Assembly (NCBI RefSeq): GCF_030463535.1
Contig: NC_132892.1
Location: 31,632,436-31,696,435 of the forward strand
Direction: 5' to 3'
Origin: Salminus brasiliensis
Lineage: Eukaryota > Chordata > Actinopteri > Characiformes > Bryconidae
DNA length: 64,000 bases
In this document: piece by piece, positions 1 through 64,000 of the stretch
Layout: each line of letters starts with the position of its first letter
Position numbering within the stretch: the stretch's first letter is position 1
Position numbers and translations under genes: made by a program
Notes under the pieces: model-generated
The model's database searches: none
What the model was told of the DNA's origin: nothing
Seen by the model: the letters and a program-made list of their open reading frames with translations, nothing else

Positions 1-45
1 ACACTTACATCACACTCCACTTTTGTTGGGTTAATAAGATGACTG

Positions 46-676
46 TAGACGTAGAAGCTTTCGCGATTGAGATGCCTTCTAGACATAGAAGCTTTCACGA
101 TTGAGATGCTTTCTAAACGTAGAAGTGTTTACGACTGAGATGCTTTCTAGAAGTAGAAGCTTTCAGGATTGAGATGCTTTCTAGACATAGAAGCTTTCAT
201 GATTGAGATGCTTTCTAGACGTAGAAGCGTTTACGACTGAGATGCTTTCTAGAAGTAGAAGCTTTCAGGATTGAGATGCTTTCGAGACATAGAAGCTTTC
301 ACGATTGAGATGCTTTCTAAACGTAGAAGCGTTTACGACTGAGATGCTTTCTAGAAGTAGAAGCTTTCAGGATTGAGATGCTTTCTAGACATAGAAGCTT
401 TCATGATTAAGATGCTTTCTAAACGTAGAAGCTTTCAGGATTGAGATGCTTTCTAGACATAGAAGCTTTCATGATTGAGATGCTTTCTAGACATAGAAGC
501 TTTCATGATTGAGATGCTTTTTAGAAGTAGAAGCTTTCACGATTGAGATGCTTTCTAGACATAGAAGCTTTCATGATTGAGATGCTTTCTAGAAGTAGAA
601 GCTTTCAGGATTAAGATGCTTTCTAGAAGTAGAAGCTTTCACGATTGAGATGCTTTCTAGAAGTAGAAGCTTTCAC
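46..676. repeat. 34-bp minisatellite, array A
   Basis: About 18.5 direct copies of a 34-bp unit, core GTAGAAGCTTTC followed by GATTGAGATGCTTTC. Units differ at a few fixed places (GACGT, GACAT or GAAGT at the start; TTCGCG, TTCACG, TTCAGG or TTTACG in the middle). Most units carry AAGCTT, a HindIII site. The array lies within an intron or downstream part of the inferred leftward gene. The 45 bp before it recur almost unchanged at 1963-2007 before array B. Confidence 0.95.
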
Positions 677-816
677 ATGGTGTGCATGAATGTAAGAGCT
701 GGGTTAATCAGGATGGAGATCTGGGCTGATGTATGATGGATGTATGATCATTTATGGTTTCATTCTACTATAAAACACAGCAGTACCACTTACACCAGAT
801 TAGATTGGTAAGTTAC

Positions 817-1230
817 CTTTAACTTGTTCTCCTCTGATCCATTATCTTCCTTAGTGGGTGTGTCCTGATTGTCCATAGAAAGCTACATTAATCAGAGATG
901 ATAATATTGTCCCATTTTAGCAGGTATTAGCATTGAACACATATATTTTCAGTTTTGCTACGTTGTGAGTGAAGATGAGGATCAGGAAGCAGAACAGAGC
1001 TCCAGAAACACAAAGCAGAATCAACACGGATAAGTAAAGCATAATGCAGTAGATAGGAAAGGCAAATTGTCTGAATAATTACTAGATTGAAATCATTTCT
1101 AGATGGAGATGGAGAAAATTACAAGATGGAGATGAGTTCTAGATGGAGATGATTTCTGGATAAAGATGGTTTCTAGATGGAGATGATTTCTAGATGTTCT
1201 CTTGATTGAGAAGCTTTCTAAACCCTATTG

Positions 1231-1263
<33 letters not shown>

Positions 1264-4104
1264 GTGTTACCTCATCGTGCAGTTGCTTGAGTTCTCTGTT
1301 GTTACTGGTGGGAGGTTTTGTGTCCCCTGTTGTCATCTGATTAGTGCCAGCTAGACTGTCCATAACTACAAGGGAACACACACAGCTGGTTTAGAGGAAA
1401 AAGACTGATGAAAGAGGAGCAAGAGATCTGTCATCTGCATCACCTCCCAGAGAACGAAAGAGACTAAAGGAGAATTTGTGTGAATTAACCCACGGACCAT
1501 ATAATTGTCCACTAACAAAAGAGTAAAGAGTAAAAACTCCAACATGAGGGACTGAAGTCCAGTTCCTGATGTTACAGTGAGAGCAGATCTTCTAGTTTGT
1601 GCATTAGCTGCCACCAGCCAATGAAACCTTTCTGTTATTTTCAGGACTGACCAGTAGGGGGTGTTGGTGTCTCCGCTCCAGAACCTCCTGAGTCCAGTGT
1701 CTGAGAGAGAGACAGAGAGAGGGAGACAGTTAGTACTTTAGCATATTTTAGCAGTGTACAGACTATAATGAATATCTGACATGCAAATCTATATAAACAT
1801 CTAATGATATTTGACTCATTAAACTCACTATAATAATGTGGTGTGTGTACATGTGTGTGAGAGAGAGACGGCTGGTTTAAACAGGAAGGAGATCTGGACT
1901 GATGTACAAACAGCAGCTATGCTTTCATTCTACTATAAAGTCTGATGTTAAACACAGCAGTAACACTTACATCACACTCCACTTGTGTTGGGTTAATATG
2001 ATGACTGTAGACGTAGAAGCTTTCGCGATTGAGATGCTTTCTAGACATAGAAGCTTTCACGATTGAGATGCTTTCTAAACGTAGAAGCGTTTACGACTGA
2101 GATGCTTTCTAGAAGTAGAAGCTTTCAGGATTGAGATGCTTTCTAGACATAGAAGCTTTCATGATTGAGATGCTTTCTAGACGTAGAAGCGTTTCCGACT
2201 GAGATGCTTTCTAAACGTAGAAGCTTTCAGGATTGAGATGCTTTCTAGACATAGAAGCTTTCACGATTGAGATGCTTTGTAGACGTAGAAGCTTTCGCGA
2301 TTGAGATGCTTTCTAGACATAGAAGCTTTTGCGATTGAGATGCTTTCTAGAAGTAGAAGCTTTCAGGATTGAGATGTTTTCTAGAGGTAGAAGCTTTCAC
2401 GATTGAGATGCTTTGTAGACGTAGAAGCTTTCATGATTGAGATGCTTTGTAGACGTAGAAGCTTTCATGATTGAGATGCTTTCTAGAAGTAGAAGCTTTC
2501 AGAATTGAGATGCTTTCTAGAAGTAGAAGCTTTCGCGATTGAGATGCTTTCTAGACGTAGAAGCTTTCACGATTGAGATGCTTTCTAGAAGTAGAAGCTT
2601 TCACGATTGAGATGCTTTCTAGAAGTAGAAGCTTTCGCGATTGAGATGCTTTCTAGACATAGAAGCTTTTACGATTGAGATGCTTTCCAGACATAGAAGC
2701 TTTCCAGGTGATCTTTTCTACACAGAGTAGCTTTCTAGACAGACACGCTTTCCAGATGAGGTTTTGTAGGTAGCAAAGCTTTCAAGACGGAAAAACTTTG
2801 AGATGGAGAAGCTTTCTAGATGGATATTATTCCTAATTGGAGATCATATTAGATGGAGACGGAGATGCTTTCTAGGTTGATATGTTTTCAATGTTGAGAT
2901 ATTCTCTACATGAAAATGCTTTGTAGCTGAATATGATTTTAAAGGGGGGAAGGTTTCTATGTGGTGTGGCTTTCTAGACAGAGAAGTTTTCTAGCCAGAG
3001 AAGCTTTCTAGATGAGGGTGCTTTGTAAACTGAGATGCTCTATAAATGCGATTGAGAGGCTTTCTAGACGGAGATGTTTTCTAAACATTTTATTTGTATG
3101 TGTGTGTTACCTCAGTGTTTCCAGTTTTTTCTTGTCACTGGTGTCCTTTGTTGTCAGCTGTGAAATTACAGAAACCCACCCAAAGAAAACAATTTACAGG
3201 TTACTCATCATAATAACATGGTGTGCATGAATGTAAGAGCTGGGTTAATCAGGATGGAGATCTGGGCTGATGTACGATGGATGTATGAACATTTATGGTT
3301 TCATTCTACTATAAAACACAGCAGTACCACTTACACCAAAGTTTGATTGGTAAGTTACCTTTAACTTGTCCTCCTCTGATCCATTCTCTTCCTTAGTGGG
3401 TGTGTCCTCCTTGTCCATAGAAAGCTGCATTAATCAGAGATGCATCAAATTAACCAGACCTTTAAACATCTTGCTTGATGTAGAAAATTAAAACCATCAA
3501 AAGGTCTGTAATGCACACAATGGTATTACATACAGTGCCTTACAAAAGTATTTGTCCACCTTATAAATTATGAGATTCATCTGGATCACAAATAACTCTT
3601 TTTATTGTTTCTGACAGTAGTATTACAAACCAGTCCACAATAAAGGGCAACCTTCTACTCAAAGCGCTGCTACAGAAGACAGCATATCAACATAGTAGCA
3701 AGTGTTGGCCCAGTCAGTACTGGCTCAGCCCACCTCACTGTTACAAAACCCTACAATGCATTAATCTAGATTTCTTTCTCTTTATTTCTTAATTTTTATT
3801 TTAGACACCAAATATAATATGTCTATATATATTGTTCTAAGTCCCAGTGGTTTAGAGCATGCCTAAAACAGCTGCAAGCCTGTAGTCAACTCGGTAGGGA
3901 GCTACAGAGGATTGGGATGCACCTTGTTGGGAAAGAGACACGGGGAATGCACCGAGAGACACGGAGAGGTTGCGCGTGCGAGGAAGAACGAGAGATAATA
4001 ATAATAATATAATAGTATATTATTATATTATAATAAGCGTCGAATATAACATATCCCCTTACGTCATCTTGTCATAAAAGGTAGATGGTATGTGTGTATT
4101 TACC
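817..4104 (-). CDS. 5' exons of a leftward gene (partial, unrecognised)
   Basis: I do not recognise the product. On the minus strand a 5' untranslated exon ends at 4104 with a CAG|GTAAAT donor. Next come an exon at 3424-3359 with ATG at 3418 (20 codons, starting MDKEDTPTKEENGSEED) and a 47-bp exon at 3157-3111 (LTTKDTSDKKKLETL). Further left are paralogous copies of both: 1336-1271 (MTTGDTKPPTSNNRELKQL) and 882-817 (MDNQDTPTKEDNGSEEN). All have AG acceptors and GTAAC donors. They encode short, acidic, Ser/Thr-rich peptides like the first exons of fish GIMAP and NLR genes. The exon pair was duplicated together with its minisatellite. The remainder would lie left of the window. Phases between all exons were not proven, so some may be relics. 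Confidence 0.4.
1230..1267. repeat. GT microsatellite
   Basis: Imperfect (GT)n tract just after the donor of the 1336-1271 exon on the minus strand. Confidence 0.9.
1366..1700 (-). other. Possible hydrophobic exon of the leftward gene
   Basis: After a good acceptor (pyrimidine tract, CTCTCAG at 1701) the minus strand stays open from 1700 to 1366. A hydrophobic stretch (LMLEFLLFTLLLVDNYMV) could span a membrane. A membrane-like exon also sits before the G domain in the GIMAP gene of this window, so an equivalent role is possible. No donor site was settled, and the ORF could be chance. Confidence 0.25.
2008..2705. repeat. 34-bp minisatellite, array B
   Basis: About 20.5 copies of the same 34-bp unit as array A, in the same orientation. 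Units further right (2706 to about 3090) are decayed but keep GCTTTCTAGA-like cores, and scattered relatives occur at 1085-1230. Flanking sequence on both sides (about 1963-2007 and 3218-3440) matches the flanks of array A (1-45 and 677-890). The array was therefore duplicated as part of a segment of about 2 kb. Confidence 0.95.
3531..3620. mobile_element. DNA-transposon end fragment
   Basis: The segment starting ACAGTGCCTTACAAAAGTAT resembles the terminal repeat of common fish Tc1/mariner-derived elements. Only one end is visible. Confidence 0.35.
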
Positions 4105-4160
4105 TGATTATTTACAGAAGATTATTCCTTTGTCACTTCGACCTTGGCGTTACTATTTAG

Positions 4161-4240
4161 TCCGGAAAGTCACGTGACTTGTAATGAACCAATCAGATTC
4201 GCTCGCTTCGTCTTTGAACGGTTACTTTCACTTTCTCTCT
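4161..4240 (-). promoter_or_regulatory. Interferon-type promoter of the leftward gene
   Basis: Read on the minus strand, 4235-4224 is GAAAGTGAAAGT, a match to the ISRE core GAAANNGAAA. It lies about 120 bp upstream of the donor of the first exon (4104). The 10-bp palindrome GTCACGTGAC, a strong E-box/CLEAR-type site, is at 4169-4178, and a CCAAT box (ACCAATCAG, plus orientation) is at 4188-4196. I see no clear TATA box. The layout fits an interferon-inducible promoter; activity is inferred. Confidence 0.5.
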
Positions 4241-4259
4241 TTCTCTTTCCACTGGCGTT

Positions 4260-7195
4260 CAACACTCATACCCTGACAGGTTTAACTCAATAATACAAAT
4301 TAACGATAACGATATTTGATGCAACTTTTATTATTTATTATAATTATACACATTTTCTATCCATAGAGAATAACATAAGGTGGCTATATTTTGTTTCCAA
4401 AAAGAGGACACTGGGAACATACTGGGGGCATCTTCTGTGGTTAAGATTTGGATAATGAACATAAATACGGAAACGTTTACTTGTTTGCCAACACTAATAA
4501 ATACCCCTCATAGACTATATGTTACATTTGTATTTATTTATTTTATTTATATCTTTTTAAAAAGTATGCAAGTATAAAATAATATCTTAATAAAGTCAGT
4601 TTCAACTAAACAAGCACTGTTTTACTGGACAGTATTCAATCCTCCTAGTGTGTGGCAGGCTGAGAGAGTGTAGTTGATTTGAAAGTCTGTGTTTTGGGAG
4701 CTTTCAGAAAACTTGCTCAACATAACTGGTTTGTGTTTTTTTATAGATCCCACAAAAAGGACATGTCTGGGGAAAAAGAGGGCATATGGTCACCCTGTTA
4801 TAGAGGATGTTTCTAGTCATTTATCCTACATGACATTCTAGTGCGAACACAGTTTGACTTGTCTAATGACTGTTGAAAGTTGTTTCGGAATAATCAACTC
4901 AGATTTTCTGACGATTCAGATTTATAAATATAAGTGATCTGTAATGTCAATAAATCTGTCCCTGAAACAGCACTCATATGCAGTTTTCCCTTCCTAAACC
5001 TCTTAAGTATCTAAGTTAACCTCTAAGTTTCACAAAGTTCCATTATTATTTTTTTCTATGACATGCTATATGAAAAACAATCATAAGGTAAAATAGCACA
5101 GTCATTCTAAAATACAGTTTAAAGTGCTTTACATAAACATACAAAGACATAAAAATACAAAGACGTAAATAAAAATGAAAGCATTAAAAAAGCCATACCA
5201 ACAAAATGTAAAAACCTCTAGGAATTTTAAGCAAATGCTCAATTTCAAAAAAGCACATGCTCAATTTCAAAAAAGCAAAAATCTAATAAACTGGAAAATA
5301 TGCATATCAATTCTGACTCATTTACATAGCGCTTTTCACAAAGCAGCTTTACAGAGATCCAGGTTAGAGCCTCATTTGAGCAAGCCAAGGGCGACAGCGG
5401 CAAGACAAAAACTCTCAGATCAAGAGGAAGTAACCTTGGAGGAATCAAGACACAAAAATGGAACCCATCGGCTTCTGGTTGACACCAGATAGCACAACAA
5501 GTGACAGAACAACTACGATCCTACCACTAGCTCTGCTACTTGTGCAGTTGTTGTCGTATCATACCTGTGTGTAAAAGTAAAAGGGCACTTAGATTTAGAA
5601 AACTGGATAATTCTTCATGAATGTAGTTGCAAAGCCTTCATCACTAAACTTTGAATGCATTGTAATAATAACAATAATAAGATGAAATAATAATTATAAC
5701 AATAATGATGATTGGTTTATAAATGGCTGATAGTTCACCCACAACAGGGCAGAATGCATAGTTTAAAAGATATGTAAGAAGTTACTTTATACTGTGAATA
5801 TGTAATCTAATGATAAATGTGACGAGAACAGTAGAAGCTCTAATCTACAAAGCAGCTCGTAATAATTGGTCAGCCCTTATTACTTATTGGTCAGTAAAAC
5901 AGGGTAGGAGTTCCTTAAAGTGCCAATCAGGGATGGCAAAACCATCACGTTGTTTAGTAACACGCACTGCATTTGTTCGCAGTTCTCCATTAGTATAGTA
6001 TACAGATTCATTGTGTTTTGTTGCATCCAAAAGTGTGCCATTCCAGAAAGTGAGGGTGATAAATAAGGTATGTATAACCTACACCATTTCACATTCCTGT
6101 GAATTAAATCATAAAAAGTGTTGAATGTTTTGTTTAATTGTCATATTTGGTATACGATTGAACCAGTTCTCTATTTTTAGGACCTCTTTATAGTTATTAA
6201 TCATTGCTTTTGAAACAAAACCTTATGTCTCCAGACCAGTAATATAAAAATACATTTTTTTTAAGTTTCTGACATTGATGACATATCACCCTTATCTATT
6301 TATCTACTAACTATAGACATACACCTGTACATGTGTGTGTGCATGTAATGTTACATATGTGTTACAATGTGTCATAAGATTAAAAGGCAGAAGAGAAAGA
6401 GGAACAGTTCACACTGCACATTTGTGTACCTTTTAGGTTTAGGTCCTTCATTTCTTTTGTTTTAGAGCGAACATGTTGCTTTAACTTGGTGCCAGTTTGC
6501 AATTTTGGTACTTAACCAAAATCCCATAGAAATATATTGCTATTTCAATGCTATATATTATATTTCTGCCATTTCTGCAAACTGTATGTTCCATTGGGAA
6601 AAACACGGTTTGCGAAAAACAGGAAATGGGGTTTAGTGATAATGGAAAATCTATTTTGTTTGCAAAATAGATAAAATATATTTTCTAAACTAATTGCATT
6701 GTGTACTATGCTGTTGTTCAAGATGAGCACAGCATTAAGAATACATATTAGAATGTAATATTGCTATAATATTATTTCAGAAATTCAGCTTATTACATGA
6801 TATACTGTCAGTGCAGTTGTAGGTTTCAACTAAATCTCTTGAGATTGTAAAGCAATGAAGAGTACTTCTTCTGTGAAGTATAGGTAATACCAGGTTTTGT
6901 TTATATACATAAGTTTTATCACTTTTTTAAAAGATATTTAATGTTTTTGTCATGTCAGTGGAGAGAACTGTATAAAGTTAGTCTAAAATAGGGGTAAAAC
7001 TCAGGTGCTGTGTATTAGCATATTGTTTTACTTATTTTACTCATCCTTGTTAAGTTGTTTTACTCTCTGCCGTGATTCTGTAAATATGCCTGCTGACTTT
7101 ACCTGCAGAAAAGATTGATTTTTGAGATTCAAAGAGCAATGTGACTACACTCTCTACCATATCCAAGCTTTCCTACTGTCTTCCAGTATTATAGC
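4260..7195. other. AT-rich intergenic stretch without a gene
   Basis: Only short open frames without domains or splice context. It contains one dispersed repeat (5310-5510). No promoter-like CpG cluster is evident until the 5' UTR exon near 7200. Confidence 0.6.
5310..5510. repeat. Dispersed teleost repeat, copy 1
   Basis: Contains AGCGCTTTTCACAAAGCAGC followed by a segment with GGAGGAATCAAGACACAAAA. This is the reverse complement of the element at 15240-15470, and it is related to segments inside each 7-kb unit (18050-18290, 25770-25975, 32700-32965). The AAAGCAGCTTTAC core and the CTTGAC tails elsewhere suggest the 3' end of a non-LTR element. Confidence 0.6.
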
Positions 7196-7356
7196 TTACA
7201 GGTAAGTAAGGGTATGGATTGGTTTACAGTAAATAAATTCAGCAATTCACATTGTTAATGATCTTTTTTGCTGCTCAGATGGAATGTGTATTCTAACACG
7301 AGTGTATATTGTAGAGCATAGTCTCTTTTAATCTTTCATCAATATTTCTATTAGCC

Positions 7357-10300
7357 ATGAAGATTCCAGTCTGCTCATCATGGCTACTGTGGGCAAAACT
7401 AGCCTTTATCTTTCTCATTCTGACCATATGCTCCAGAGCAATAGGTAAGAATACCCCATATCGAATGTCATTCGAAAGTCATTACAATAATAAGGTTTAA
7501 ATAATCTTCCTCGATAATTACCATATTTTGATGCTTCTTCTCAGTCATGGGTTGTTATCATTTTCTGCAGATTTTAAACAGAGCCCTAAGAAGAAAGATG
7601 GCATCATGAGTATATCTGAAGCTGGAAAAAATCCAAACACAATCTTTACAGAAGATACTGATGAAAATATCTGTCCTTGGTACAACCTCAAGCAATGTAT
7701 TGCTTACAATAATGTTAGGACAGGCAAGAGGATCACAAAGATAGAACAACAGCTGGTAGAGACACATGACACATGTGATATTGAGGTTGAGGCAAACTTA
7801 TGCAAGACTACATTTGGTTATGTATTTCCCCTAGGAGGAGATTTTCAGTCTGCAACAACACACACAACAAGATCCACAATGAAGAAGTGTCTAAAGGATG
7901 AGACTCAAATGCGCAGATTAGCAAACAGTACTAATGGAAGTGTAGTACAACTAGATCAAGTGACAAGTAACGTAATGAATAGAGCAGTGAATAATACAAA
8001 GTGTGGGAAAAAAAATTACTTTGACCAGAAAAAAGAAAAAAACAAAGTCTTAGTCAGGAAAGAGGTCACAGGAAAATCCAAAATAAAAAACGAGGAAGTG
8101 ATTACTAGAACAATGGCAAACTTAAAAGTAAAGGAACATGAGATGGAGTCTAGAGAGGTTAAGATTCTTGCCAAGGAGAGATTGCTGGAAACCCAACAAG
8201 ATGTGGTAAAAAAAGAGGGAATAGTAAAGACTAGAGAGGAAAGGATGATGAGCAGGATGGAAAAGGAGATGGAGAGCTTGATGAAGGAGCTAAAAGAAAA
8301 AGAGAGAATGATTAGAACAAAAGAGGAGGACATGAAAAAACTGGAGAAAGAGATTAAGAGAAAAGAAAGAAATGCTGAACTAGAGAAGATAGAGATGGAA
8401 AAAAAGAAACTTGAGTTAAAAGAGAAGATTTGGGGAACTGTTAACAGCAACGAGAGTAAGCAGTCTAACTACACAATTCTCCTTGTACTGATATTTATCT
8501 TGGAAGCAACAGCAGCTTGGAGAGAGGCTGAGAGACAGATAGAAGAAGATAGAAGGAGGGAGGAGTTAGAGAAGAGAGTGAGAGAAGAAGAGGAGGAGAA
8601 GAGGAAGGAGTTAGAGAAGAGAATGAGAGAAGAGGAAGAGGAGAAGAGGAAGGAGTTAGAGAAGAGAGTGAGAGAAGAGGAGGAGGAGAAGAGGAAGGAG
8701 TTAGAGAAGAGAGTGAGAGAAGAGGAGGAGGAGAAGAGGAAGGAGTTAGAGAAGAAAGTGAGAGAAGAGGAAGAGGAGAAGAGGAAGGAGTTAGAGAAGA
8801 GAGTGAGAGAAGAGGAGGAGGAGAAGAGGAAGGAGTTAGAGAAGAGAGTGAGAGAAGAGGAAGAGGAGAAAAGGAAGGAGTTAGAGAAGAGAGTGAGAGA
8901 AGAGGAAGAGGAGAAGAGGAAGGAGTTAGAGAAGAGAGTGAGAGAAGAGGAGGAGGAGAAGAGGAAGGAGTTAGGGAAGAGAGTGAGAGAAGAGGAGGAG
9001 GAGAAGAGGAAGGAGTTAGAGAAGAGAGTGAGAGAAGAGGAAGAGGAGAAAAGGAAGGAGTTAGAGAAGAGAGTGAGAGAAGAGGAGGAGGAGAAGAGGA
9101 AGGAGTTAGAGAAGAGAGTGAGAGAAGAAGAAGAGGAGAAAAGGAAGGAGTTAGAGAAGAGAGTGAGAGAAGAGGAGGAGGAGAAGAGGAAGGAGTTAGA
9201 GAAGAGAGTGAGAGAAGAAGAAGAGGAGAAGAGGAAGGAGTTAGAGAAGAGAGTGAGAGAAGAGGAAGAGGAGAAGAGGAAGGAGTTAGAGAAGAGAGTA
9301 AGAGAAGAGGAGGAGGAGAAGAGGAGGGAGTTAGAGAAGAGAGTGAGAGAAGAGGAGGAGGAGAAGAGGAAGGAGTTAGAGAAGAGAGTGAGAGAAGAGG
9401 AAGAGGAGAAGAGGAAGGAGTTAGAGAAGAGAGTGAGAGAAGAGGAAGAGGAGAAGAGGAAGGAGTTAGAGAAGAGAGTAAGAGAAGAGGAGGAGGAGAA
9501 GAGGAGGGAGTTAGAGAAGAGAGTGAGAGAAGAGGAGGAGGAGAAGAGGAAGGAGTTAGAGAAGAGAGTGAGAGAAGAGGAGGAGGTGAAGAGGAAGGAG
9601 TTAGAGAAGAGAGTGAGAGAAGAAGAAGAGGAGAAGAGGAAGGAGTTAGAGAAGAGAGTGAGAGAAGAGGAGGAGGAGAAGAGGAAGGAGTTAGAGAAGA
9701 GAGTGAGAGAAGAAGAAGAGGAGAAGAGGAAGGAGTTAGAGAAGAGAGTGAGAGAAGAGGAGGAGGAGAAGAGGAAGGAGTTAGAGAAGAGAGTGAGAGA
9801 AGAGGAAGAGGAGAAAAGGAAGGAGTTAGAGAAGAGAGTGAGAGAAGAGGAGGAGGAGAAGAGGAAGGAGTTAGAGAAGAGAGTGAGAGAAGAGGAAGAG
9901 GAGAAAAGGAAGGAGTTAGAGAAGAGAGTGAGAGAAGAGGAAGAGGAGAAGAGGAAGGAGTTAGAGAAGAAAGTGAGAGAAGAGGAGGAGGAGAAGAGGA
10001 AGGAGTTAGAGAAGAGAGTGAGAGAAGAAGAAGAGGAGAAGAGGAAGGAGTTAGAGAAGAGAGTGAGAGAAGAAGAAGAGGAGAAGAGGAAGGAGTTAGA
10101 GAAGAGAGTGAGAGAAGAGGAAGAGGAGAAGAGAGAGGAGTTAGAGAAAAGAGTGAGAGAAGAGGAAGAGGAGAAGAGGAAGGAGTTAGAGAAGAGAATG
10201 AGAGAAGAGAAAGAGGAGAAGAGTAAGGAGTTAGAGAAGAGAGTGAGAGAAGAGGAGGAGGAGAAGAGAGAGGAGTTAGAGAAAATAGTGAAAGAAGAGG

Positions 10301-11388
10301 AAGAGGAAAAAAAGAAGGAGTTAGAGAAGAGAGTGAGAGAAGAGGAGGAGGAGAAGAGGAAGGAGTGCGAGCAGAGAGTGATACATTACAAAGTAAAGGA
10401 CAAGGAGGAGTTAACAAAGAGAGGGAGAGAACAGAAGAAGGAGAAGATGGAAAAGTTGGAGAAGAGAGTGAGAAGAGAGGAGAAACCGAACAGGGAGGAG
10501 TTAACAGAGAGAGAGAGAAAAGTGGAGGAAGAGATATGGGAGGAAATAAAAAAGTTCTTGAAAGAAATGTTAGAAAAGCTGAATGAGGAAGTAAAGACGT
10601 TCTTGAAAGAAATGTTAGAAAAGATGTGGGAGGATGCAAAGAAGAGTTTGAAGGACATGTTAGAAAAGATGTGGCAGGAGAGCGGGAGACAAGAGGGAGA
10701 CATGGGTGGGATGGGAGAAATGCTGAATGATATGTGTAAGAACTGGATGTCAAACCCGTGTTGGTTCATTACTTCATTAACAACATCAGTAACATCACTG
10801 CTTGGCTGCATGAATACAAAATGGGTGGAAAAGAAACAAAGACAGAGAGAAACAAAGAAAATAGATGACATACAAAGAGAGAGTGAGCTTATTAAACAGA
10901 AGAAGGAAGCTTTGGAGAAAAGGGAGAAAGCAATAAAGCAGAAAGACCATGAAATAGATGTGAGATTAGGAGAGATGAACCAGAGAGATGAAGAGCTGAA
11001 CCAGAGAGAGATAGAGATGACCCTGAGAGATGCAGAGATGATCCCGAGAGAGGTACTGATGAAACTGATAGCAGTAGAGATGAACCAGAGAGAAGAAGAA
11101 ATGAACCAGAGAGAGATAAAGATGACCCTGAGAGAGCTAAAGATGAGCCAGAGAGAAGAAGCGATGACCAAAAAAGAGAATGAAATGAACCAGAAAGAGA
11201 ACGAAATGGAGAGAGAAAGGTATAAGATAGGAATAAAGTCCATCTTGAACAAGACAGAGAAAACAAGTGGCCTTATTTCTTGTAGCAATTTGTTGTTGAA
11301 CAGCTCACAACTTCATCTAGTCAAGTCAAGTCAAGTCAAGTCAAGTGTGTTTTGTTGTCATTTCAACTACATACAGAGTAGGAAGTAG
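7357..11388 (+). CDS. Coiled-coil protein with signal peptide and 15-residue repeats; 3' end cut by LINE
   Basis: Unrecognised gene. A 5' UTR exon seems to end at 7200 (ACAG|GTAAGT). Coding exon 1, 7357-7444, encodes a signal peptide (MKIPVCSSWLLWAKLAFIFL...) and ends in phase 1 at GTAAGA. Exon 2 starts at 7571 after TTCTGCAG and keeps the frame. It encodes a Cys-containing head (ICPWYNLKQC, DTCDIEVEANLC), a charged coiled coil, a hydrophobic stretch (8467-8520, NYTILLVLIFILEATAAW), and about 40 copies of EEEEKRKELEKRVRE (8563-10366). Then come three 15-residue FLKEMLEKM-type repeats (10546-10683), a hydrophobic patch near 10740-10810, and twelve heptads of EMNQREE type (10972-11223). The last 23 residues are read from LINE sequence. 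The ATG at 7528 is intronic. The repeat chain predicts a long single alpha helix. The protein may be a type I membrane protein or secreted. Confidence 0.7.
8456..8515 (+). other. Possible in-frame mini-intron around the hydrophobic segment
   Basis: GTAAGC at 8456 and CAG ending at 8512 or 8515 bound 57 or 60 nt, both multiples of three. A TACTGAT branch-like motif lies about 25 nt before the end, with a T/C-rich stretch. Removal would delete exactly the predicted membrane segment and keep the frame. The length is short for a vertebrate intron, so this is only a candidate. Confidence 0.25.
8563..10366 (+). repeat. Coding minisatellite, about 40 x 45 bp
   Basis: Each 45-bp unit encodes 15 residues of the pattern EEEEKRKELEKRVRE. 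Differences between units are few and mostly silent (GAA/GAG, AAA/AAG), with rare changes such as E to G near 8970 and E to V near 9586. Units near the right edge (from about 10100) diverge more. This indicates recent homogenisation of the centre by unequal exchange or slippage. Confidence 0.95.
10972..11223 (+). repeat. 21-bp coding repeat (heptads)
   Basis: About twelve 7-residue units (EMNQREE, EMNQREI, KMTLREL and similar) with Met and Glu at fixed positions, as expected of a coiled coil. More diverged than the 45-bp repeat. Confidence 0.85.
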
Positions 11389-11733
11389 AGACGCTGCTGG
11401 GCTTTCTTGACTGTAGAGCTGGTGTTCAGGGACCAGGTGAGGTTCTCCGCTAGGTGGACACCAAGGAACTTGGTGCTCTTAACGATCTCCACAGAGGAGC
11501 AGTTGATGTTAAGCGGAGAGTGGTCCGGTCTTGATTTCCTGAAGTCAACAACCATTTCCTTGGTCTTCTCTACATTCCAGTGAAGGTTGTTGACTGTACA
11601 CCAGTCTGTCAGCTGCTGCACCTCCTCTCTGTATGCAGACCCAGCACAGTTGTATCATCGGCGAACTTTATGATGCTGTTAGAACTGTGTTTCACAACAC
11701 AGTCATGAGTCAGCAGGGTGAACAACAGAGGAC
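11320..11733 (-). mobile_element. 5'-truncated non-LTR retrotransposon (L2/CR1-Rex-like)
   Basis: On the minus strand the element encodes the C-terminal half of a reverse transcriptase: FADDTTVLG at 11665-11639, then after a small lesion QQLTDWCTVNNLHWNVEKTK and FLGVHLAENLTW (from 11621). It ends in a CTTGA-repeat tail at 11320-11345. Identical TCATCTA flanks at 11313-11319 and 11734-11740 are the target-site duplication. The insertion is in an exon of the coiled-coil gene, antisense to it. The element is too short to be autonomous. I am fairly sure of LINE origin and less sure of the clade. Confidence 0.85.
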
Positions 11734-12124
11734 TCATCTACAGATTCTTAATGAAACTAATTATTTAAAACATTGTTTAAATGTACTCAGTTTTCAAAAA
11801 TATATTTGTGATAGATTGACTGATGAATTAATTTGGGGAAGATCAGAAACGTTTCATGAGAATGTGAGTGTTGAGTTCCATGATTTAGCAGACATAGCAA
11901 AAGGAATTTATATGATAGAAGAGGAACTGGATGAACTCTGGAGGACAGAGTTACAGGGACAAGAAGAAAGCAGGGCAGGATTACAGAGAGGAGAAGAAAG
12001 GACAGAGTTACATGGACAAGAGGAAAGTACACAGCAGGCAGAGACAGAGCAAGAACAAAGACAGACTAATCCAGAACAGAAAAAGCAAGAGAAAAAGGGA
12101 AAAAAAGAATGTGTAATTTCATGA
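11734..12124 (+). pseudogene. Severed 3' end of the coiled-coil gene
   Basis: The frame right of the LINE (codon start 11735) continues the frame left of it once one copy of the TCATCTA duplication is removed. It encodes about 129 more residues (QILNETNYLKHCLNVLSF, then FHENVSVEFHDLADIAKG, then a Gln/Glu-rich tail) ending at TGA 12122-12124. With the LINE in place, translation stops at 11388 instead, so this part is not translated from a simple transcript. Splicing across the LINE was not found. Confidence 0.7.
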
Positions 12125-13066
12125 TTTCATGACTAGCTTTTCAGTCATTCAGTCATTCAGTCAATGATTTATTAATAAGTGATGATGATGAGACTGATGT
12201 GCATACCATGATGAATTAATCTAAGCCTTTAAACCATTTTAAATCATTTTATTTTGTCCAAAATGAGTGAACATTTGTTGGGAATCTCATAATGAACATG
12301 TAAGGTGTATTCTGTTCAATCAAAGTTTCACTTTGGTTGGTTATGGTCTGATTTGCTTTGATTAATATCCATATGTGTGTAAATATCTCCATTTATGTGT
12401 GTATTAATTTGCAGTGACTAAAATGTATTCAGGGGAATTGATTTCATAATCAGGGCAAAATAATGGCTCCATTTGCCAAAACCTTCTCAGATTATTACCA
12501 ACTCTACTATGGGAAACTGGCAAAGCTGTAGTGAGAGGCAAAATCATATCTTACTCTTCCCAAAAGAAGAAGAAAGATACAGAAAACGAGACTTACCTAC
12601 AACAGAAAATCAGGGATTAGGAAATTAAACGATAAAAAACACCCAACAGATAACACTGAATTAAGGGAATGTAAATCACAGTAGAACTCATAAATAACAA
12701 CTTGAAACAGGAAAATTTTGAACACAATAACAAATCTGAAAAATTCTTAGCTTGCCAAGTAAAACATAACAAAGAAAAAACAACAATCCCAGCAATTAAA
12801 GATAAGATCGGGATGATTAGGCAAACATCAGAAGAAATAAATTAAGTATTTAGGACGTTCTATAGAGCATGTTTCAGACCCAATAGCTATCCACAATTTT
12901 CTCAATAATATAGATCTAAGTTAATATAAATTAACTGATAAACCTTCATGTTATTTCTTCTTCCTTCTCTGTCTCTGTCCTTTATTAAGTACTAATTATG
13001 TAAGAATGCTTTGTGATGACAACAGTTGTAAAAAGCGCTATACAAATAAATCTGACTTGACTTGAC
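12125..13066. other. AT-rich stretch with a dispersed-repeat end
   Basis: No gene seen. The right part, about 12945-13066, is the 3' end of the dispersed repeat also found at 15240-15470, with GCTTTGTGATGACAACAGTT and a CTTGACTTGA tail. It directly abuts the LINE that starts at about 13067. Confidence 0.6.
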
Positions 13067-14740
13067 TTGATTAAACAAAAAAGCATATTAGAAAAACCAA
13101 TAACATTAAAAGAACTACATGGCACTCTCTGTCAGATGTCTAATAATAAAGCACCCGGACCTGATGGCTTTCCCGCTGAGTTCTTCAAGAACCTTTGGAC
13201 AATAGTTGCTCCAATACTCAGATTACCAACAGAAACCTTACCCTCAAGTTACCCACCACTACCACTCATTAACACAGACACAAAGAGACAAAAAGACCTT
13301 CGGCTACCAGATTGGAAATAGTTATCCCATTCCTCATACATCCTGATCAGACTGGCTTCATCAAAGGAAGACTTTTGGGCAGACTATTCAATATAATACA
13401 TCACACAATGCTCCATTAGAAACATAATATTTGTATTAGATGAAGAGAAAGCCTTTGATAAAGTCAATTGGAAATTTTCACTACATTACATTAACTAGGG
13501 TTCAGAGAATCATTTATAGACTGGATTAAATTTCTGTACACCTCACCCAAGGCCACAGTTAATACTAATGGACTAATATCACAGAATTTCACACTGCACA
13601 GAGGTGCTAGGCAAGGATGCCCCCTCTCTCCTCTTGTTCTCAATTTCTATAGAACTATTAGCAGCAGCAATATGACAAAGCCCAAATATTAATGGTATTT
13701 GGACCCACACAGAACAAAAAATCAGCCTGTATGCAGATGACATTTTACTGTTTCGACAAAACCCACTCTACACAATTCCTCAAACGACACAAATCATTAA
13801 AAAATAATTCCAGAATTTCAGATTACTCCATAAACGGGACTAAATCCACTGTTGTACTATTTAACATGGATTTATCAGAAACAGAAACTCAGTCTCTTTC
13901 CATCCCTATATGCTCTCAACACACCACATACCTGCACTAGAAGTTCCCACCCAGCTGTTGCACAATTAATGTCCATTTATTACTCACTATTGCTACAAAC
14001 AGTAAACAACACTGGATTCTCTCCCACTATCATTCATTGGCAGAATATCCACTATCAAAATAACAATATTACCTTAAAAAACAACTTATTCTCAATAATA
14101 CCTATTCAATCTTCTCCTACCTGGTTTAAAACCTTAGACTCCATCATCTCCAAATTCTACTAGAAAAACAAACCATCTAGGATCAAATAACTACATTACA
14201 GAAACATTGAACTCAGAGAGGCCTCGAAACTCCTAATTTCCAACAATACCTCTCCGCAAATCAACTACAGTATAATAAAATGGGTAAAACCTAATCAAGC
14301 AGTGGGACAAACATTAAGTAAGGAAATACACATTGCAGACTTACCATATATTAGCACAACACTCAAACGCCACCCCTGTTTCAAAAACACAGTTACAGCA
14401 TCAACTCTCACAGCTTTGTAGAAACTGCACAAGAGCACAAACAGCGTACTTTCACCCATTAAATACTCACCTAAATGGCACAACCCTGAGTCCCCTACCA
14501 TCATCAAAATACCAAAACTACCAAAACTAAATGGTAAGAAAAAGGTATTACACACTTTCATCATATACTACAGAACAATAGCCTAGCAACAGTTTCACAC
14601 CTAACACAAAAATATATGGCATTGAGAGTAATCAGTTTCTGGAATATCTCCAGCTTAGATCTGAATTAAACTAAAACATTAAGAATAAAACAGTACTAGA
14701 CCTTACTCTTTCAATCTCAGAATTCCTTAATATTCTCTCC
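13067..14740 (+). mobile_element. Decayed L1/Tx1-like LINE, reverse transcriptase region
   Basis: Reverse-transcriptase landmarks appear in order but in changing frames: NNKAPGPDGFPAEFFKNLW near 13141-13200, QTGFIKGRL near 13350, DEEKAFDKVNW near 13440, IDWIKFLYTSPKATVNTNG and GARQGCPLSPLLF at 13515-13640, and YADDILLF near 13730. Weaker C-terminal similarity continues to about 14740. At least four frameshifts or stops break it. Both ends are lost. It is a relic without coding capacity. Confidence 0.85.
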
Positions 14741-15239
14741 ACAAAAATGTATAGGTTCTTATCTGAAATGGACCAAACATCTCAGCTTCATCTCTTCCTC
14801 TGTCTGTTTCATCTTCTTCTCTCTTTGCTTCATCTCTTCCTCTTTTTAGTACAGCTTATCCTCTCTCTGGTTCCTCTTTATATATCTCTGATTAATGTCC
14901 TCCTCTCTCTTCTCCACGTCTTCCTGTCTTTACTTTTCTTTTTCTGTCTCTCAGCCTCTCTATGTTGTCCTCATTTTGTTTATCCTGTTTTATATAACTG
15001 TTTTTCTGTCCTCCACCAGTCTCATTTTCTCATCGTCCTTTCCTGTATATGGACTCTTAACTATCTGCCACTATTAATATTACCACTATTAACTCTCACT
15101 ACTCTCATTACTCTGACCATCACTGCCATGACTATATTAAGTTCTACTACACCATGATTAATACTATAATGATTATGATCAGAGCAGTATAGATGGTTTG
15201 GTAACTTTTTTTAATCAATAATTAATAAATAGTTCTGAT
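14741..15239. other. Pyrimidine-rich low-complexity DNA
   Basis: CT-rich sequence giving Leu/Ser-rich spurious frames. No gene or recognised element. Confidence 0.6.
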
Positions 15240-15470
15240 CATAGGAGGACGGGTCGGGTCCCGAGTCTTGGTTCCTCCCAAGGTTTCTTCCTCCAGCTCT
15301 GAGGGAGGTTCTCCTTGCCACTGTTACCGTTGGCTGCTCACTTAAATCCTTCATGTCTTCTTATGTTATATCTTTTTTTTCTGTCTTTTATTAATTACTA
15401 ATTATGTAAAGCTGCTTTGTGACGACAACAGTTGTAAAGAGCTATATAAATAAATTTGACTTGACATGAC
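15240..15470 (+). repeat. Dispersed teleost repeat, copy 2
   Basis: Contains CCAAGGTTTCTTCCTCCAGC, then AAGCTGCTTTGTGACGACAA and a TTTGACTTGAC tail. Same family as 5310-5510 (opposite orientation) and 12945-13066. Probably a non-LTR retroelement 3' end or a SINE using it. Confidence 0.65.
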
Positions 15471-16686
15471 TATACTCTTTACCGATCCCTTGCTCAAATG
15501 TGATTCCTGCTCCTGCTTGGACTCCATGTGTAGTTTTTCGTTGTTCTGTAGTTCTTGTAAGGTCTTGCACCCTTCAGAGTATTACTTCATCTCTGATTTC
15601 TGTTTCTCTCTCCTTTACATTTATTTCATACTTGTAGTGAGTTCATGTTTGGCCTCTCTTTTCCCCTCTGATTGTCTTCAAAATCAAATAATTCACTCTC
15701 CACAACTTCATCCCAGTCTCAATGTCAAATGTGCCACTGTCCCATTTCTCAGTGTCACGTGTCCTGCAGGTGTTGGTCAGCCTTTGCGATCTTCAGCCCT
15801 GGTCAGCATTACTGTAGGTGTTACAGAGCATGAGCTTGAGCCGAGGACAGACGTTTTCTTCCATGTTTTCTAAAATCAGTGTAATGATCTGATTTATTGT
15901 TCTCCAGATCCACAAACACTTTCCTTATGGCTTCATCTGAGTCTACAGGAAAGTCAGATAACAATCCATGACTCAAAATACACAACCTTGATTAACCCCT
16001 TAAACAGCCAATGTCCCACCGGTGGGTGGAAAGTGTTATTACACACTTCTATTACCAGAGAATAGCTCCACCCGCTTGTACAGAAGTCCTTGTAGCTACT
16101 GAATAATACACCTCGGTGTGTAATAAGCCTTGGAGAGGGGTTGCTACCAAGTTTGTCTTCAGTTTAGAAGCTAATCTGTTCATTTTTCGGAGCAGTGTTC
16201 TTACTTTTAGGAGGTGGCAGTTTTACTAGGAAGGAATGAACTAAAAACACACGACTGAAAACCACTATAGAAAAAGTCTAATGGTTTATTTCCAACAGCT
16301 ACAGCACTGCACCAGTAGACGCTACAGCTGGCAATGGGATCTTGGTGGTTAACAAAAAGCTCTATAAAGTTTTCTTCACAGACTCTTATACTTGCTCCTG
16401 TGTGCTCAGTGTTCAGTAGATGCATAGTTCAGTCTTCCCTGTTTAACTCACTCACTCACCTTTAGCAGGCTGAAGATTCTCCACATGTGGGAGCTCCTAG
16501 CTCTAGTCATTAATGCTTCATATCAGTGACGTGTGTCCTTGTACGTTTAAAACTGTGTGTTTAACAAAGGCTTTATTAAGCTTTACAACCTCAAGAAAAT
16601 GAGATCTATTACAATAAACAGTGCGTAACGTCTTAATATGCTGAAATACTACAAAAACATCACCACAATAATCATGACACATGTTT

Positions 16687-19600
16687 CTACATGTACGTAT
16701 CATACACTCTGTCTCTCAGGTCAGCGAGAGTCTGTTCTGAGAGCGTGCAGCGTAGTTCTGTCTGAATCTGCTGCTGGAGATCAGCCGAGCTGCAGAGTTT
16801 CAGCCTGTAGCAGATTCCTTTCTCACCGCTGCAGTTCCCCTTTGCTCCAGCAGAGGCAGCACTGAGACAATACTCTCTCTGTCTTTCACCTCTCTCTCTC
16901 TTTCTCTCTGTGTTCTGTTTCATTGGCACTGCTGGCATGTTCTGTTTTCCTGAGGAACCCTGGTTCTCTTGTGGACCTCCTGCTGGTCTCTGGACCTCTG
17001 GACGTCTCTCAGTCAGAAAGAGCTGATGACTCTGTTCTGCAAGTGTTTCTATCCAGGTTGTTTTACCCTGCTGGATTCTTCATGACCTGTGTGAGGGTGT
17101 GAGGAGTTAAAGCACAGAGTGAAGGGCAGCAGAAGAGCTTCTCGCAGTCCAGACTGAAAGATCCATTGAAACCAGGAGCTCTTCCTCTTCTCCTTCACCT
17201 GAAGAACATCAACACACTGCACTCAGCACTCTGTACATACTGAAACCTACAGGACATCATCACCTAACACACACACAGGCATCTGTCTCACATTGTGATT
17301 CTGTGTCTGCTTCATGGACTGGTGGTCATCTTCAGAGACACTGGACATTCCTCCTTCATCCTCAAACCTGTCAATGAAATGAAACTGTTCATGTCCAGCA
17401 GTTTATTCACTTGTTCAACTGTACGTCTATGAGAGCAGCCCGTTTGACCTTAGTGTGATCTGTCCAGACCTTTTATACAGTTGTGGAAGTTTGGAAGGTT
17501 ACAGTCCATCACTATTGACATGAACACCAGAGCACTGGTCATTCCAAAATCTTAATGTTAGCCTAATGAGATCATTTTACAACCATCTCTGATGTGTGTT
17601 TGGGGGTTAATGTCCTGTTGGAACACCTAATTGTGTTCGGGTTTCAACCATCTAGCTGACGGTTTGGGCTTTTGCTAAAGTATTCTGAGGTAGTCCTCCT
17701 TCTACATTATTCCACTCACTTGGTACAGCTCCAGCGCCAATGATTCTACCCTCACCATGTTTAACAGCTGGCTCCCAGAGACGTTTCTGACATGTGGACA
17801 TCTATGACCATCTTTCTCAGATCTACCCTGTGCTCCTTAGACTTCCTGTTGTACTGTGTGTTGGTAAGTCCAGTGAGAGCTATCACACAAACCCTTTTTA
17901 TATGGATCAGCTTCCAGATGTAGCCAATCATGATCACTAGCAGCAAGCTAAGAGACCTTGGTCCTGGCCTTGGGATTTTCAGCATCACTGAATTAATCAT
18001 TTTAATTGGTGTATGAATATTTATGAACCTGAATGTATGTATTTGACAACAAATTAAATTAGTAAAGACAAGAAATCAACAACATAAGAAGACATGAAAA
18101 CCCAAGACCTCCAGTGAGCAGCCAAAGGCCACAATGGCAAGGAGAAACTCCCACAGAGCCGGAGGAAGAAACCTTGGAAGGAACCAAGATTCACAAGGGG
18201 GACCCATCCATCCTCCTCTGGTGGAAGTCTTTTTACACAGTCCAGCTCTGAACTGTAGCCTTTAAATCCCATTATTATATTTCTATCAGACAGTAAATCT
18301 TTAAATATGTATTATTACACAATAAAGAACTGTCTCTCACCACTGAGGAGAAAATGAGAGATGATCTTCAAAAGTGTTTGGTGTGTCCATGGACTGACGG
18401 TCAGCAGAGGTCAGGGAGTTCTGGTCACTGAAAACACAGAACCACAGAAAGTGATCAGTTTGTACTCTGAACTCTGAGTAATCTCCTAGTTGACTCTGTA
18501 TGATGATGACGAGTGAGTGGAAACAGGAAATCGCTGCATTAGATAATGAAACTCTGTCAATGCAGAAGATCATTCACTCCTAAAAAGCAGCTGCTCAACA
18601 AGAACCAATCAGAAATAATGAGAAGTACTATAAGATCATCTGGAACCTTTCAGGAACGTGCAGATCAGTCCTGGAGCTCCACTCAGGGTCCTGAGAGTTT
18701 TCCAGTTCTGGCATACAGCTCTCCTCCTCTTCAGCTTAGAGGAAGAACAAACACAGGGAGTCCTGTAAACACCACACTCAGCTTCCTGAGACACACCTTC
18801 CTTCACTGAACACCTGAAGCTGATCTGAAATAGAGAGAAGCTGGAGGTGTGTGATCAGTTCCTCCAGATCAGGACTGAACACGTCTGACTCTCACGTTCT
18901 GCTCTCAGTTCTTCACAGTAAGAGTAGAAATGTAGAACCCAATAGCAGAACGTTAAGAAAAGCCCTACAGAGTGTGGTGATGGATGGGATTCCAGACTAA
19001 AAGCATTGATAAAGGTTGTCTACAATTGCTGGAATAGAAAACTGGGGATTTCTCTTGTCATGGTTGAATTATGAGAGTTTCTTACATGGAAGTGACAAAC
19101 CGTGAACCTCAAACACTGCTGTTCCTCCTTCAAAAAAAAAAAAAGAACATCTAGCAGAACCAACATCTGGAAAACGAGCCAATTCCAAAACCCCAAAACT
19201 GTTACATCACAATCTTGACGTGTTATATTTCCACCCTCCAAATACCTGTAAACCCAACCCACTAGAGTTAGGAGCAGGTGCTTTGGAGTTGATGGAATGA
19301 GACGTTTGCTACAGACGGCTACAACAGCCTGCCTTCTTCTCAACTGCACTGTCAAATGGATAATGACCCAGGATGAACCTGAACGTGGCGATGAGCTAAC
19401 TATGTCTTAAAGGTACATACAGTGAGAGCCATCACACAAACCCTTTTTATGTGGATCAGCTACCAGCTGTAGCCAATCATGATCACTAGCAGCAATCTAA
19501 GAGACCTTGGTCCTGGCCTTGGGATTTTCAGCTCCACTGAATTAATAATTTAAAAAAGTGTATGAATATTTATGAACCTGAATGTATATATTTGATCAAA

Positions 19601-20201
19601 AAACAGACTAGAGTCCCTCAGCTGAACATAACACTGAGCTAAACTCACATCAGAAGGGAAACACCGGCTAATTTATTACTGGTAAGATTCAACGAAGCCA
19701 AAGGCAAGCGTGTCGGGGAAAGGCTATAAGCTGGCCGGTTACAATCTCTTCAGCTTACTAACAAGAGGACAGCAGCACTATAATTACTATTACTATTATT
19801 ATTATTATTATTATCATTAGTATAACTACTATATATATATTTAAAAATAACATTGTTTTTGTTACAGTGTTTTATACTATGATATAATTTGTAGCTTCTG
19901 TAGGCCGAGCTTATCGCTCTCTGTAAATGGAAACTCTGAGGTATAACAGGGTGGTAAATAAGCTTTTAATATCCAACAGCCCATTTTTCACCCCAACCAA
20001 CTTCACACACTTATTATTTCATATCAACCAACAACTTAAATACTCAGTAAAAGCAAACAGGGCACGTGTAAGTCTTCTTGATCAAAGCTGCTGTCTGTAG
20101 AACTGCTGCAACCAGCTTCAGGTCAAGAACGCTTCCTCTGAAGTTCTCACTGCTGTGTTTCACTGCTGTGGTTTCCTTGCTCAGTTTCCGCTCTTCTCAT
20201 C

Positions 20202-20239
<38 letters not shown>

Positions 20240-21028
20240 TACAGTGTGTTACACAATCATTTGAGATCTTTCAGGGCCTGAACCCAGTCCAACCCTAATG
20301 CACTTCTGCTACACACTTCCACTAGGGGGAAAGTCCAGGTTGAGGGGTGATCAGACTCCTCTCTGTTTGATAATCTCCTCCTTTCTTCTCTGCTTTTCCT
20401 TTCCTCCATTTCTTCTGATCACATCTCACTTCTCTCTAACAGACGTCTGCAGATAAAGACGTGCCTCCAGTCTTCATCCTGAGAGATCTGATGCTGGATC
20501 AGTCCCAACAGCAGCTGTGCTCCCCTGCATGATGGACTGCTCCAAGTGGAAGTGTGTAGGGGGAGTGAGAATTAAGTGAATTGGGAGAGGCAGGTTAAAC
20601 AGAGCCACACCTACAGAGCTCACCGCAACAAGCAGAGCTCCTCACAGCCAGAGCAGAACTGCAGAGTGGAGCTGAACGCTGAACACGACAGTCCCTACAC
20701 TCACTTTCCTGCAGACACTTTTCAGAGTCCTGGATCAGACTGAGGAGAACAACACACCCCTCAGAGCTTCTGCTGGAGGTCAGGAGGTCTAATCAGGAAG
20801 GTGCTGGATGACTTTAACCATCTGATTCTTTAGATGGATAAATCAATGTACAAGTGCATCAGATCTGTCCTGTCTAAATAAAAGTGCTCGTTTTCCTTTT
20901 CAGAAATAATTCAATAAAGATAATATTTAATGATGGGCAGCTTTCCAAAATAAAAGTCCAGTAGATCATATTTCCTGAGGATCTACTCTCATGTACTTAC
21001 CAGCATCTCTGACTGGAGCTGTCTCCAT
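16687..21028 (-). CDS. GIMAP-like gene without GTPase domain, copy 1
   Basis: Six exons, all phase-compatible: 21028-21001 (METAPVRDA, donor GTAAGTAC), a 28-nt exon at 18824-18797 (QLQVFSEG), 18427-18341 (SDQNSLTSADRQSMDTPNTF...), 17367-17292 (FEDEGGMSSVSEDDHQSMKQ...), 17198-17087 (VKEKRKSSWFQWIFQSGLRE, then LLLPFTLCF), and 16949-16687 (ends ADLRDRVYDTYM, stop). The sum is 594 nt, giving 197 residues. Exons 1, 3, 4 and 5 correspond in order and type to exons 1-4 of the GIMAP gene at 45219-51361 (MEMQAP start, SMDTPNTF DNA match, SVSE motif, membrane-like exon ending in phase 1). The last exon has no P-loop and matches nothing I know. If intron 5 is kept, a stop at 17051-17049 gives a 122-residue form. 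Function unknown; membrane association is possible. No transcript evidence. Confidence 0.5.
17580..17990 (-). mobile_element. Tc1-like transposase remnant
   Basis: CCTGTTGGAACACCTAATTG and the following TTTCAACCATCTAGCTGACG and CACCATGTTTAACAGCTGG segments match the antisense pattern of fish Tc1 transposase genes. No frame survives. The same remnant is at 25300-25700 and 32240-32650. A second, diverged copy is at 27240-27690 and 34240-34690, missing from unit copy 1. Confidence 0.5.
18050..18290 (-). repeat. Dispersed teleost repeat inside the 7-kb units
   Basis: CACAATGGCAAGGAGAAACT and GGAAGAAACCTTGGAAGGAA belong to the family at 15240-15470, reversed. Also at 25770-25975 and 32700-32965. 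Copy 3 carries a hairpin insertion in it. Confidence 0.6.
19790..19815. repeat. ATT microsatellite, variable between units
   Basis: (ATT)n here, longer at 27913-27965 and 34907-34968, where it is followed by AGT repeats. Length differs among the three tandem copies. Confidence 0.9.
20207..20240. repeat. GT microsatellite
   Basis: (GT)n in the block that begins CACTGCTGTGGTTTCCTTGC. Homologous tracts are at 22627-22681, 28347-28397, 35352-35393 and 37793-37850. The translated Cys-Val runs are artefacts of this repeat. Confidence 0.9.
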
Positions 21029-21064
21029 GACCAGTTCTTGCTCTTCTTGTTTGGGTTTTTTTTG

Positions 21065-21083
21065 GTTCAGTTTCACATTTATA
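21065..21083 (-). promoter_or_regulatory. TATA box and IRF-like site before copy 1 exon 1
   Basis: On the minus strand TATAAATG (21083-21076) is followed by GTGAAACTGAAC (21076-21065), close to an IRF element, about 40-55 bp upstream of the ATG at 21028. Copy 3 keeps the motif, while copy 2 has GTGAAACTCAAC. The IRF site would lie downstream of TATA, which is unusual, so its role is uncertain. Confidence 0.35.
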
Positions 21084-21681
21084 TGAGATCTTTAGGAGCC
21101 TGGACCCAATTCCACCCCAGCTTACTTCTGCTACACACTTCCACTAGGGACAATCCAAGTTCCTGGGGGGATCCAACTACTTACAGTGTTAGAACTCATG
21201 AAATTCCTGAGCAATTCATGCCTTAATCTGAATGAATTGTCTGATTTAATAGAAAAGCAACAGATACAATCAGTGAAACTCTCGTTCCAGTCTAAATTCT
21301 GAGAGATCTGATGCTGGATCAGGTGTAGAATCAGCTGTGCTCCCCTGCATGATGGACTGCTCCAAGTGGAAGTGTATAGGGGAAGTCAGTACAAGGTGAA
21401 TTTGGGCAACATCCCATGTTTGAAGCAGGAAGTCTGTGCTGGAGATCGAGCAGATGCCACACCCACAGAGTTCATATCAGCCATGTGTGTTTGAGATATT
21501 CAGATGTGAAATGTGAAAGTGCTGCTGTTCTTCATGCAGTTTTTAAACTCTGCTGTGATGTGGGGGTTCTGTGATCCAGAGCTGGAAAATCCAGCTGGAA
21601 AATCCAGTAAATCCAGCCAATCAGAGCAGAGCTCATTGTTACTTACATTCGGTCCAACAGCCCTTTTCCTGCAGACCCAGT

Positions 21682-21876
21682 TTAAAGTATGATCATGTTC
21701 TCCTGCAGTTCTGGATCAGACAGAACAACAGAGCTCAGAGGAGTCTCCTCTGGAATAGCTGAACCAGTCAGACCAGGAGGACCAGTGAACCACCACTGAT
21801 CCTCCTTAGAAACCCGTCTGTAGGAGACGAAGGGTGTGAGAGCTTCAGGGTAGAAGTGAAGTTGTTTCCCGCTCAA
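21682..21876 (-). other. 64-codon frame kept in all three units
   Basis: An open frame including FYPEALTPFVSY and WWFTGPPGLTGSAIPEE recurs with the same length at 29860-30054 and 36843-37037. Differences are few (for example R/S, Q/L, T/I). It lies about 650 bp upstream of exon 1 of each unit's gene. Related DNA in the 40-42.5 kb region reads in a different frame, which argues against coding. It may be an exon of an unrecognised gene or a non-coding module. Confidence 0.25.
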
Positions 21877-21912
21877 ATTTCAGTCACATGAACACTGAAC
21901 CAACAAGAGCTG

Positions 21913-21957
<45 letters not shown>

Positions 21958-22094
21958 AGGAACTTCTCTAAACATACTTTCCAGTCAACAAGTCAAGTCA
22001 CATCAGTCAATAATAAAGGCTGCAGATTCCTTTATGGCTTAAAAAACACCTGTATCAATAATATGTTATATAAAGTTCTCTTTAGAAGTATGGA

Positions 22095-22195
22095 GTAATG
22101 ATAATAATAATAATAACGATAATGATAATAATAATAACGGTAATGATAATAATAGTAATGATAACAATAACAATGATAATAATGGTAATAATGTC
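22095..22195. repeat. ATAATG-type microsatellite
   Basis: Imperfect ATAATAATG/ATAACG/GATAAT tract. Equivalent tracts at 23380-23433, 30305-30365 and 37248-37382 lie at the joins between tandem units and may have helped the units to misalign. Confidence 0.9.
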
Positions 22196-22628
22196 AAACA
22201 TTTTAAAGACGTCCTGCAGTTAAATGACATTCCTCCACCTCCTCCCGAAAAACGAATCCCATCCAGATAAGGCTACAGATTGCCTGGCTAAATGGAGGAG
22301 CACTGCTTTGTGAAACACCTCTCCAGATCTTGCTGCTCTTCTCATGTGTTTTTGTGTTCAGCAGAGTTGAGATCTTCAACACTTCAACCACTACGTTCTT
22401 CCTAATGATTTGTCTCTTCCAGCTTCTTCGGAGATGGCAGTATAGTTCTAAATATTAAAAGCACATTGAATTACTTGACACCCAACACACAACAAATGAT
22501 GACCTTCACATTGAGAAGATCTCTGACAGGAACTCTGACTCTCATTCTGAGGAGCCTGTCTTCTGAACTCAACTGGGTGTTTCACTGCTGTGGTTTCCTT
22601 GCTCAGTTCTTGTTATTCTCATTGATGT

Positions 22629-22685
<57 letters not shown>

Positions 22686-23188
22686 GTGTGTTACACAATC
22701 ATTTGAGATCTTTCAGGGCCTGAACCCAGTCCAACCCTAATGCACTGCTGCTACACACTTCCACTAGGGGGAAAGTCCAGGTTGAGGGGTGATCAGACTC
22801 CTCTCTGTTTGATAATCTCCTCCTTTCTTCTCTGCTTTTCCTTTCCTCCATTTCTTCTGATCACATCTCACTTCTCTCTAACAGACGTCTGCAGATAAAG
22901 ACGTGCCTCCAGTCTTCATCCTGAGAGATCTGATGCTGGATCAGTCCCAACAGCAGCTGTGCTCCCCTGCATGATGGACTGCTCCAAGTGGAAGTGTGTA
23001 GGGGGAGTGAGAATTAAGTGAATTGGGAGAGGCAGGTTAAACAGAGCCACACCTACAGAGCTCACCGCAACAAGCAGAGCTCCTCACAGCCAGAGCAGAA
23101 CTGCAGAGTGGAGCTGAACGCTGAACACGACTGAGTTCAGTCCCTACACTCACTTTCCTGCAGACACTTTTCAGAGTCCTGGATCAGA

Positions 23189-23189
<1 letters not shown>

Positions 23190-23240
<51 letters not shown>
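23190..23240. repeat. CA microsatellite at a block junction
   Basis: The sequence passes from GGATCAGACT straight into (CA)n and then into ACTTAGCAACTACTC. This shows where the extra end block of copy 1 was joined. Other CA tracts are at 21915-21955, 30091-30184 (with CT) and 37077-37114. Confidence 0.9.
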
Positions 23241-23241
<1 letters not shown>

Positions 23242-23433
23242 AGCAACTACTCTAAACATGCTTTCCGGTCAACAAGTCAAGTCACGTCAGTCAATAATAA
23301 AGGCTGCAGATTCCTTTATGGCTTAAAAACATCTGTATCAATAATATGTTATATACAGTTCTCTTTAGAAGTATGGAGTAATGATAATAATAATAACGAT
23401 AATTTGAATAATGGTAATAATAATGATAATAAT

Positions 23434-26400
23434 GCCACTGTCCCATTTCTCAGTGTCACATGTGTCCTGCAGGTGTTGGTCAGCCTTTGCGATCTTCAGC
23501 CCTGGTCAGCATTACTGTAGGTGTTACAGAGCATGAGCTTGAGCCGAGGACAGACGTTTTCTTCCATGTTTTCTATAATCAGTGTAATGATCTGATTTAT
23601 TGTTCTCCAGATCCACAAACACTTTCCTTATGGCTCTATCTGAGTCTACAGGAAAGTCAGATAACAATCCATGACTCAAAATACACAACCTTGATTAACC
23701 CCTTAAACAGCCAATGTCCCACCGGTGGGTGGAAAGTGTTATTACACACTTCTATTACCAGAGAATAGCTCCACCCGTTTGTACAGAAGTCCTTGTAGCT
23801 ACTGAATAATACACCTCGGTGTGTAATAAGCCTTGGAGAGGGGTTGCTACCAAGTTTGTCTTCAGTTTAGAAGCTAATCTGTTCATTTTTCGGAGCAGTG
23901 TTCTTACTTTTAGGAGGTGGCAGTTTTACTAGGAGGGAATGAACTAAAAACACACGACTGAAAACCACTATAGAAAAAGTCTAATGGTTTATTTCCAACA
24001 GCTACAGCACTGCTCCAGTAGACACTACAGCTGGCAATGGGATCTTGGTGGTTAACAAAAAGCTCTATAAAGTTTTCTTCACAGACTCGTATACTTGCTC
24101 CTGTGTGCTCAGTGTTCAGTAGATGCATAGTTCAGTCTTCCCTGTTTAACTCACTCACTCACCTTTAGCAGGCTGAAGATTCTCCACATGTGGGAGCTCC
24201 TAGCTCCTAGCTCTAGTCATTAATGCTTCATTTCAATGACGTGTGTCCTTGTACGTTTAAAACTGTGTGTTTAACAAAGGCTTTATTAAGCTTTACAACC
24301 TCAAGAAAATGAAATCTATTACAATAAACAGTGCGTAACGTCTTAATATGCTGAAATACTAGAAAAACAGCACCACAATAATCATGACACATGTTTCTAC
24401 ATGTACGTATCATACACTCTGTCTCTCAGGTCAGCGAGAGTCTGTTCTGAGAGAGTGCAGCGTAGTTCTGTCTGAATCTGCTGCTGGAGATCAGCCGAGC
24501 TGCAGAGTTTCAGCCTGTAGCAGATTCCTTTCTCACCGCTGCAGTTCCCCTTTGCTCCAGCAGAGGCAGCACTGAGACAATACTCTCTCTGTCTTTCACC
24601 TCTCTCTCTCTTTCTCTCTGTGTTCTGTTTCATTGGCACTGCTGGCATGTTCTGTTTTCCTGAGGAACCCTGGTTCTCTTGTGGACCTCCTGCTGGTCTC
24701 TGGACCTCTGGACGTCTCTCAGTCAGAAAGAGCTGATGACTCTGTTCTGCAAGTGTTTCTATCCAGGTTGTTTTACCCTGCTGGATTCTTCATGACCTGT
24801 GTGAGGGTGTGAGGAGTTAAAGCACAGGGTGAAGGGCAGCAGAAGAGCTTCTCGCAGTCCAGACTGAAAGATCCACTGAAACCAGGAGCTCTTCCTCTTC
24901 TCCTTCACCTGAAGAACATCAACACACTGCACTCAGCACTCTGTACATACTGAAACCTACAGGACATCATCACCTAACACACACACAGGCATGTGTCTCA
25001 CATTGTGATTCTGTGTCTGCTTCATGGACTGGTGGTCATCTTCAGAGACACTGGACATTCCTCCTTCATCCTCAAACCTGTCAATGAAATGAAACTGTTC
25101 ATGTCCAGCAGTTTATTCACTTGTTCAACTGTACGTCTATGAGAGCAGCACGTTTGACCTTAGTGTGATCTGTCTAGACCTTTTATACAGTTGTGGAAGT
25201 TTGGAAGGTTACAGTCAATCACTATTGACATGAACACCAGAGCACTGGTCATTCCAAAATCTTAATGTTAGCCTACTGAGATCATTTTACAACCATCTCT
25301 GATGTGTGTTTGGGGGTTAATGTCCTGTTGGAACACCTAATTGTGTTCGGGTTTCAACCATCTAGCTGACGGTTTGGGCTTTTGCTAAAGAATTCTGAGG
25401 TAGTCCTCCTTCTACATTATTCAACTCACTTGGTACAGCTCCAGCGCCAATGATTCTACCCTCACCATGTTTAACAGCTGGCTCCCAGAGATGTTTCTGA
25501 CTTGTGGACATCTATGACCATCCTTCTCAGATCTATCCTGTGCTCCTTAGACTTCCTGTTGTACTGCATGTTGGTAAGTCCAGTGAGAGCCATCACACTT
25601 TTTATATGGATCAGCTTCCAGATGTAGCTAATCATGATCACTAGCAGCAATCTAAGAGACCTTGGTCCTGGCCTTGGGATTTTCAGCACCACTGAATTAA
25701 TCAATTAAAATCAATTAATTAATTGGTGTATGAATATTTATGAACCTGATTGTATGTATTTGACAACAAATTAAATTAGTAAAGACAAGAAATCAACAAC
25801 ATAAGAAGACATGAACACCCAAGACCTCCAGTGAGCAGCCAAATGCCACAATGGCAAGGAGAAACTTCCACAGAACTGGAGGAAGAAACCTTGGAAGGAA
25901 CCAAGATTCACAAGGGGGACCCATCCTCCTCTTTTTACACAGTCCAGCTCTGAACTGTAGCCTTTAAATCCCATTATTATATTTCTATCAGTCAGTAAAT
26001 CTTTAAATATGTATTATTACACAGTAAAGAACTGTCTCTCACCACTGAGGAGAAAATGAGAGATGATCTTCAAAAGTGTTTGGTGTGTCCATGGACTGAC
26101 GGTCAGTGGAGGTCAGGGAGTTCTGGTCACTGAAAACACAGAACCACAGAAAGTGATCAGTTTGTACTCTGAACTCTGAGTAATCTCCTAGTTGACTCTG
26201 TATGATGATGACGAGTGAGTCTAAACAGAAAATCGCTGCATTAGATAATGAAACTCTGTCAAAGCAGAAGATCATTCACTCCTAAAAAGCAGCTGCTCAA
26301 CAAGAACCAATCAGAAATAATGAGAAGTGCTATAAGATCATCTGGAACCTTTCAGAAACGTGCAGATCAGTCCTGGAGCTCCACTCAGGGTCCTGAGAGT

Positions 26401-28348
26401 CTTCCAGTTCTGGCATACAGCTCTCCTCCTCTTCAGCTTAGAGGCAGAACAAACACAGGGAGTCCTGTAAACACCACACTCAGCTTCCTGAGACACACCT
26501 TCCTTCACTGAACACCTGAAGCTGATCTGAAATAGAGAGAAGCTGGAGGTGTGTGATCAGTTCCTCCAGATCAGGACTGAACACGTCTGACCCTCATGTT
26601 CTGCTTTCAGTTCTTCACAGTAAGTGTAGAAATGTAGAACCCAATAGCAGAACGTTAAGAAAAGCCCTACAGAGTGTGGTGATGGACAGGATTCCAGATT
26701 AAAGGCATTGATAAAGGTGGTCTACAAATGCTGGAATAGAAAACTGGGGATTTCTCTTGTCATGGTTGAATTGTGAGAGTTGTTTACATGGAAGCGACAA
26801 ACCGTGAACCTCAAACACTGCTCTTCCTCATTCAAAAAAAAAAAAAAAATAGACATCTAGCAGAACCAACATCTGGATAATGAGCCGATTCCAAAACCCC
26901 AAAACTGTTACATCAGAGTCTTGACGTGTTATATTTACACCCTCCAAATACCTGTAAACCCTAGTCAGAGCTGGTGAGTTAGGAGCAGGTGCTTCGGAGT
27001 TGATGGGATGAGACGTTTGCTACAGACGGCTACAACAGCCTGCCTTCTTCTCAACTGCACTGTCAAATGGATAATGACCCATGATGCACCTGAACGTGGC
27101 GATGAGCTAACTATGTCTTAAAGGTACAGCAGACCGTTGACTGTTACAGACTTCAGGAGAAGATGGTGGTGTTGATACTGGAGAGCGGCTCTTCAACCTC
27201 CAGACTCTGCTAGTTATGGGAATATAGGTTGCTACGGGAACCAGACCATCTCTGATGTGTGTTTGGGGTTCATGTCCTGTTGGAACACCCAATTGTGTTC
27301 GGGTTTCAACCATCTAGCTGATGATTTGGGCTTTTGCTAAAGAATTCTGAGGTAGTCCTCCTTCTACATTATTCAGCTCACTTGGTACAACTCCAACGCC
27401 GATGATTCTACCCTCACCATGTTTAACAGCTGGCTCCCAGAGACGTTTCTGACTTGTGGACATCTATGACAATCCTTCTCAGATCTACCCTGTGCTCCTT
27501 AGACTTCCTGTTGTATTGTGTGTTGGTCAGTCCAGTGAGAGCCATCACACAAACCCTTTTTATGTGGATCAGCTACCAGCTGTAGCCAATCATGATCACT
27601 AGCAGCAATCTAAGAGACCTTGGTCCTGGCCTTGAGATTTTCAGCACCACTGAATTAATCATTAAATTAGTGTATGAATATTTATGAACCTGAATGAATA
27701 TATTTGATCAAAAAACAGACTGGAGTCCCTCAGCTGAACCAAACACTGAGCTAAACTCACATCAGAAGGGAAACACCGGCTAATTTATTACTGGTAAGAT
27801 TCAACGAAGCCAAAGGCAAGCGAGTCGGGGAAAGGCTATAAGCTGACCGGTTACAATCTCTTCAGCTTACTAACAGCATATTGTGCTTAACAAGAGGACA
27901 GCAGCACTATAATTATTATTACAATTATTATTATTATTATTATTATTATTAGTAGTAGTAGTAGTATAGCTACTATATATATATTTAAAAATAACATTGT
28001 TTTTGTTACAGTGTTGTATACTATGATATAATTTGTAGCTTCTGTAGGCCGAGCTTATCGCTCTCTGTAAATGGAAACTCTGAGGTATAACAGGGTGGTA
28101 AATAAGCTTTTAATATCCAACAGCCCATTTTTCACCCCAACCAACATCACACACTTATTATTTCATATCAACCAACAACTTAAATACTCAGTAAAAGCAA
28201 ACAGGGCACGTGTAAGTCTTCTTGATCAAAGCTGCTGTCTGTAGAACTGCTGTAACCAGCTTCAGGTCAAGAACGCTTCCTCTGAAGTTCTCACTGCTGT
28301 GTTTCACTGCTGTGGTTTCCTTGCTCAGTTTCCGCTCTTCTCATCTAT

Positions 28349-28399
<51 letters not shown>

Positions 28400-30102
28400 G
28401 TGTGTTACACAGTCATTCGAGATCTTTCAGGGCCTGAACCCAGTCCAACCCTAATGCACTTCTGCTACACACTTCCACTAGGGGGAAAGTCCAGGTTGAG
28501 GGGTGATCAGACTCCTCTCTGTTTGATAATCTCCTCCTTTCTTCTCTGCTTTTCCTTTCCTCCATTTCTTCTGATCACATCTCACTTCTCACTAACAGAC
28601 GTCTGCAGATAAAGACGTGCCTCCAGTCTTCATCCTGAGAGATCTGATGCTGGATCAGTCCCAACAGCAGCTGTGCTCCCCTGCATGATGGACTGCTCCA
28701 AGTGGAAGTGTGTAGGGGGAGTGAGAATGAAGTGAATTGGGAGAGGCAGGTTAAACAGAGCCACACCTACAGAGCTCACCGCAACAAGCAGAGCTCCTCA
28801 CAGCCAGAGCAGAACTGCAGAGTGAAGCTGAACGCTGAACACGACTGAGTTCAGTCCCTACACTCACTTTCCTGCAGACACTTTTCAGAGTCCTGGATCA
28901 GACTGAGGAGAACAACACACCCCTCAGAGCTTCTGCTGGAGGTCAGGAGGTCTAATCAGGAAGGTGCTGGATGACTTTAATGGTTTCTGATTCTTTAGAT
29001 GGATAAATCAATGTACACGTGCATCAGATCTGTCCTGTCTAAATAAAAGTCCTTGTTTTCCTTTTCAGAAATAATTCAATAAAGATAATATTTAATGATG
29101 GGCAGCTTTCCAAAATAAAAGTCCAGTAGATCATATTTCCTGAGGATCTACTCTCATGTACTTACCAGCATCTCTGACTGGAGCTGTCTCCATGACCAGT
29201 TCTTGCTCTTCTTGTTTGGGTTTTTTTTGGTTGAGTTTCACATTTATATGAGATCTTTAGGAGCCTGGACCCAATTCCACCCCAGCTTACTTCTGCTACA
29301 CACTTCCACTAGGGACAATCCAAGTTCCTGGGGGGATCCAACCACTTACAGTGTCAGAACTCATGAAATTCCTCAGCAATTCATGCCTTAATCTGAATGA
29401 ATTGTCTGATTTAATACAAAAGCAACAGATACAATCAGTAAAACTCTCGTTCCAGTCTGAATTCTGAGAGATCTGATGCTGGATCAGGTGTAGCATCAGC
29501 TGTGCTCCCCTGTATGATGGACCGCTCCAAGTGGAAGTGTGTAGGGGAAGTCAGTACGAAGTGAATTTGGGCAACATCCCATGTTTGAAGCAGGAAGTCT
29601 GTGCTGGAGATCGAGCAGATGCCACACCCACAGAGTTCATATCAGCCGTGTGTGTTTGAGATATTCAGATGTGAAATGTGAAAGTGCTGCTGTTCTTCAT
29701 GCAGTTTTTAAACTCTGCTGTGATGTGGGGGTTCTGTGATCCAGAGCTGGAAAATCCAGCTGGAAAATCCAGCTGGAAAATCCAGTAAATCCAGCCAATC
29801 AGAGCAGAGCTCATTGTTACTTACATTCGGTCCGACAGCCCTTTTCCTGCAGACCCAGTTTAAAGTATGATCATGTTCTCCTGCAGTTCTGGATCAGACA
29901 GAACAACAGAGCTCAGAGGAATCTCCTCTGGAATAGCTGAACCAGTCAGACCAGGAGGACCAGTGAACCACCACAGATCCTCCTTAGAAACCCGGCTGTA
30001 GGAGACGAAGGGTGTGAGAGCTTCAGGGTAGAAGTGAGGTTGTTTCCCGCTCAAATTTCAGTCACATGAACACTGAACCAACAAGAGCTGAACACACACA
30101 TA

Positions 30103-30144
<42 letters not shown>

Positions 30145-30365
30145 CTCTCTCTCACACACACATACACACACACTCACACACACTTAGGAACTACTGTAGA
30201 CATACTTTCCAGTCAACAAGTCAAGTCACGTCAGTCAATAATAAATTAAAAACATCTGTATCAATAATATGTTATATACAGTTCTCTTTAGAAGTATGGA
30301 GTAATGATAATAATAATAACGATAATTTTAATAATGGTAATAATAATGATAATAATGATAATAAT
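23434..30365. repeat. Tandem 7-kb unit, copy 2
   Basis: 6932 bp. Compared with copy 1 it has the roughly 400-bp block at 27126-27530 and lacks the roughly 1-kb block that ends copy 1, which explains the different length. The gene in it is intact (24397-29193). Confidence 0.95.
24397..29193 (-). CDS. GIMAP-like gene without GTPase domain, copy 2
   Basis: Exons at 29193-29166, 26526-26499, 26129-26043, 25077-25002, 24908-24797 and 24659-24397. Lengths, phases and splice sites equal those of copy 1, so it also predicts 197 residues. Changes from copy 1 are few: one Ala to Thr in exon 3 (TSTDR), silent changes in exon 5, and a change in the SEQTL region's DNA that leaves the frame open. Surrounding intron DNA has several indels that the exons lack, which suggests the frame has been kept. 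The retained-intron stop lies at 24761-24759. A 64-codon frame at 30054-29860 lies upstream. Confidence 0.5.
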
Positions 30366-31326
30366 GCCACTGTCCCATTTCTCAGTGTCACATGTGTCCT
30401 GCAGGTGTTGGTCAGCCTTTGCGATCTTTAGCCCTGGTCAGCATTACTGTAGGTGTTACAGAGCATGAGCTTGAGCCGAGGACAGACGTTTTCTTCCATG
30501 TTTTCTATAATCAGTGTAATGATCTGATTTATTGTTCTCCAGATCCACAAACACTTTCCTTATGGCTCCATCTGAGTCTACAGGAAAGTCAGATAACAAT
30601 CCATGACTCAAAATACACAACCTTGATTAACCCCTTAAACAGCCAATGTCCCACCGGTGGGTGGAACGTGTTATTACACACTTCTATTACCAGAGAATAG
30701 CTCCACCCGTTTGTACAGAAGTCCTTGTAGCTACTGAATAATACACCTCGGTGTGTAATAAGCCTTGGAGAGGGGTTGCTACCAAGTTTGTCTTCAGTTT
30801 AGAAGCTAATCTGTTCATTTTCCGGAGCAGTGTTCTTACTTTTAGGAGGTGGCAGTTTTACTAGGAGGGAATGAACTAAAAACACACGACTGAAAACCAC
30901 TATAGAAAAAGTCTAATGGTTTATTTCCAACAGCTACAGCACTGCACCAGTAGACGCTACAGCTGGCAATGGGATCTTGGTGGTTAACAAAAAGCTCTAT
31001 AAAGTTTTCTTCAGACTCGTATACTTGCTCCTGTGTGCTCAGTGTTCAGTAGATGCATAGTTCAGTCTTCCCTGTTTAACTCACTCACTCACCTTTAGCA
31101 GGCTGAAGATTCTCCACATGTGGGAGCTCCTAGCTCCTAGCTCTAGTCATTAATGCTTCATATCAATGACGTGTGTCCTTGTACGTTTAAAACTGTGTGT
31201 TTAACAAAGGCTTTATTAAGCTTTACAACCTCAATAAAATGAGATCAATTACAATAAACAGTGCATAACGTCTTAATATGCTGAAATACTACAAAAACAT
31301 CACCACAATAATCATGACACATGTTT

Positions 31327-31529
31327 CTACATGTACGTATCATACACTCTGTCTCTCAGGTCAGCGAGAGTCTGTTCTGAGAGCGTGCGGCGTAGTTCTG
31401 TCTGAATCTGCTGCTGGAGATCAGCCGAGCTGCAGAGTTTCAGCCTGTAGCAGATTCCTTTCTCACTGCTGCAGTTCCCCTTTGCTCCAGCAGAGGCAGC
31501 ACTGAGACAATACTCTCTCTGTCTTTCAC

Positions 31530-31563
<34 letters not shown>

Positions 31564-34500
31564 GTGTTCTGTTTCATTGGCACTGCTGGCATGTTCTGTT
31601 TTCCTGAGGAACCCTGGTTCTCTTGTGGACCTCTTGCTGGTCTCTGGACCTCTGGACCTCTCTCAGTCAGAAACAGCTGATGACTCTGTTCTGCAAGTGT
31701 TTCTATCCAGGTTGTTTTACCCTGCTGGATTCTTCATGACCTGTGTGAGGGTGTGAGGAGTTAAAGCACAGGGTGAAGGGCAGCAGAAGAGCTTCTCGCA
31801 GTCCAGACTGAAAGATCCATTGAAACCAGGAGCTCTTCCTCTTCTCCTTCACCTGAAGAACATCAACACACTGCACTCAGCACTCTGTACATACTGAAAC
31901 CTACAGGACATCATCACCTAACACACACACAGGCATGTGTCTCACATTGTGATTCTGTGTCTGCTTCATGGACTGGTGGTCATCTTCAGAGACACTGGAC
32001 ATTCCTCCTTCATCCTCAAACCTGTCAATGAAATGAAACTGTTCATGTCCAGCAGTTTATTCACTTGTTCAACTGTACGTCTATGAGAGCAGCACGTTTG
32101 ACCTTAGTGTGATCTGTCTAGACCTTTTATACAGTTGTGGAAGTTTGGAAGGTTACAGTCAATCACTATTGACATGAACACCAGAGCACTGGTCATTCCA
32201 AAATCTTAATGTTAGCCTACTGAGATCATTTTACAACCATCTCTGATGTGTGTTTGGGGGTTAATGTCCTGTTGGAACACCTAATTGTGTTCGGGTTTCA
32301 ACCATCTAGCTGACGGTTTGGGCTTTTGCTAAAGTATTCTGAGGTAGTCCTCCTTCTACATTATTCAACTCACTTGGTACAGCTCCAGCGCCAATGATTC
32401 TACCCTCACCATGTTTAACAGCTGGCTCCCAGAGACGTTTCTGACTTGTGGACATCTATGACCATCCTTCTCAGATCTACCCTGTGCTCCTTAGACTTCC
32501 TGTTGTACTGCGTGTTGATCAGTCCAGTGAGAGCCATCACACAAACCCTTTTTATATGGATCAGCTTCCAGATGTAGCTAATCATGATCACTAGCAGCAA
32601 GCTAAGAGACCTTGGTCCTGGCCTTGGGATTTTCAGCACCACTGAATTAATCGTTTTAATTGGCATATGAATATTTATGAACCTGAATGTATGTATTTGA
32701 CAACAAATTAAATTAGTAAAGACAAGAAATCAACAACATAAGAAGACATGAAAACCCAAGACCTCCAGTGAGCAGCCAAAGGCCACAATGGCAAGGAGAA
32801 ACTCCCTGGAGGAACTGGAGGAAGTAGTTCCTCCAGGGAGTACATGGAGGAACTGGAGGAAGAAACCTTGGAAGGAACCAAGATTCACAAGGGGGACCCA
32901 TCCATCCTCCTCTGGTGGAAGTCTTTTTACACAGTCCAGCTCTGAACTGTAGCCTTTAAATCCCATTATTTTATTTCTATCAGTCAGTAAATCTTTAAAT
33001 ATGTATTATTACACAGTAAAGAACTATCTCTCACCACTGAGGAGAAAATGAGAGATGATCTTCAAAAGTGTTGGGAGTGTCCATGGACTGGCGGTCAGCG
33101 GAGGTCTGGGAGTCTTGGTCACTCTCACTGAAAACACAGAAACACAGAAAGTGATCAGTTTGTACTCTGAACTCTGAGTAATCTCCTAGTTGACTCTGTA
33201 TGATGATGACGAGTGAGTCTAAACAGAAAATCGCTGCATTAGATAATGAAACTCTGTCAAAGCAGAAGATCATTCACTCCTAAAAAGTAGCTGCTCAACA
33301 AGAACCAATCAGAAATAATGAGAAGTGCTATAAGATCATCTGGAACCTTTCAGGAACGTGCAGATCAGTCCTGGAGCTCCACTCAGGGTCCTGAGAGTCT
33401 TCCAGTTTTGGCATACAGCTCTCCTCCTCTTCAGCTTAGAGGCAGAACAAACACAGGGAGTCCTGTAAACACCACACTCAGCTTCCTGAGACACACCTTC
33501 CTTCACTGAACACCTGAAGCTGATCTGAAATAGAGAGAAGCTGGAGGTGTGTGATCAGTTCCTCCAGATCAGGACTGAGCACGTCTGACTCTCACGTTCT
33601 GCTCTCAGTTCTTCACAGTAAGAGTAGAAATGTAGAACCCAATAGCAGAACGTTAAGAAAAGCCCTACAGAGTGTGGTGATGGACAGGATTCCAGACTAA
33701 AGGCATTGATAAAGGTGGTCTACAAATGCTGGAATAGAAAACTGGGGATTTCTCTTGTCATGGTTGAATTGTGAGAGTTCTTTACATGGAAGCGACAAAC
33801 CGTGAACCTCAAACACTGCTCTTCCTCATTCAAAAAAAAAAAAATAGACATCTAGCAGAACCAACATCTGGAAAATGAGCTGATTCCAAAACCCCAAAAC
33901 TGTTACATCAGAGTCTTGACATGTTATATTTACACCCTCCAAATACCTGTAAACCCTAGTCAGAGCTGGTGAGTTAGGAGCAGGTGCTTCGGAGTTGATG
34001 GGATGAGACGTTTGCTACAGACGGCTACAACAGCCTGCCTTCTTCTCAACTGCACTGTCAAATGGATAATGACCCATGATGCACCTGAACGTGGCGATGA
34101 GCTAACTATGTCTTAAAGGTACAGCAGACCGTTGACTGTTACAGACTTCAGGAGAAGATGGTGGTGTTGATACTGGAGAGCGGCTCTTCAACCTCCAGAC
34201 TCTGCTAGTTATGGGAATATAGGTTGCTACGGGAACCAGACCATCTCTGATGTGTGTTTGGGGTTCATGTCCTGTTGGAACACCCAATTGTGTTCGGGTT
34301 TCAACCATCTAGCTGATGATTTGGGCTTTTGCTAAAGAATTCTGAGGTAGTCCTCCTTCTACATTATTCAGCTCACTTGGTACAACTCCAACGCCGATGA
34401 TTCTACCCTCACCATGTTTAACAGCTGGCTCCCAGAGACGTTTCTGACTTGTGGACATCTATGACAATCCTTCTCAGATCTACCCTGTGCTCCTTAGACT

Positions 34501-34917
34501 TCCTGTTGTACTGTGTGTTGGTCAGTCCAGTGAGAGCCATCACGCAAACCCTTTTTATGTGAATCAGCTACCAGCTGTAGCCAATCATGATCACTAGCAG
34601 CAATCTAAGAGACCTTGGTCCTGGCCTTGAGATTTTCAGCACCACTGAATTAATCATTAAATTAGTGTATGAATATTTATGAACCTGAATGAATATATTT
34701 GATCAAAAAACAGACTGGAGTCCCTCAGCTGAACCAAACACTGAGCTAAACTCACATCAGAAGGGAAACACCGGCTAATTTATTACTGGTAAGATTCAAC
34801 GAAGCCAAAGGCAAGCGAGTCGGGGAAAGGCTATAAGCTGACCGGTTACAATCTCTTCAGCTTACTAACAGCATATTGTGCTTAACAAGAGGACAGCAGC
34901 ACTATAATTATTATTAC

Positions 34918-34958
<41 letters not shown>

Positions 34959-35352
34959 GTAGTAGTAGTATAGCTACTATATATATATTTAAAAATAACA
35001 TTGTTTTTGTTACAGTGTTTTATACTATGATATAATTTGTAGCTTCTGTAGGCCGAGCTTATCGCTCACTGTAAATGGAAACTCTGAGGTATAACAGGGT
35101 GGTAAATAAGCTTTTAATATCCAACAGCCCATTTTTCACCCCAACCAACATCACACACTTATTATTTCATATCAACCAACAACTTAAATACTCAGTAAAA
35201 GCAAACAGGGCACGTGTAAGTCTTCTTGATCAAAGCTGCTGTCTGTAGAACTGCTGTAACCAGCTTCAGGTCAAGAACGCTTCCTCTGAAGTTCTCACTG
35301 CTGTGTTTCACTGCTGTGGTTTCCTTGCTCAGTTTCCGCTCTTCTCATCTAT

Positions 35353-35395
<43 letters not shown>

Positions 35396-36189
35396 GTGTG
35401 TTACACAGTCATTCGAGATCTTTCAGGGCCTGAACCCAGTCCAACCCTAATGCACTTCTGCTACACACTTCCACTAGGGGGAAAGTCCAGGTTGAGGGGT
35501 GATCAGACTCCTCTCTGTTTGATAATCTCCTCCTTTCTTCTCTGCTTTTCCTTTCCTACATTTCTTCTAATCACATCTCACTTCTCACTAACAGACGTCT
35601 GCAGATAAAGACGTGCCTCCAGTCTTCATCCTGAGAGATCTGATGCTGGATCAGTCCCAACAGCAGCTGTGCTCCCCTGCATGATGGACTGCTCCAAGTG
35701 GAAGTGTGTAGGGGGAGTGAGAATGAAGTGAATTGGGAGAGGCAGGTTAAACAGAGCCACACCTACAGAGCTCACCGCAACAAGCAGAGCTCCTCACAGC
35801 CAGAGCAGAACTGCAGAGTGGAGCTGAACGCTGAACACGACTGAGTTCAGTCCCTACACTCACTTTCCTGCAGACACTTTTCAGAGTCCTGGATCAGACT
35901 GAGGAGAACAACACACCCCTCAGAGCTTCTGCTGGAGGTCAGGAGGTCTAATCAGGAAGGTGCTGGATGACTTTAATGGTTTCTGATTCTTTAGATGGAT
36001 AAATCAATGTACACGTGCATCAGATCTGTCCTGTCTAAATAAAAGTCCTTGTTTTCCTTTTCAGAAATATTTCAATAAAGATAATATTTAATGATGGGCA
36101 GCTTTCCAAAATAAACGTCCAGTAGATCATATTTCCTGAGGATCTACTCTCATGTACTTACCAGCATCTCTGACTGGAGCTGTCTCCAT
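31327..36189 (-). pseudogene. GIMAP-like gene without GTPase domain, copy 3 (last exon frameshifted)
   Basis: Exons at 36189-36162, 33524-33497, 33127-33035, 32021-31946 and 31852-31741 keep frame and splice sites. Exon 3 is 93 nt here (two extra codons, SESDQDSQTS). The last exon, 31603-31327, is 277 nt instead of 263 because its CT tract near 31531-31563 is 14 bp longer. This shifts the frame, and translation ends soon after at a TGA. The short retained-intron form (stop at 31705-31703) is unaffected. The copy could therefore still make the N-terminal protein. I label it a pseudogene only for the spliced form. Confidence 0.5.
32801..32841. repeat. Perfect 16-bp hairpin, only in copy 3
   Basis: ACTCCCTGGAGGAACT (32801-32816) and AGTTCCTCCAGGGAGT (32826-32841) are perfect inverted repeats with a 9-bp spacer. 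Copies 1 and 2 lack the second arm. It looks like a snap-back (template-switch) insertion. Confidence 0.85.
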
Positions 36190-37073
36190 GACCAGTTCTT
36201 GCTCTTCTTGTTTGGTTTTTTTTTGGTTCAGTTTCACATTTATATGAGATCTTTAGGAGCCTGGACCCAATTCCACCCCAGCTTACTTCTGCTACACACT
36301 TCCACTAGGGACAATCCAAGTTCCTGGGGGGATCCAACTACTTACAGTGTCAGAACTCATGAAATTCCTCAGCAATTCATGCCTTAATCTGAATGAATTG
36401 TCTGATTTAATACAAAAGCAACAGATACAATCAGTGAAACTCTCGTTCCAGTCTGAATTCTGAGAGATCTGATGCTGGATCAGGTGTAGAATCAGCTGTG
36501 CTCTCCTGCATGATGGACCGCTCCAAGTGGAAGTGTGTAGGGGAAGTCAGTACGAAGTGAATTTGGGCAACATCCCATGTTTGAAGCAGGAAGTCTGTGC
36601 TGGAGATCGAGCAGATGCCACACCTACAGAGTTCATATCAGCCATGTGTGTTTGAGATATTCAGATGTGAAATATGAAAGTGCTGCTGTTCTTCATGCAG
36701 TTTTTAAACTCTGCTGTGATGTGGGGGTTCTGTCATCCAGAGCTGGAAAATCCAGCTGGAAAATCCAGTAAATCCAGCCAATCAGAGCAGAGCTCATTTT
36801 TACTTATATTCGGTCCAACAGCCCTTTTCCTGCAGACCCAGTTTAAAGTATGATCATGTTCTCCTGCAGTTCTGGATCAGACAGAACAACAGAGCTCAGA
36901 GGAATCTCCTCTGGAATAGCTGAACCAGTCAGACCAGGAGGACCAGTGAACCACCACTGATCCTCCTTAGAAACCCGGCTGTAGGAGACGAAGGGTGTGA
37001 GAGCTTCAGGGTAGAAGTGAGGTTGTTTCCCGCTCAAATTTCAGTCACATGAACACTGAACCAACAAGAGCTG

Positions 37074-37116
<43 letters not shown>

Positions 37117-37790
37117 AGGAACTACTGTAGACATACTTTCTAGTCAACAAGTCAAGTCAGTCAATAATAAAGGCTGCAGATTCCTTTATGGCTTAAAAAA
37201 CACCTGTATCAATAATATGTTATATACAGTTCTCTTTAGAAGTATGGAGTAATGATAATAATAATAACGATAATGATAATAATAGTAATGATAATGATAA
37301 TGATAATAATAATAACGATAATGATAATAATAGTAATGATAATGATAATAATAGTAATGATAATGATAATAATGGTAATAATGTCAAACGTTTTAAAGAC
37401 GTCCTGCAGTTAAATGAGTAATCCCATCCAGATAAGGCTACAGATTGCCTGGCTAAATGGAGGAGCACTGCTTTGTGAAACACCCCTCCAGATCTTGCTG
37501 CTCTTCTCATGTGTTCTTTGTGTTCAGCAGAGTTGAGGTCTTCAACACTTCAACCACTACGTTCTTCCTAATGATTTGTCTCTTCCAGCTTCTTCGGAGA
37601 TGGCAGTATAGTTCTAAATATTAAAAGCACATTGAATTACTTGACACCCAACACACAACAAATGATGACCTTCACACTGAGAAGATCTCTGACAGGAACT
37701 CTGACTCTCATTCTGAGGAGCCTGTCTTCTGAACTCAACTGGGTGTTTCACTGCTGCGGTTTCCTTGCTCAGTTCTTGTTATTCTCGTTG

Positions 37791-37848
<58 letters not shown>

Positions 37849-38405
37849 ATAGTGTGTTACACAGTCATTCGAGATCTTTCAGGGCCTGAACCCAGTCCAA
37901 CCCTAATGCACTGCTGCTACACACTTCCACTAGGGGGAAAGTCCAGGTTGAGGGGTGATCAGACTCCTCTCTGTTTGATAATCTCCTCCTTTCTTCTCTG
38001 CTTTTCCTTTCCTCCATTTCTTCTGATCACATCTCACTTCTCTCTAACAGATGTCTGCAGATAAAGACGTGCCTCCAGTCTTCATCCTGAGAGATCTGAT
38101 GCTGGATCAGTCCCAACAGCAGCTGTGCTCCCCTGCATGATGGACTGCTCCAAGTGGAAGTGTGTAGGGGGAGTGAGAATTAAGTGAATTGGGAGAGGCA
38201 GGTTAAACAGAGCCACACCTACAGAGCTCACCGCAACAAGCAGAGCTCCTCACAGCCAGAGCAGAACTGCAGAGTGGAGCTGAACGCTGAACACGACTGA
38301 GTTCAGTCCCTACACTCACTTTCCTGCAGACACTTTTCAGAGTCCTGGATCAGACTGAGGAGAACAACACACCCCTCAGAGCTTCGGCTGGAGGTCTGAT
38401 CAAGA

Positions 38406-40070
38406 AGGTCCTGGATGACTTTAATGGTTTCTGATTCTTCTGTTTTCTTCATCAGCTCTTGCTCTTCTGGCTTTCATGTGTGTGTTGAGCGGTGTTTGTG
38501 TGTTTGTACAGTATCTTACTCGTTCATTTCAGAGGCTGAACACAATCAACCACAGCTTACTTCATCTACACCCTTCCATGTGAGACGAACTGAGCTACAG
38601 AGGTCATCAAACTGTTCTTTAAGAAGTTGTGTTGTTTAACCATTTTCATTTCATTGTGTGTTTTTAGTCCAGTGGTTCCCAGCTTTGGTCCTAGAGAACC
38701 AGTGTTTTACAAAGAATCAGCTGTGCCCCCATCCCCTGTATTATGGACTGCTCCAAGTGGAAGTATATAAGGGAGTGAGAATGAAGTGAATTTGGGCGAC
38801 GTCCTAGCTGAAGCAGGAATACAGTAAAGAGTTGTGTAGAAGAGTCACACCTACCAAACACCAACAAACAACGAACCCATTCTAGCAGCCTGTGCAGAAA
38901 AATGGTGAAATGGTGAAAAGCTAAACATGGGTTAAATAGTTTAAGATTTAAGATCTTTTGTTTCCCTTCATAGAAATGTTATTAATTATAAGATTAAATA
39001 GACACTAATTCATCGCCGTCATGCAAAAGTGATCTCCAAACATCTACAAAGTCCTACGTTACAGGAAAAGGAAAAGAACTTCTTAACTTTCAGTGTAGGA
39101 AGATTTTATTCCAGGTCATTTTGGAGTATTTCTATTGGTCGGTTTATGAAAATCTGACACAATGTAAAAAACAATTTCCAGATTCACATTAATAAATGAA
39201 TACTTTTTTGCATAACAGTGACATTTGAGTTCAGTTTAATATAATATTTGAAGTATGAAATTGTTCTTCTGCAGTTCTGAACCAGTCAAACTAGTAAACC
39301 TTCTCAGATGAAGGGTATAAGAGCTTCAGGGTAGACGTCTGGGCGTATCCTGCTCAAATGTCAGTCACACAAAGAATCAACAAACAGTAACTGAACAAAC
39401 ATCATCAACTGAGACATTTATACCAACATGGCCTGTCCAGACAAGGACAGAAAGAGCCGTCTAAGATGTTTTCGTCTCTGATCTAAAAGGAAGGTGAATC
39501 ACTTTAGGGGTTCGGTTTCGGGATGTTCTTCTCAATAAGAATGAAGTGAATTTGGGCGACGTCCTAGCTGAGGCAGGAATCATGTAAAGAGGAGTGTAGA
39601 AGAGCCACACCTACCAAACGCAGACAAACAACTCATGCAGAGAAACTGACTATGCAGATATTGATTTCACCTCACTCTTCTTTTTGAGCATTCAGCTGCC
39701 ATCTGCTTATATTTATAAAAATGCTATCAGCTATAAGATATAAGATAAAAAATATTAATCAGTTACTGTCACACAAAAACTTGTATCTGCAAAATGGCAA
39801 CTTTACAGAAGAAAGAAAAAACTTCAATGTATGTCAATGTAAAAAATAGTTTTTTCTATTGGTCCATTCATTGTGTAATTATGAGACAATAAAAGGAACA
39901 AGTCCCAGAATCACATTATGGAGAAAAGAGAGAAACAGCAAAGTGAAAAAATGGAGATATATTTATTTTTTGACAGCAATGAAGTGTTGAATGCTTGTGA
40001 GTTTTTTTTTGCTTATAATATGATATTTTACTATAGAAAAACAGAGAACAGAGGAGTCTCCAGTTATGTA
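38406..40070. repeat. Decayed pieces of the 7-kb unit
   Basis: Fragments such as GGACTGCTCCAAGTGGAAGT (about 38745), AATTTGGGCGACGTCCTAGC (about 38792 and 39550) and GAGCTTCAGGGTAGA (about 39330) are older relatives of modules in the tandem units. No gene seen. They suggest the array once extended further right. Confidence 0.6.
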
Positions 40071-40212
40071 GCTGTACCAGTCAGACCAGGAGGACCAGTG
40101 AACCATCACAGATCCTTCATATAAACCCGGCTGTAGGAGTGTAGGTGTGAAAGCTTCAGGGTAGAAGTTAGGTAGTTTCCCGCTCACATAGCCATGGAAC
40201 AAACAAGAGCTG

Positions 40213-40259
<47 letters not shown>

Positions 40260-40630
40260 AGGGACTACTCTAAACATGCCCTCCGGGACATTATTGTGCA
40301 CTGAGTGTACTAATAGAACAGTCCCGCTGTTTCTCAATCGGACACTATTCTGTTCATCAGTATGTACTGCCACACAGCTCTGTCATCTGCACTGCCACTT
40401 TAAAACTCTATACTGTAATGATACCCCAGGATGCCTTACATCACTACATTATATTAATGTAGTTACTGCACTGTTACATTACACATAATTCATTCTGTAT
40501 ATTACATTATATTAATGTAATTATTACTGCACTACAATCACTTTTTACGCTTTTATGCCTCTAGCATGCTGCTCTCTTGTTTGATTTTGCTGCTGTAAAA
40601 ACTGACTTTCCCTGTGGGATAAATAAAGTG

Positions 40631-40681
<51 letters not shown>

Positions 40682-41434
40682 AGTCAACAAGTCAAGTCAA
40701 GTCAGTCAATAATAAAGCCCAGAGGTAAGGACTGCTTGTTAGTAATGTTCCTCAGCTCTTCTCCAGTAGGCTCTTAGCCTCCCTCCCATCACAGAAATGT
40801 GTATTTAAGAATAAGTGTGTGTGTGTGTGTGTGTGTGTGTGTTCAGGTGGTTTGTTCAGTGTTCATGTAAGCAGGAAACCACCTTCTATCCTGACGCTTT
40901 CACACCTACACTCCTACAGCCGGGTTTATATGAAGGATCTGTGATGGTTCACTGGTCCTCCTGGTCTGACTGGTACAGCTACACAAGTGGAGACTTCTCT
41001 GAGCTCTGTTTTTCTGTCTGATCCAGAACTGCAGAAGAAAAATATCATATTTTAAGCTAAAACAAATCAAACATTCAGCGATCTGACAAAAAACATACTT
41101 CCACTTAGGAGAATCTAGGTTGCAAGGGTGATCAAACTGCTGCGTAAGATGAACATGATATAACAAGCATACTAACATTTCCCCTACAAAAACAGAATTA
41201 CAGGAGTTAATCTGATCGATCTCTTTCAAACAAGACATTTATTTAACTATAGCGAATGTTTTATTCAAGTCAAAATGTCAAAATGAGGTAAAGCTGTACC
41301 AGTCAGACCAGGAGGACCAGTGAACCATCACAGATCCTTCATATAAACCCGGCTGTAGGAGTGTAGGTGTGAAAGCTTCAGGGTAGAAGTTAGGTAGTTT
41401 CCCGCTCACATAGCCATGGAACAAACAAGAGCTG

Positions 41435-41477
<43 letters not shown>

Positions 41478-41848
41478 AGGGACTACTCTAAACATGCCCT
41501 CCGGGACATTATTGTGCACTGAGTGTACTAATAGAACAGTCCCGCTGTTTCTCAATCGGACACTATTCTGTTCATCAGTATGTACTGCCACACAGCTCTG
41601 TCATCTGCACTGCCACTTTAAAACTCTATACTGTAATGATACCCCAGGATGCCTTACATCACTACATTATATTAATGTAGTTACTGCACTGTTACATTAC
41701 ACATAATTCATTCTGTATATTACATTATATTAATGTAATTATTACTGCACTACAATCACTTTTTACGCTTTTATGCCTCTAGCATGCTGCTCTCTTGTTT
41801 GATTTTGCTGCTGTAAAAACTGACTTTCCCTGTGGGATAAATAAAGTG

Positions 41849-41891
<43 letters not shown>

Positions 41892-42022
41892 AGTCAACAA
41901 GTCAAGTCAAGTCAGTCAATAATAAAGCCCAGAGGTAAGGACTGCTCGTTAGTAATGTTCCTCAGCTCTTCTCCAGTAGGCTCTTAGCCTCCCTCCCATC
42001 ACAGAAATGTGTATTTAAGAAT

Positions 42023-42061
<39 letters not shown>

Positions 42062-42510
42062 CAGGTGGTTTGTTCAGTGTTCATGTAAGCAGGAAACCAC
42101 CTTCTACCCTGACGCTTTCACACCTACACTCCTACAGCCGGGTTTATATGAAGGATCTGTGATGGTTCACTGGTCCTCCTGGTCTGACTGGTACAGCTAC
42201 ACAAGTGGAGACTTCTCTGAGCTCTGTTTTTCTGTCTGATCCAGAACTGCAGAAGAAAAATATCATATTTTAAGCTAAAACAAATCAAACATTCAGCGAT
42301 CTGACAAAAAACATACTTCCACTTAGGAGAATCTAGGTTGCAAGGGTGATCAAACTGCTGCGTAAGATGAACATGATATAACAAGCATACTAACATTTCC
42401 CCTACAAAAACAGAATTACAGGAGTTAATCTGATCGATCTCTTTCAAACAAGACATTTATTTAACTATAGCGAATGTTTTATTCAAGTCAAAATGTCAAA
42501 ATGAGGTAAA
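40071..42510. repeat. Recent 1.2-kb tandem duplication
   Basis: 40071-41292 (1222 bp) and 41293-42510 (1218 bp) are almost identical and differ mainly in CA, GT and ATCT tract length. Each half contains two inverted copies of a module of about 150 bp (FYPEAFTPTLLQPGLYEG in translation: 40215-40080 minus and 40870-41020 plus). These are flanked by CA on one side and GT on the other, with LINE-like DNA between them. Open frames that run through these parts have no recognisable domain. Confidence 0.9.
40270..40690 (+). mobile_element. LINE 3'-end-like segment with ATCT tail
   Basis: TTCCCTGTGGGATAAATAAA followed by (ATCT)n at 40635-40681 is the typical 3' end of a fish L2/Rex-type LINE. The preceding 350 bp fit its 3' UTR. 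The duplicate is at 41490-41893. No coding part remains. Confidence 0.55.
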
Positions 42511-43020
42511 CGATTACATAAAACCTGAATCAAAAAATGAAACTATAAGAGCAAAACAATAGATGTATGTAGAAAACCTCTGTTAAAATATAGATCAAGC
42601 ACTGGGTCAGTAGATTTTGCCTTATGCTAAGAAAAAAACACTTAAATTTGTTGCTATAAGTAGAGTAAGATGTTGGGTGAACCCACCTTGAGCTACCCTA
42701 AAAACTGCTGTCTAATAAGTCTATTTAAAATCTCACAGATGCAGTTCCCACTGGCTCCAGCAGAGGTAGGTGTAACAATACAAACCCCACCATCCCTGTT
42801 CTTGCTTGTGTTTTGCAGCTGCGATGTAAAGTTTAGAAGGAGGGAAGTGTCCTTTTATCCCCTAATAATGAATGTTTTGGTCAAGGTTCTTGGACTCTTG
42901 TGATGACAGAGGAATGGAGTGTCCAGCATGACTGTTACTGAGTCAAATAACAGGGATTGACACCAACTAGTACTGAGTCACATTTCTTATCTGTGCTGGT
43001 ATTTGTAGTTTTAGCAGTAC
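42511..43020. other. No gene seen
   Basis: Unique-looking AT-rich DNA. A short frame at 42670-42903 has no domain. Part (GATGCAGTTCCCACTGGCTC) resembles a segment of the 7-kb unit. Confidence 0.5.
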
Positions 43021-43024
43021 TGAT

Positions 43025-43265
43025 AGATTTACATTACATTTACATTTATGGCATTTAGCTGACGCTCTTATCCAGAGCAACTTACAAGGTTACTCGTATT
43101 ACAGAGGAGGTTCCAACGTAGTGTTAGGAGTCTTGCCCAAGGACTCTTATTGGTGTAGCGCAGTATAGTCACCCAGACCAGGAATCGAACTCTAGTCTCC
43201 CACATGGTGTGGTAGCTTACTGGCCGGTAGTGGTGTTATCTGTTGCGCCACACCAACCAAGATAA
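43025..43265 (-). mobile_element. tRNA-derived SINE
   Basis: Minus strand starts with a box A-like GTGGCGCAACAG and has box B GAGTTCGATTCC. Its 3' part reads AAGAGCGTCAGCTAAATGCC in reverse and ends in a TTTACAT repeat. Same family as 57055-57252. Confidence 0.7.
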
Positions 43266-43423
43266 CCAAGATAAAAACAATGGAACTACAGTGTGTGGCA
43301 TTTATACCGGGTTCTTCAGATTGTTCTGAAAGGACTTTCCTCTCCATAATACTGATTTCTATCTAGATTTATAATATTGCAGCATAGAGGAAGATTGGAT
43401 TCATTTATTGAAATAGTTGGTGT

Positions 43424-43540
43424 AGCATAATGGGTAACACCACCACCTTCTCCATGGAAGACTAGAGTTCGACATGCCAGTGGGCCAAACACATCAGTCT
43501 ACACCAATAAGAGTCCTGGGGTAAAACCCCTAACTTTACA
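43424..43540 (+). mobile_element. SINE head fragment
   Basis: GTGTAGCATAATGGGTAAC (box A-like) and AGAGTTCGACATGCC (box B-like) match the 5' part of the SINE at 43025-43265, in the opposite orientation. The 3' part is missing. Confidence 0.5.
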
Positions 43541-44228
43541 TTCTCTACGATTCACATTTAAGAGCTCTGGAAAACAATGATGGATAAATGCTAACTTAAC
43601 CAACATAGTAATTAGACCTGTCATTAGATTTGAGTTAGCAATTAATTTATTTAGAAATTGTCATTAATTGCGATTAACCCCTGTACTTGCATCCTAGCTA
43701 TCATTTTAGTAGCTTCTACCTGATAATAAATGCAACCAGAGTTCAAATAATCAAACAACACCCATTGCCGCCCGCTAAATCAAAAGTACAAGCGTTATTT
43801 TCTGATGCCTAAAGGTGTCTAAAGGTGTTATAACCCAAGTTAGACATGGAAACCTGGAAACATTTGGTTTATTAATAAAACCCACAATGTGTCTCAGTGT
43901 ATTTTCTGCTTTATTGTATTTCAGTGCTGTTACATACGACTGCAGATAGGTCCAATAAATGTAACAGGCCTATATACAGAAACGATGACACTGGATTGCA
44001 TCACTACTAACCAGAACTATCAGCAACCACTTCAACTCTTACAGTATGTGTACCAATACTTTTGGTGTGCTGTGATTAGAAAAAAATAAAATACTACAGG
44101 TAGTGTCAGCAGAAAAAAAGGTACAGTCACAGTACAGAAGTTCAAGAATTCTCAATAGAACAAAAAACAAAAAAACATATACATTCACATAAGTTCACAA
44201 TTCAAACAATCTTCATTAACTTCTGAAA
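43541..44228. other. No gene seen
   Basis: AT-rich DNA with short frames only. No element recognised. Confidence 0.5.
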
Positions 44229-44230
44229 TA

Positions 44231-45200
44231 CACTCACACAGCAATTTATTTGGAAGACCTGTCCACCTACTTATTCGTGCAAATGACTAATCAGCATTGC
44301 AGTGTATAACATTGCAAATACAGGCCAGCAGGTAATTTTCACATCAGCCATCAGAATGGGGAACAAATGTGGTGTCATTGGTTTTGAGCCTGGCATGGTT
44401 GTTGAGTATGTCTAGAACTGCTGTTCTCTTGGGATTTCCAGAATAATAGGTCAACAGAGAATGGCCAAACTGGTTGGCTCAACAGAAAGGATACAGTAAA
44501 TCAGAAAACCCCTCTGCACAACTGTGGTGGGAAGAAAAGTTCAGCTCAGAATGCAGAACAACACCTCCAACCTTGAGGAGGATGAGCTACAACAGCAGAA
44601 GACCACGTCAGGTTCCTCATCTTTCAGCCAAGACCAGAAAGCTGAGGCTGCAGTGGCTCAGCACAGGCTCACCAAATCTGGACAGATCTTGAACACTGGA
44701 GAACCGTAGCCTGATCTGATGAAGTTCGATTCTACAGATGGTGGGGTCAGAATTTGGTACCACAGCATTAATCCATGGACCCAACCTGCCTTGTATCAAC
44801 AGTCCAGGCTGGTGGAGGTGGTGGTGGAATGGGGATGTTTTCTTGGCTTGCTTTGGGTGGTTAATACCAATGAATCATCTCTTGAAGGCCCCAGACTATT
44901 TGAGGATTGTTGCTGCTGACCACAGTTTACCATCTCCCAGCAACTACTTCCAGCATGAAGCAAAAGTGGTCTGTTGTAAAGAACATGTCAATGAGTTCAA
45001 TGTTCTTCAGTGCTGGTTCTTCCCAGTCGCCAGATCTAGAACATGGTAGAACGGAGGATTCAGGGCATGAATGTGCTCCTGAAAGAGCTGCATAAATTAA
45101 ATGTTTGTTGCAGTCAAACCTAGATGGAGGCTAGTTTGAGAGCAAATGGAGGCCCTAGCTAGCACTAGCAGAATCGTCCTAATAAAAAGCTGAGTGAGTG
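44231..45200 (+). mobile_element. Decayed Tc1/mariner-like transposon
   Basis: Ends CACTCACACAGCAATTTATT and (reversed) CACTCACTCAGCTTTTTATT are imperfect terminal inverted repeats. TA dinucleotides flank both (44229-44230 and 45201-45202). Inside, segments such as CATGGACCCAACCTGCCTTG and TGCTTCTTCCCAGTCGCCAGATC-like text match a widespread fish Tc1/mariner transposase gene, but stops and deletions break every frame. It ends 18 bp from the stop codon of the GIMAP gene. Confidence 0.75.
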
Positions 45201-45218
45201 TATATTGAGAAAGAAACC

Positions 45219-48200
45219 TCATTTTTCCCAAAAACTAATAAAGGACCACCATCTTTTTTTCTTTGGTTTTTCCATCCTTCTCTTCTGCTCCTCCTCATTT
45301 CTTATCTCTATTTCCATAACCATCCTCTTCCACTCCTCCTCCTCTCGTACATCTCTAATTTTCATCAGCCTCCTATTCCTCTCCACCTCCCTTATCCTTT
45401 TCTTTTCCTCCTCTCTCTTCTTCTCTTCCTCTTTCCTGATCTGACTCTCCTTCTCTACCTTACACCTCTCCACGTCCTCCATCAGCAGACGTCTCCATTC
45501 CTTCAGACTGACTGTGCTGATGTTGAAAGTGTTTCTGCTGTCATACGTCATCCTGTCTATCTTGTTGAGCAGCTCTGAAACCTGCGAGAAGTCTCTGGTT
45601 TCCCTATTGCTCAAGATGTGATGTCTGCCCCCACACAGCTGAACGAGAGTCTGGAGATCCACACTCTCATTAAGAAACTCCTCCATTGGTTTCCCCTCCA
45701 GCTGATCTGCGCCAGTGAAGAGCACCATGGTGAACTTCAGAGCTTCTTCTCCAAAGCTCTTCTGAATCCACTTCACGAAGTTCCTGTCCTCCTCTGTGAA
45801 CCTCCCCAGTTTGATCACCAGCAGGAACACGTGAAGACCAGGTGAAGCCGTTGTGATACACCTCGATTCCTGGTCAGATGACAGCCACATGTCCATAAGG
45901 GGAGGTGTGTCAATAACAGTGATTCTTCTCCCTTCAACAGATCCAGTCTGTTCCTGACAGCTTCTAGTCACAGAAACAGGAGATGCTGCCGCTCTGAAAG
46001 CATATGTACCCAGGATGGTGTTTCCTGTAGTGCTCTTTCCTGCTCCAGAGTTGCCCAACATCATCAATCTCAACTCAGGTCCAACCGGACGATCTGTGGA
46101 AATGAAGAATGTTGGAAAAATAAAGTAGACAATACAGTTCAGTTCTTTAAGGGATGATCACCTGGACACGTATCTAGAATTTTATAATGATTGAGTACCT
46201 TTATTAGTAACTGAACCTCCACTGCGTAATGTCGGTAAGACAGCGGTGCCGATGAGTGCAAGTCTAATCAAAAATTTCCATCTGAATCCAGAGTTAGAGT
46301 TGGATTTCTGAGTGCTCCCCTTTACAGAAAGAAAGGTAGAACACCTCAATTATAAAATTCTTTGAGAATGTTTAAATTACAGGATATAAACTACTACTGA
46401 AGTGCAGAGCACTCTGACAAACGCAAATACAGTAATGTGCAGATGTTCTGGCAGATGTTAATGTCTGGACATTAAGGGACAGGCTCTCAGACATGAATTA
46501 AGCCTAGTTCTGTATATTCCTTTCAATGGAGAATTTCCCTTTAGAAAGCTTTGTAGTCCAGGACTGGGTTTAATCCCTGTCTAGTTTATACATACTTATA
46601 TATAAATAAATAAATAAATAATCCACTTTGACGTTGTGTTTTATGAGTGTGTGTGGTGCGTTTAACCATTCCCCCTCTTCTGGGAGAAGGTCAGTAACTT
46701 CTTGTTCCTATCCAACACCTAGTTCATCTAATCAGTCCTTCATTAAAGTAAACCAGGTGAGCTGCTGATGGAAGTGAACAACCTCACCTTGCCTTGCTCT
46801 GTCTCTATCGCTGTCTTAGGCTGATGTTCTGCTCCCTCTGAGACACTGGAGATCCCAAAAGCCAGCATTTCATTTAAAAGGGTGAAAAATATGACATTAA
46901 TTTCAGTAAGAAATTCTTCTTATTCTTTTTAATCTGAAGTTACATCACTGTGTTCATCATTAGAACATCTCCAAAGTTCTCCTCATGGAGTCTAGTATTA
47001 TTTAGAGTTCTCCTCAGATCAACACCTGGTTTGGTGGTAAATCAGGGCTTAATGATGGTAAATCAGGTGAGCTGCTGCTGCTGATGCTGATGGAGTTGAA
47101 CACATCCTCCATGCTGTGCTGGCTGGACTGGGGGGGCGTCCAGGAGAAACCTGGAGGAACCGAGCTCTGTTCTTCAGACTAGCTCACAGACAAGATCTCA
47201 CTACTTTCTTTCTTCAGAATGAGAAGCTCTTGCTTCTCCTTTTTACTGGATTTATGTTCAGCTGCTTCATCTTCACCTGTTCTGATCACCTGTTCTGGAG
47301 TTTCTATGGTAAAAACGTTCAGTGCAGAGAGAAATAACCTATAATAATGGCAACCTTAAACTGAATGTGCATTAGCAATAGGGCTGCTCAATACATACCA
47401 AGAAACTGTGTTATTTGGATGATATTTTACCTGTGAGAAGAGTGGGAGAGATTTCCATTAAAAGTGTTTGGTGTGTCCATGGAGTGGTGATCAATAGAAG
47501 AGGGCTGGGTATTTTGGTCACTATCACTGCAAATAGTATTACAAAGACCCACTTGCACAAGACAAATCTGAACAGATCACAGTGGCCAACAGTTCATTCA
47601 TTTAACATTGAATTTTGAACTGAACTGAAGAAATTTGCTGAAGTGAAAAACTAATTTTTTAAATAAACGTAACCTTCATAAGTAAGTGTGACTTTAATGT
47701 CTGAAGAAGTGACTTAGACAAATTAAAGGTCCAACCTTCCAGCAGGACAGAGCTCATTTTTGCTGTCACGGCCTCTGTCGTATTCCTTCTCCGTTCCCGA
47801 ATATCTGAAGGTTGTCCATCTCTCACTCACTTGAACTAACAGACAGAACATAAATACTGACTTGAGAATGGAGGCAGCTCTCTCCTGCCTTTATCAGATA
47901 ATACCTCATAAAAGACAAGACGGAACCTGTAGATAATCTGGGTCCCATAGTTCTTGTTGAACTTTACCTGTTATACACTATTGTTAGAAATTTGGAATCA
48001 TTTAAATGCAGTATTTCTGTTTACACAATTTATAAAATGTGGATGATATGTTAATTTCATAAACTACATATTACAAAGTATATTAAAAGCAATGTTGCTA
48101 AATTAATATTCATATAGAATGTAATATATCAGATTGTTGCTGTAAGAACAAAACCCTCATATCCTCAAAATAATAATAAAAAAAACAATTCTAGGTGAAG

Positions 48201-49500
48201 AAAAATGTAACAAACAGTGAATAAATGTAAATACAAGTAAGTTTTGAGGATTTCTAAAATTAAGTTTTCTTTTTGTTAAAGGTTTTTTTTTTTGTTTTAA
48301 TGCTTTTATACTGTTAAAAACATTAGTCAAACAACACCCACTGTGAACGGTATTGCAGCTCCACCTTTCCTTATTTAGGGACTTAATAGTACTACACTTC
48401 AAAACAACTGTACATTTAAGTTATGTAAGTGATGTAAACCATACCATATGCAAAACAAATAAGAACCATGTGTAACCAGTGCAGCCTTTGCCTGGCTACA
48501 TAGTGTCTGGTGAGCCCTGTCAGCCACCGTAGTCAAGGTGATGCGCTGTTTTCCCCCTCCCTTTTCTCACGTACTAGGTGTGCTTTGGTTGAGCCAGATC
48601 AGCCACCCTAGTTGGAGCACTGCGCTGTTTTCCCCCTCCCTCTACGGAAGCGCAGGTGGATACAGTCGGGGTGAGCATTAGCTTTAGTATATATACATAC
48701 GGCGGTGCTGGGTGTAGGGAGAGCTTCATTCTGCTGGGGTCTGTTGTGACTTCGGCGACGGTCATCAGACGGTAGGTTACTTCTAAAAGTGGTGCTACGT
48801 TGGGTTGTGGTTAAATATTAAGGTGTAATGTCCCTGTGCAGGTGTGTTGGTGTGCCGGTCTATGCAAGCTTCCCCCCCTTCTTCTGAGTCTGTGGTGCAT
48901 TAGCACAGAGCTCTCGGAAACAGCTTCAACACTGTAGCCATGTGCTGGGGATTCACTGCGCTTTCAGCGCTCCTGTAAGCAGGTTGTGCTGAGACAGCGT
49001 CTAACAGGAGGGGAATGTGGGTTGGTGCAGCAGCTAACTGGGTGTGAGCTCGTGCATCGCAGCAGCTAAAGCGTCCTGTGTGAGCGTCGCCACTGACCAG
49101 TCCAGGGGGCGCCGGACTATTGGGACGTGCAGACCTGAAAGCAGCTACTCGTCATCTCTTGTTTTAATAATAAATGTTTAATACCTACATGGTGAAATTG
49201 GAGCCGCTGCTGTTTTGCTGGGTTTGTTACTTTTGTTTGGTTGGTTTTGCTTTTTTTTCTATTTTGTTTCCTAGTTTTATTTTGATTTGCTTTTGTTTAT
49301 TATTTTGCTTGATTACTTTGCTGCTTGGTTGTTTTGTTCTATTTAAATTGATTTTGTTATTTTTGCATTTAATGATTTGGTTATCAATTGATGGCTTTAT
49401 GCTGTGCATTTTTGGTTAATTGATTTACTGTTTCATTTCATTTGGCAGCAGTTCTTGGTTTATCGTGTGGAATATTTTAAAGAACTATTTTTTTTTTTTG

Positions 49501-49533
<33 letters not shown>

Positions 49534-49714
49534 GGCTATTTGTGGGAAATCATTCTGGCTGTGGGGAGTCCTCTGGTTCCAGTGATCAGAGCCATTGTGG
49601 ATTCTAATTGTCTCTTCTTCTTATAGGACATCTGGATGCTCCTTTCCTGTCTGTTCACTCGTGGTTTGGCACCTTACTTGCGGTGGTGTGAGTTCACGTG
49701 CACTGCACTTTTGC

Positions 49715-49760
<46 letters not shown>

Positions 49761-51361
49761 TGGAGACTCTAGAATGCAGACAGGGCTAGGCCACCTGTAA
49801 TTGGACGCCCACAGCCGATATCCCAGTTCTTTGGAGCTCCTGTAATTTTATTATATTCTTTGTTTATTTTTCTTATTGTGTTGGTTGCTAATTTTAAATA
49901 ATATTAATAAATGAGTGATTTTATACATGGTGGTGAATAAACCTTTCTAATTACCTCAATCCATGTCTCTGAATATTTTTCAGGCTTACCTGTGTGTCTA
50001 GGTGCTTTTTATTACTCAGATTTATAGAATATTTCCTGGGGTGAAATTCCCCAGGTGGCGTAGTCGGGTGTTGCTATACTACCACAGGTCACACATGGTA
50101 TAACAAATAACAAGTATAACGCATAACAAATTAGTTTTGTAAAGGAACTGTGTGGGTGTGAAAAACTTCCCAGGGTCCACGTGGTCTTTGCTAATAGGTC
50201 TTGCACTGCTAAATGCCTTGGTCCCTTTGTTCTGTTCCCCCATAACAAAACTGAACTGGATGGTTTCATTTTGTCATAAAGGTGAGAATATGAAACTAAC
50301 AATTATGCATTTGATTTCAACATCACTCATCAAAAGCATCATGAGTTTTAAATGCAAAGCAGCCTAAAACATTGTCAACAAGCATCACGGTTTGTTGTTG
50401 TTCAACATGTAAGGCATGATTAGTTACATTAATTAGAGCCACCAAAAAGAATTTCCAATGTCCAATGCCCCTACTACAGCACTTAACTGTGTTTAAATTA
50501 TACTGAGATTTGAGTAGTATGTTGTAAATAAATACATTTATGTACTTACTTAAATATGTTTAAAATACATTAACATTATGCTTGCAAGTAAACTTTGATC
50601 ACGTCAAAAATAATATAGTATACATTTTATAAACAATATATATTTAAATAAATACTTTGAATTATACTTTTAGTTACATTTGCGCTTCATTTGATTTAAT
50701 ATACTTCTGAAATACTTGTTTTCAAACAGATATTTGAAGTGTATTAAGTGTATTAATTCACTACAGCACACTTGAAATTTTGAATAAAGTTATGTTAGTA
50801 TATATTTTTTATATAAAAGGTGTAAATATAAAACTGTATACTACAAAATATTTGTTGTGCACTGCAAAGTATTTTGAGAAGTGTTCTATTTTGGTAAGAC
50901 ATATATGGTATATTTGTAGTTTGTAAGTATATTTATTTCATGTCTATTTTTAGTACAGTTTTTTGTACACTAAATGTATAATAGTGATGCAGTTGTAATA
51001 CTTATTAAATAGTTCAATTTTAGCACAGTTGGGTACACTTAACCCAATTAATGTTAGTCTTTTGCACTATTTTTGTACAATTTAAGTATAATTAAAGTAC
51101 AAAAGATGGCTGTTCTAGTTTAACACTCTTTAAGTGCATTTATTATTATTAGCTTCAAGTACAGTTTAGTGCACTGTAGCATTATTAAAATGTAATAAAG
51201 TTAGTAAAGTTTTTTTACTAAGGTTATCACAGATATTGTGACTCATGAAAACATCAGTAGTTCTATGCATGGCTTTTAGTGTTTGTGGGTGATAGTAAAC
51301 AAGCTAAATACATTATTTTAAAAGGCTTACCTGAAAGTTTCATTGGTGCCTGCATCTCCAT
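45219..51361 (-). CDS. GIMAP/AIG1-family GTPase with N-terminal hydrophobic exon
   Basis: Five exons join in phase: 51361-51331 (MEMQAPMKLS), 47527-47431, 46845-46788 (SVSEGAEHQPKTAIETEQGK), 46319-46199 (contains FRWKFLIRLALIGTAVLPTL) and 46093-45219. They total 1182 nt, or 393 residues. The last exon holds the AIG1 G domain: P-loop GNSGAGKST, G3 DTPPL (the usual DTPG Gly is Pro), conserved LGRFTEED, G4 TGAD, and CGGRHHILSN. A charged coiled coil and a Trp-rich end (KKKRWWSFISFWEK, stop 45221-45219) follow. GIMAPs are immune GTPases that bind membranes and often assemble on them. Their membrane anchor is usually C-terminal, whereas here a hydrophobic exon precedes the G domain. Introns hold a probable solo LTR and duplicated segments. 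Family call is sure; exons 1-4 are inferred from splice sites and phase only. Confidence 0.75.
46940..47240. repeat. Local segmental duplicate (three sites)
   Basis: TCATCATTAGAACATCTCCA and the CTCTGTTCTTCAGACTAGCT segment recur at 52190-52316 (continuing after the Tc1 element at 53917) and partly at 54100-54200. The DNA around 53945-54090 also matches 50690-50830. These are relics of duplications around the GIMAP gene. Confidence 0.75.
48471..50093 (+). mobile_element. Probable solo LTR
   Basis: Starts TGTAACCAG and ends CAGGTCACA (imperfect inverted ends), with the 4-bp CATG on both sides (48467-48470 and 50094-50097). Inside are two tandem repeats of about 110 bp with CTGCGCTGTTTTCCCCCTCC (48545-48650), a TATA-like TATATATACATA (near 48692), AATAAA near 49169, and a GT tract at 49718-49760. 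This fits U3-R-U5 order, but the length (1623 bp) and the lack of any internal coding region leave doubt. It lies in intron 1 of the GIMAP gene, antisense to it. Confidence 0.45.
50094..51320. other. AT-rich intron DNA
   Basis: No exon seen within this part of GIMAP intron 1. 50690-50830 is duplicated at 53945-54090. Confidence 0.6.
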
Positions 51362-51420
51362 GATCACTGCTGTTCTTCTTCTTCTCTGTTTGGTTATGTG
51401 TGTGAACACAGTATAAGAAC

Positions 51421-51460
51421 TGAGTCATCCGAGAACTGTGAATCAAACCGAAATTACAGG
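51421..51460 (-). promoter_or_regulatory. AP-1 and IRF-like sites before GIMAP exon 1
   Basis: TGAGTCA (51421-51427) is a consensus AP-1 site. AAACCGAAA (51445-51453) resembles an IRF/ISRE half and matches the core of the element before the NLR gene. They lie 60-90 bp upstream of the ATG at 51361. Function is inferred. Confidence 0.35.
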
Positions 51461-51499
51461 CATCATGAAGTAGCAACACTTTCTAGAATAGCCTTAAAA

Positions 51500-52315
51500 T
51501 TAAGAATTCCCCGATGCAAAGCCTTTACCGTATACTCTACCAAGCTGGTGTGACCAACTAGACACTAAGAGCCCCAGGGACAACGGTTAAATGCCACACC
51601 TCCAGAAAGAGACTGGCCTATTCCTAAGAAGCTGATTATTTATTTTGAAACTGATTTGCCAAACGAGGTACCACCTTCTAGAAAACTACGAATCATTTTA
51701 TTACCGGTTTGAAATGCTGACCTATCACATTCAAATGTGAAATATAGCTGTTTATGTGCACTTGGTGAAAGGGAGGGGTATTAACGGCCACACATCAACT
51801 TTCTGAAAAACATTACTTTGAAACTGGTAAGAATGCTGTGGTGCTCTTGGAGATGCACCCTGCAATTACTTCTTCTCTTTAAAAAAAGCTTCCCAACACA
51901 AACCCTAGTTTTAGTACCCAGGATTGTCTGAGTTAGAACTTGGGCATCTGATTGTCTCCAAGGGTATTTTGGTCCAGTGTGAAATCATTCACTGTAGAGA
52001 AACTTTGGTACATTGGTGGTGACAGAAACCAGGGGTCACCATGTATACACGTGTAATTTCAAATTAAAGTTTTCAAAGGACAAAGGAAAAATGACAGACA
52101 CAAACTGTAGCACCATAAACATACTTATAGATCTGACCATATATAAACACTAATAACACTCCTACAGAAAGTGGTGGTGGTTTTCCATCACTGTGTTCAT
52201 CATTAGAACATCTCCAAAGTTCTCCTCTCTCATGGAGTCTAGTATTATTATTGGGGTGTCCAGGAGAAACCAGGAACTACGCTCTGTTCTTCAGACTAGC
52301 TCACAAGATCTTACC
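51500..52315. other. Upstream region of the GIMAP gene, no gene seen
   Basis: No coding exon recognised. The last 130 bp belong to the duplicated segment also found near 46940. Confidence 0.5.
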
Positions 52316-52317
52316 TA

Positions 52318-53916
52318 CAAACCGGATTCCAAAAACAGTTGGGACACTAAACAAATTGTGAATAAAAACTGAATGCAATGATGTGAAGATGGCAAATGTC
52401 AATATTTTATTCGTAATAGAAGACAGATCATAGATGACAGATCAAAAGTTTAATCTGAGTAAATGTAACATTTTAAGGGAAAAATATGTTCACAAATTTC
52501 ACAGTGTCAACAAATCCCAAAAAAGTTGGGACAAGGCCATTTTTCCCACTGTGTGGCATCCCCCTTCTTCTTACAACACTCAGCAGACGTCTGGGGACAG
52601 AGGAGACCAGTTTCTCAAGTTTAGAAATAGGAACGCTCTCCCATTCATGTCTAATACAGGCCTCTAACTGTTCAATCGTCCTGGGCCTTCTTTGTCGCAC
52701 CTTCCTCTTTATGATGCGCCAAATGTTCTCTATAGGTGAAAGATCTGGACTGCAGGCTGGCCATTTCAGTACCTGGATCCTTCTCCTACGTAGCCATGAT
52801 GTTGTGATTGCTGCAGAATGTGGTCTGGCATTATCTTGTTGAAAAATGCAGGGTCTTCCCTGAAAGAGATGACGTCTAGATGGGAGCACATGTTGTTCTA
52901 GAGCCTGAACATAGTTCTCTGCATTAATGGTGCCTTTCCAGACATGCAAGCTGCCCATGCCACAAGCACTCATGCAACCCCATACCATCAGTGATGCAGG
53001 CTTCTGAACGGAGCGCTGATAACAACTTGGGTTATCCTTGTCCTCTCTGGTCCGGATGACATGGCGTCCCAGTTTTCCATAAAGAACTTCAAATCGTGAC
53101 TCATCTGACCACAGAACAGTCTTCCATTTTGCCACACTCCATTTTAAAAGACCCCTGGCCCAGTGCAAACGTCTGAGCTTGTGGAGCTTGCTTAGAAATG
53201 GCTTCCTCTTTGCACTGTAGAGTTTCAGCTGGCAACGGCGGACGGCACGGTGGATTGTGTTCACTGACGATGATTTCTGGAAGTATTCCTGAGCCCATTC
53301 TGTTATTTCCTTGACAGTGGCATTCCTGTTTGAGGTGCAGTGACGTTTAAGGGCCCGGAGATCACGAGCATCCAGTAGAGTTTTACGGCCTTGACCCTTA
53401 CGCACAGCGATTGTTCCAGATTCTCTGAATCTTTTGATGATGTTAAGCACGGTTGATGATGATAACTTAAAAGTCTTTGCTATTTTATGCTGGGTAACAC
53501 TATTCTGGTATTGCTGCACTATCTTTCTGCGCAACAATGGTGGAATTGGTGATTCTCTTGCCATCTTGGCTTCAGAGAGACACTGACACTCTGAGAAGCT
53601 CTTTTTATACCCAATCATGTTGTCAATTGACCTAATTAGTGTTAATTGGTCTTCCAGCTGTTCGTCATATGCTCAATTTCCTTTTTCCAGCCACTTATTG
53701 CTACTTGTCCCAACTTTTTTGGGATTTGTTGACACTGTGAAATTTTGAATCAACATATTTCTCCTTTAAAATGTTACATTTACTCAGATTAAACTTTTGA
53801 TCTGTCATCTATGTTCTATTACGAATAAAATATTGACATTTGCCATCTCCACATCATTGCATTCAGTTTTTACTCACAATTTGTTTAGTGTCCCAACTTT
53901 TTTGGAATCCGGTTTG
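52318..53916 (-). mobile_element. Complete Tc1-like transposon with IR/DR ends
   Basis: 1599 bp between TA dinucleotides (52316-52317 and 53917-53918). Terminal inverted repeats are long: 52318-52535 and 53704-53916. Each has an outer motif (CCGGATTCCAAAAA plus GTTGGGACAC) and an inner motif (CAAATCCCAAAAAAGTTGGG), the IR/DR layout in which transposase binds two sites per end. A single intact transposase frame fills the interior. Right-hand flanking DNA continues the left-hand flank, and a paralogous uninterrupted site is at 54100-54200. All parts needed for movement appear present. Confidence 0.93.
52473..53618 (-). CDS. Tc1-family transposase, DD34E, intact
   Basis: Cuts and pastes its own element at TA sites. 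The 381-codon frame has an N-terminal paired-like DNA-binding part (two helix-turn-helix units; HKIAKTFKLSSSTVLNIIKR in the first, GRPR-like RKGQGRKT between them) and then the DDE catalytic domain: WSDES, QQDNARPH, and CSPDLSPIENIW. There are 34 residues between the second Asp and the Glu. The second Met (MARESPIPP, 53564) fits the family start better than 53618. The frame has no stop or frameshift and ends inside the left inverted repeat, adding a tail (about 25 residues) that fish Tc1 transposases usually lack. It lies on the minus strand outside any host gene. Activity cannot be judged from sequence alone. Confidence 0.93.
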   Translation of the reverse strand: MIGYKKSFSECQCLSEAKMARESPIPPLLRRKIVQQYQNSVTQHKIAKTFKLSSSTVLNIIKRFRESGTIAVRKGQGRKTLLDARDLRALKRHCTSNRNATVKEITEWAQEYFQKSSSVNTIHRAVRRCQLKLYSAKRKPFLSKLHKLRRLHWARGLLKWSVAKWKTVLWSDESRFEVLYGKLGRHVIRTREDKDNPSCYQRSVQKPASLMVWGCMSACGMGSLHVWKGTINAENYVQALEQHVLPSRRHLFQGRPCIFQQDNARPHSAAITTSWLRRRRIQVLKWPACSPDLSPIENIWRIIKRKVRQRRPRTIEQLEACIRHEWESVPISKLEKLVSSVPRRLLSVVRRRGMPHSGKNGLVPTFLGFVDTVKFVNIFFP

Positions 53917-53918
53917 TA

Positions 53919-54917
53919 CTTTCTTTAAAATGAGAAAGTCCTGTTATTTGCTTCATTTGATATTTTTGAAATACTTGTTTTCAAACAGATATTTGTAGTG
54001 TATTAAGACATCTACTGTAGTAATTCACTACAGCACACTTGAAATGTTGAATAAAGTTATGTCAATATATATTTTTATATATAAAAAGTGTATAAAACAG
54101 GAGAAACCAAGAACTAAGCTCTGTTCTTCAGGCTAGCTCACAAGATCTTACCTACTTTCTTCAAAATTCAAAATTAGAAAGTCCTGTTATTTGCTGTCAG
54201 ACAAAAACCTTTTATCTCCATTTTTTTTTACATTTTTGACATAATATGAATCTGGTAACTGTTTTTTTTACTGTTTCTGAATTACATGAAGAAACTTTTC
54301 AAACCAAACCACTCTGAATCAGCTTATTATCATCTCAGCCATCCACTTCTATTTAAAATGGAATTCCCCCTTCAAAGACTAGACTTGTTTGTTTCCTGGC
54401 ATTCAATACCCACCTGCTCTACCTGGGCGAACCACCACCTTTATGTACATTCGTCATTCATTCACTGCTCGCTCTTCAGCTATGAGAAATTGGCACAAAT
54501 TGGTTTCCCTTTTCTCTCTGGTGAATAACAGAGAAAGGAAAATGAAAGTAAAAAGGAGATAGACTGTTCATTCAGGGTACAGTCCAAACAAAGCCCATGT
54601 GAAACAAAGCCCCTCCCCAAGCCCATGTGAGGGTCCAGCTGTAAACAATAGTTCATGTGTACAACACATCTGGATCTGTGGTAAACCTGACTCAAGACTA
54701 CATGTCCCACAATTCCATCGCTCACTGACACGCGCGCAAAAAAAAAAAAAGTGTTTCCTCGTTGTATTACATTGGGAAAGTATACCTTCAGAGGTAAGAG
54801 CCGCAGAATTATTCATCACTGTCTGTAATTATTTCCCAAGGGTTGGATTGTTGTGCAGCGAGCAGATGAACACATTGGAATTGCTGAAGAAATAACAGCG
54901 GGTGTATTTTCTTTAAC
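53919..54917. other. Duplicated AT-rich DNA, no gene seen
   Basis: Continues the segment interrupted by the Tc1 element. 54100-54200 is its paralogous empty site. Later parts hold a short repeat (AAAGCCCATGTGAAACAAAGCCC near 54590) and an A tract at 54738-54751. Confidence 0.55.
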
Positions 54918-55335
54918 CAGAGATTTTAGTTTCGGTTTACTGTGAAGTTCAGGTTAGGAAAGAAGGTCCGTAGACCCTCGCTCAGCGGAAAAACGGGTCG
55001 GGTTCGGCAGCTACTTCTAAACTCAAATAATAACCAGCACACTCAAATACAGTAACGGAATAATGTTTCATACCATTCAGATCTAAATTATATTGTCATT
55101 TCTACCGAGTTAAAAAAAAGAATGAACCAGAGAGTTTAGTTTCGATTTTCTGTGAAGTTCAGGTTCGGAAAGAAGGTCTGCGGAAAAACGGGTCGGGTTC
55201 GGCAGCTACTTCTAAACTCAAATAATATAAGTTATAATAAATAACACACTCAAATACAGTAACGGAATAATGTTTCATACATTCAGATCTAAATTATATT
55301 GTCATTTCTACCGAGTAAAAAAAAGAATGAATAAA
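54918..55335 (+). promoter_or_regulatory. Tandemly duplicated ISRE-containing module upstream of the NLR gene
   Basis: Two copies of about 210 bp. The first has AGTTTCGGTTTAC at 54928-54940 and the second AGTTTCGATTTTC at 55138-55150, matching the ISRE pattern AGTTTCNNTTTC (exact in the second). Each is followed by TGTGAAGTTCAGGTT, a GGTCGGGTTCGGCAGC segment and CAGATCTAAATTATATTGTC. It lies 0.65-1.07 kb before the NLR start codon. It probably includes the promoter and/or a non-coding first exon; the transcription start is not visible. Confidence 0.55.
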
Positions 55336-55977
55336 CAAGGACTTTGGACTGAATTCAGTCCAAAAAAAATCTCTCGCGAAAAAAATCTCTCCTTTTTTGA
55401 TGACTTTTGTAGATAATTTGACATGATGTGAATCTGATGTTCTTTATAGACGTTTATAGATGTTCAGTTTCATCGCAGATTTGCGCGCAACCAGGCAGCA
55501 GCACTTTTAACGCTAAAGAGCAAAAATGATGCAAGATGATCAGATCACATCCCTTTGCCAATAATAGTAAACTATGAAAAATTAAACAGACAGTAAAAAA
55601 TAATAATAATAAAAACAAACAAACTGATCCAGCTTTAAAATTGTATTTTATTATTGAATAAACAAGAATTTTGATTAACTTCTAAGCAACGTTTTTCGTA
55701 AAATATTTGAAATAATGAATTCGCTTAGTTTCAAATACACAATCAACAAGAATTTACATATACATTATACATTATACATTTACATTATATATGTGTATTA
55801 TCTGCGTCACACAAACAATGATCTATTTGACTCAATGTGAACTGTAACCATACTTATTGTGCCTTATTGTGTGTTTTGGAAATAATTGAATAATCTGAAA
55901 TATTATTTTTTTATGTCAGGAGAAACTGTCCTAGATCACCTAATGGGGCTTTAATGAAACATCTTGTCTTGTTTCAG
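55336..55977. other. 5' region of the NLR gene
   Basis: AT-rich DNA between the ISRE module and the first coding exon, probably intron 1 and part of a 5' UTR exon. No coding exon seen. Confidence 0.45.
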
Positions 55978-55986
55978 CTTTTCATC

Positions 55987-58900
55987 ATGAAATCAGAAAC
56001 AGTTCTCCGCACCATACTGAAGAAGTTGGAAAAGGGTGACCTGAACACATTTAGAAATATCCTTTGCATGTCCCCACCAGAGGGCTACCGTCGTATTCCA
56101 GCGGCAAAGGTAGAACAAAAAGAGCCCACAGACCTGGCAAAGATAATGGTGGATGTCTATGAAGAAGGACCAGTGCTTAAAGTCGCTGCTCTCATTTTGA
56201 GGAAAATGCAGCAAAATAACCTTGCAACCAAATTAGAACAGCAGGTACGTGAACAAAGACAAAAAACAAACCCTGATGACAGGGAACAGCCTTCAAAGAA
56301 ACCGAGACTGTCCGGTGTTCTGGAAGCTTGCCCATCTACTAATGAAGAGGACTCCAAATCAAATAAAAGTAAGAATGTTTGCAGCATCATGAAGAGCCAT
56401 CATATTAATATACAGGATTAATAAGAATTACATGTCTCACATAAAAGTATTGAAATGAAAGTACCTCAGAAATGTCAGTTTATAGTTTTGTAATTTGTCT
56501 ATGAACCTTCAACCATGTAACATTATCCGCAATTGTACAGCCTTATGCAAATGTTTAAGCACCCCTGGTGAAATGACTTGCCAATATGAGAATATATCCT
56601 GAAAATGTAGGTGCCATTTGTTCAGTTCTTAGAGCACAAATTCTAGTTATTTAACCTACTGGAATCAACATATTGGAAAACAATTATATTAAATGTGCCA
56701 TAACTTCATATATCCCTGAACATGCCATGTTTTACCCCCCCCCCCCAACAAATATGTTACGTTTAGCAAATATGATTAATAATAATAATATTTATGCATG
56801 TCTCTGTGGAAGATCTAGAACATTTAGAACATTGCAAATTGCATTTAATTTGACCAGTGGTGCTTAAAGATTTGCATAAGAGTGCCTAATCTTTTATTTT
56901 TTTAAATAATCAAGCATACTTTAGTATTTTTATTATACTTTTTGGGGCCATATTTATTTCTAGTCTCTAGAAGAAAGAACCTATTGCCTTAGTAATATTA
57001 CATAGGTGAGTCTTGTTCTACAAAAGTATTTCTTTATTTATTTTTTGCATTAAATGTATTTACATTTATGGCATTTAGCTGACGAAGTTACTCATATTAC
57101 AGAGGTGGGCCACCAGTCGGGTGTTAGGAGTCTTGCCCAAGGGCTCTTATTGGTTTAGCACAGCATAGTCACCCAGACTGGGAATTGAACCCCACATGAT
57201 GTGGTAGCTTAGTGGCAGGTAGTGGTGTTATCTGTTGCGCCACACCAACCACAATGTACTATTCACCTACTCTCTCTTTCTGCAAACAGGAAAAGACCCT
57301 CAAAGTGCTGCAGTGAAGCATAAACTCTGGCTAAAGAACAAAACTACATTCATAGTTGAAGGGACTTCCAGAGAGAGGAAAAAGATCCCCCTGAATGACA
57401 TCTACACAACCCTCACAGTGACAGAAGGGCAGAGCAAAGTAATAAATAACGAACATGAGGTTTTAGACACTGACAGTTTGAAACGTTCAGAGGAGACCGC
57501 GATCAGCTGCAATAACATCTTTAGCGAGAACAATAGAGAAATCAGGACAGTCCTGATGAAGGGTGTTGCAGGCAGTGGAAAAACAGTCTCGGTTCAGAAA
57601 TTCATCCTTGACTGGGCTGAGGATAAAGCCAATACAGACATCAAGTTTCTGTTTGTACTTCCATTTCGTGAGCTGAACCTGTTTGAAAAAGAAACACCAA
57701 GTCTTCATGAACTTTTGGGTCGTCTACATCCAGAACTAAAGGGCTGGGATTCAGATCTCTATACTGATGAGAAAATTCTGTTCATATTTGATGGCCTTGA
57801 GGAAAGTAGAATTTCACTGAATTTCAGAAAAGCTGCCGTAGTCAGTGATGTTCACACAACATCTACGGTGGGTTCTTTAGTTATAAACCTCATCAACCAG
57901 AAGCTACTCCCTTCTGCTCTTATTTGGATAACGTCACGACCAGCAGCAGCTAGTTTGGTGCCCTCCGAGCACATTGACCGAGTAATTGAGATTCAGGGAT
58001 TTAGTGACCACCAGAAGGAGGAATATTTCCGAAAGAGGGTGCAAAACAAGGACCAGGCTGACAGAATCATCTCGCACATTAAGGAGACACAAAGTCTTCA
58101 CATTATGTGCCACATACCAGTGTTTTGTTGGATTTCGGTAACGGTGTTTCAGCCCTGGCTGAACCAAAATTGCAGCGAAACAATCCCCACAACTCTTACA
58201 GAAATGTACTCTCACTTCCTTCTCATTCAGACAAACACCAAGAACCAAAAGTTTGATGAGAAACATGAAGAAGATACCAAGAAATTGCTGGAGAACAACA
58301 GGGGAATTATCCTGAAACTTGCTGAGTTGGCTTTCAAACAACTGCTGAAGGGCAATGTCATGTTCTATGAAGCAGATCTGAAAGAGTGCAGCATCGATGT
58401 CAAAGAGGCTTCCTTGTACTCTGGGCTCTGCACTGAAATATTCAAGACAGAATCGTTTTTTTTCAGAGAAAAGATCTACTGCTTTGTGCATTTGAGCTTT
58501 CAAGAGTTTTTCGCTGCCCTCTATGTGTTCTACTGCTATCTGAGCAAGAAGACGGAGGAAATCAAGATGTTTCAGCCAAAGACCAGATCTACATCTAGAG
58601 AAATTCCATTGGATGTGTTGATGAAGCACGCAGTAGACGAAGCCTTGAGGAGTAAGAACGGGCACCTCGATCTTTTCCTTCGCTTCCTTCACGGCATCAC
58701 TCTGGAGTCCAGCCAAAGACTCCTGAAAGGTCTACTGCCGCACATGTACAGCAGTTCAGAGAGCATTCAGAAGATGAAACAAAACCTTAAACGAGGACAG
58801 AAAAAAAACATCAACCCTGAGAGGTGGATCAATCTGTCGCATTGCTTGATAGAAATGAAAGATAACTCTCTTCAGCAAGAAATTCAGGCTTTCCTCAACT

Positions 58901-61900
58901 CCAAGAAAAAGTCCAAGAAGCTTTCTCTTGCCCATTGTTCAGCGATGGCTAACATGTTTCAAGCGTCAGAGGAGAGGATCGAAGAGCTGGACCTGAAGCA
59001 ATACAACACCACAGAAGAAGGCCGTAGAAGACTGATCCCAGCTGTGAGAAACTGCAGAAAGGCAATGTAAGTTCCATGTCTGACTGATCCTTGAATACCC
59101 CATGCTGAGATACACTATATGCCCAAATGTTTGTAGACACCCATTATAATAAATGCATTCATTGCTGACACAGATGTGCAAATGCACACACAAAGCTGGT
59201 CTAGTCCCTGTAGAGAAGAAGTACTGCCAATAGAATAGGACACCATTGAGCAGATAAGCATCATGAACCTATTGGGACCATGCTGCCTAATGCCTAAAGC
59301 AATGAGCTGTGGAGCAGTGGAAGAACTATGTTCTCTGGAATGGTGGTGGTGGTGCTCCATCCAGTACTTTCGGGATGAGTTGGGGAGTCGGGGTTAAGGT
59401 GGGGTGGTGATCATCCAACATCCTGACCACACAAACGCTAGTGTAAATGCTTAATGCGTCAGAGTAACTTATATAAATAAAGTTGGTATTTAAGGGGACT
59501 GTTTGTGGGAAAGAGAATGGTCTTATAAATAATATCCCTGATTTGCACTTCCTTTTTCATAGTCTGTCCGACTGTGATCTCACCCTGCAGTCCTGTGAAA
59601 ACATTGCCTCAGCTTTGCAGTCTGCAAACTCGCATCTGAGAGAGCTTGACCTGAGCAACAACAGTTTGCAGGATTCAGGAATGAAGCAGCTTTGTGATGG
59701 ACTCAAGTCTTCACAATGTAAGCTGGAGATGTTAAGGTAAGTGTATATCGTTGACGTCCTATGAAAACCGTGTATCTTCCAGCCCTGTAGCTGCTTCTGT
59801 ACCCTGTGTGAATGATTCTGAATGACTAGACCAAAAGAAATGCTCGAAACCACTTGAAATAAACTTGTATTTTACATTGACTTCCATTCAAAGTTAAGAT
59901 CATTTTTGCCTTCTGTAAAATCACCATTTTGGAAACACAGGTTTTTCATTGGACAGTGACGATATGTGCTCTTTAAATAGTAGTCATGATAATGTCTCAA
60001 ACCGAGCCTTGTCGGTTTTGCATGGATGGAATAATTGGGTGTAGCCTAGGGTGGTGTGAATGGGTTAAAATGGCAGTTCCTTGGTCAAGCCCTCGTGTCA
60101 CGTTCTTACCCTCTAGCTAGAACTGTTATGCTCTCCGGACTACCGATGCTTGGTATTGAACTTGTAAAGTCCCGTTGATTGGGCCAACTTCTAGAGGAGG
60201 TGGAATTAGGGCAGGCGCAATATATTATAAATATAAGGACAAAAGTATAGGGACACCTCCTCATTCAGTATTAAAAAAAGAGCATATTCTGCTTTTGTTA
60301 GAGTATCTGTCTCTACTGTCTAGGGAGGAAGGCTTTCTACTAGATTTTGGAGGAGAATTGCTGTGGGGATTTTGATTGTGCTCAACAAGAGAGTTAGTGA
60401 GTTCAGGATGTTGGGTGGCCACCATCCCAACTCATCCCAAAAGTACTGGATGGAGCTCCACCATCCATCATTCCAGAGAAAACAGTTCTTCAACTGCTCC
60501 ACAGCGTCTCAATGCTGAGGGGCTTGAAACCCCTCTAGGCATGGAGCCAATATGTTCATGTTTATCTGCTGCAGAGAGTCCTATTCCATTGGCATCATTG
60601 ACATCTCTGTCTGCAGTGGATGTGACTTAAAGTAGCTGAATGCATTCATTAGAAGGTGTGTATAGTTATTATATAGTATTTGTTATAGTCTACTCATGAT
60701 TCATTGTAAACATTTTCTTTGTTCTTCTTTGACAGTCTCTCCGGCTGTAAGCTCACTGCATCGTCCTGTACAATTATTGCTTCTGTTCTAAGTTCACCAA
60801 ACTCATCTCTGACTAAGCTGGACCTGAGTTACAATGACCAGCTTTATATAGGGATGAAGACACTCTCTGCTGGCCTGAAGAGTTCACACTGTAAACTGGA
60901 GATGCTGAGGTCAGTCACTGAATACAATATTCTTTAATTCCAATATCCATTAAAGTAGTTAATGGATCTACGCCTGGGTGAGATAGGACCAGATCATCTT
61001 CATTGAGCCCACAAGGGACCACATTGTCATGCGACCCTAGAGATCCTAGAGATTCTGGAGAACCGAGCACATGATCTTGCAGTAGAAATTTTAGAAATTG
61101 TAGAAAGTTTTTTAATGGAGTTCGTACCGTAAGGTTTCTGCTTTAAGCATTTCTATTAATGTGCTCCTTACCTTGACAGACTCTCCAATTGCAAACTCCC
61201 TGGGAAATCCTGTGAACACATTGCCAGCGCTCTAAACGCAGCAAAGTCTGTTCTGAAAGAGCTGGACCTGAGCTGCAATGACCTGCAGGACTCAGGAATA
61301 AAGCTGATCTCTGGTGGACTGAAAAGTCGACATTGTAACCTGAACATACTGAGGTAAGCTTCATAAGGACCTGTTCTAATATGCAGTAAGTATTTTGGTG
61401 AACTGTAGAGAAGTTTGTCCAAGTCCAAGTACAGGACTACAGTCAAATACTAAATAATTTGGTGCAACTTTGTGGCCTAAATATCTCCTCCTCTTTATCT
61501 TTCTACAGACTCTCTGAATGTAATCTCACTGGGCTGTCCTGTAAAGATATCGCTTCAGTTTTGGAAAAAGCAAACTCATCCTTGAGAGAGCTAGACCTGA
61601 GTAACAATGACCTGCAGGACTCAGGAGTGGCATTTCTGTCTGTTGGCTTGAAGACTTCAGACTGCAGTCTGGAGATACTGAGGCAAGTATCTGTCTACAA
61701 TCACAAAGACATGATTCATTTCTTTGTTGGTTTAAAGGACTTTTTATGTTTTTTTATATAATGTTTATATTTGTGTAGATCTGCCAATAGACCTAGACCA
61801 CAATGAGCATTTTAGATGGGAGTAAATGGTATTAAACACACTGAAGAGGGTAATGTAGAAAGAATGATTAGTTATTACTAAGCTGAAGCCAGTTTTTAAA

Positions 61901-63660
61901 TGTATAAATTAAAATGTATGGTATATAAAAGTACAAATTTAGATTTACTTATTGTCAATGCATGTTGTTAATATGGGATATTAAAATTGTCAAAATATAT
62001 AATATATATAATTTTCACTTAAAAACATTTTAGAAAACGTCAGCTTCCCAGAATTTCAAAAGGGAAACGGACCAGGATCTTAATTCTCACTTGACTCTTT
62101 CTGGGTCTTGTCTCAATACTCTTCTTTCTGTCTAGATTATCTGGCTGTTGTATCTCAGAGCTCGGCTGTTCTTCACTTGTTTCTGCTCTGCGTTTAAACC
62201 CCAACCACCTGAGAGAGCTGGACATGAGCTACAACCACCCAGGGAATTTAGGAGCAAAACAGCTTAGGGGCTTGAAGAATGATGCAGGCTATAAACTAAA
62301 CATCCTCCAGTAAGTAAGACAAAGAAATAGAAGAGTGTTATACCTGTGTGTGAGAACTGTTCACTTGAGGTGAGGAATCAGAACTTTAACCATCATCTGT
62401 CTGGTTTTAGGAGATCCTATTCTACAGATACTAGCTGACATATTATCTAACACTTACAGAAGGATTGGCTCCTAAAACAGTAAATGCACAATAAATAAAT
62501 AAATAAATAAAAAAGTGACTTTATGTGGGAACAAGCAACTGAAGTGGGTTTAATCAACTCAAATAAATTCATTGACTCAAATAATTTATTCAATGTATTT
62601 ATTTGAGTTAAATAAACCCAGATCAGTTTCTTGTTCCCACATCAAGTCCAGTCTAGAGAAGAAGGCTTTCTACTAGATTCTGGAGAAGCGTTGCTGTGAA
62701 GATTTGATTGCCTGACATTGTTCTCAGCCTATAGAAAGATTTGCCTTCTGTTAAACTTGTATGTGTTAGTTAATGTGTGTGTGTTTGGCTGGTTCTCTAG
62801 ACTGGATTACAGTGGGGAAACAAGAATGGCACCAGGACTAAAGAAATGTAGGTTCACATGCACATGGATACAATCTGAATACAAACTCACAAACACACAC
62901 ACACACACACTATATACACTATATCAGTATATTACGCTCAAGAACCTTCAGCCTAACTATGCAGATGTAGGTGACTGGCAGGAATCTTCAGAGATATAAC
63001 AGATTTATCTCAAATTATAAATGCATCCCCTTAATTCATATTTAATATTAAGATTTTTACTTTCTGCATGCAGATGCCTGTAGGGTGACACTGGACCTGG
63101 ACACAGCAAATGTACATCTCGCTCTGTCTGAAGGGAACAAGACAATAACGCTTGTTGAAGAAGAAGAGATATATGACGATGATAAACAGAGATTTAAGCG
63201 CGCGAGACAAGTGATGTGTGAGGAAAGTCTCTCTGGACGCTGCTACTGGGAGGCAGATTGGATTCAGGGGGCTGTCATCGCAGTGACCTGCGAAGGTATC
63301 AGTAGGAAGGGATCCAGAAGTGACTGCTTGTTTGGACGCTCGAAAAAGTCCTGGAGTCTCAGCTTGTCCGAAGAAGGCTGCTCGGCGTGGCACAATAACA
63401 AGAGCACGAGAATCACACCTGCCATTTTCTCTTCGTCCAGGAAAGTCGGAGTGTTCCTCAACTGTCCAGCTGGCACTCTGACCTTCTACAGTATCTCCTC
63501 TGACCAGCATAAACTGACCCACATTCACACATTCTGCTCATCGTTCACTGAACCCCTGTTTGCAGGGTTTGGACTGGAGAAACCTGGGTCCTCTGTCTCT
63601 CTCAAATGCTGGGTGGAGAATTCGGGTATTTATAAGCTAGATTTCTGCCCAGTTTGTTGA
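55987..63660 (+). CDS. Fish NLR: PYD-FISNA-NACHT-LRR-PRY/SPRY
   Basis: Cytosolic pattern-recognition receptor of the large fish NLR family; PYD suggests ASC/inflammasome coupling. Nine exons, all phase-compatible: 55987-56368 (pyrin domain, MKSETVLRTILKKLEKGDLN...), 57290-59066 (FISNA, then NACHT), five LRR exons of exactly 174 bp (59563-59736, 60736-60909, 61180-61353, 61509-61682, 62136-62309), 62801-62847, and 63074-63660 (PRY/SPRY). They total 3663 nt, or 1220 residues. NACHT shows Walker A GVAGSGKT and Walker B ILFIFDGLEE. LRRs carry LRELDLSNNSLQDSG-type cores. The B30.2 end has CYWEADW and PLFAGFGL. The exon starts after TTGTTTCAG at 55977; the Met at 55987 precedes the domain directly. 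Donor 7 of the set (61683) is GC. Nothing is missing or frameshifted, so the gene looks functional. Confidence 0.9.
56535..56890. mobile_element. Non-autonomous DNA transposon (MITE) in NLR intron
   Basis: Left CTTATGCAAATGTTTAAGCA and right (reversed) CTTATGCAAATCTTTAAGCA form inverted ends around about 350 bp without coding capacity. Confidence 0.65.
57055..57252 (-). mobile_element. tRNA-derived SINE next to the NACHT exon
   Basis: Same SINE family as 43025-43265: minus-strand head at GTGGCGCAACAG, 3' tail at ACATTTATGGCATTTAGCTG. It ends 37 bp before the acceptor of the NACHT exon at 57290, so the polypyrimidine tract lies between. Confidence 0.7.
59109..59440 (+). mobile_element. Tc1/mariner-derived MITE, forward
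   Basis: Begins ACTATATGCCCAAATGTTTG and contains GAGCTGTGGAGCAGTGG and GGGATGAGTTGGGGAGTCGG, as in common fish mariner-derived repeats. The right end is lost. Confidence 0.6.
60225..60665 (-). mobile_element. Tc1/mariner-derived MITE, reverse
   Basis: Same family as 59109-59440 in the opposite orientation (GGCCACCATCCCAACTCATC, TTCTTCAACTGCTCCACAGC), with an end motif GGACAAAAGTATAGGGACACC at about 60235. A further short piece is at 62650-62715. Confidence 0.6.
61683..61688 (+). other. GC splice donor of LRR exon 4
   Basis: The exon ends CTGAG and the intron starts GCAAGT. Every other LRR donor of this gene is GT. AG|GCAAGT is the strong consensus of the rare GC-AG introns, and the exon length of 174 bp fits only this site. 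Confidence 0.8.
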
Positions 63661-63865
63661 TTTTCCTTCTAGACAACACCTCTGTTAAAAGGAAAAATAT
63701 CTTCAAGAATGGATATCTGAAGTCCCATGTTCAGATAGATGTACTGGGCATCTGGGTATCATGTTAGCCTGGGCCAGTATCAGTGTATATAGTGTATATA
63801 TATGGATAATCATGTGGAAACGAAGGCCTTAAATGGTTGAAACCGACTGTTTGTTTGTTTTTGTT

Positions 63866-63871
63866 ATTAAA
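63866..63871 (+). promoter_or_regulatory. Candidate polyadenylation signal of the NLR gene
   Basis: ATTAAA, the common variant signal, 206 bp after the stop codon. No AATAAA is seen between. The remaining 3' DNA to 64000 shows no new gene. Confidence 0.45.
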
Positions 63872-64000
63872 CCATTACCATTTATTTCCCAACACTTAAG
63901 CCTTAAAATGATGTGACTGTGTTTGTTCTCATGTCTGCTTTAGAAATAGGGGGTCACAAAAATATCTCTGAAAGTACATCTGATGATGCTTCCAGGACAC

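Follow-up and report, generated by a model that had tools for sequence, protein, structure and literature searches.

Vertebrate GIMAP proteins (AIG1 family, PF04548) are defined by a GTPase (G) domain, and some members carry a membrane-anchoring hydrophobic segment, which is described as C-terminal in mammals (PMC8201404). No GTPase-less GIMAP gene is named in the titles and abstract openings of the literature surveyed. A second fish immune gene family, the NLR-B30.2 proteins, has short N-terminal peptides encoded on separate exons that have been shuffled, as outlined by Howe et al. 2016 (PMC4852459). The locus described here lies in a window of 64,000 nt, the whole stretch of Salminus brasiliensis DNA that was analysed. 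Its genes resemble the vertebrate GIMAPs in that they have an exon 3 in common with a GIMAP gene, show compatible exon phases and adjoin that gene on the same strand, but they lack the G domain, the part that defines the family.

The minus strand of the window carries a tandem array of three near-identical small genes (units 1 to 3) adjoining the GIMAP gene. The three units had been proposed in a first-pass annotation, and their exons were found where it had placed them. Mutual divergence is 1.5-2.5% (159/6371, 168/6667 and 103/6825 aligned sites for the three pairs). The exons preceding the disputed 3' region are:

21001 to 21028, minus strand: unit 1 exon 1 (METAPVRDA), with ATG; donor CTG/GTAAGT in the top 0.3% of GT sites
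18797 to 18824, minus strand: unit 1 exon 2 (DQLQVFSEG); acceptor 1.2%, donor 0.7%
18341 to 18427, minus strand: unit 1 exon 3 (DQNSLTSADRQSMDTPNTF...), homologous to GIMAP exon 3
17292 to 17367, minus strand: unit 1 exon 4, from its borders; weak match to GIMAP exon 4
17049 to 17198, minus strand: unit 1 exon 5 to its stop, the proposed terminal coding exon; peptide and stop common to all units
17087 to 17198, minus strand: unit 1 exon 5 in the first-pass version, 112 nt, spliced form
29166 to 29193, minus strand: unit 2 exon 1, a copy of the unit 1 exon, from its borders
26499 to 26526, minus strand: unit 2 exon 2, from its borders and the genome DNA search
26043 to 26129, minus strand: unit 2 exon 3, from its borders and the match to GIMAP exon 3
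25002 to 25077, minus strand: unit 2 exon 4, from its borders and splice scores
24759 to 24908, minus strand: unit 2 exon 5, read through to its stop; peptide and stop common to all units
36162 to 36189, minus strand: unit 3 exon 1, from its borders and splice scores
33497 to 33524, minus strand: unit 3 exon 2, from its borders and the genome DNA search
33035 to 33127, minus strand: unit 3 exon 3, 93 nt, nearer the GIMAP form (ESDQDSQ / DSDQNTQ)
31946 to 32021, minus strand: unit 3 exon 4, from its borders; identical to the other units
31703 to 31852, minus strand: unit 3 exon 5, read through to its stop; peptide and stop common to all units

In each unit the splice sites of the four introns that join exons 1-5, eight in all, fall within the top 0.3-5.3% of sites, scored with splice-site weights and ranked against the 3820 GT and 4601 AG sites of the window's minus strand. 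Agreement of these sites among units is not independent, because the units are near copies; together with a poor last acceptor, this makes the earlier statement that the splice sites fit perfectly weak evidence. Exon 4 is identical in all three units. Exon 3 of unit 3, at 93 nt, is 6 nt longer than in units 1 and 2 and closer to the 96-nt GIMAP exon.

The GIMAP gene itself was recovered as annotated, with its G domain, at 45219-51361 (Pfam AIG1, E = 5e-51). Its six-exon model comprises:

51331 to 51361, minus strand: GIMAP exon 1 (MEMQAPMKLS), from the six-exon gene model
47736 to 47835, minus strand: GIMAP exon 2, tentative and hand-chosen; acceptor 13.0%, donor 9.2%
47431 to 47526, minus strand: GIMAP exon 3, 96 nt; match to unit exon 3
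46788 to 46845, minus strand: GIMAP exon 4, hand-chosen; acceptor 6.0%, donor 0.2%
46199 to 46319, minus strand: GIMAP exon 5, moderately hydrophobic, from the six-exon gene model
45219 to 46093, minus strand: GIMAP G-domain exon (Pfam AIG1, E = 5e-51)

The units had been described as paralleling the first exons of this gene in the same order, a parallel that is significant for exon 3, weaker for exons 1, 4 and 5, and absent for exon 2. Exon 3 is homologous in the two genes: in a comparison confined to the window, unit and GIMAP copies agree at 76% of 75 nt (E = 3e-10). None of 839 null segments does as well, and dN/dS between unit and GIMAP copies is 0.37-0.46. Compared with the GIMAP start context, the exon 1 starts of the three units each score 45; among 2273 ATG contexts none does better except those inside the GIMAP stretch itself, and the next unrelated one scores 39. 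Matches for exons 4 and 5 are modest (scores reached by 39/1705 and 34/1053 null segments, respectively), and unit exon 2 does not resemble its tentative GIMAP counterpart. Exon phases are equal in the units and the GIMAP model, an agreement that arises partly by construction because GIMAP exons 2 and 4 were hand-picked with the frame in view. Taken together, these comparisons support common descent of the N-terminal exons: exon 3 at least is common to the units and the neighbouring GIMAP gene, and the same is probably true of exons 1, 4 and 5. The label 'membrane-like' given to one of the shared exons was not confirmed: over the best 19 residues hydropathy averages 1.07 for the unit and 1.32 for the corresponding GIMAP exon, both below the usual cut-off of 1.6.

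A different source for the shared exons would be those that encode N-terminal peptide repeats in the NLR-B30.2 proteins of fish, relocated by exon shuffling of the kind outlined in Howe et al. 2016 (PMC4852459). An NLR gene also lies within the 64-kb window, and the S..D.SM..P..F pattern of exon 3 resembles, by eye, repeats upstream of FISNA at two NLR loci of the same genome. A rough first scan with 20-mers and averaged BLOSUM scores, in which 0.035-0.38 of 6000 sampled null segments did as well, gave null fractions of 0.035 for exon 4 and 0.06-0.14 for exon 3. In both cases a fish immune gene family encodes short N-terminal peptides on exons of their own, but the unit exons have no profile similarity to the repeats: a profile of 16 repeats from the two loci scores exons 3 and 4 at random level, 1243-2028 of 5000 null segments doing equally well (3685 of 5005 sequences were scored, the remainder being counted as lower). 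A pattern scan of a third NLR locus (L047) found no such repeats. An NLR origin was rejected on the profile result and is highly improbable.

Exons 1-5 look coding, judging from their good splice sites, synonymous excess and low dN/dS. With exon 5 in its 112-nt version, the three copies show 7 synonymous to 3 nonsynonymous changes (expected synonymous share 0.246, P = 0.003), compared with 2:8 and 1:9 in the other two frames. The comparison of dN/dS among copies that the first-pass annotation had called for, run on the 369-nt read-through coding sequence, gives pairwise values of 0.08, 0.08 and 0.15 (Fisher test, 7/75 against 3/291 sites, P = 0.0008). The frame is open in all three units, with an in-frame 6-nt difference in exon 3. 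The changes in exons 1-5 are few in total (n = 10 across the three copies). Between units 1 and 3, seven of the eight coding differences fall in exon 3, and the divergence of unit 3 in this exon (7/87) exceeds that of its non-exon sequence. This suggests conversion from another copy, so the counted changes may not be independent. Exons 3 and 5 did not stand out as coding by codon usage, in a test trained on 39 ORFs (8559 codons) that fails to tell exons of this length from non-coding sequence; a PYD control scored 0.121 in its true frame.

These substitution data bear on another reading, in which the units are relics: truncated GIMAP copies without a G exon, untranslated or giving only non-coding RNA, whose frame has not yet decayed. 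The youth of the duplicates suits such an origin, as do the missing G domain and the lack of further unit copies in genome searches with exons 1, 2, 3 and 5. The synonymous excess, a dN/dS of about 0.1 and a frame kept in three of three copies across a 6-nt difference argue against it, making relics a somewhat unlikely account.

The absence of a GTPase domain, as first described, was upheld. No AIG1 GTPase domain with its G1 motif was found in the units, tblastn with the GIMAP G exon matched only that exon itself in the window (E <= 1), and a Pfam search with the unit 1 and unit 3 frames of exon 6 gave no AIG1 hit. A candidate G-domain remnant in the 3' part of unit 1 was rejected as not clearly above chance, its DNA match being reached by 66 of 200 shuffles and its translated match, in a low-complexity coil stretch, by 11 of 200. 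The GIMAP G exon had no match in viral contigs, and Rfam reported nothing above gathering scores over the window. Genome-wide DNA searches, which covered unit exons 1, 2, 3 and 5, found exons 1, 2 and 5 in the three units only and exon 3 in the three units and the GIMAP gene only. The genome holds at least 150 AIG1 matches; for 20 other G exons among these, none of the shared N-terminal exons turned up within 9.9-10 kb at and upstream of the G exon, a span that would miss exons lying further upstream. The 'new family' proposed earlier comes down to three local copies in the S. brasiliensis genome, as far as searched.

The 3' end of the units separates the competing gene models. The regions in question are:

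16687 to 16949, minus strand: unit 1 exon 6 of the first-pass annotation, read here as 3' untranslated from its acceptor score, substitutions and the genome search
24397 to 24659, minus strand: unit 2 counterpart of exon 6, read as 3' untranslated from comparison of the copies
31327 to 31603, minus strand: unit 3 counterpart of exon 6, with shifted frame and a 14-nt AG repeat added
16572 to 16577, minus strand: AATAAA, possible polyadenylation signal, unit 1
24282 to 24287, minus strand: AATAAA, unit 2
31212 to 31217, minus strand: AATAAA, unit 3

The first-pass model had six coding exons and a 197-residue product, with a new C-terminal exon ending LRDRVYDTYM where the G domain would be. Exons of 28, 28, 87, 76, 112 and 263 nt, bordered by AG and GT, do join in units 1 and 2 into an open chain of 594 nt, 197 codons and a stop, and an AATAAA lies downstream. 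The codon usage of the exon 6 frame (0.194, against a null mean of -0.251) is bettered by 1 of 64 null open frames (0.220), but this coding-like composition is not peculiar to one frame: the +1 frame scores higher still, at 0.250. The chain fails in unit 3, whose last exon is 277 nt long, with an AG repeat extended by 14 nt, and runs into an early stop. Moreover, the exon 6 acceptor is equalled or bettered by 35.4% of AG sites on the window's minus strand, and the last 61 codons show 1 synonymous to 2 nonsynonymous changes, with no synonymous excess. The genome search found no convincing relative beyond the units, its single match (E = 0.06) lying in the AG-rich part; a 24-residue match at 54% to a viral contig (L001) was taken as chance. 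The new coding exon was rejected on its acceptor strength, the unit 3 frameshift, the substitution pattern and the want of a convincing relative. The 197-residue product is distinctly unlikely, and the proposed sixth exon is probably part of a 3' untranslated region.

Exon 5 instead reads on for 12 residues past its donor and ends at the same stop in every unit; AATAAA follows 472-486 nt further on. Such a read-through to a common stop would be simpler than splicing to a sixth coding exon. The exon 5 donor ranks at 10.4% in the units and 9.4% in the GIMAP gene; the two are about equal, so unit exon 5 could still be spliced. Were it joined to a distant exon in another unit or gene, the real C-terminus would lie elsewhere, but the sole G domain that tblastn detects in the window is the GIMAP gene's own, upstream of the units, and this arrangement is very unlikely. 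The best model, with a probability of roughly 0.57, is a five-exon gene predicted to encode 122 residues in units 1 and 2 and 124 in unit 3, a GIMAP-like N-terminal segment without a G domain.

On the five-exon model, each unit would encode an N-terminal segment like that of the adjacent GIMAP, with coding predicted to end at the point where GIMAP would splice into its G-domain exon. Loss of the G exon from a GIMAP copy, as opposed to a gain of the shared exons, is the most likely origin of the unit ancestor. The former exon 5 donor would then be read through, leaving the exon 6 region as 3' untranslated sequence, and the truncated gene would subsequently have given rise to three tandem copies. 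We infer that the units are expressed. As the likeliest, though tentative, function, their product might act as a decoy or modulator, competing with full GIMAP for a binder of the N-terminal segment and so damping or localising GIMAP. It is unlikely, although conceivable, that the 122-124-residue gene is a recently tripled, locally confined gene making the N-terminal segment only and acting as a GTPase-less competitor or scaffold for the neighbouring GIMAP, a natural dominant-interfering partner in fish immunity.

If untranscribed, the units would be ordinary truncated duplicates. A constrained GTPase-less neighbour with the N-terminal exons of one GIMAP would imply a function for that segment and, if the reading holds, would give a simple test of GIMAP regulation in a genome where GIMAPs are numerous.

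The six-exon chain of the first-pass annotation (28+28+87+76+112+263 nt) lies exactly where it was placed in the three tandem minus-strand GIMAP-like units of the window (C15:31632436-31696435). Its product of 197 codons plus stop holds for units 1 and 2 (594 nt) but not for unit 3, which shares the first five exons; the last exon there measures 277 nt, owing to 14 extra nt in an AG repeat, and its frame ends early. The unit pairs diverge by 2.5, 2.5 and 1.5% over 6371, 6667 and 6825 aligned sites. Whole-genome DNA searches (1.07 Gb, 103 contigs; counts are lower bounds) place exons 1 and 2, each with flanks, and exon 5 in the three units only, and exon 3 at four places, the units and the neighbouring minus-strand GIMAP gene. 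GIMAP exon 3 as protein query returned the same four places alone among the matches listed, with these known relatives at E 0.06-0.24, a level at which remoter kin would escape. Around exon 2, 81 bases (18780-18860, 26482-26562, 33480-33560) are 100% identical across units that otherwise differ by 1.5-2.5%. A 300-nt segment, likened by eye to the exon 1 5' flank, has extra copies at 20196-20495, 22638-22937, 28352-28651, 35348-35647 and 37804-38103, possibly alternative promoters. The features referred to here and below are as follows.

Features of the window and of one NLR locus elsewhere in the genome
7501-11388, plus strand: open frame of 1295 aa in which a coil repeat of 15 residues (KRVREEEEEKRKELE type) recurs many times; Pfam gives no match at E <= 1 for residues 1-322
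11594-12121, plus strand: 176-aa open frame without a Pfam match, with the CaaX-like C-terminus KKGKKECVIS
16577, 24287, 31217: AATAAA in units 1, 2 and 3, after the read-through stop
33035-33127, minus strand: unit 3 exon 3, with 7 differences in 87 sites to unit 1 and likewise to unit 2
40906-41238 and 42124-42456, minus strand: two copies of one stretch, their starts separated by 1218 nt, each with the same open frame of 110 aa
52476-53672, minus strand: Tc1-like transposase, open 399-aa frame (Pfam DDE_3, HTH_Tnp_Tc3_2), directly upstream of the GIMAP gene
55894-63657, plus strand: NLR gene parts, namely PYRIN, FISNA-NACHT-winged helix-HD2 and PRY-SPRY exons (Pfam); the FISNA-NACHT exon next to PRY-SPRY points to a fish as the source
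C11:36058400-36061400 (fetched stretch L048): several NLR N-terminal repeats of type VSVKSDRSIGEPPALSSG

The GIMAP gene at 45219-51361 carries an AIG1 domain (Pfam, E 5e-51). Modelled with six exons, it encodes 427 aa in phases equal to those of the unit chain, an agreement partly by construction, since its exons 2 and 4 were hand-picked with the frame in view. The null for the exon comparisons consisted of open AG-GT segments from 1-15000 and 52000-64000. Exon 3 and GIMAP exon 3 agree at 76% over 75 nt (E 3e-10 in a search of the window), a score reached by 0 of 839 null segments, which points clearly to homology. For exons 4 and 5 the similarity is suggestive of kinship: their scores are reached by 39/1705 and 34/1053 null segments, and within unit 1 by 11/324 and 6/167. 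Exon 2 has no GIMAP similarity (2193 of 2407 null segments score as high). For exon 1, 2273 ATG contexts were compared with the start context of the GIMAP. The three units reach 45; the four others near or above this value (140, 128, 104, 44) all lie inside the GIMAP stretch, and the next unrelated context scores 39.

The genome holds at least 150 AIG1 and at least 125 FISNA matches. No relative of the shared exons was found (DNA E <= 0.01, protein E <= 1) in 20 stretches of 9.9-10 kb at and upstream of other GIMAP G exons, representing 20 of the AIG1 matches, eight 3.6-kb GIMAP loci and one further fetched stretch (L014). At looser settings, the matches listed from this sample were short and chance-level for exons 1-5 and AG-repeat for exon 6. 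For zebrafish NLR-B30.2 genes, Howe et al. (2016, PMC4852459) describe N-terminal peptide repeats of ~30 residues, encoded by single exons and shuffled between gene groups. Of three NLR loci sampled in this genome, two carry such repeats. Neither exon 3 nor exon 4 is recognised by a profile built from 16 of these repeats, and a common origin is thus unsupported.

The main rival reading is that the units are non-functional truncated copies. Across the three copies, exons 1-5 show 7 synonymous and 3 nonsynonymous changes (P 0.003), against 2:8 and 1:9 in the other two frames. The 369-nt coding sequence with exon 5 read through differs pairwise at 4, 8 and 8 sites, with dN/dS of 0.08, 0.08 and 0.15 (Fisher tests: P 0.0008 on pooled counts, 0.001 on the unit pair 1-3, 0.03 on the pair 1-2). 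Counting against this coding signal, most of the changes fall within unit 3 exon 3, whose divergence (7/87) exceeds that of non-exon sequence; whole units differ by 1.5-2.5%. Being 6 nt longer than its counterparts in units 1 and 2, this exon comes nearer to the GIMAP exon in length, and it may derive from another version of the gene, possibly through gene conversion. The eight splice sites from exon 1 donor to exon 5 acceptor rank in the top 0.3-5.3% of 3820 GT and 4601 AG sites, by weights based on consensus values; the modelled GIMAP sites span 0.1 to 13.0% on the same scale. Codon usage is uninformative at such exon lengths: exons 3 and 5 are not prominent in frame, exon 4 slightly so.

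The sixth exon, proposed as a new coding end (LRDRVYDTYM), fares less well. As many as 35.4% of AG sites score at least as well as its acceptor, and the 16850-17080 stretch of unit 1 yielded no acceptor scoring above -2. The exon 5 donor ranks at 10.4%, similar to that of GIMAP exon 5 (9.4%), and so may be an old donor bereft of its former partner. Without this splice, all three units continue through an identical 38-nt extension to ...SSHPHTGHEESSRVKQPG and a stop, giving predicted products of 122 aa (units 1 and 2) or 124 aa (unit 3). Pfam gives no domain above cut-off for the exon 6 frame, and the genome matches of this frame are the three units plus one at E 0.06 within the AG-rich part; the last 61 codons carry 1 synonymous and 2 nonsynonymous changes. 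In favour of the six-exon model, the exon 6 frame outscores 63 of 64 null open frames in codon usage; against it, a neighbouring frame scores still higher. The poor acceptor, the frame lost in unit 3, the 1:2 changes and the lack of a convincing relative elsewhere in the genome argue against a coding last exon, and 3' untranslated sequence is preferred to the six-exon model at about 5 to 1.

In the predicted read-through product an acidic N-terminal segment comes first, with 15 D/E and 3 K/R among residues 1-73. The short stretch after it is basic and moderately hydrophobic, at a mean hydropathy of 1.07, and is not clearly a membrane span. Because the neighbouring GIMAP has a similar segment ahead of its G domain, the likeliest role of the product would be to compete for partners of this N-terminal segment.
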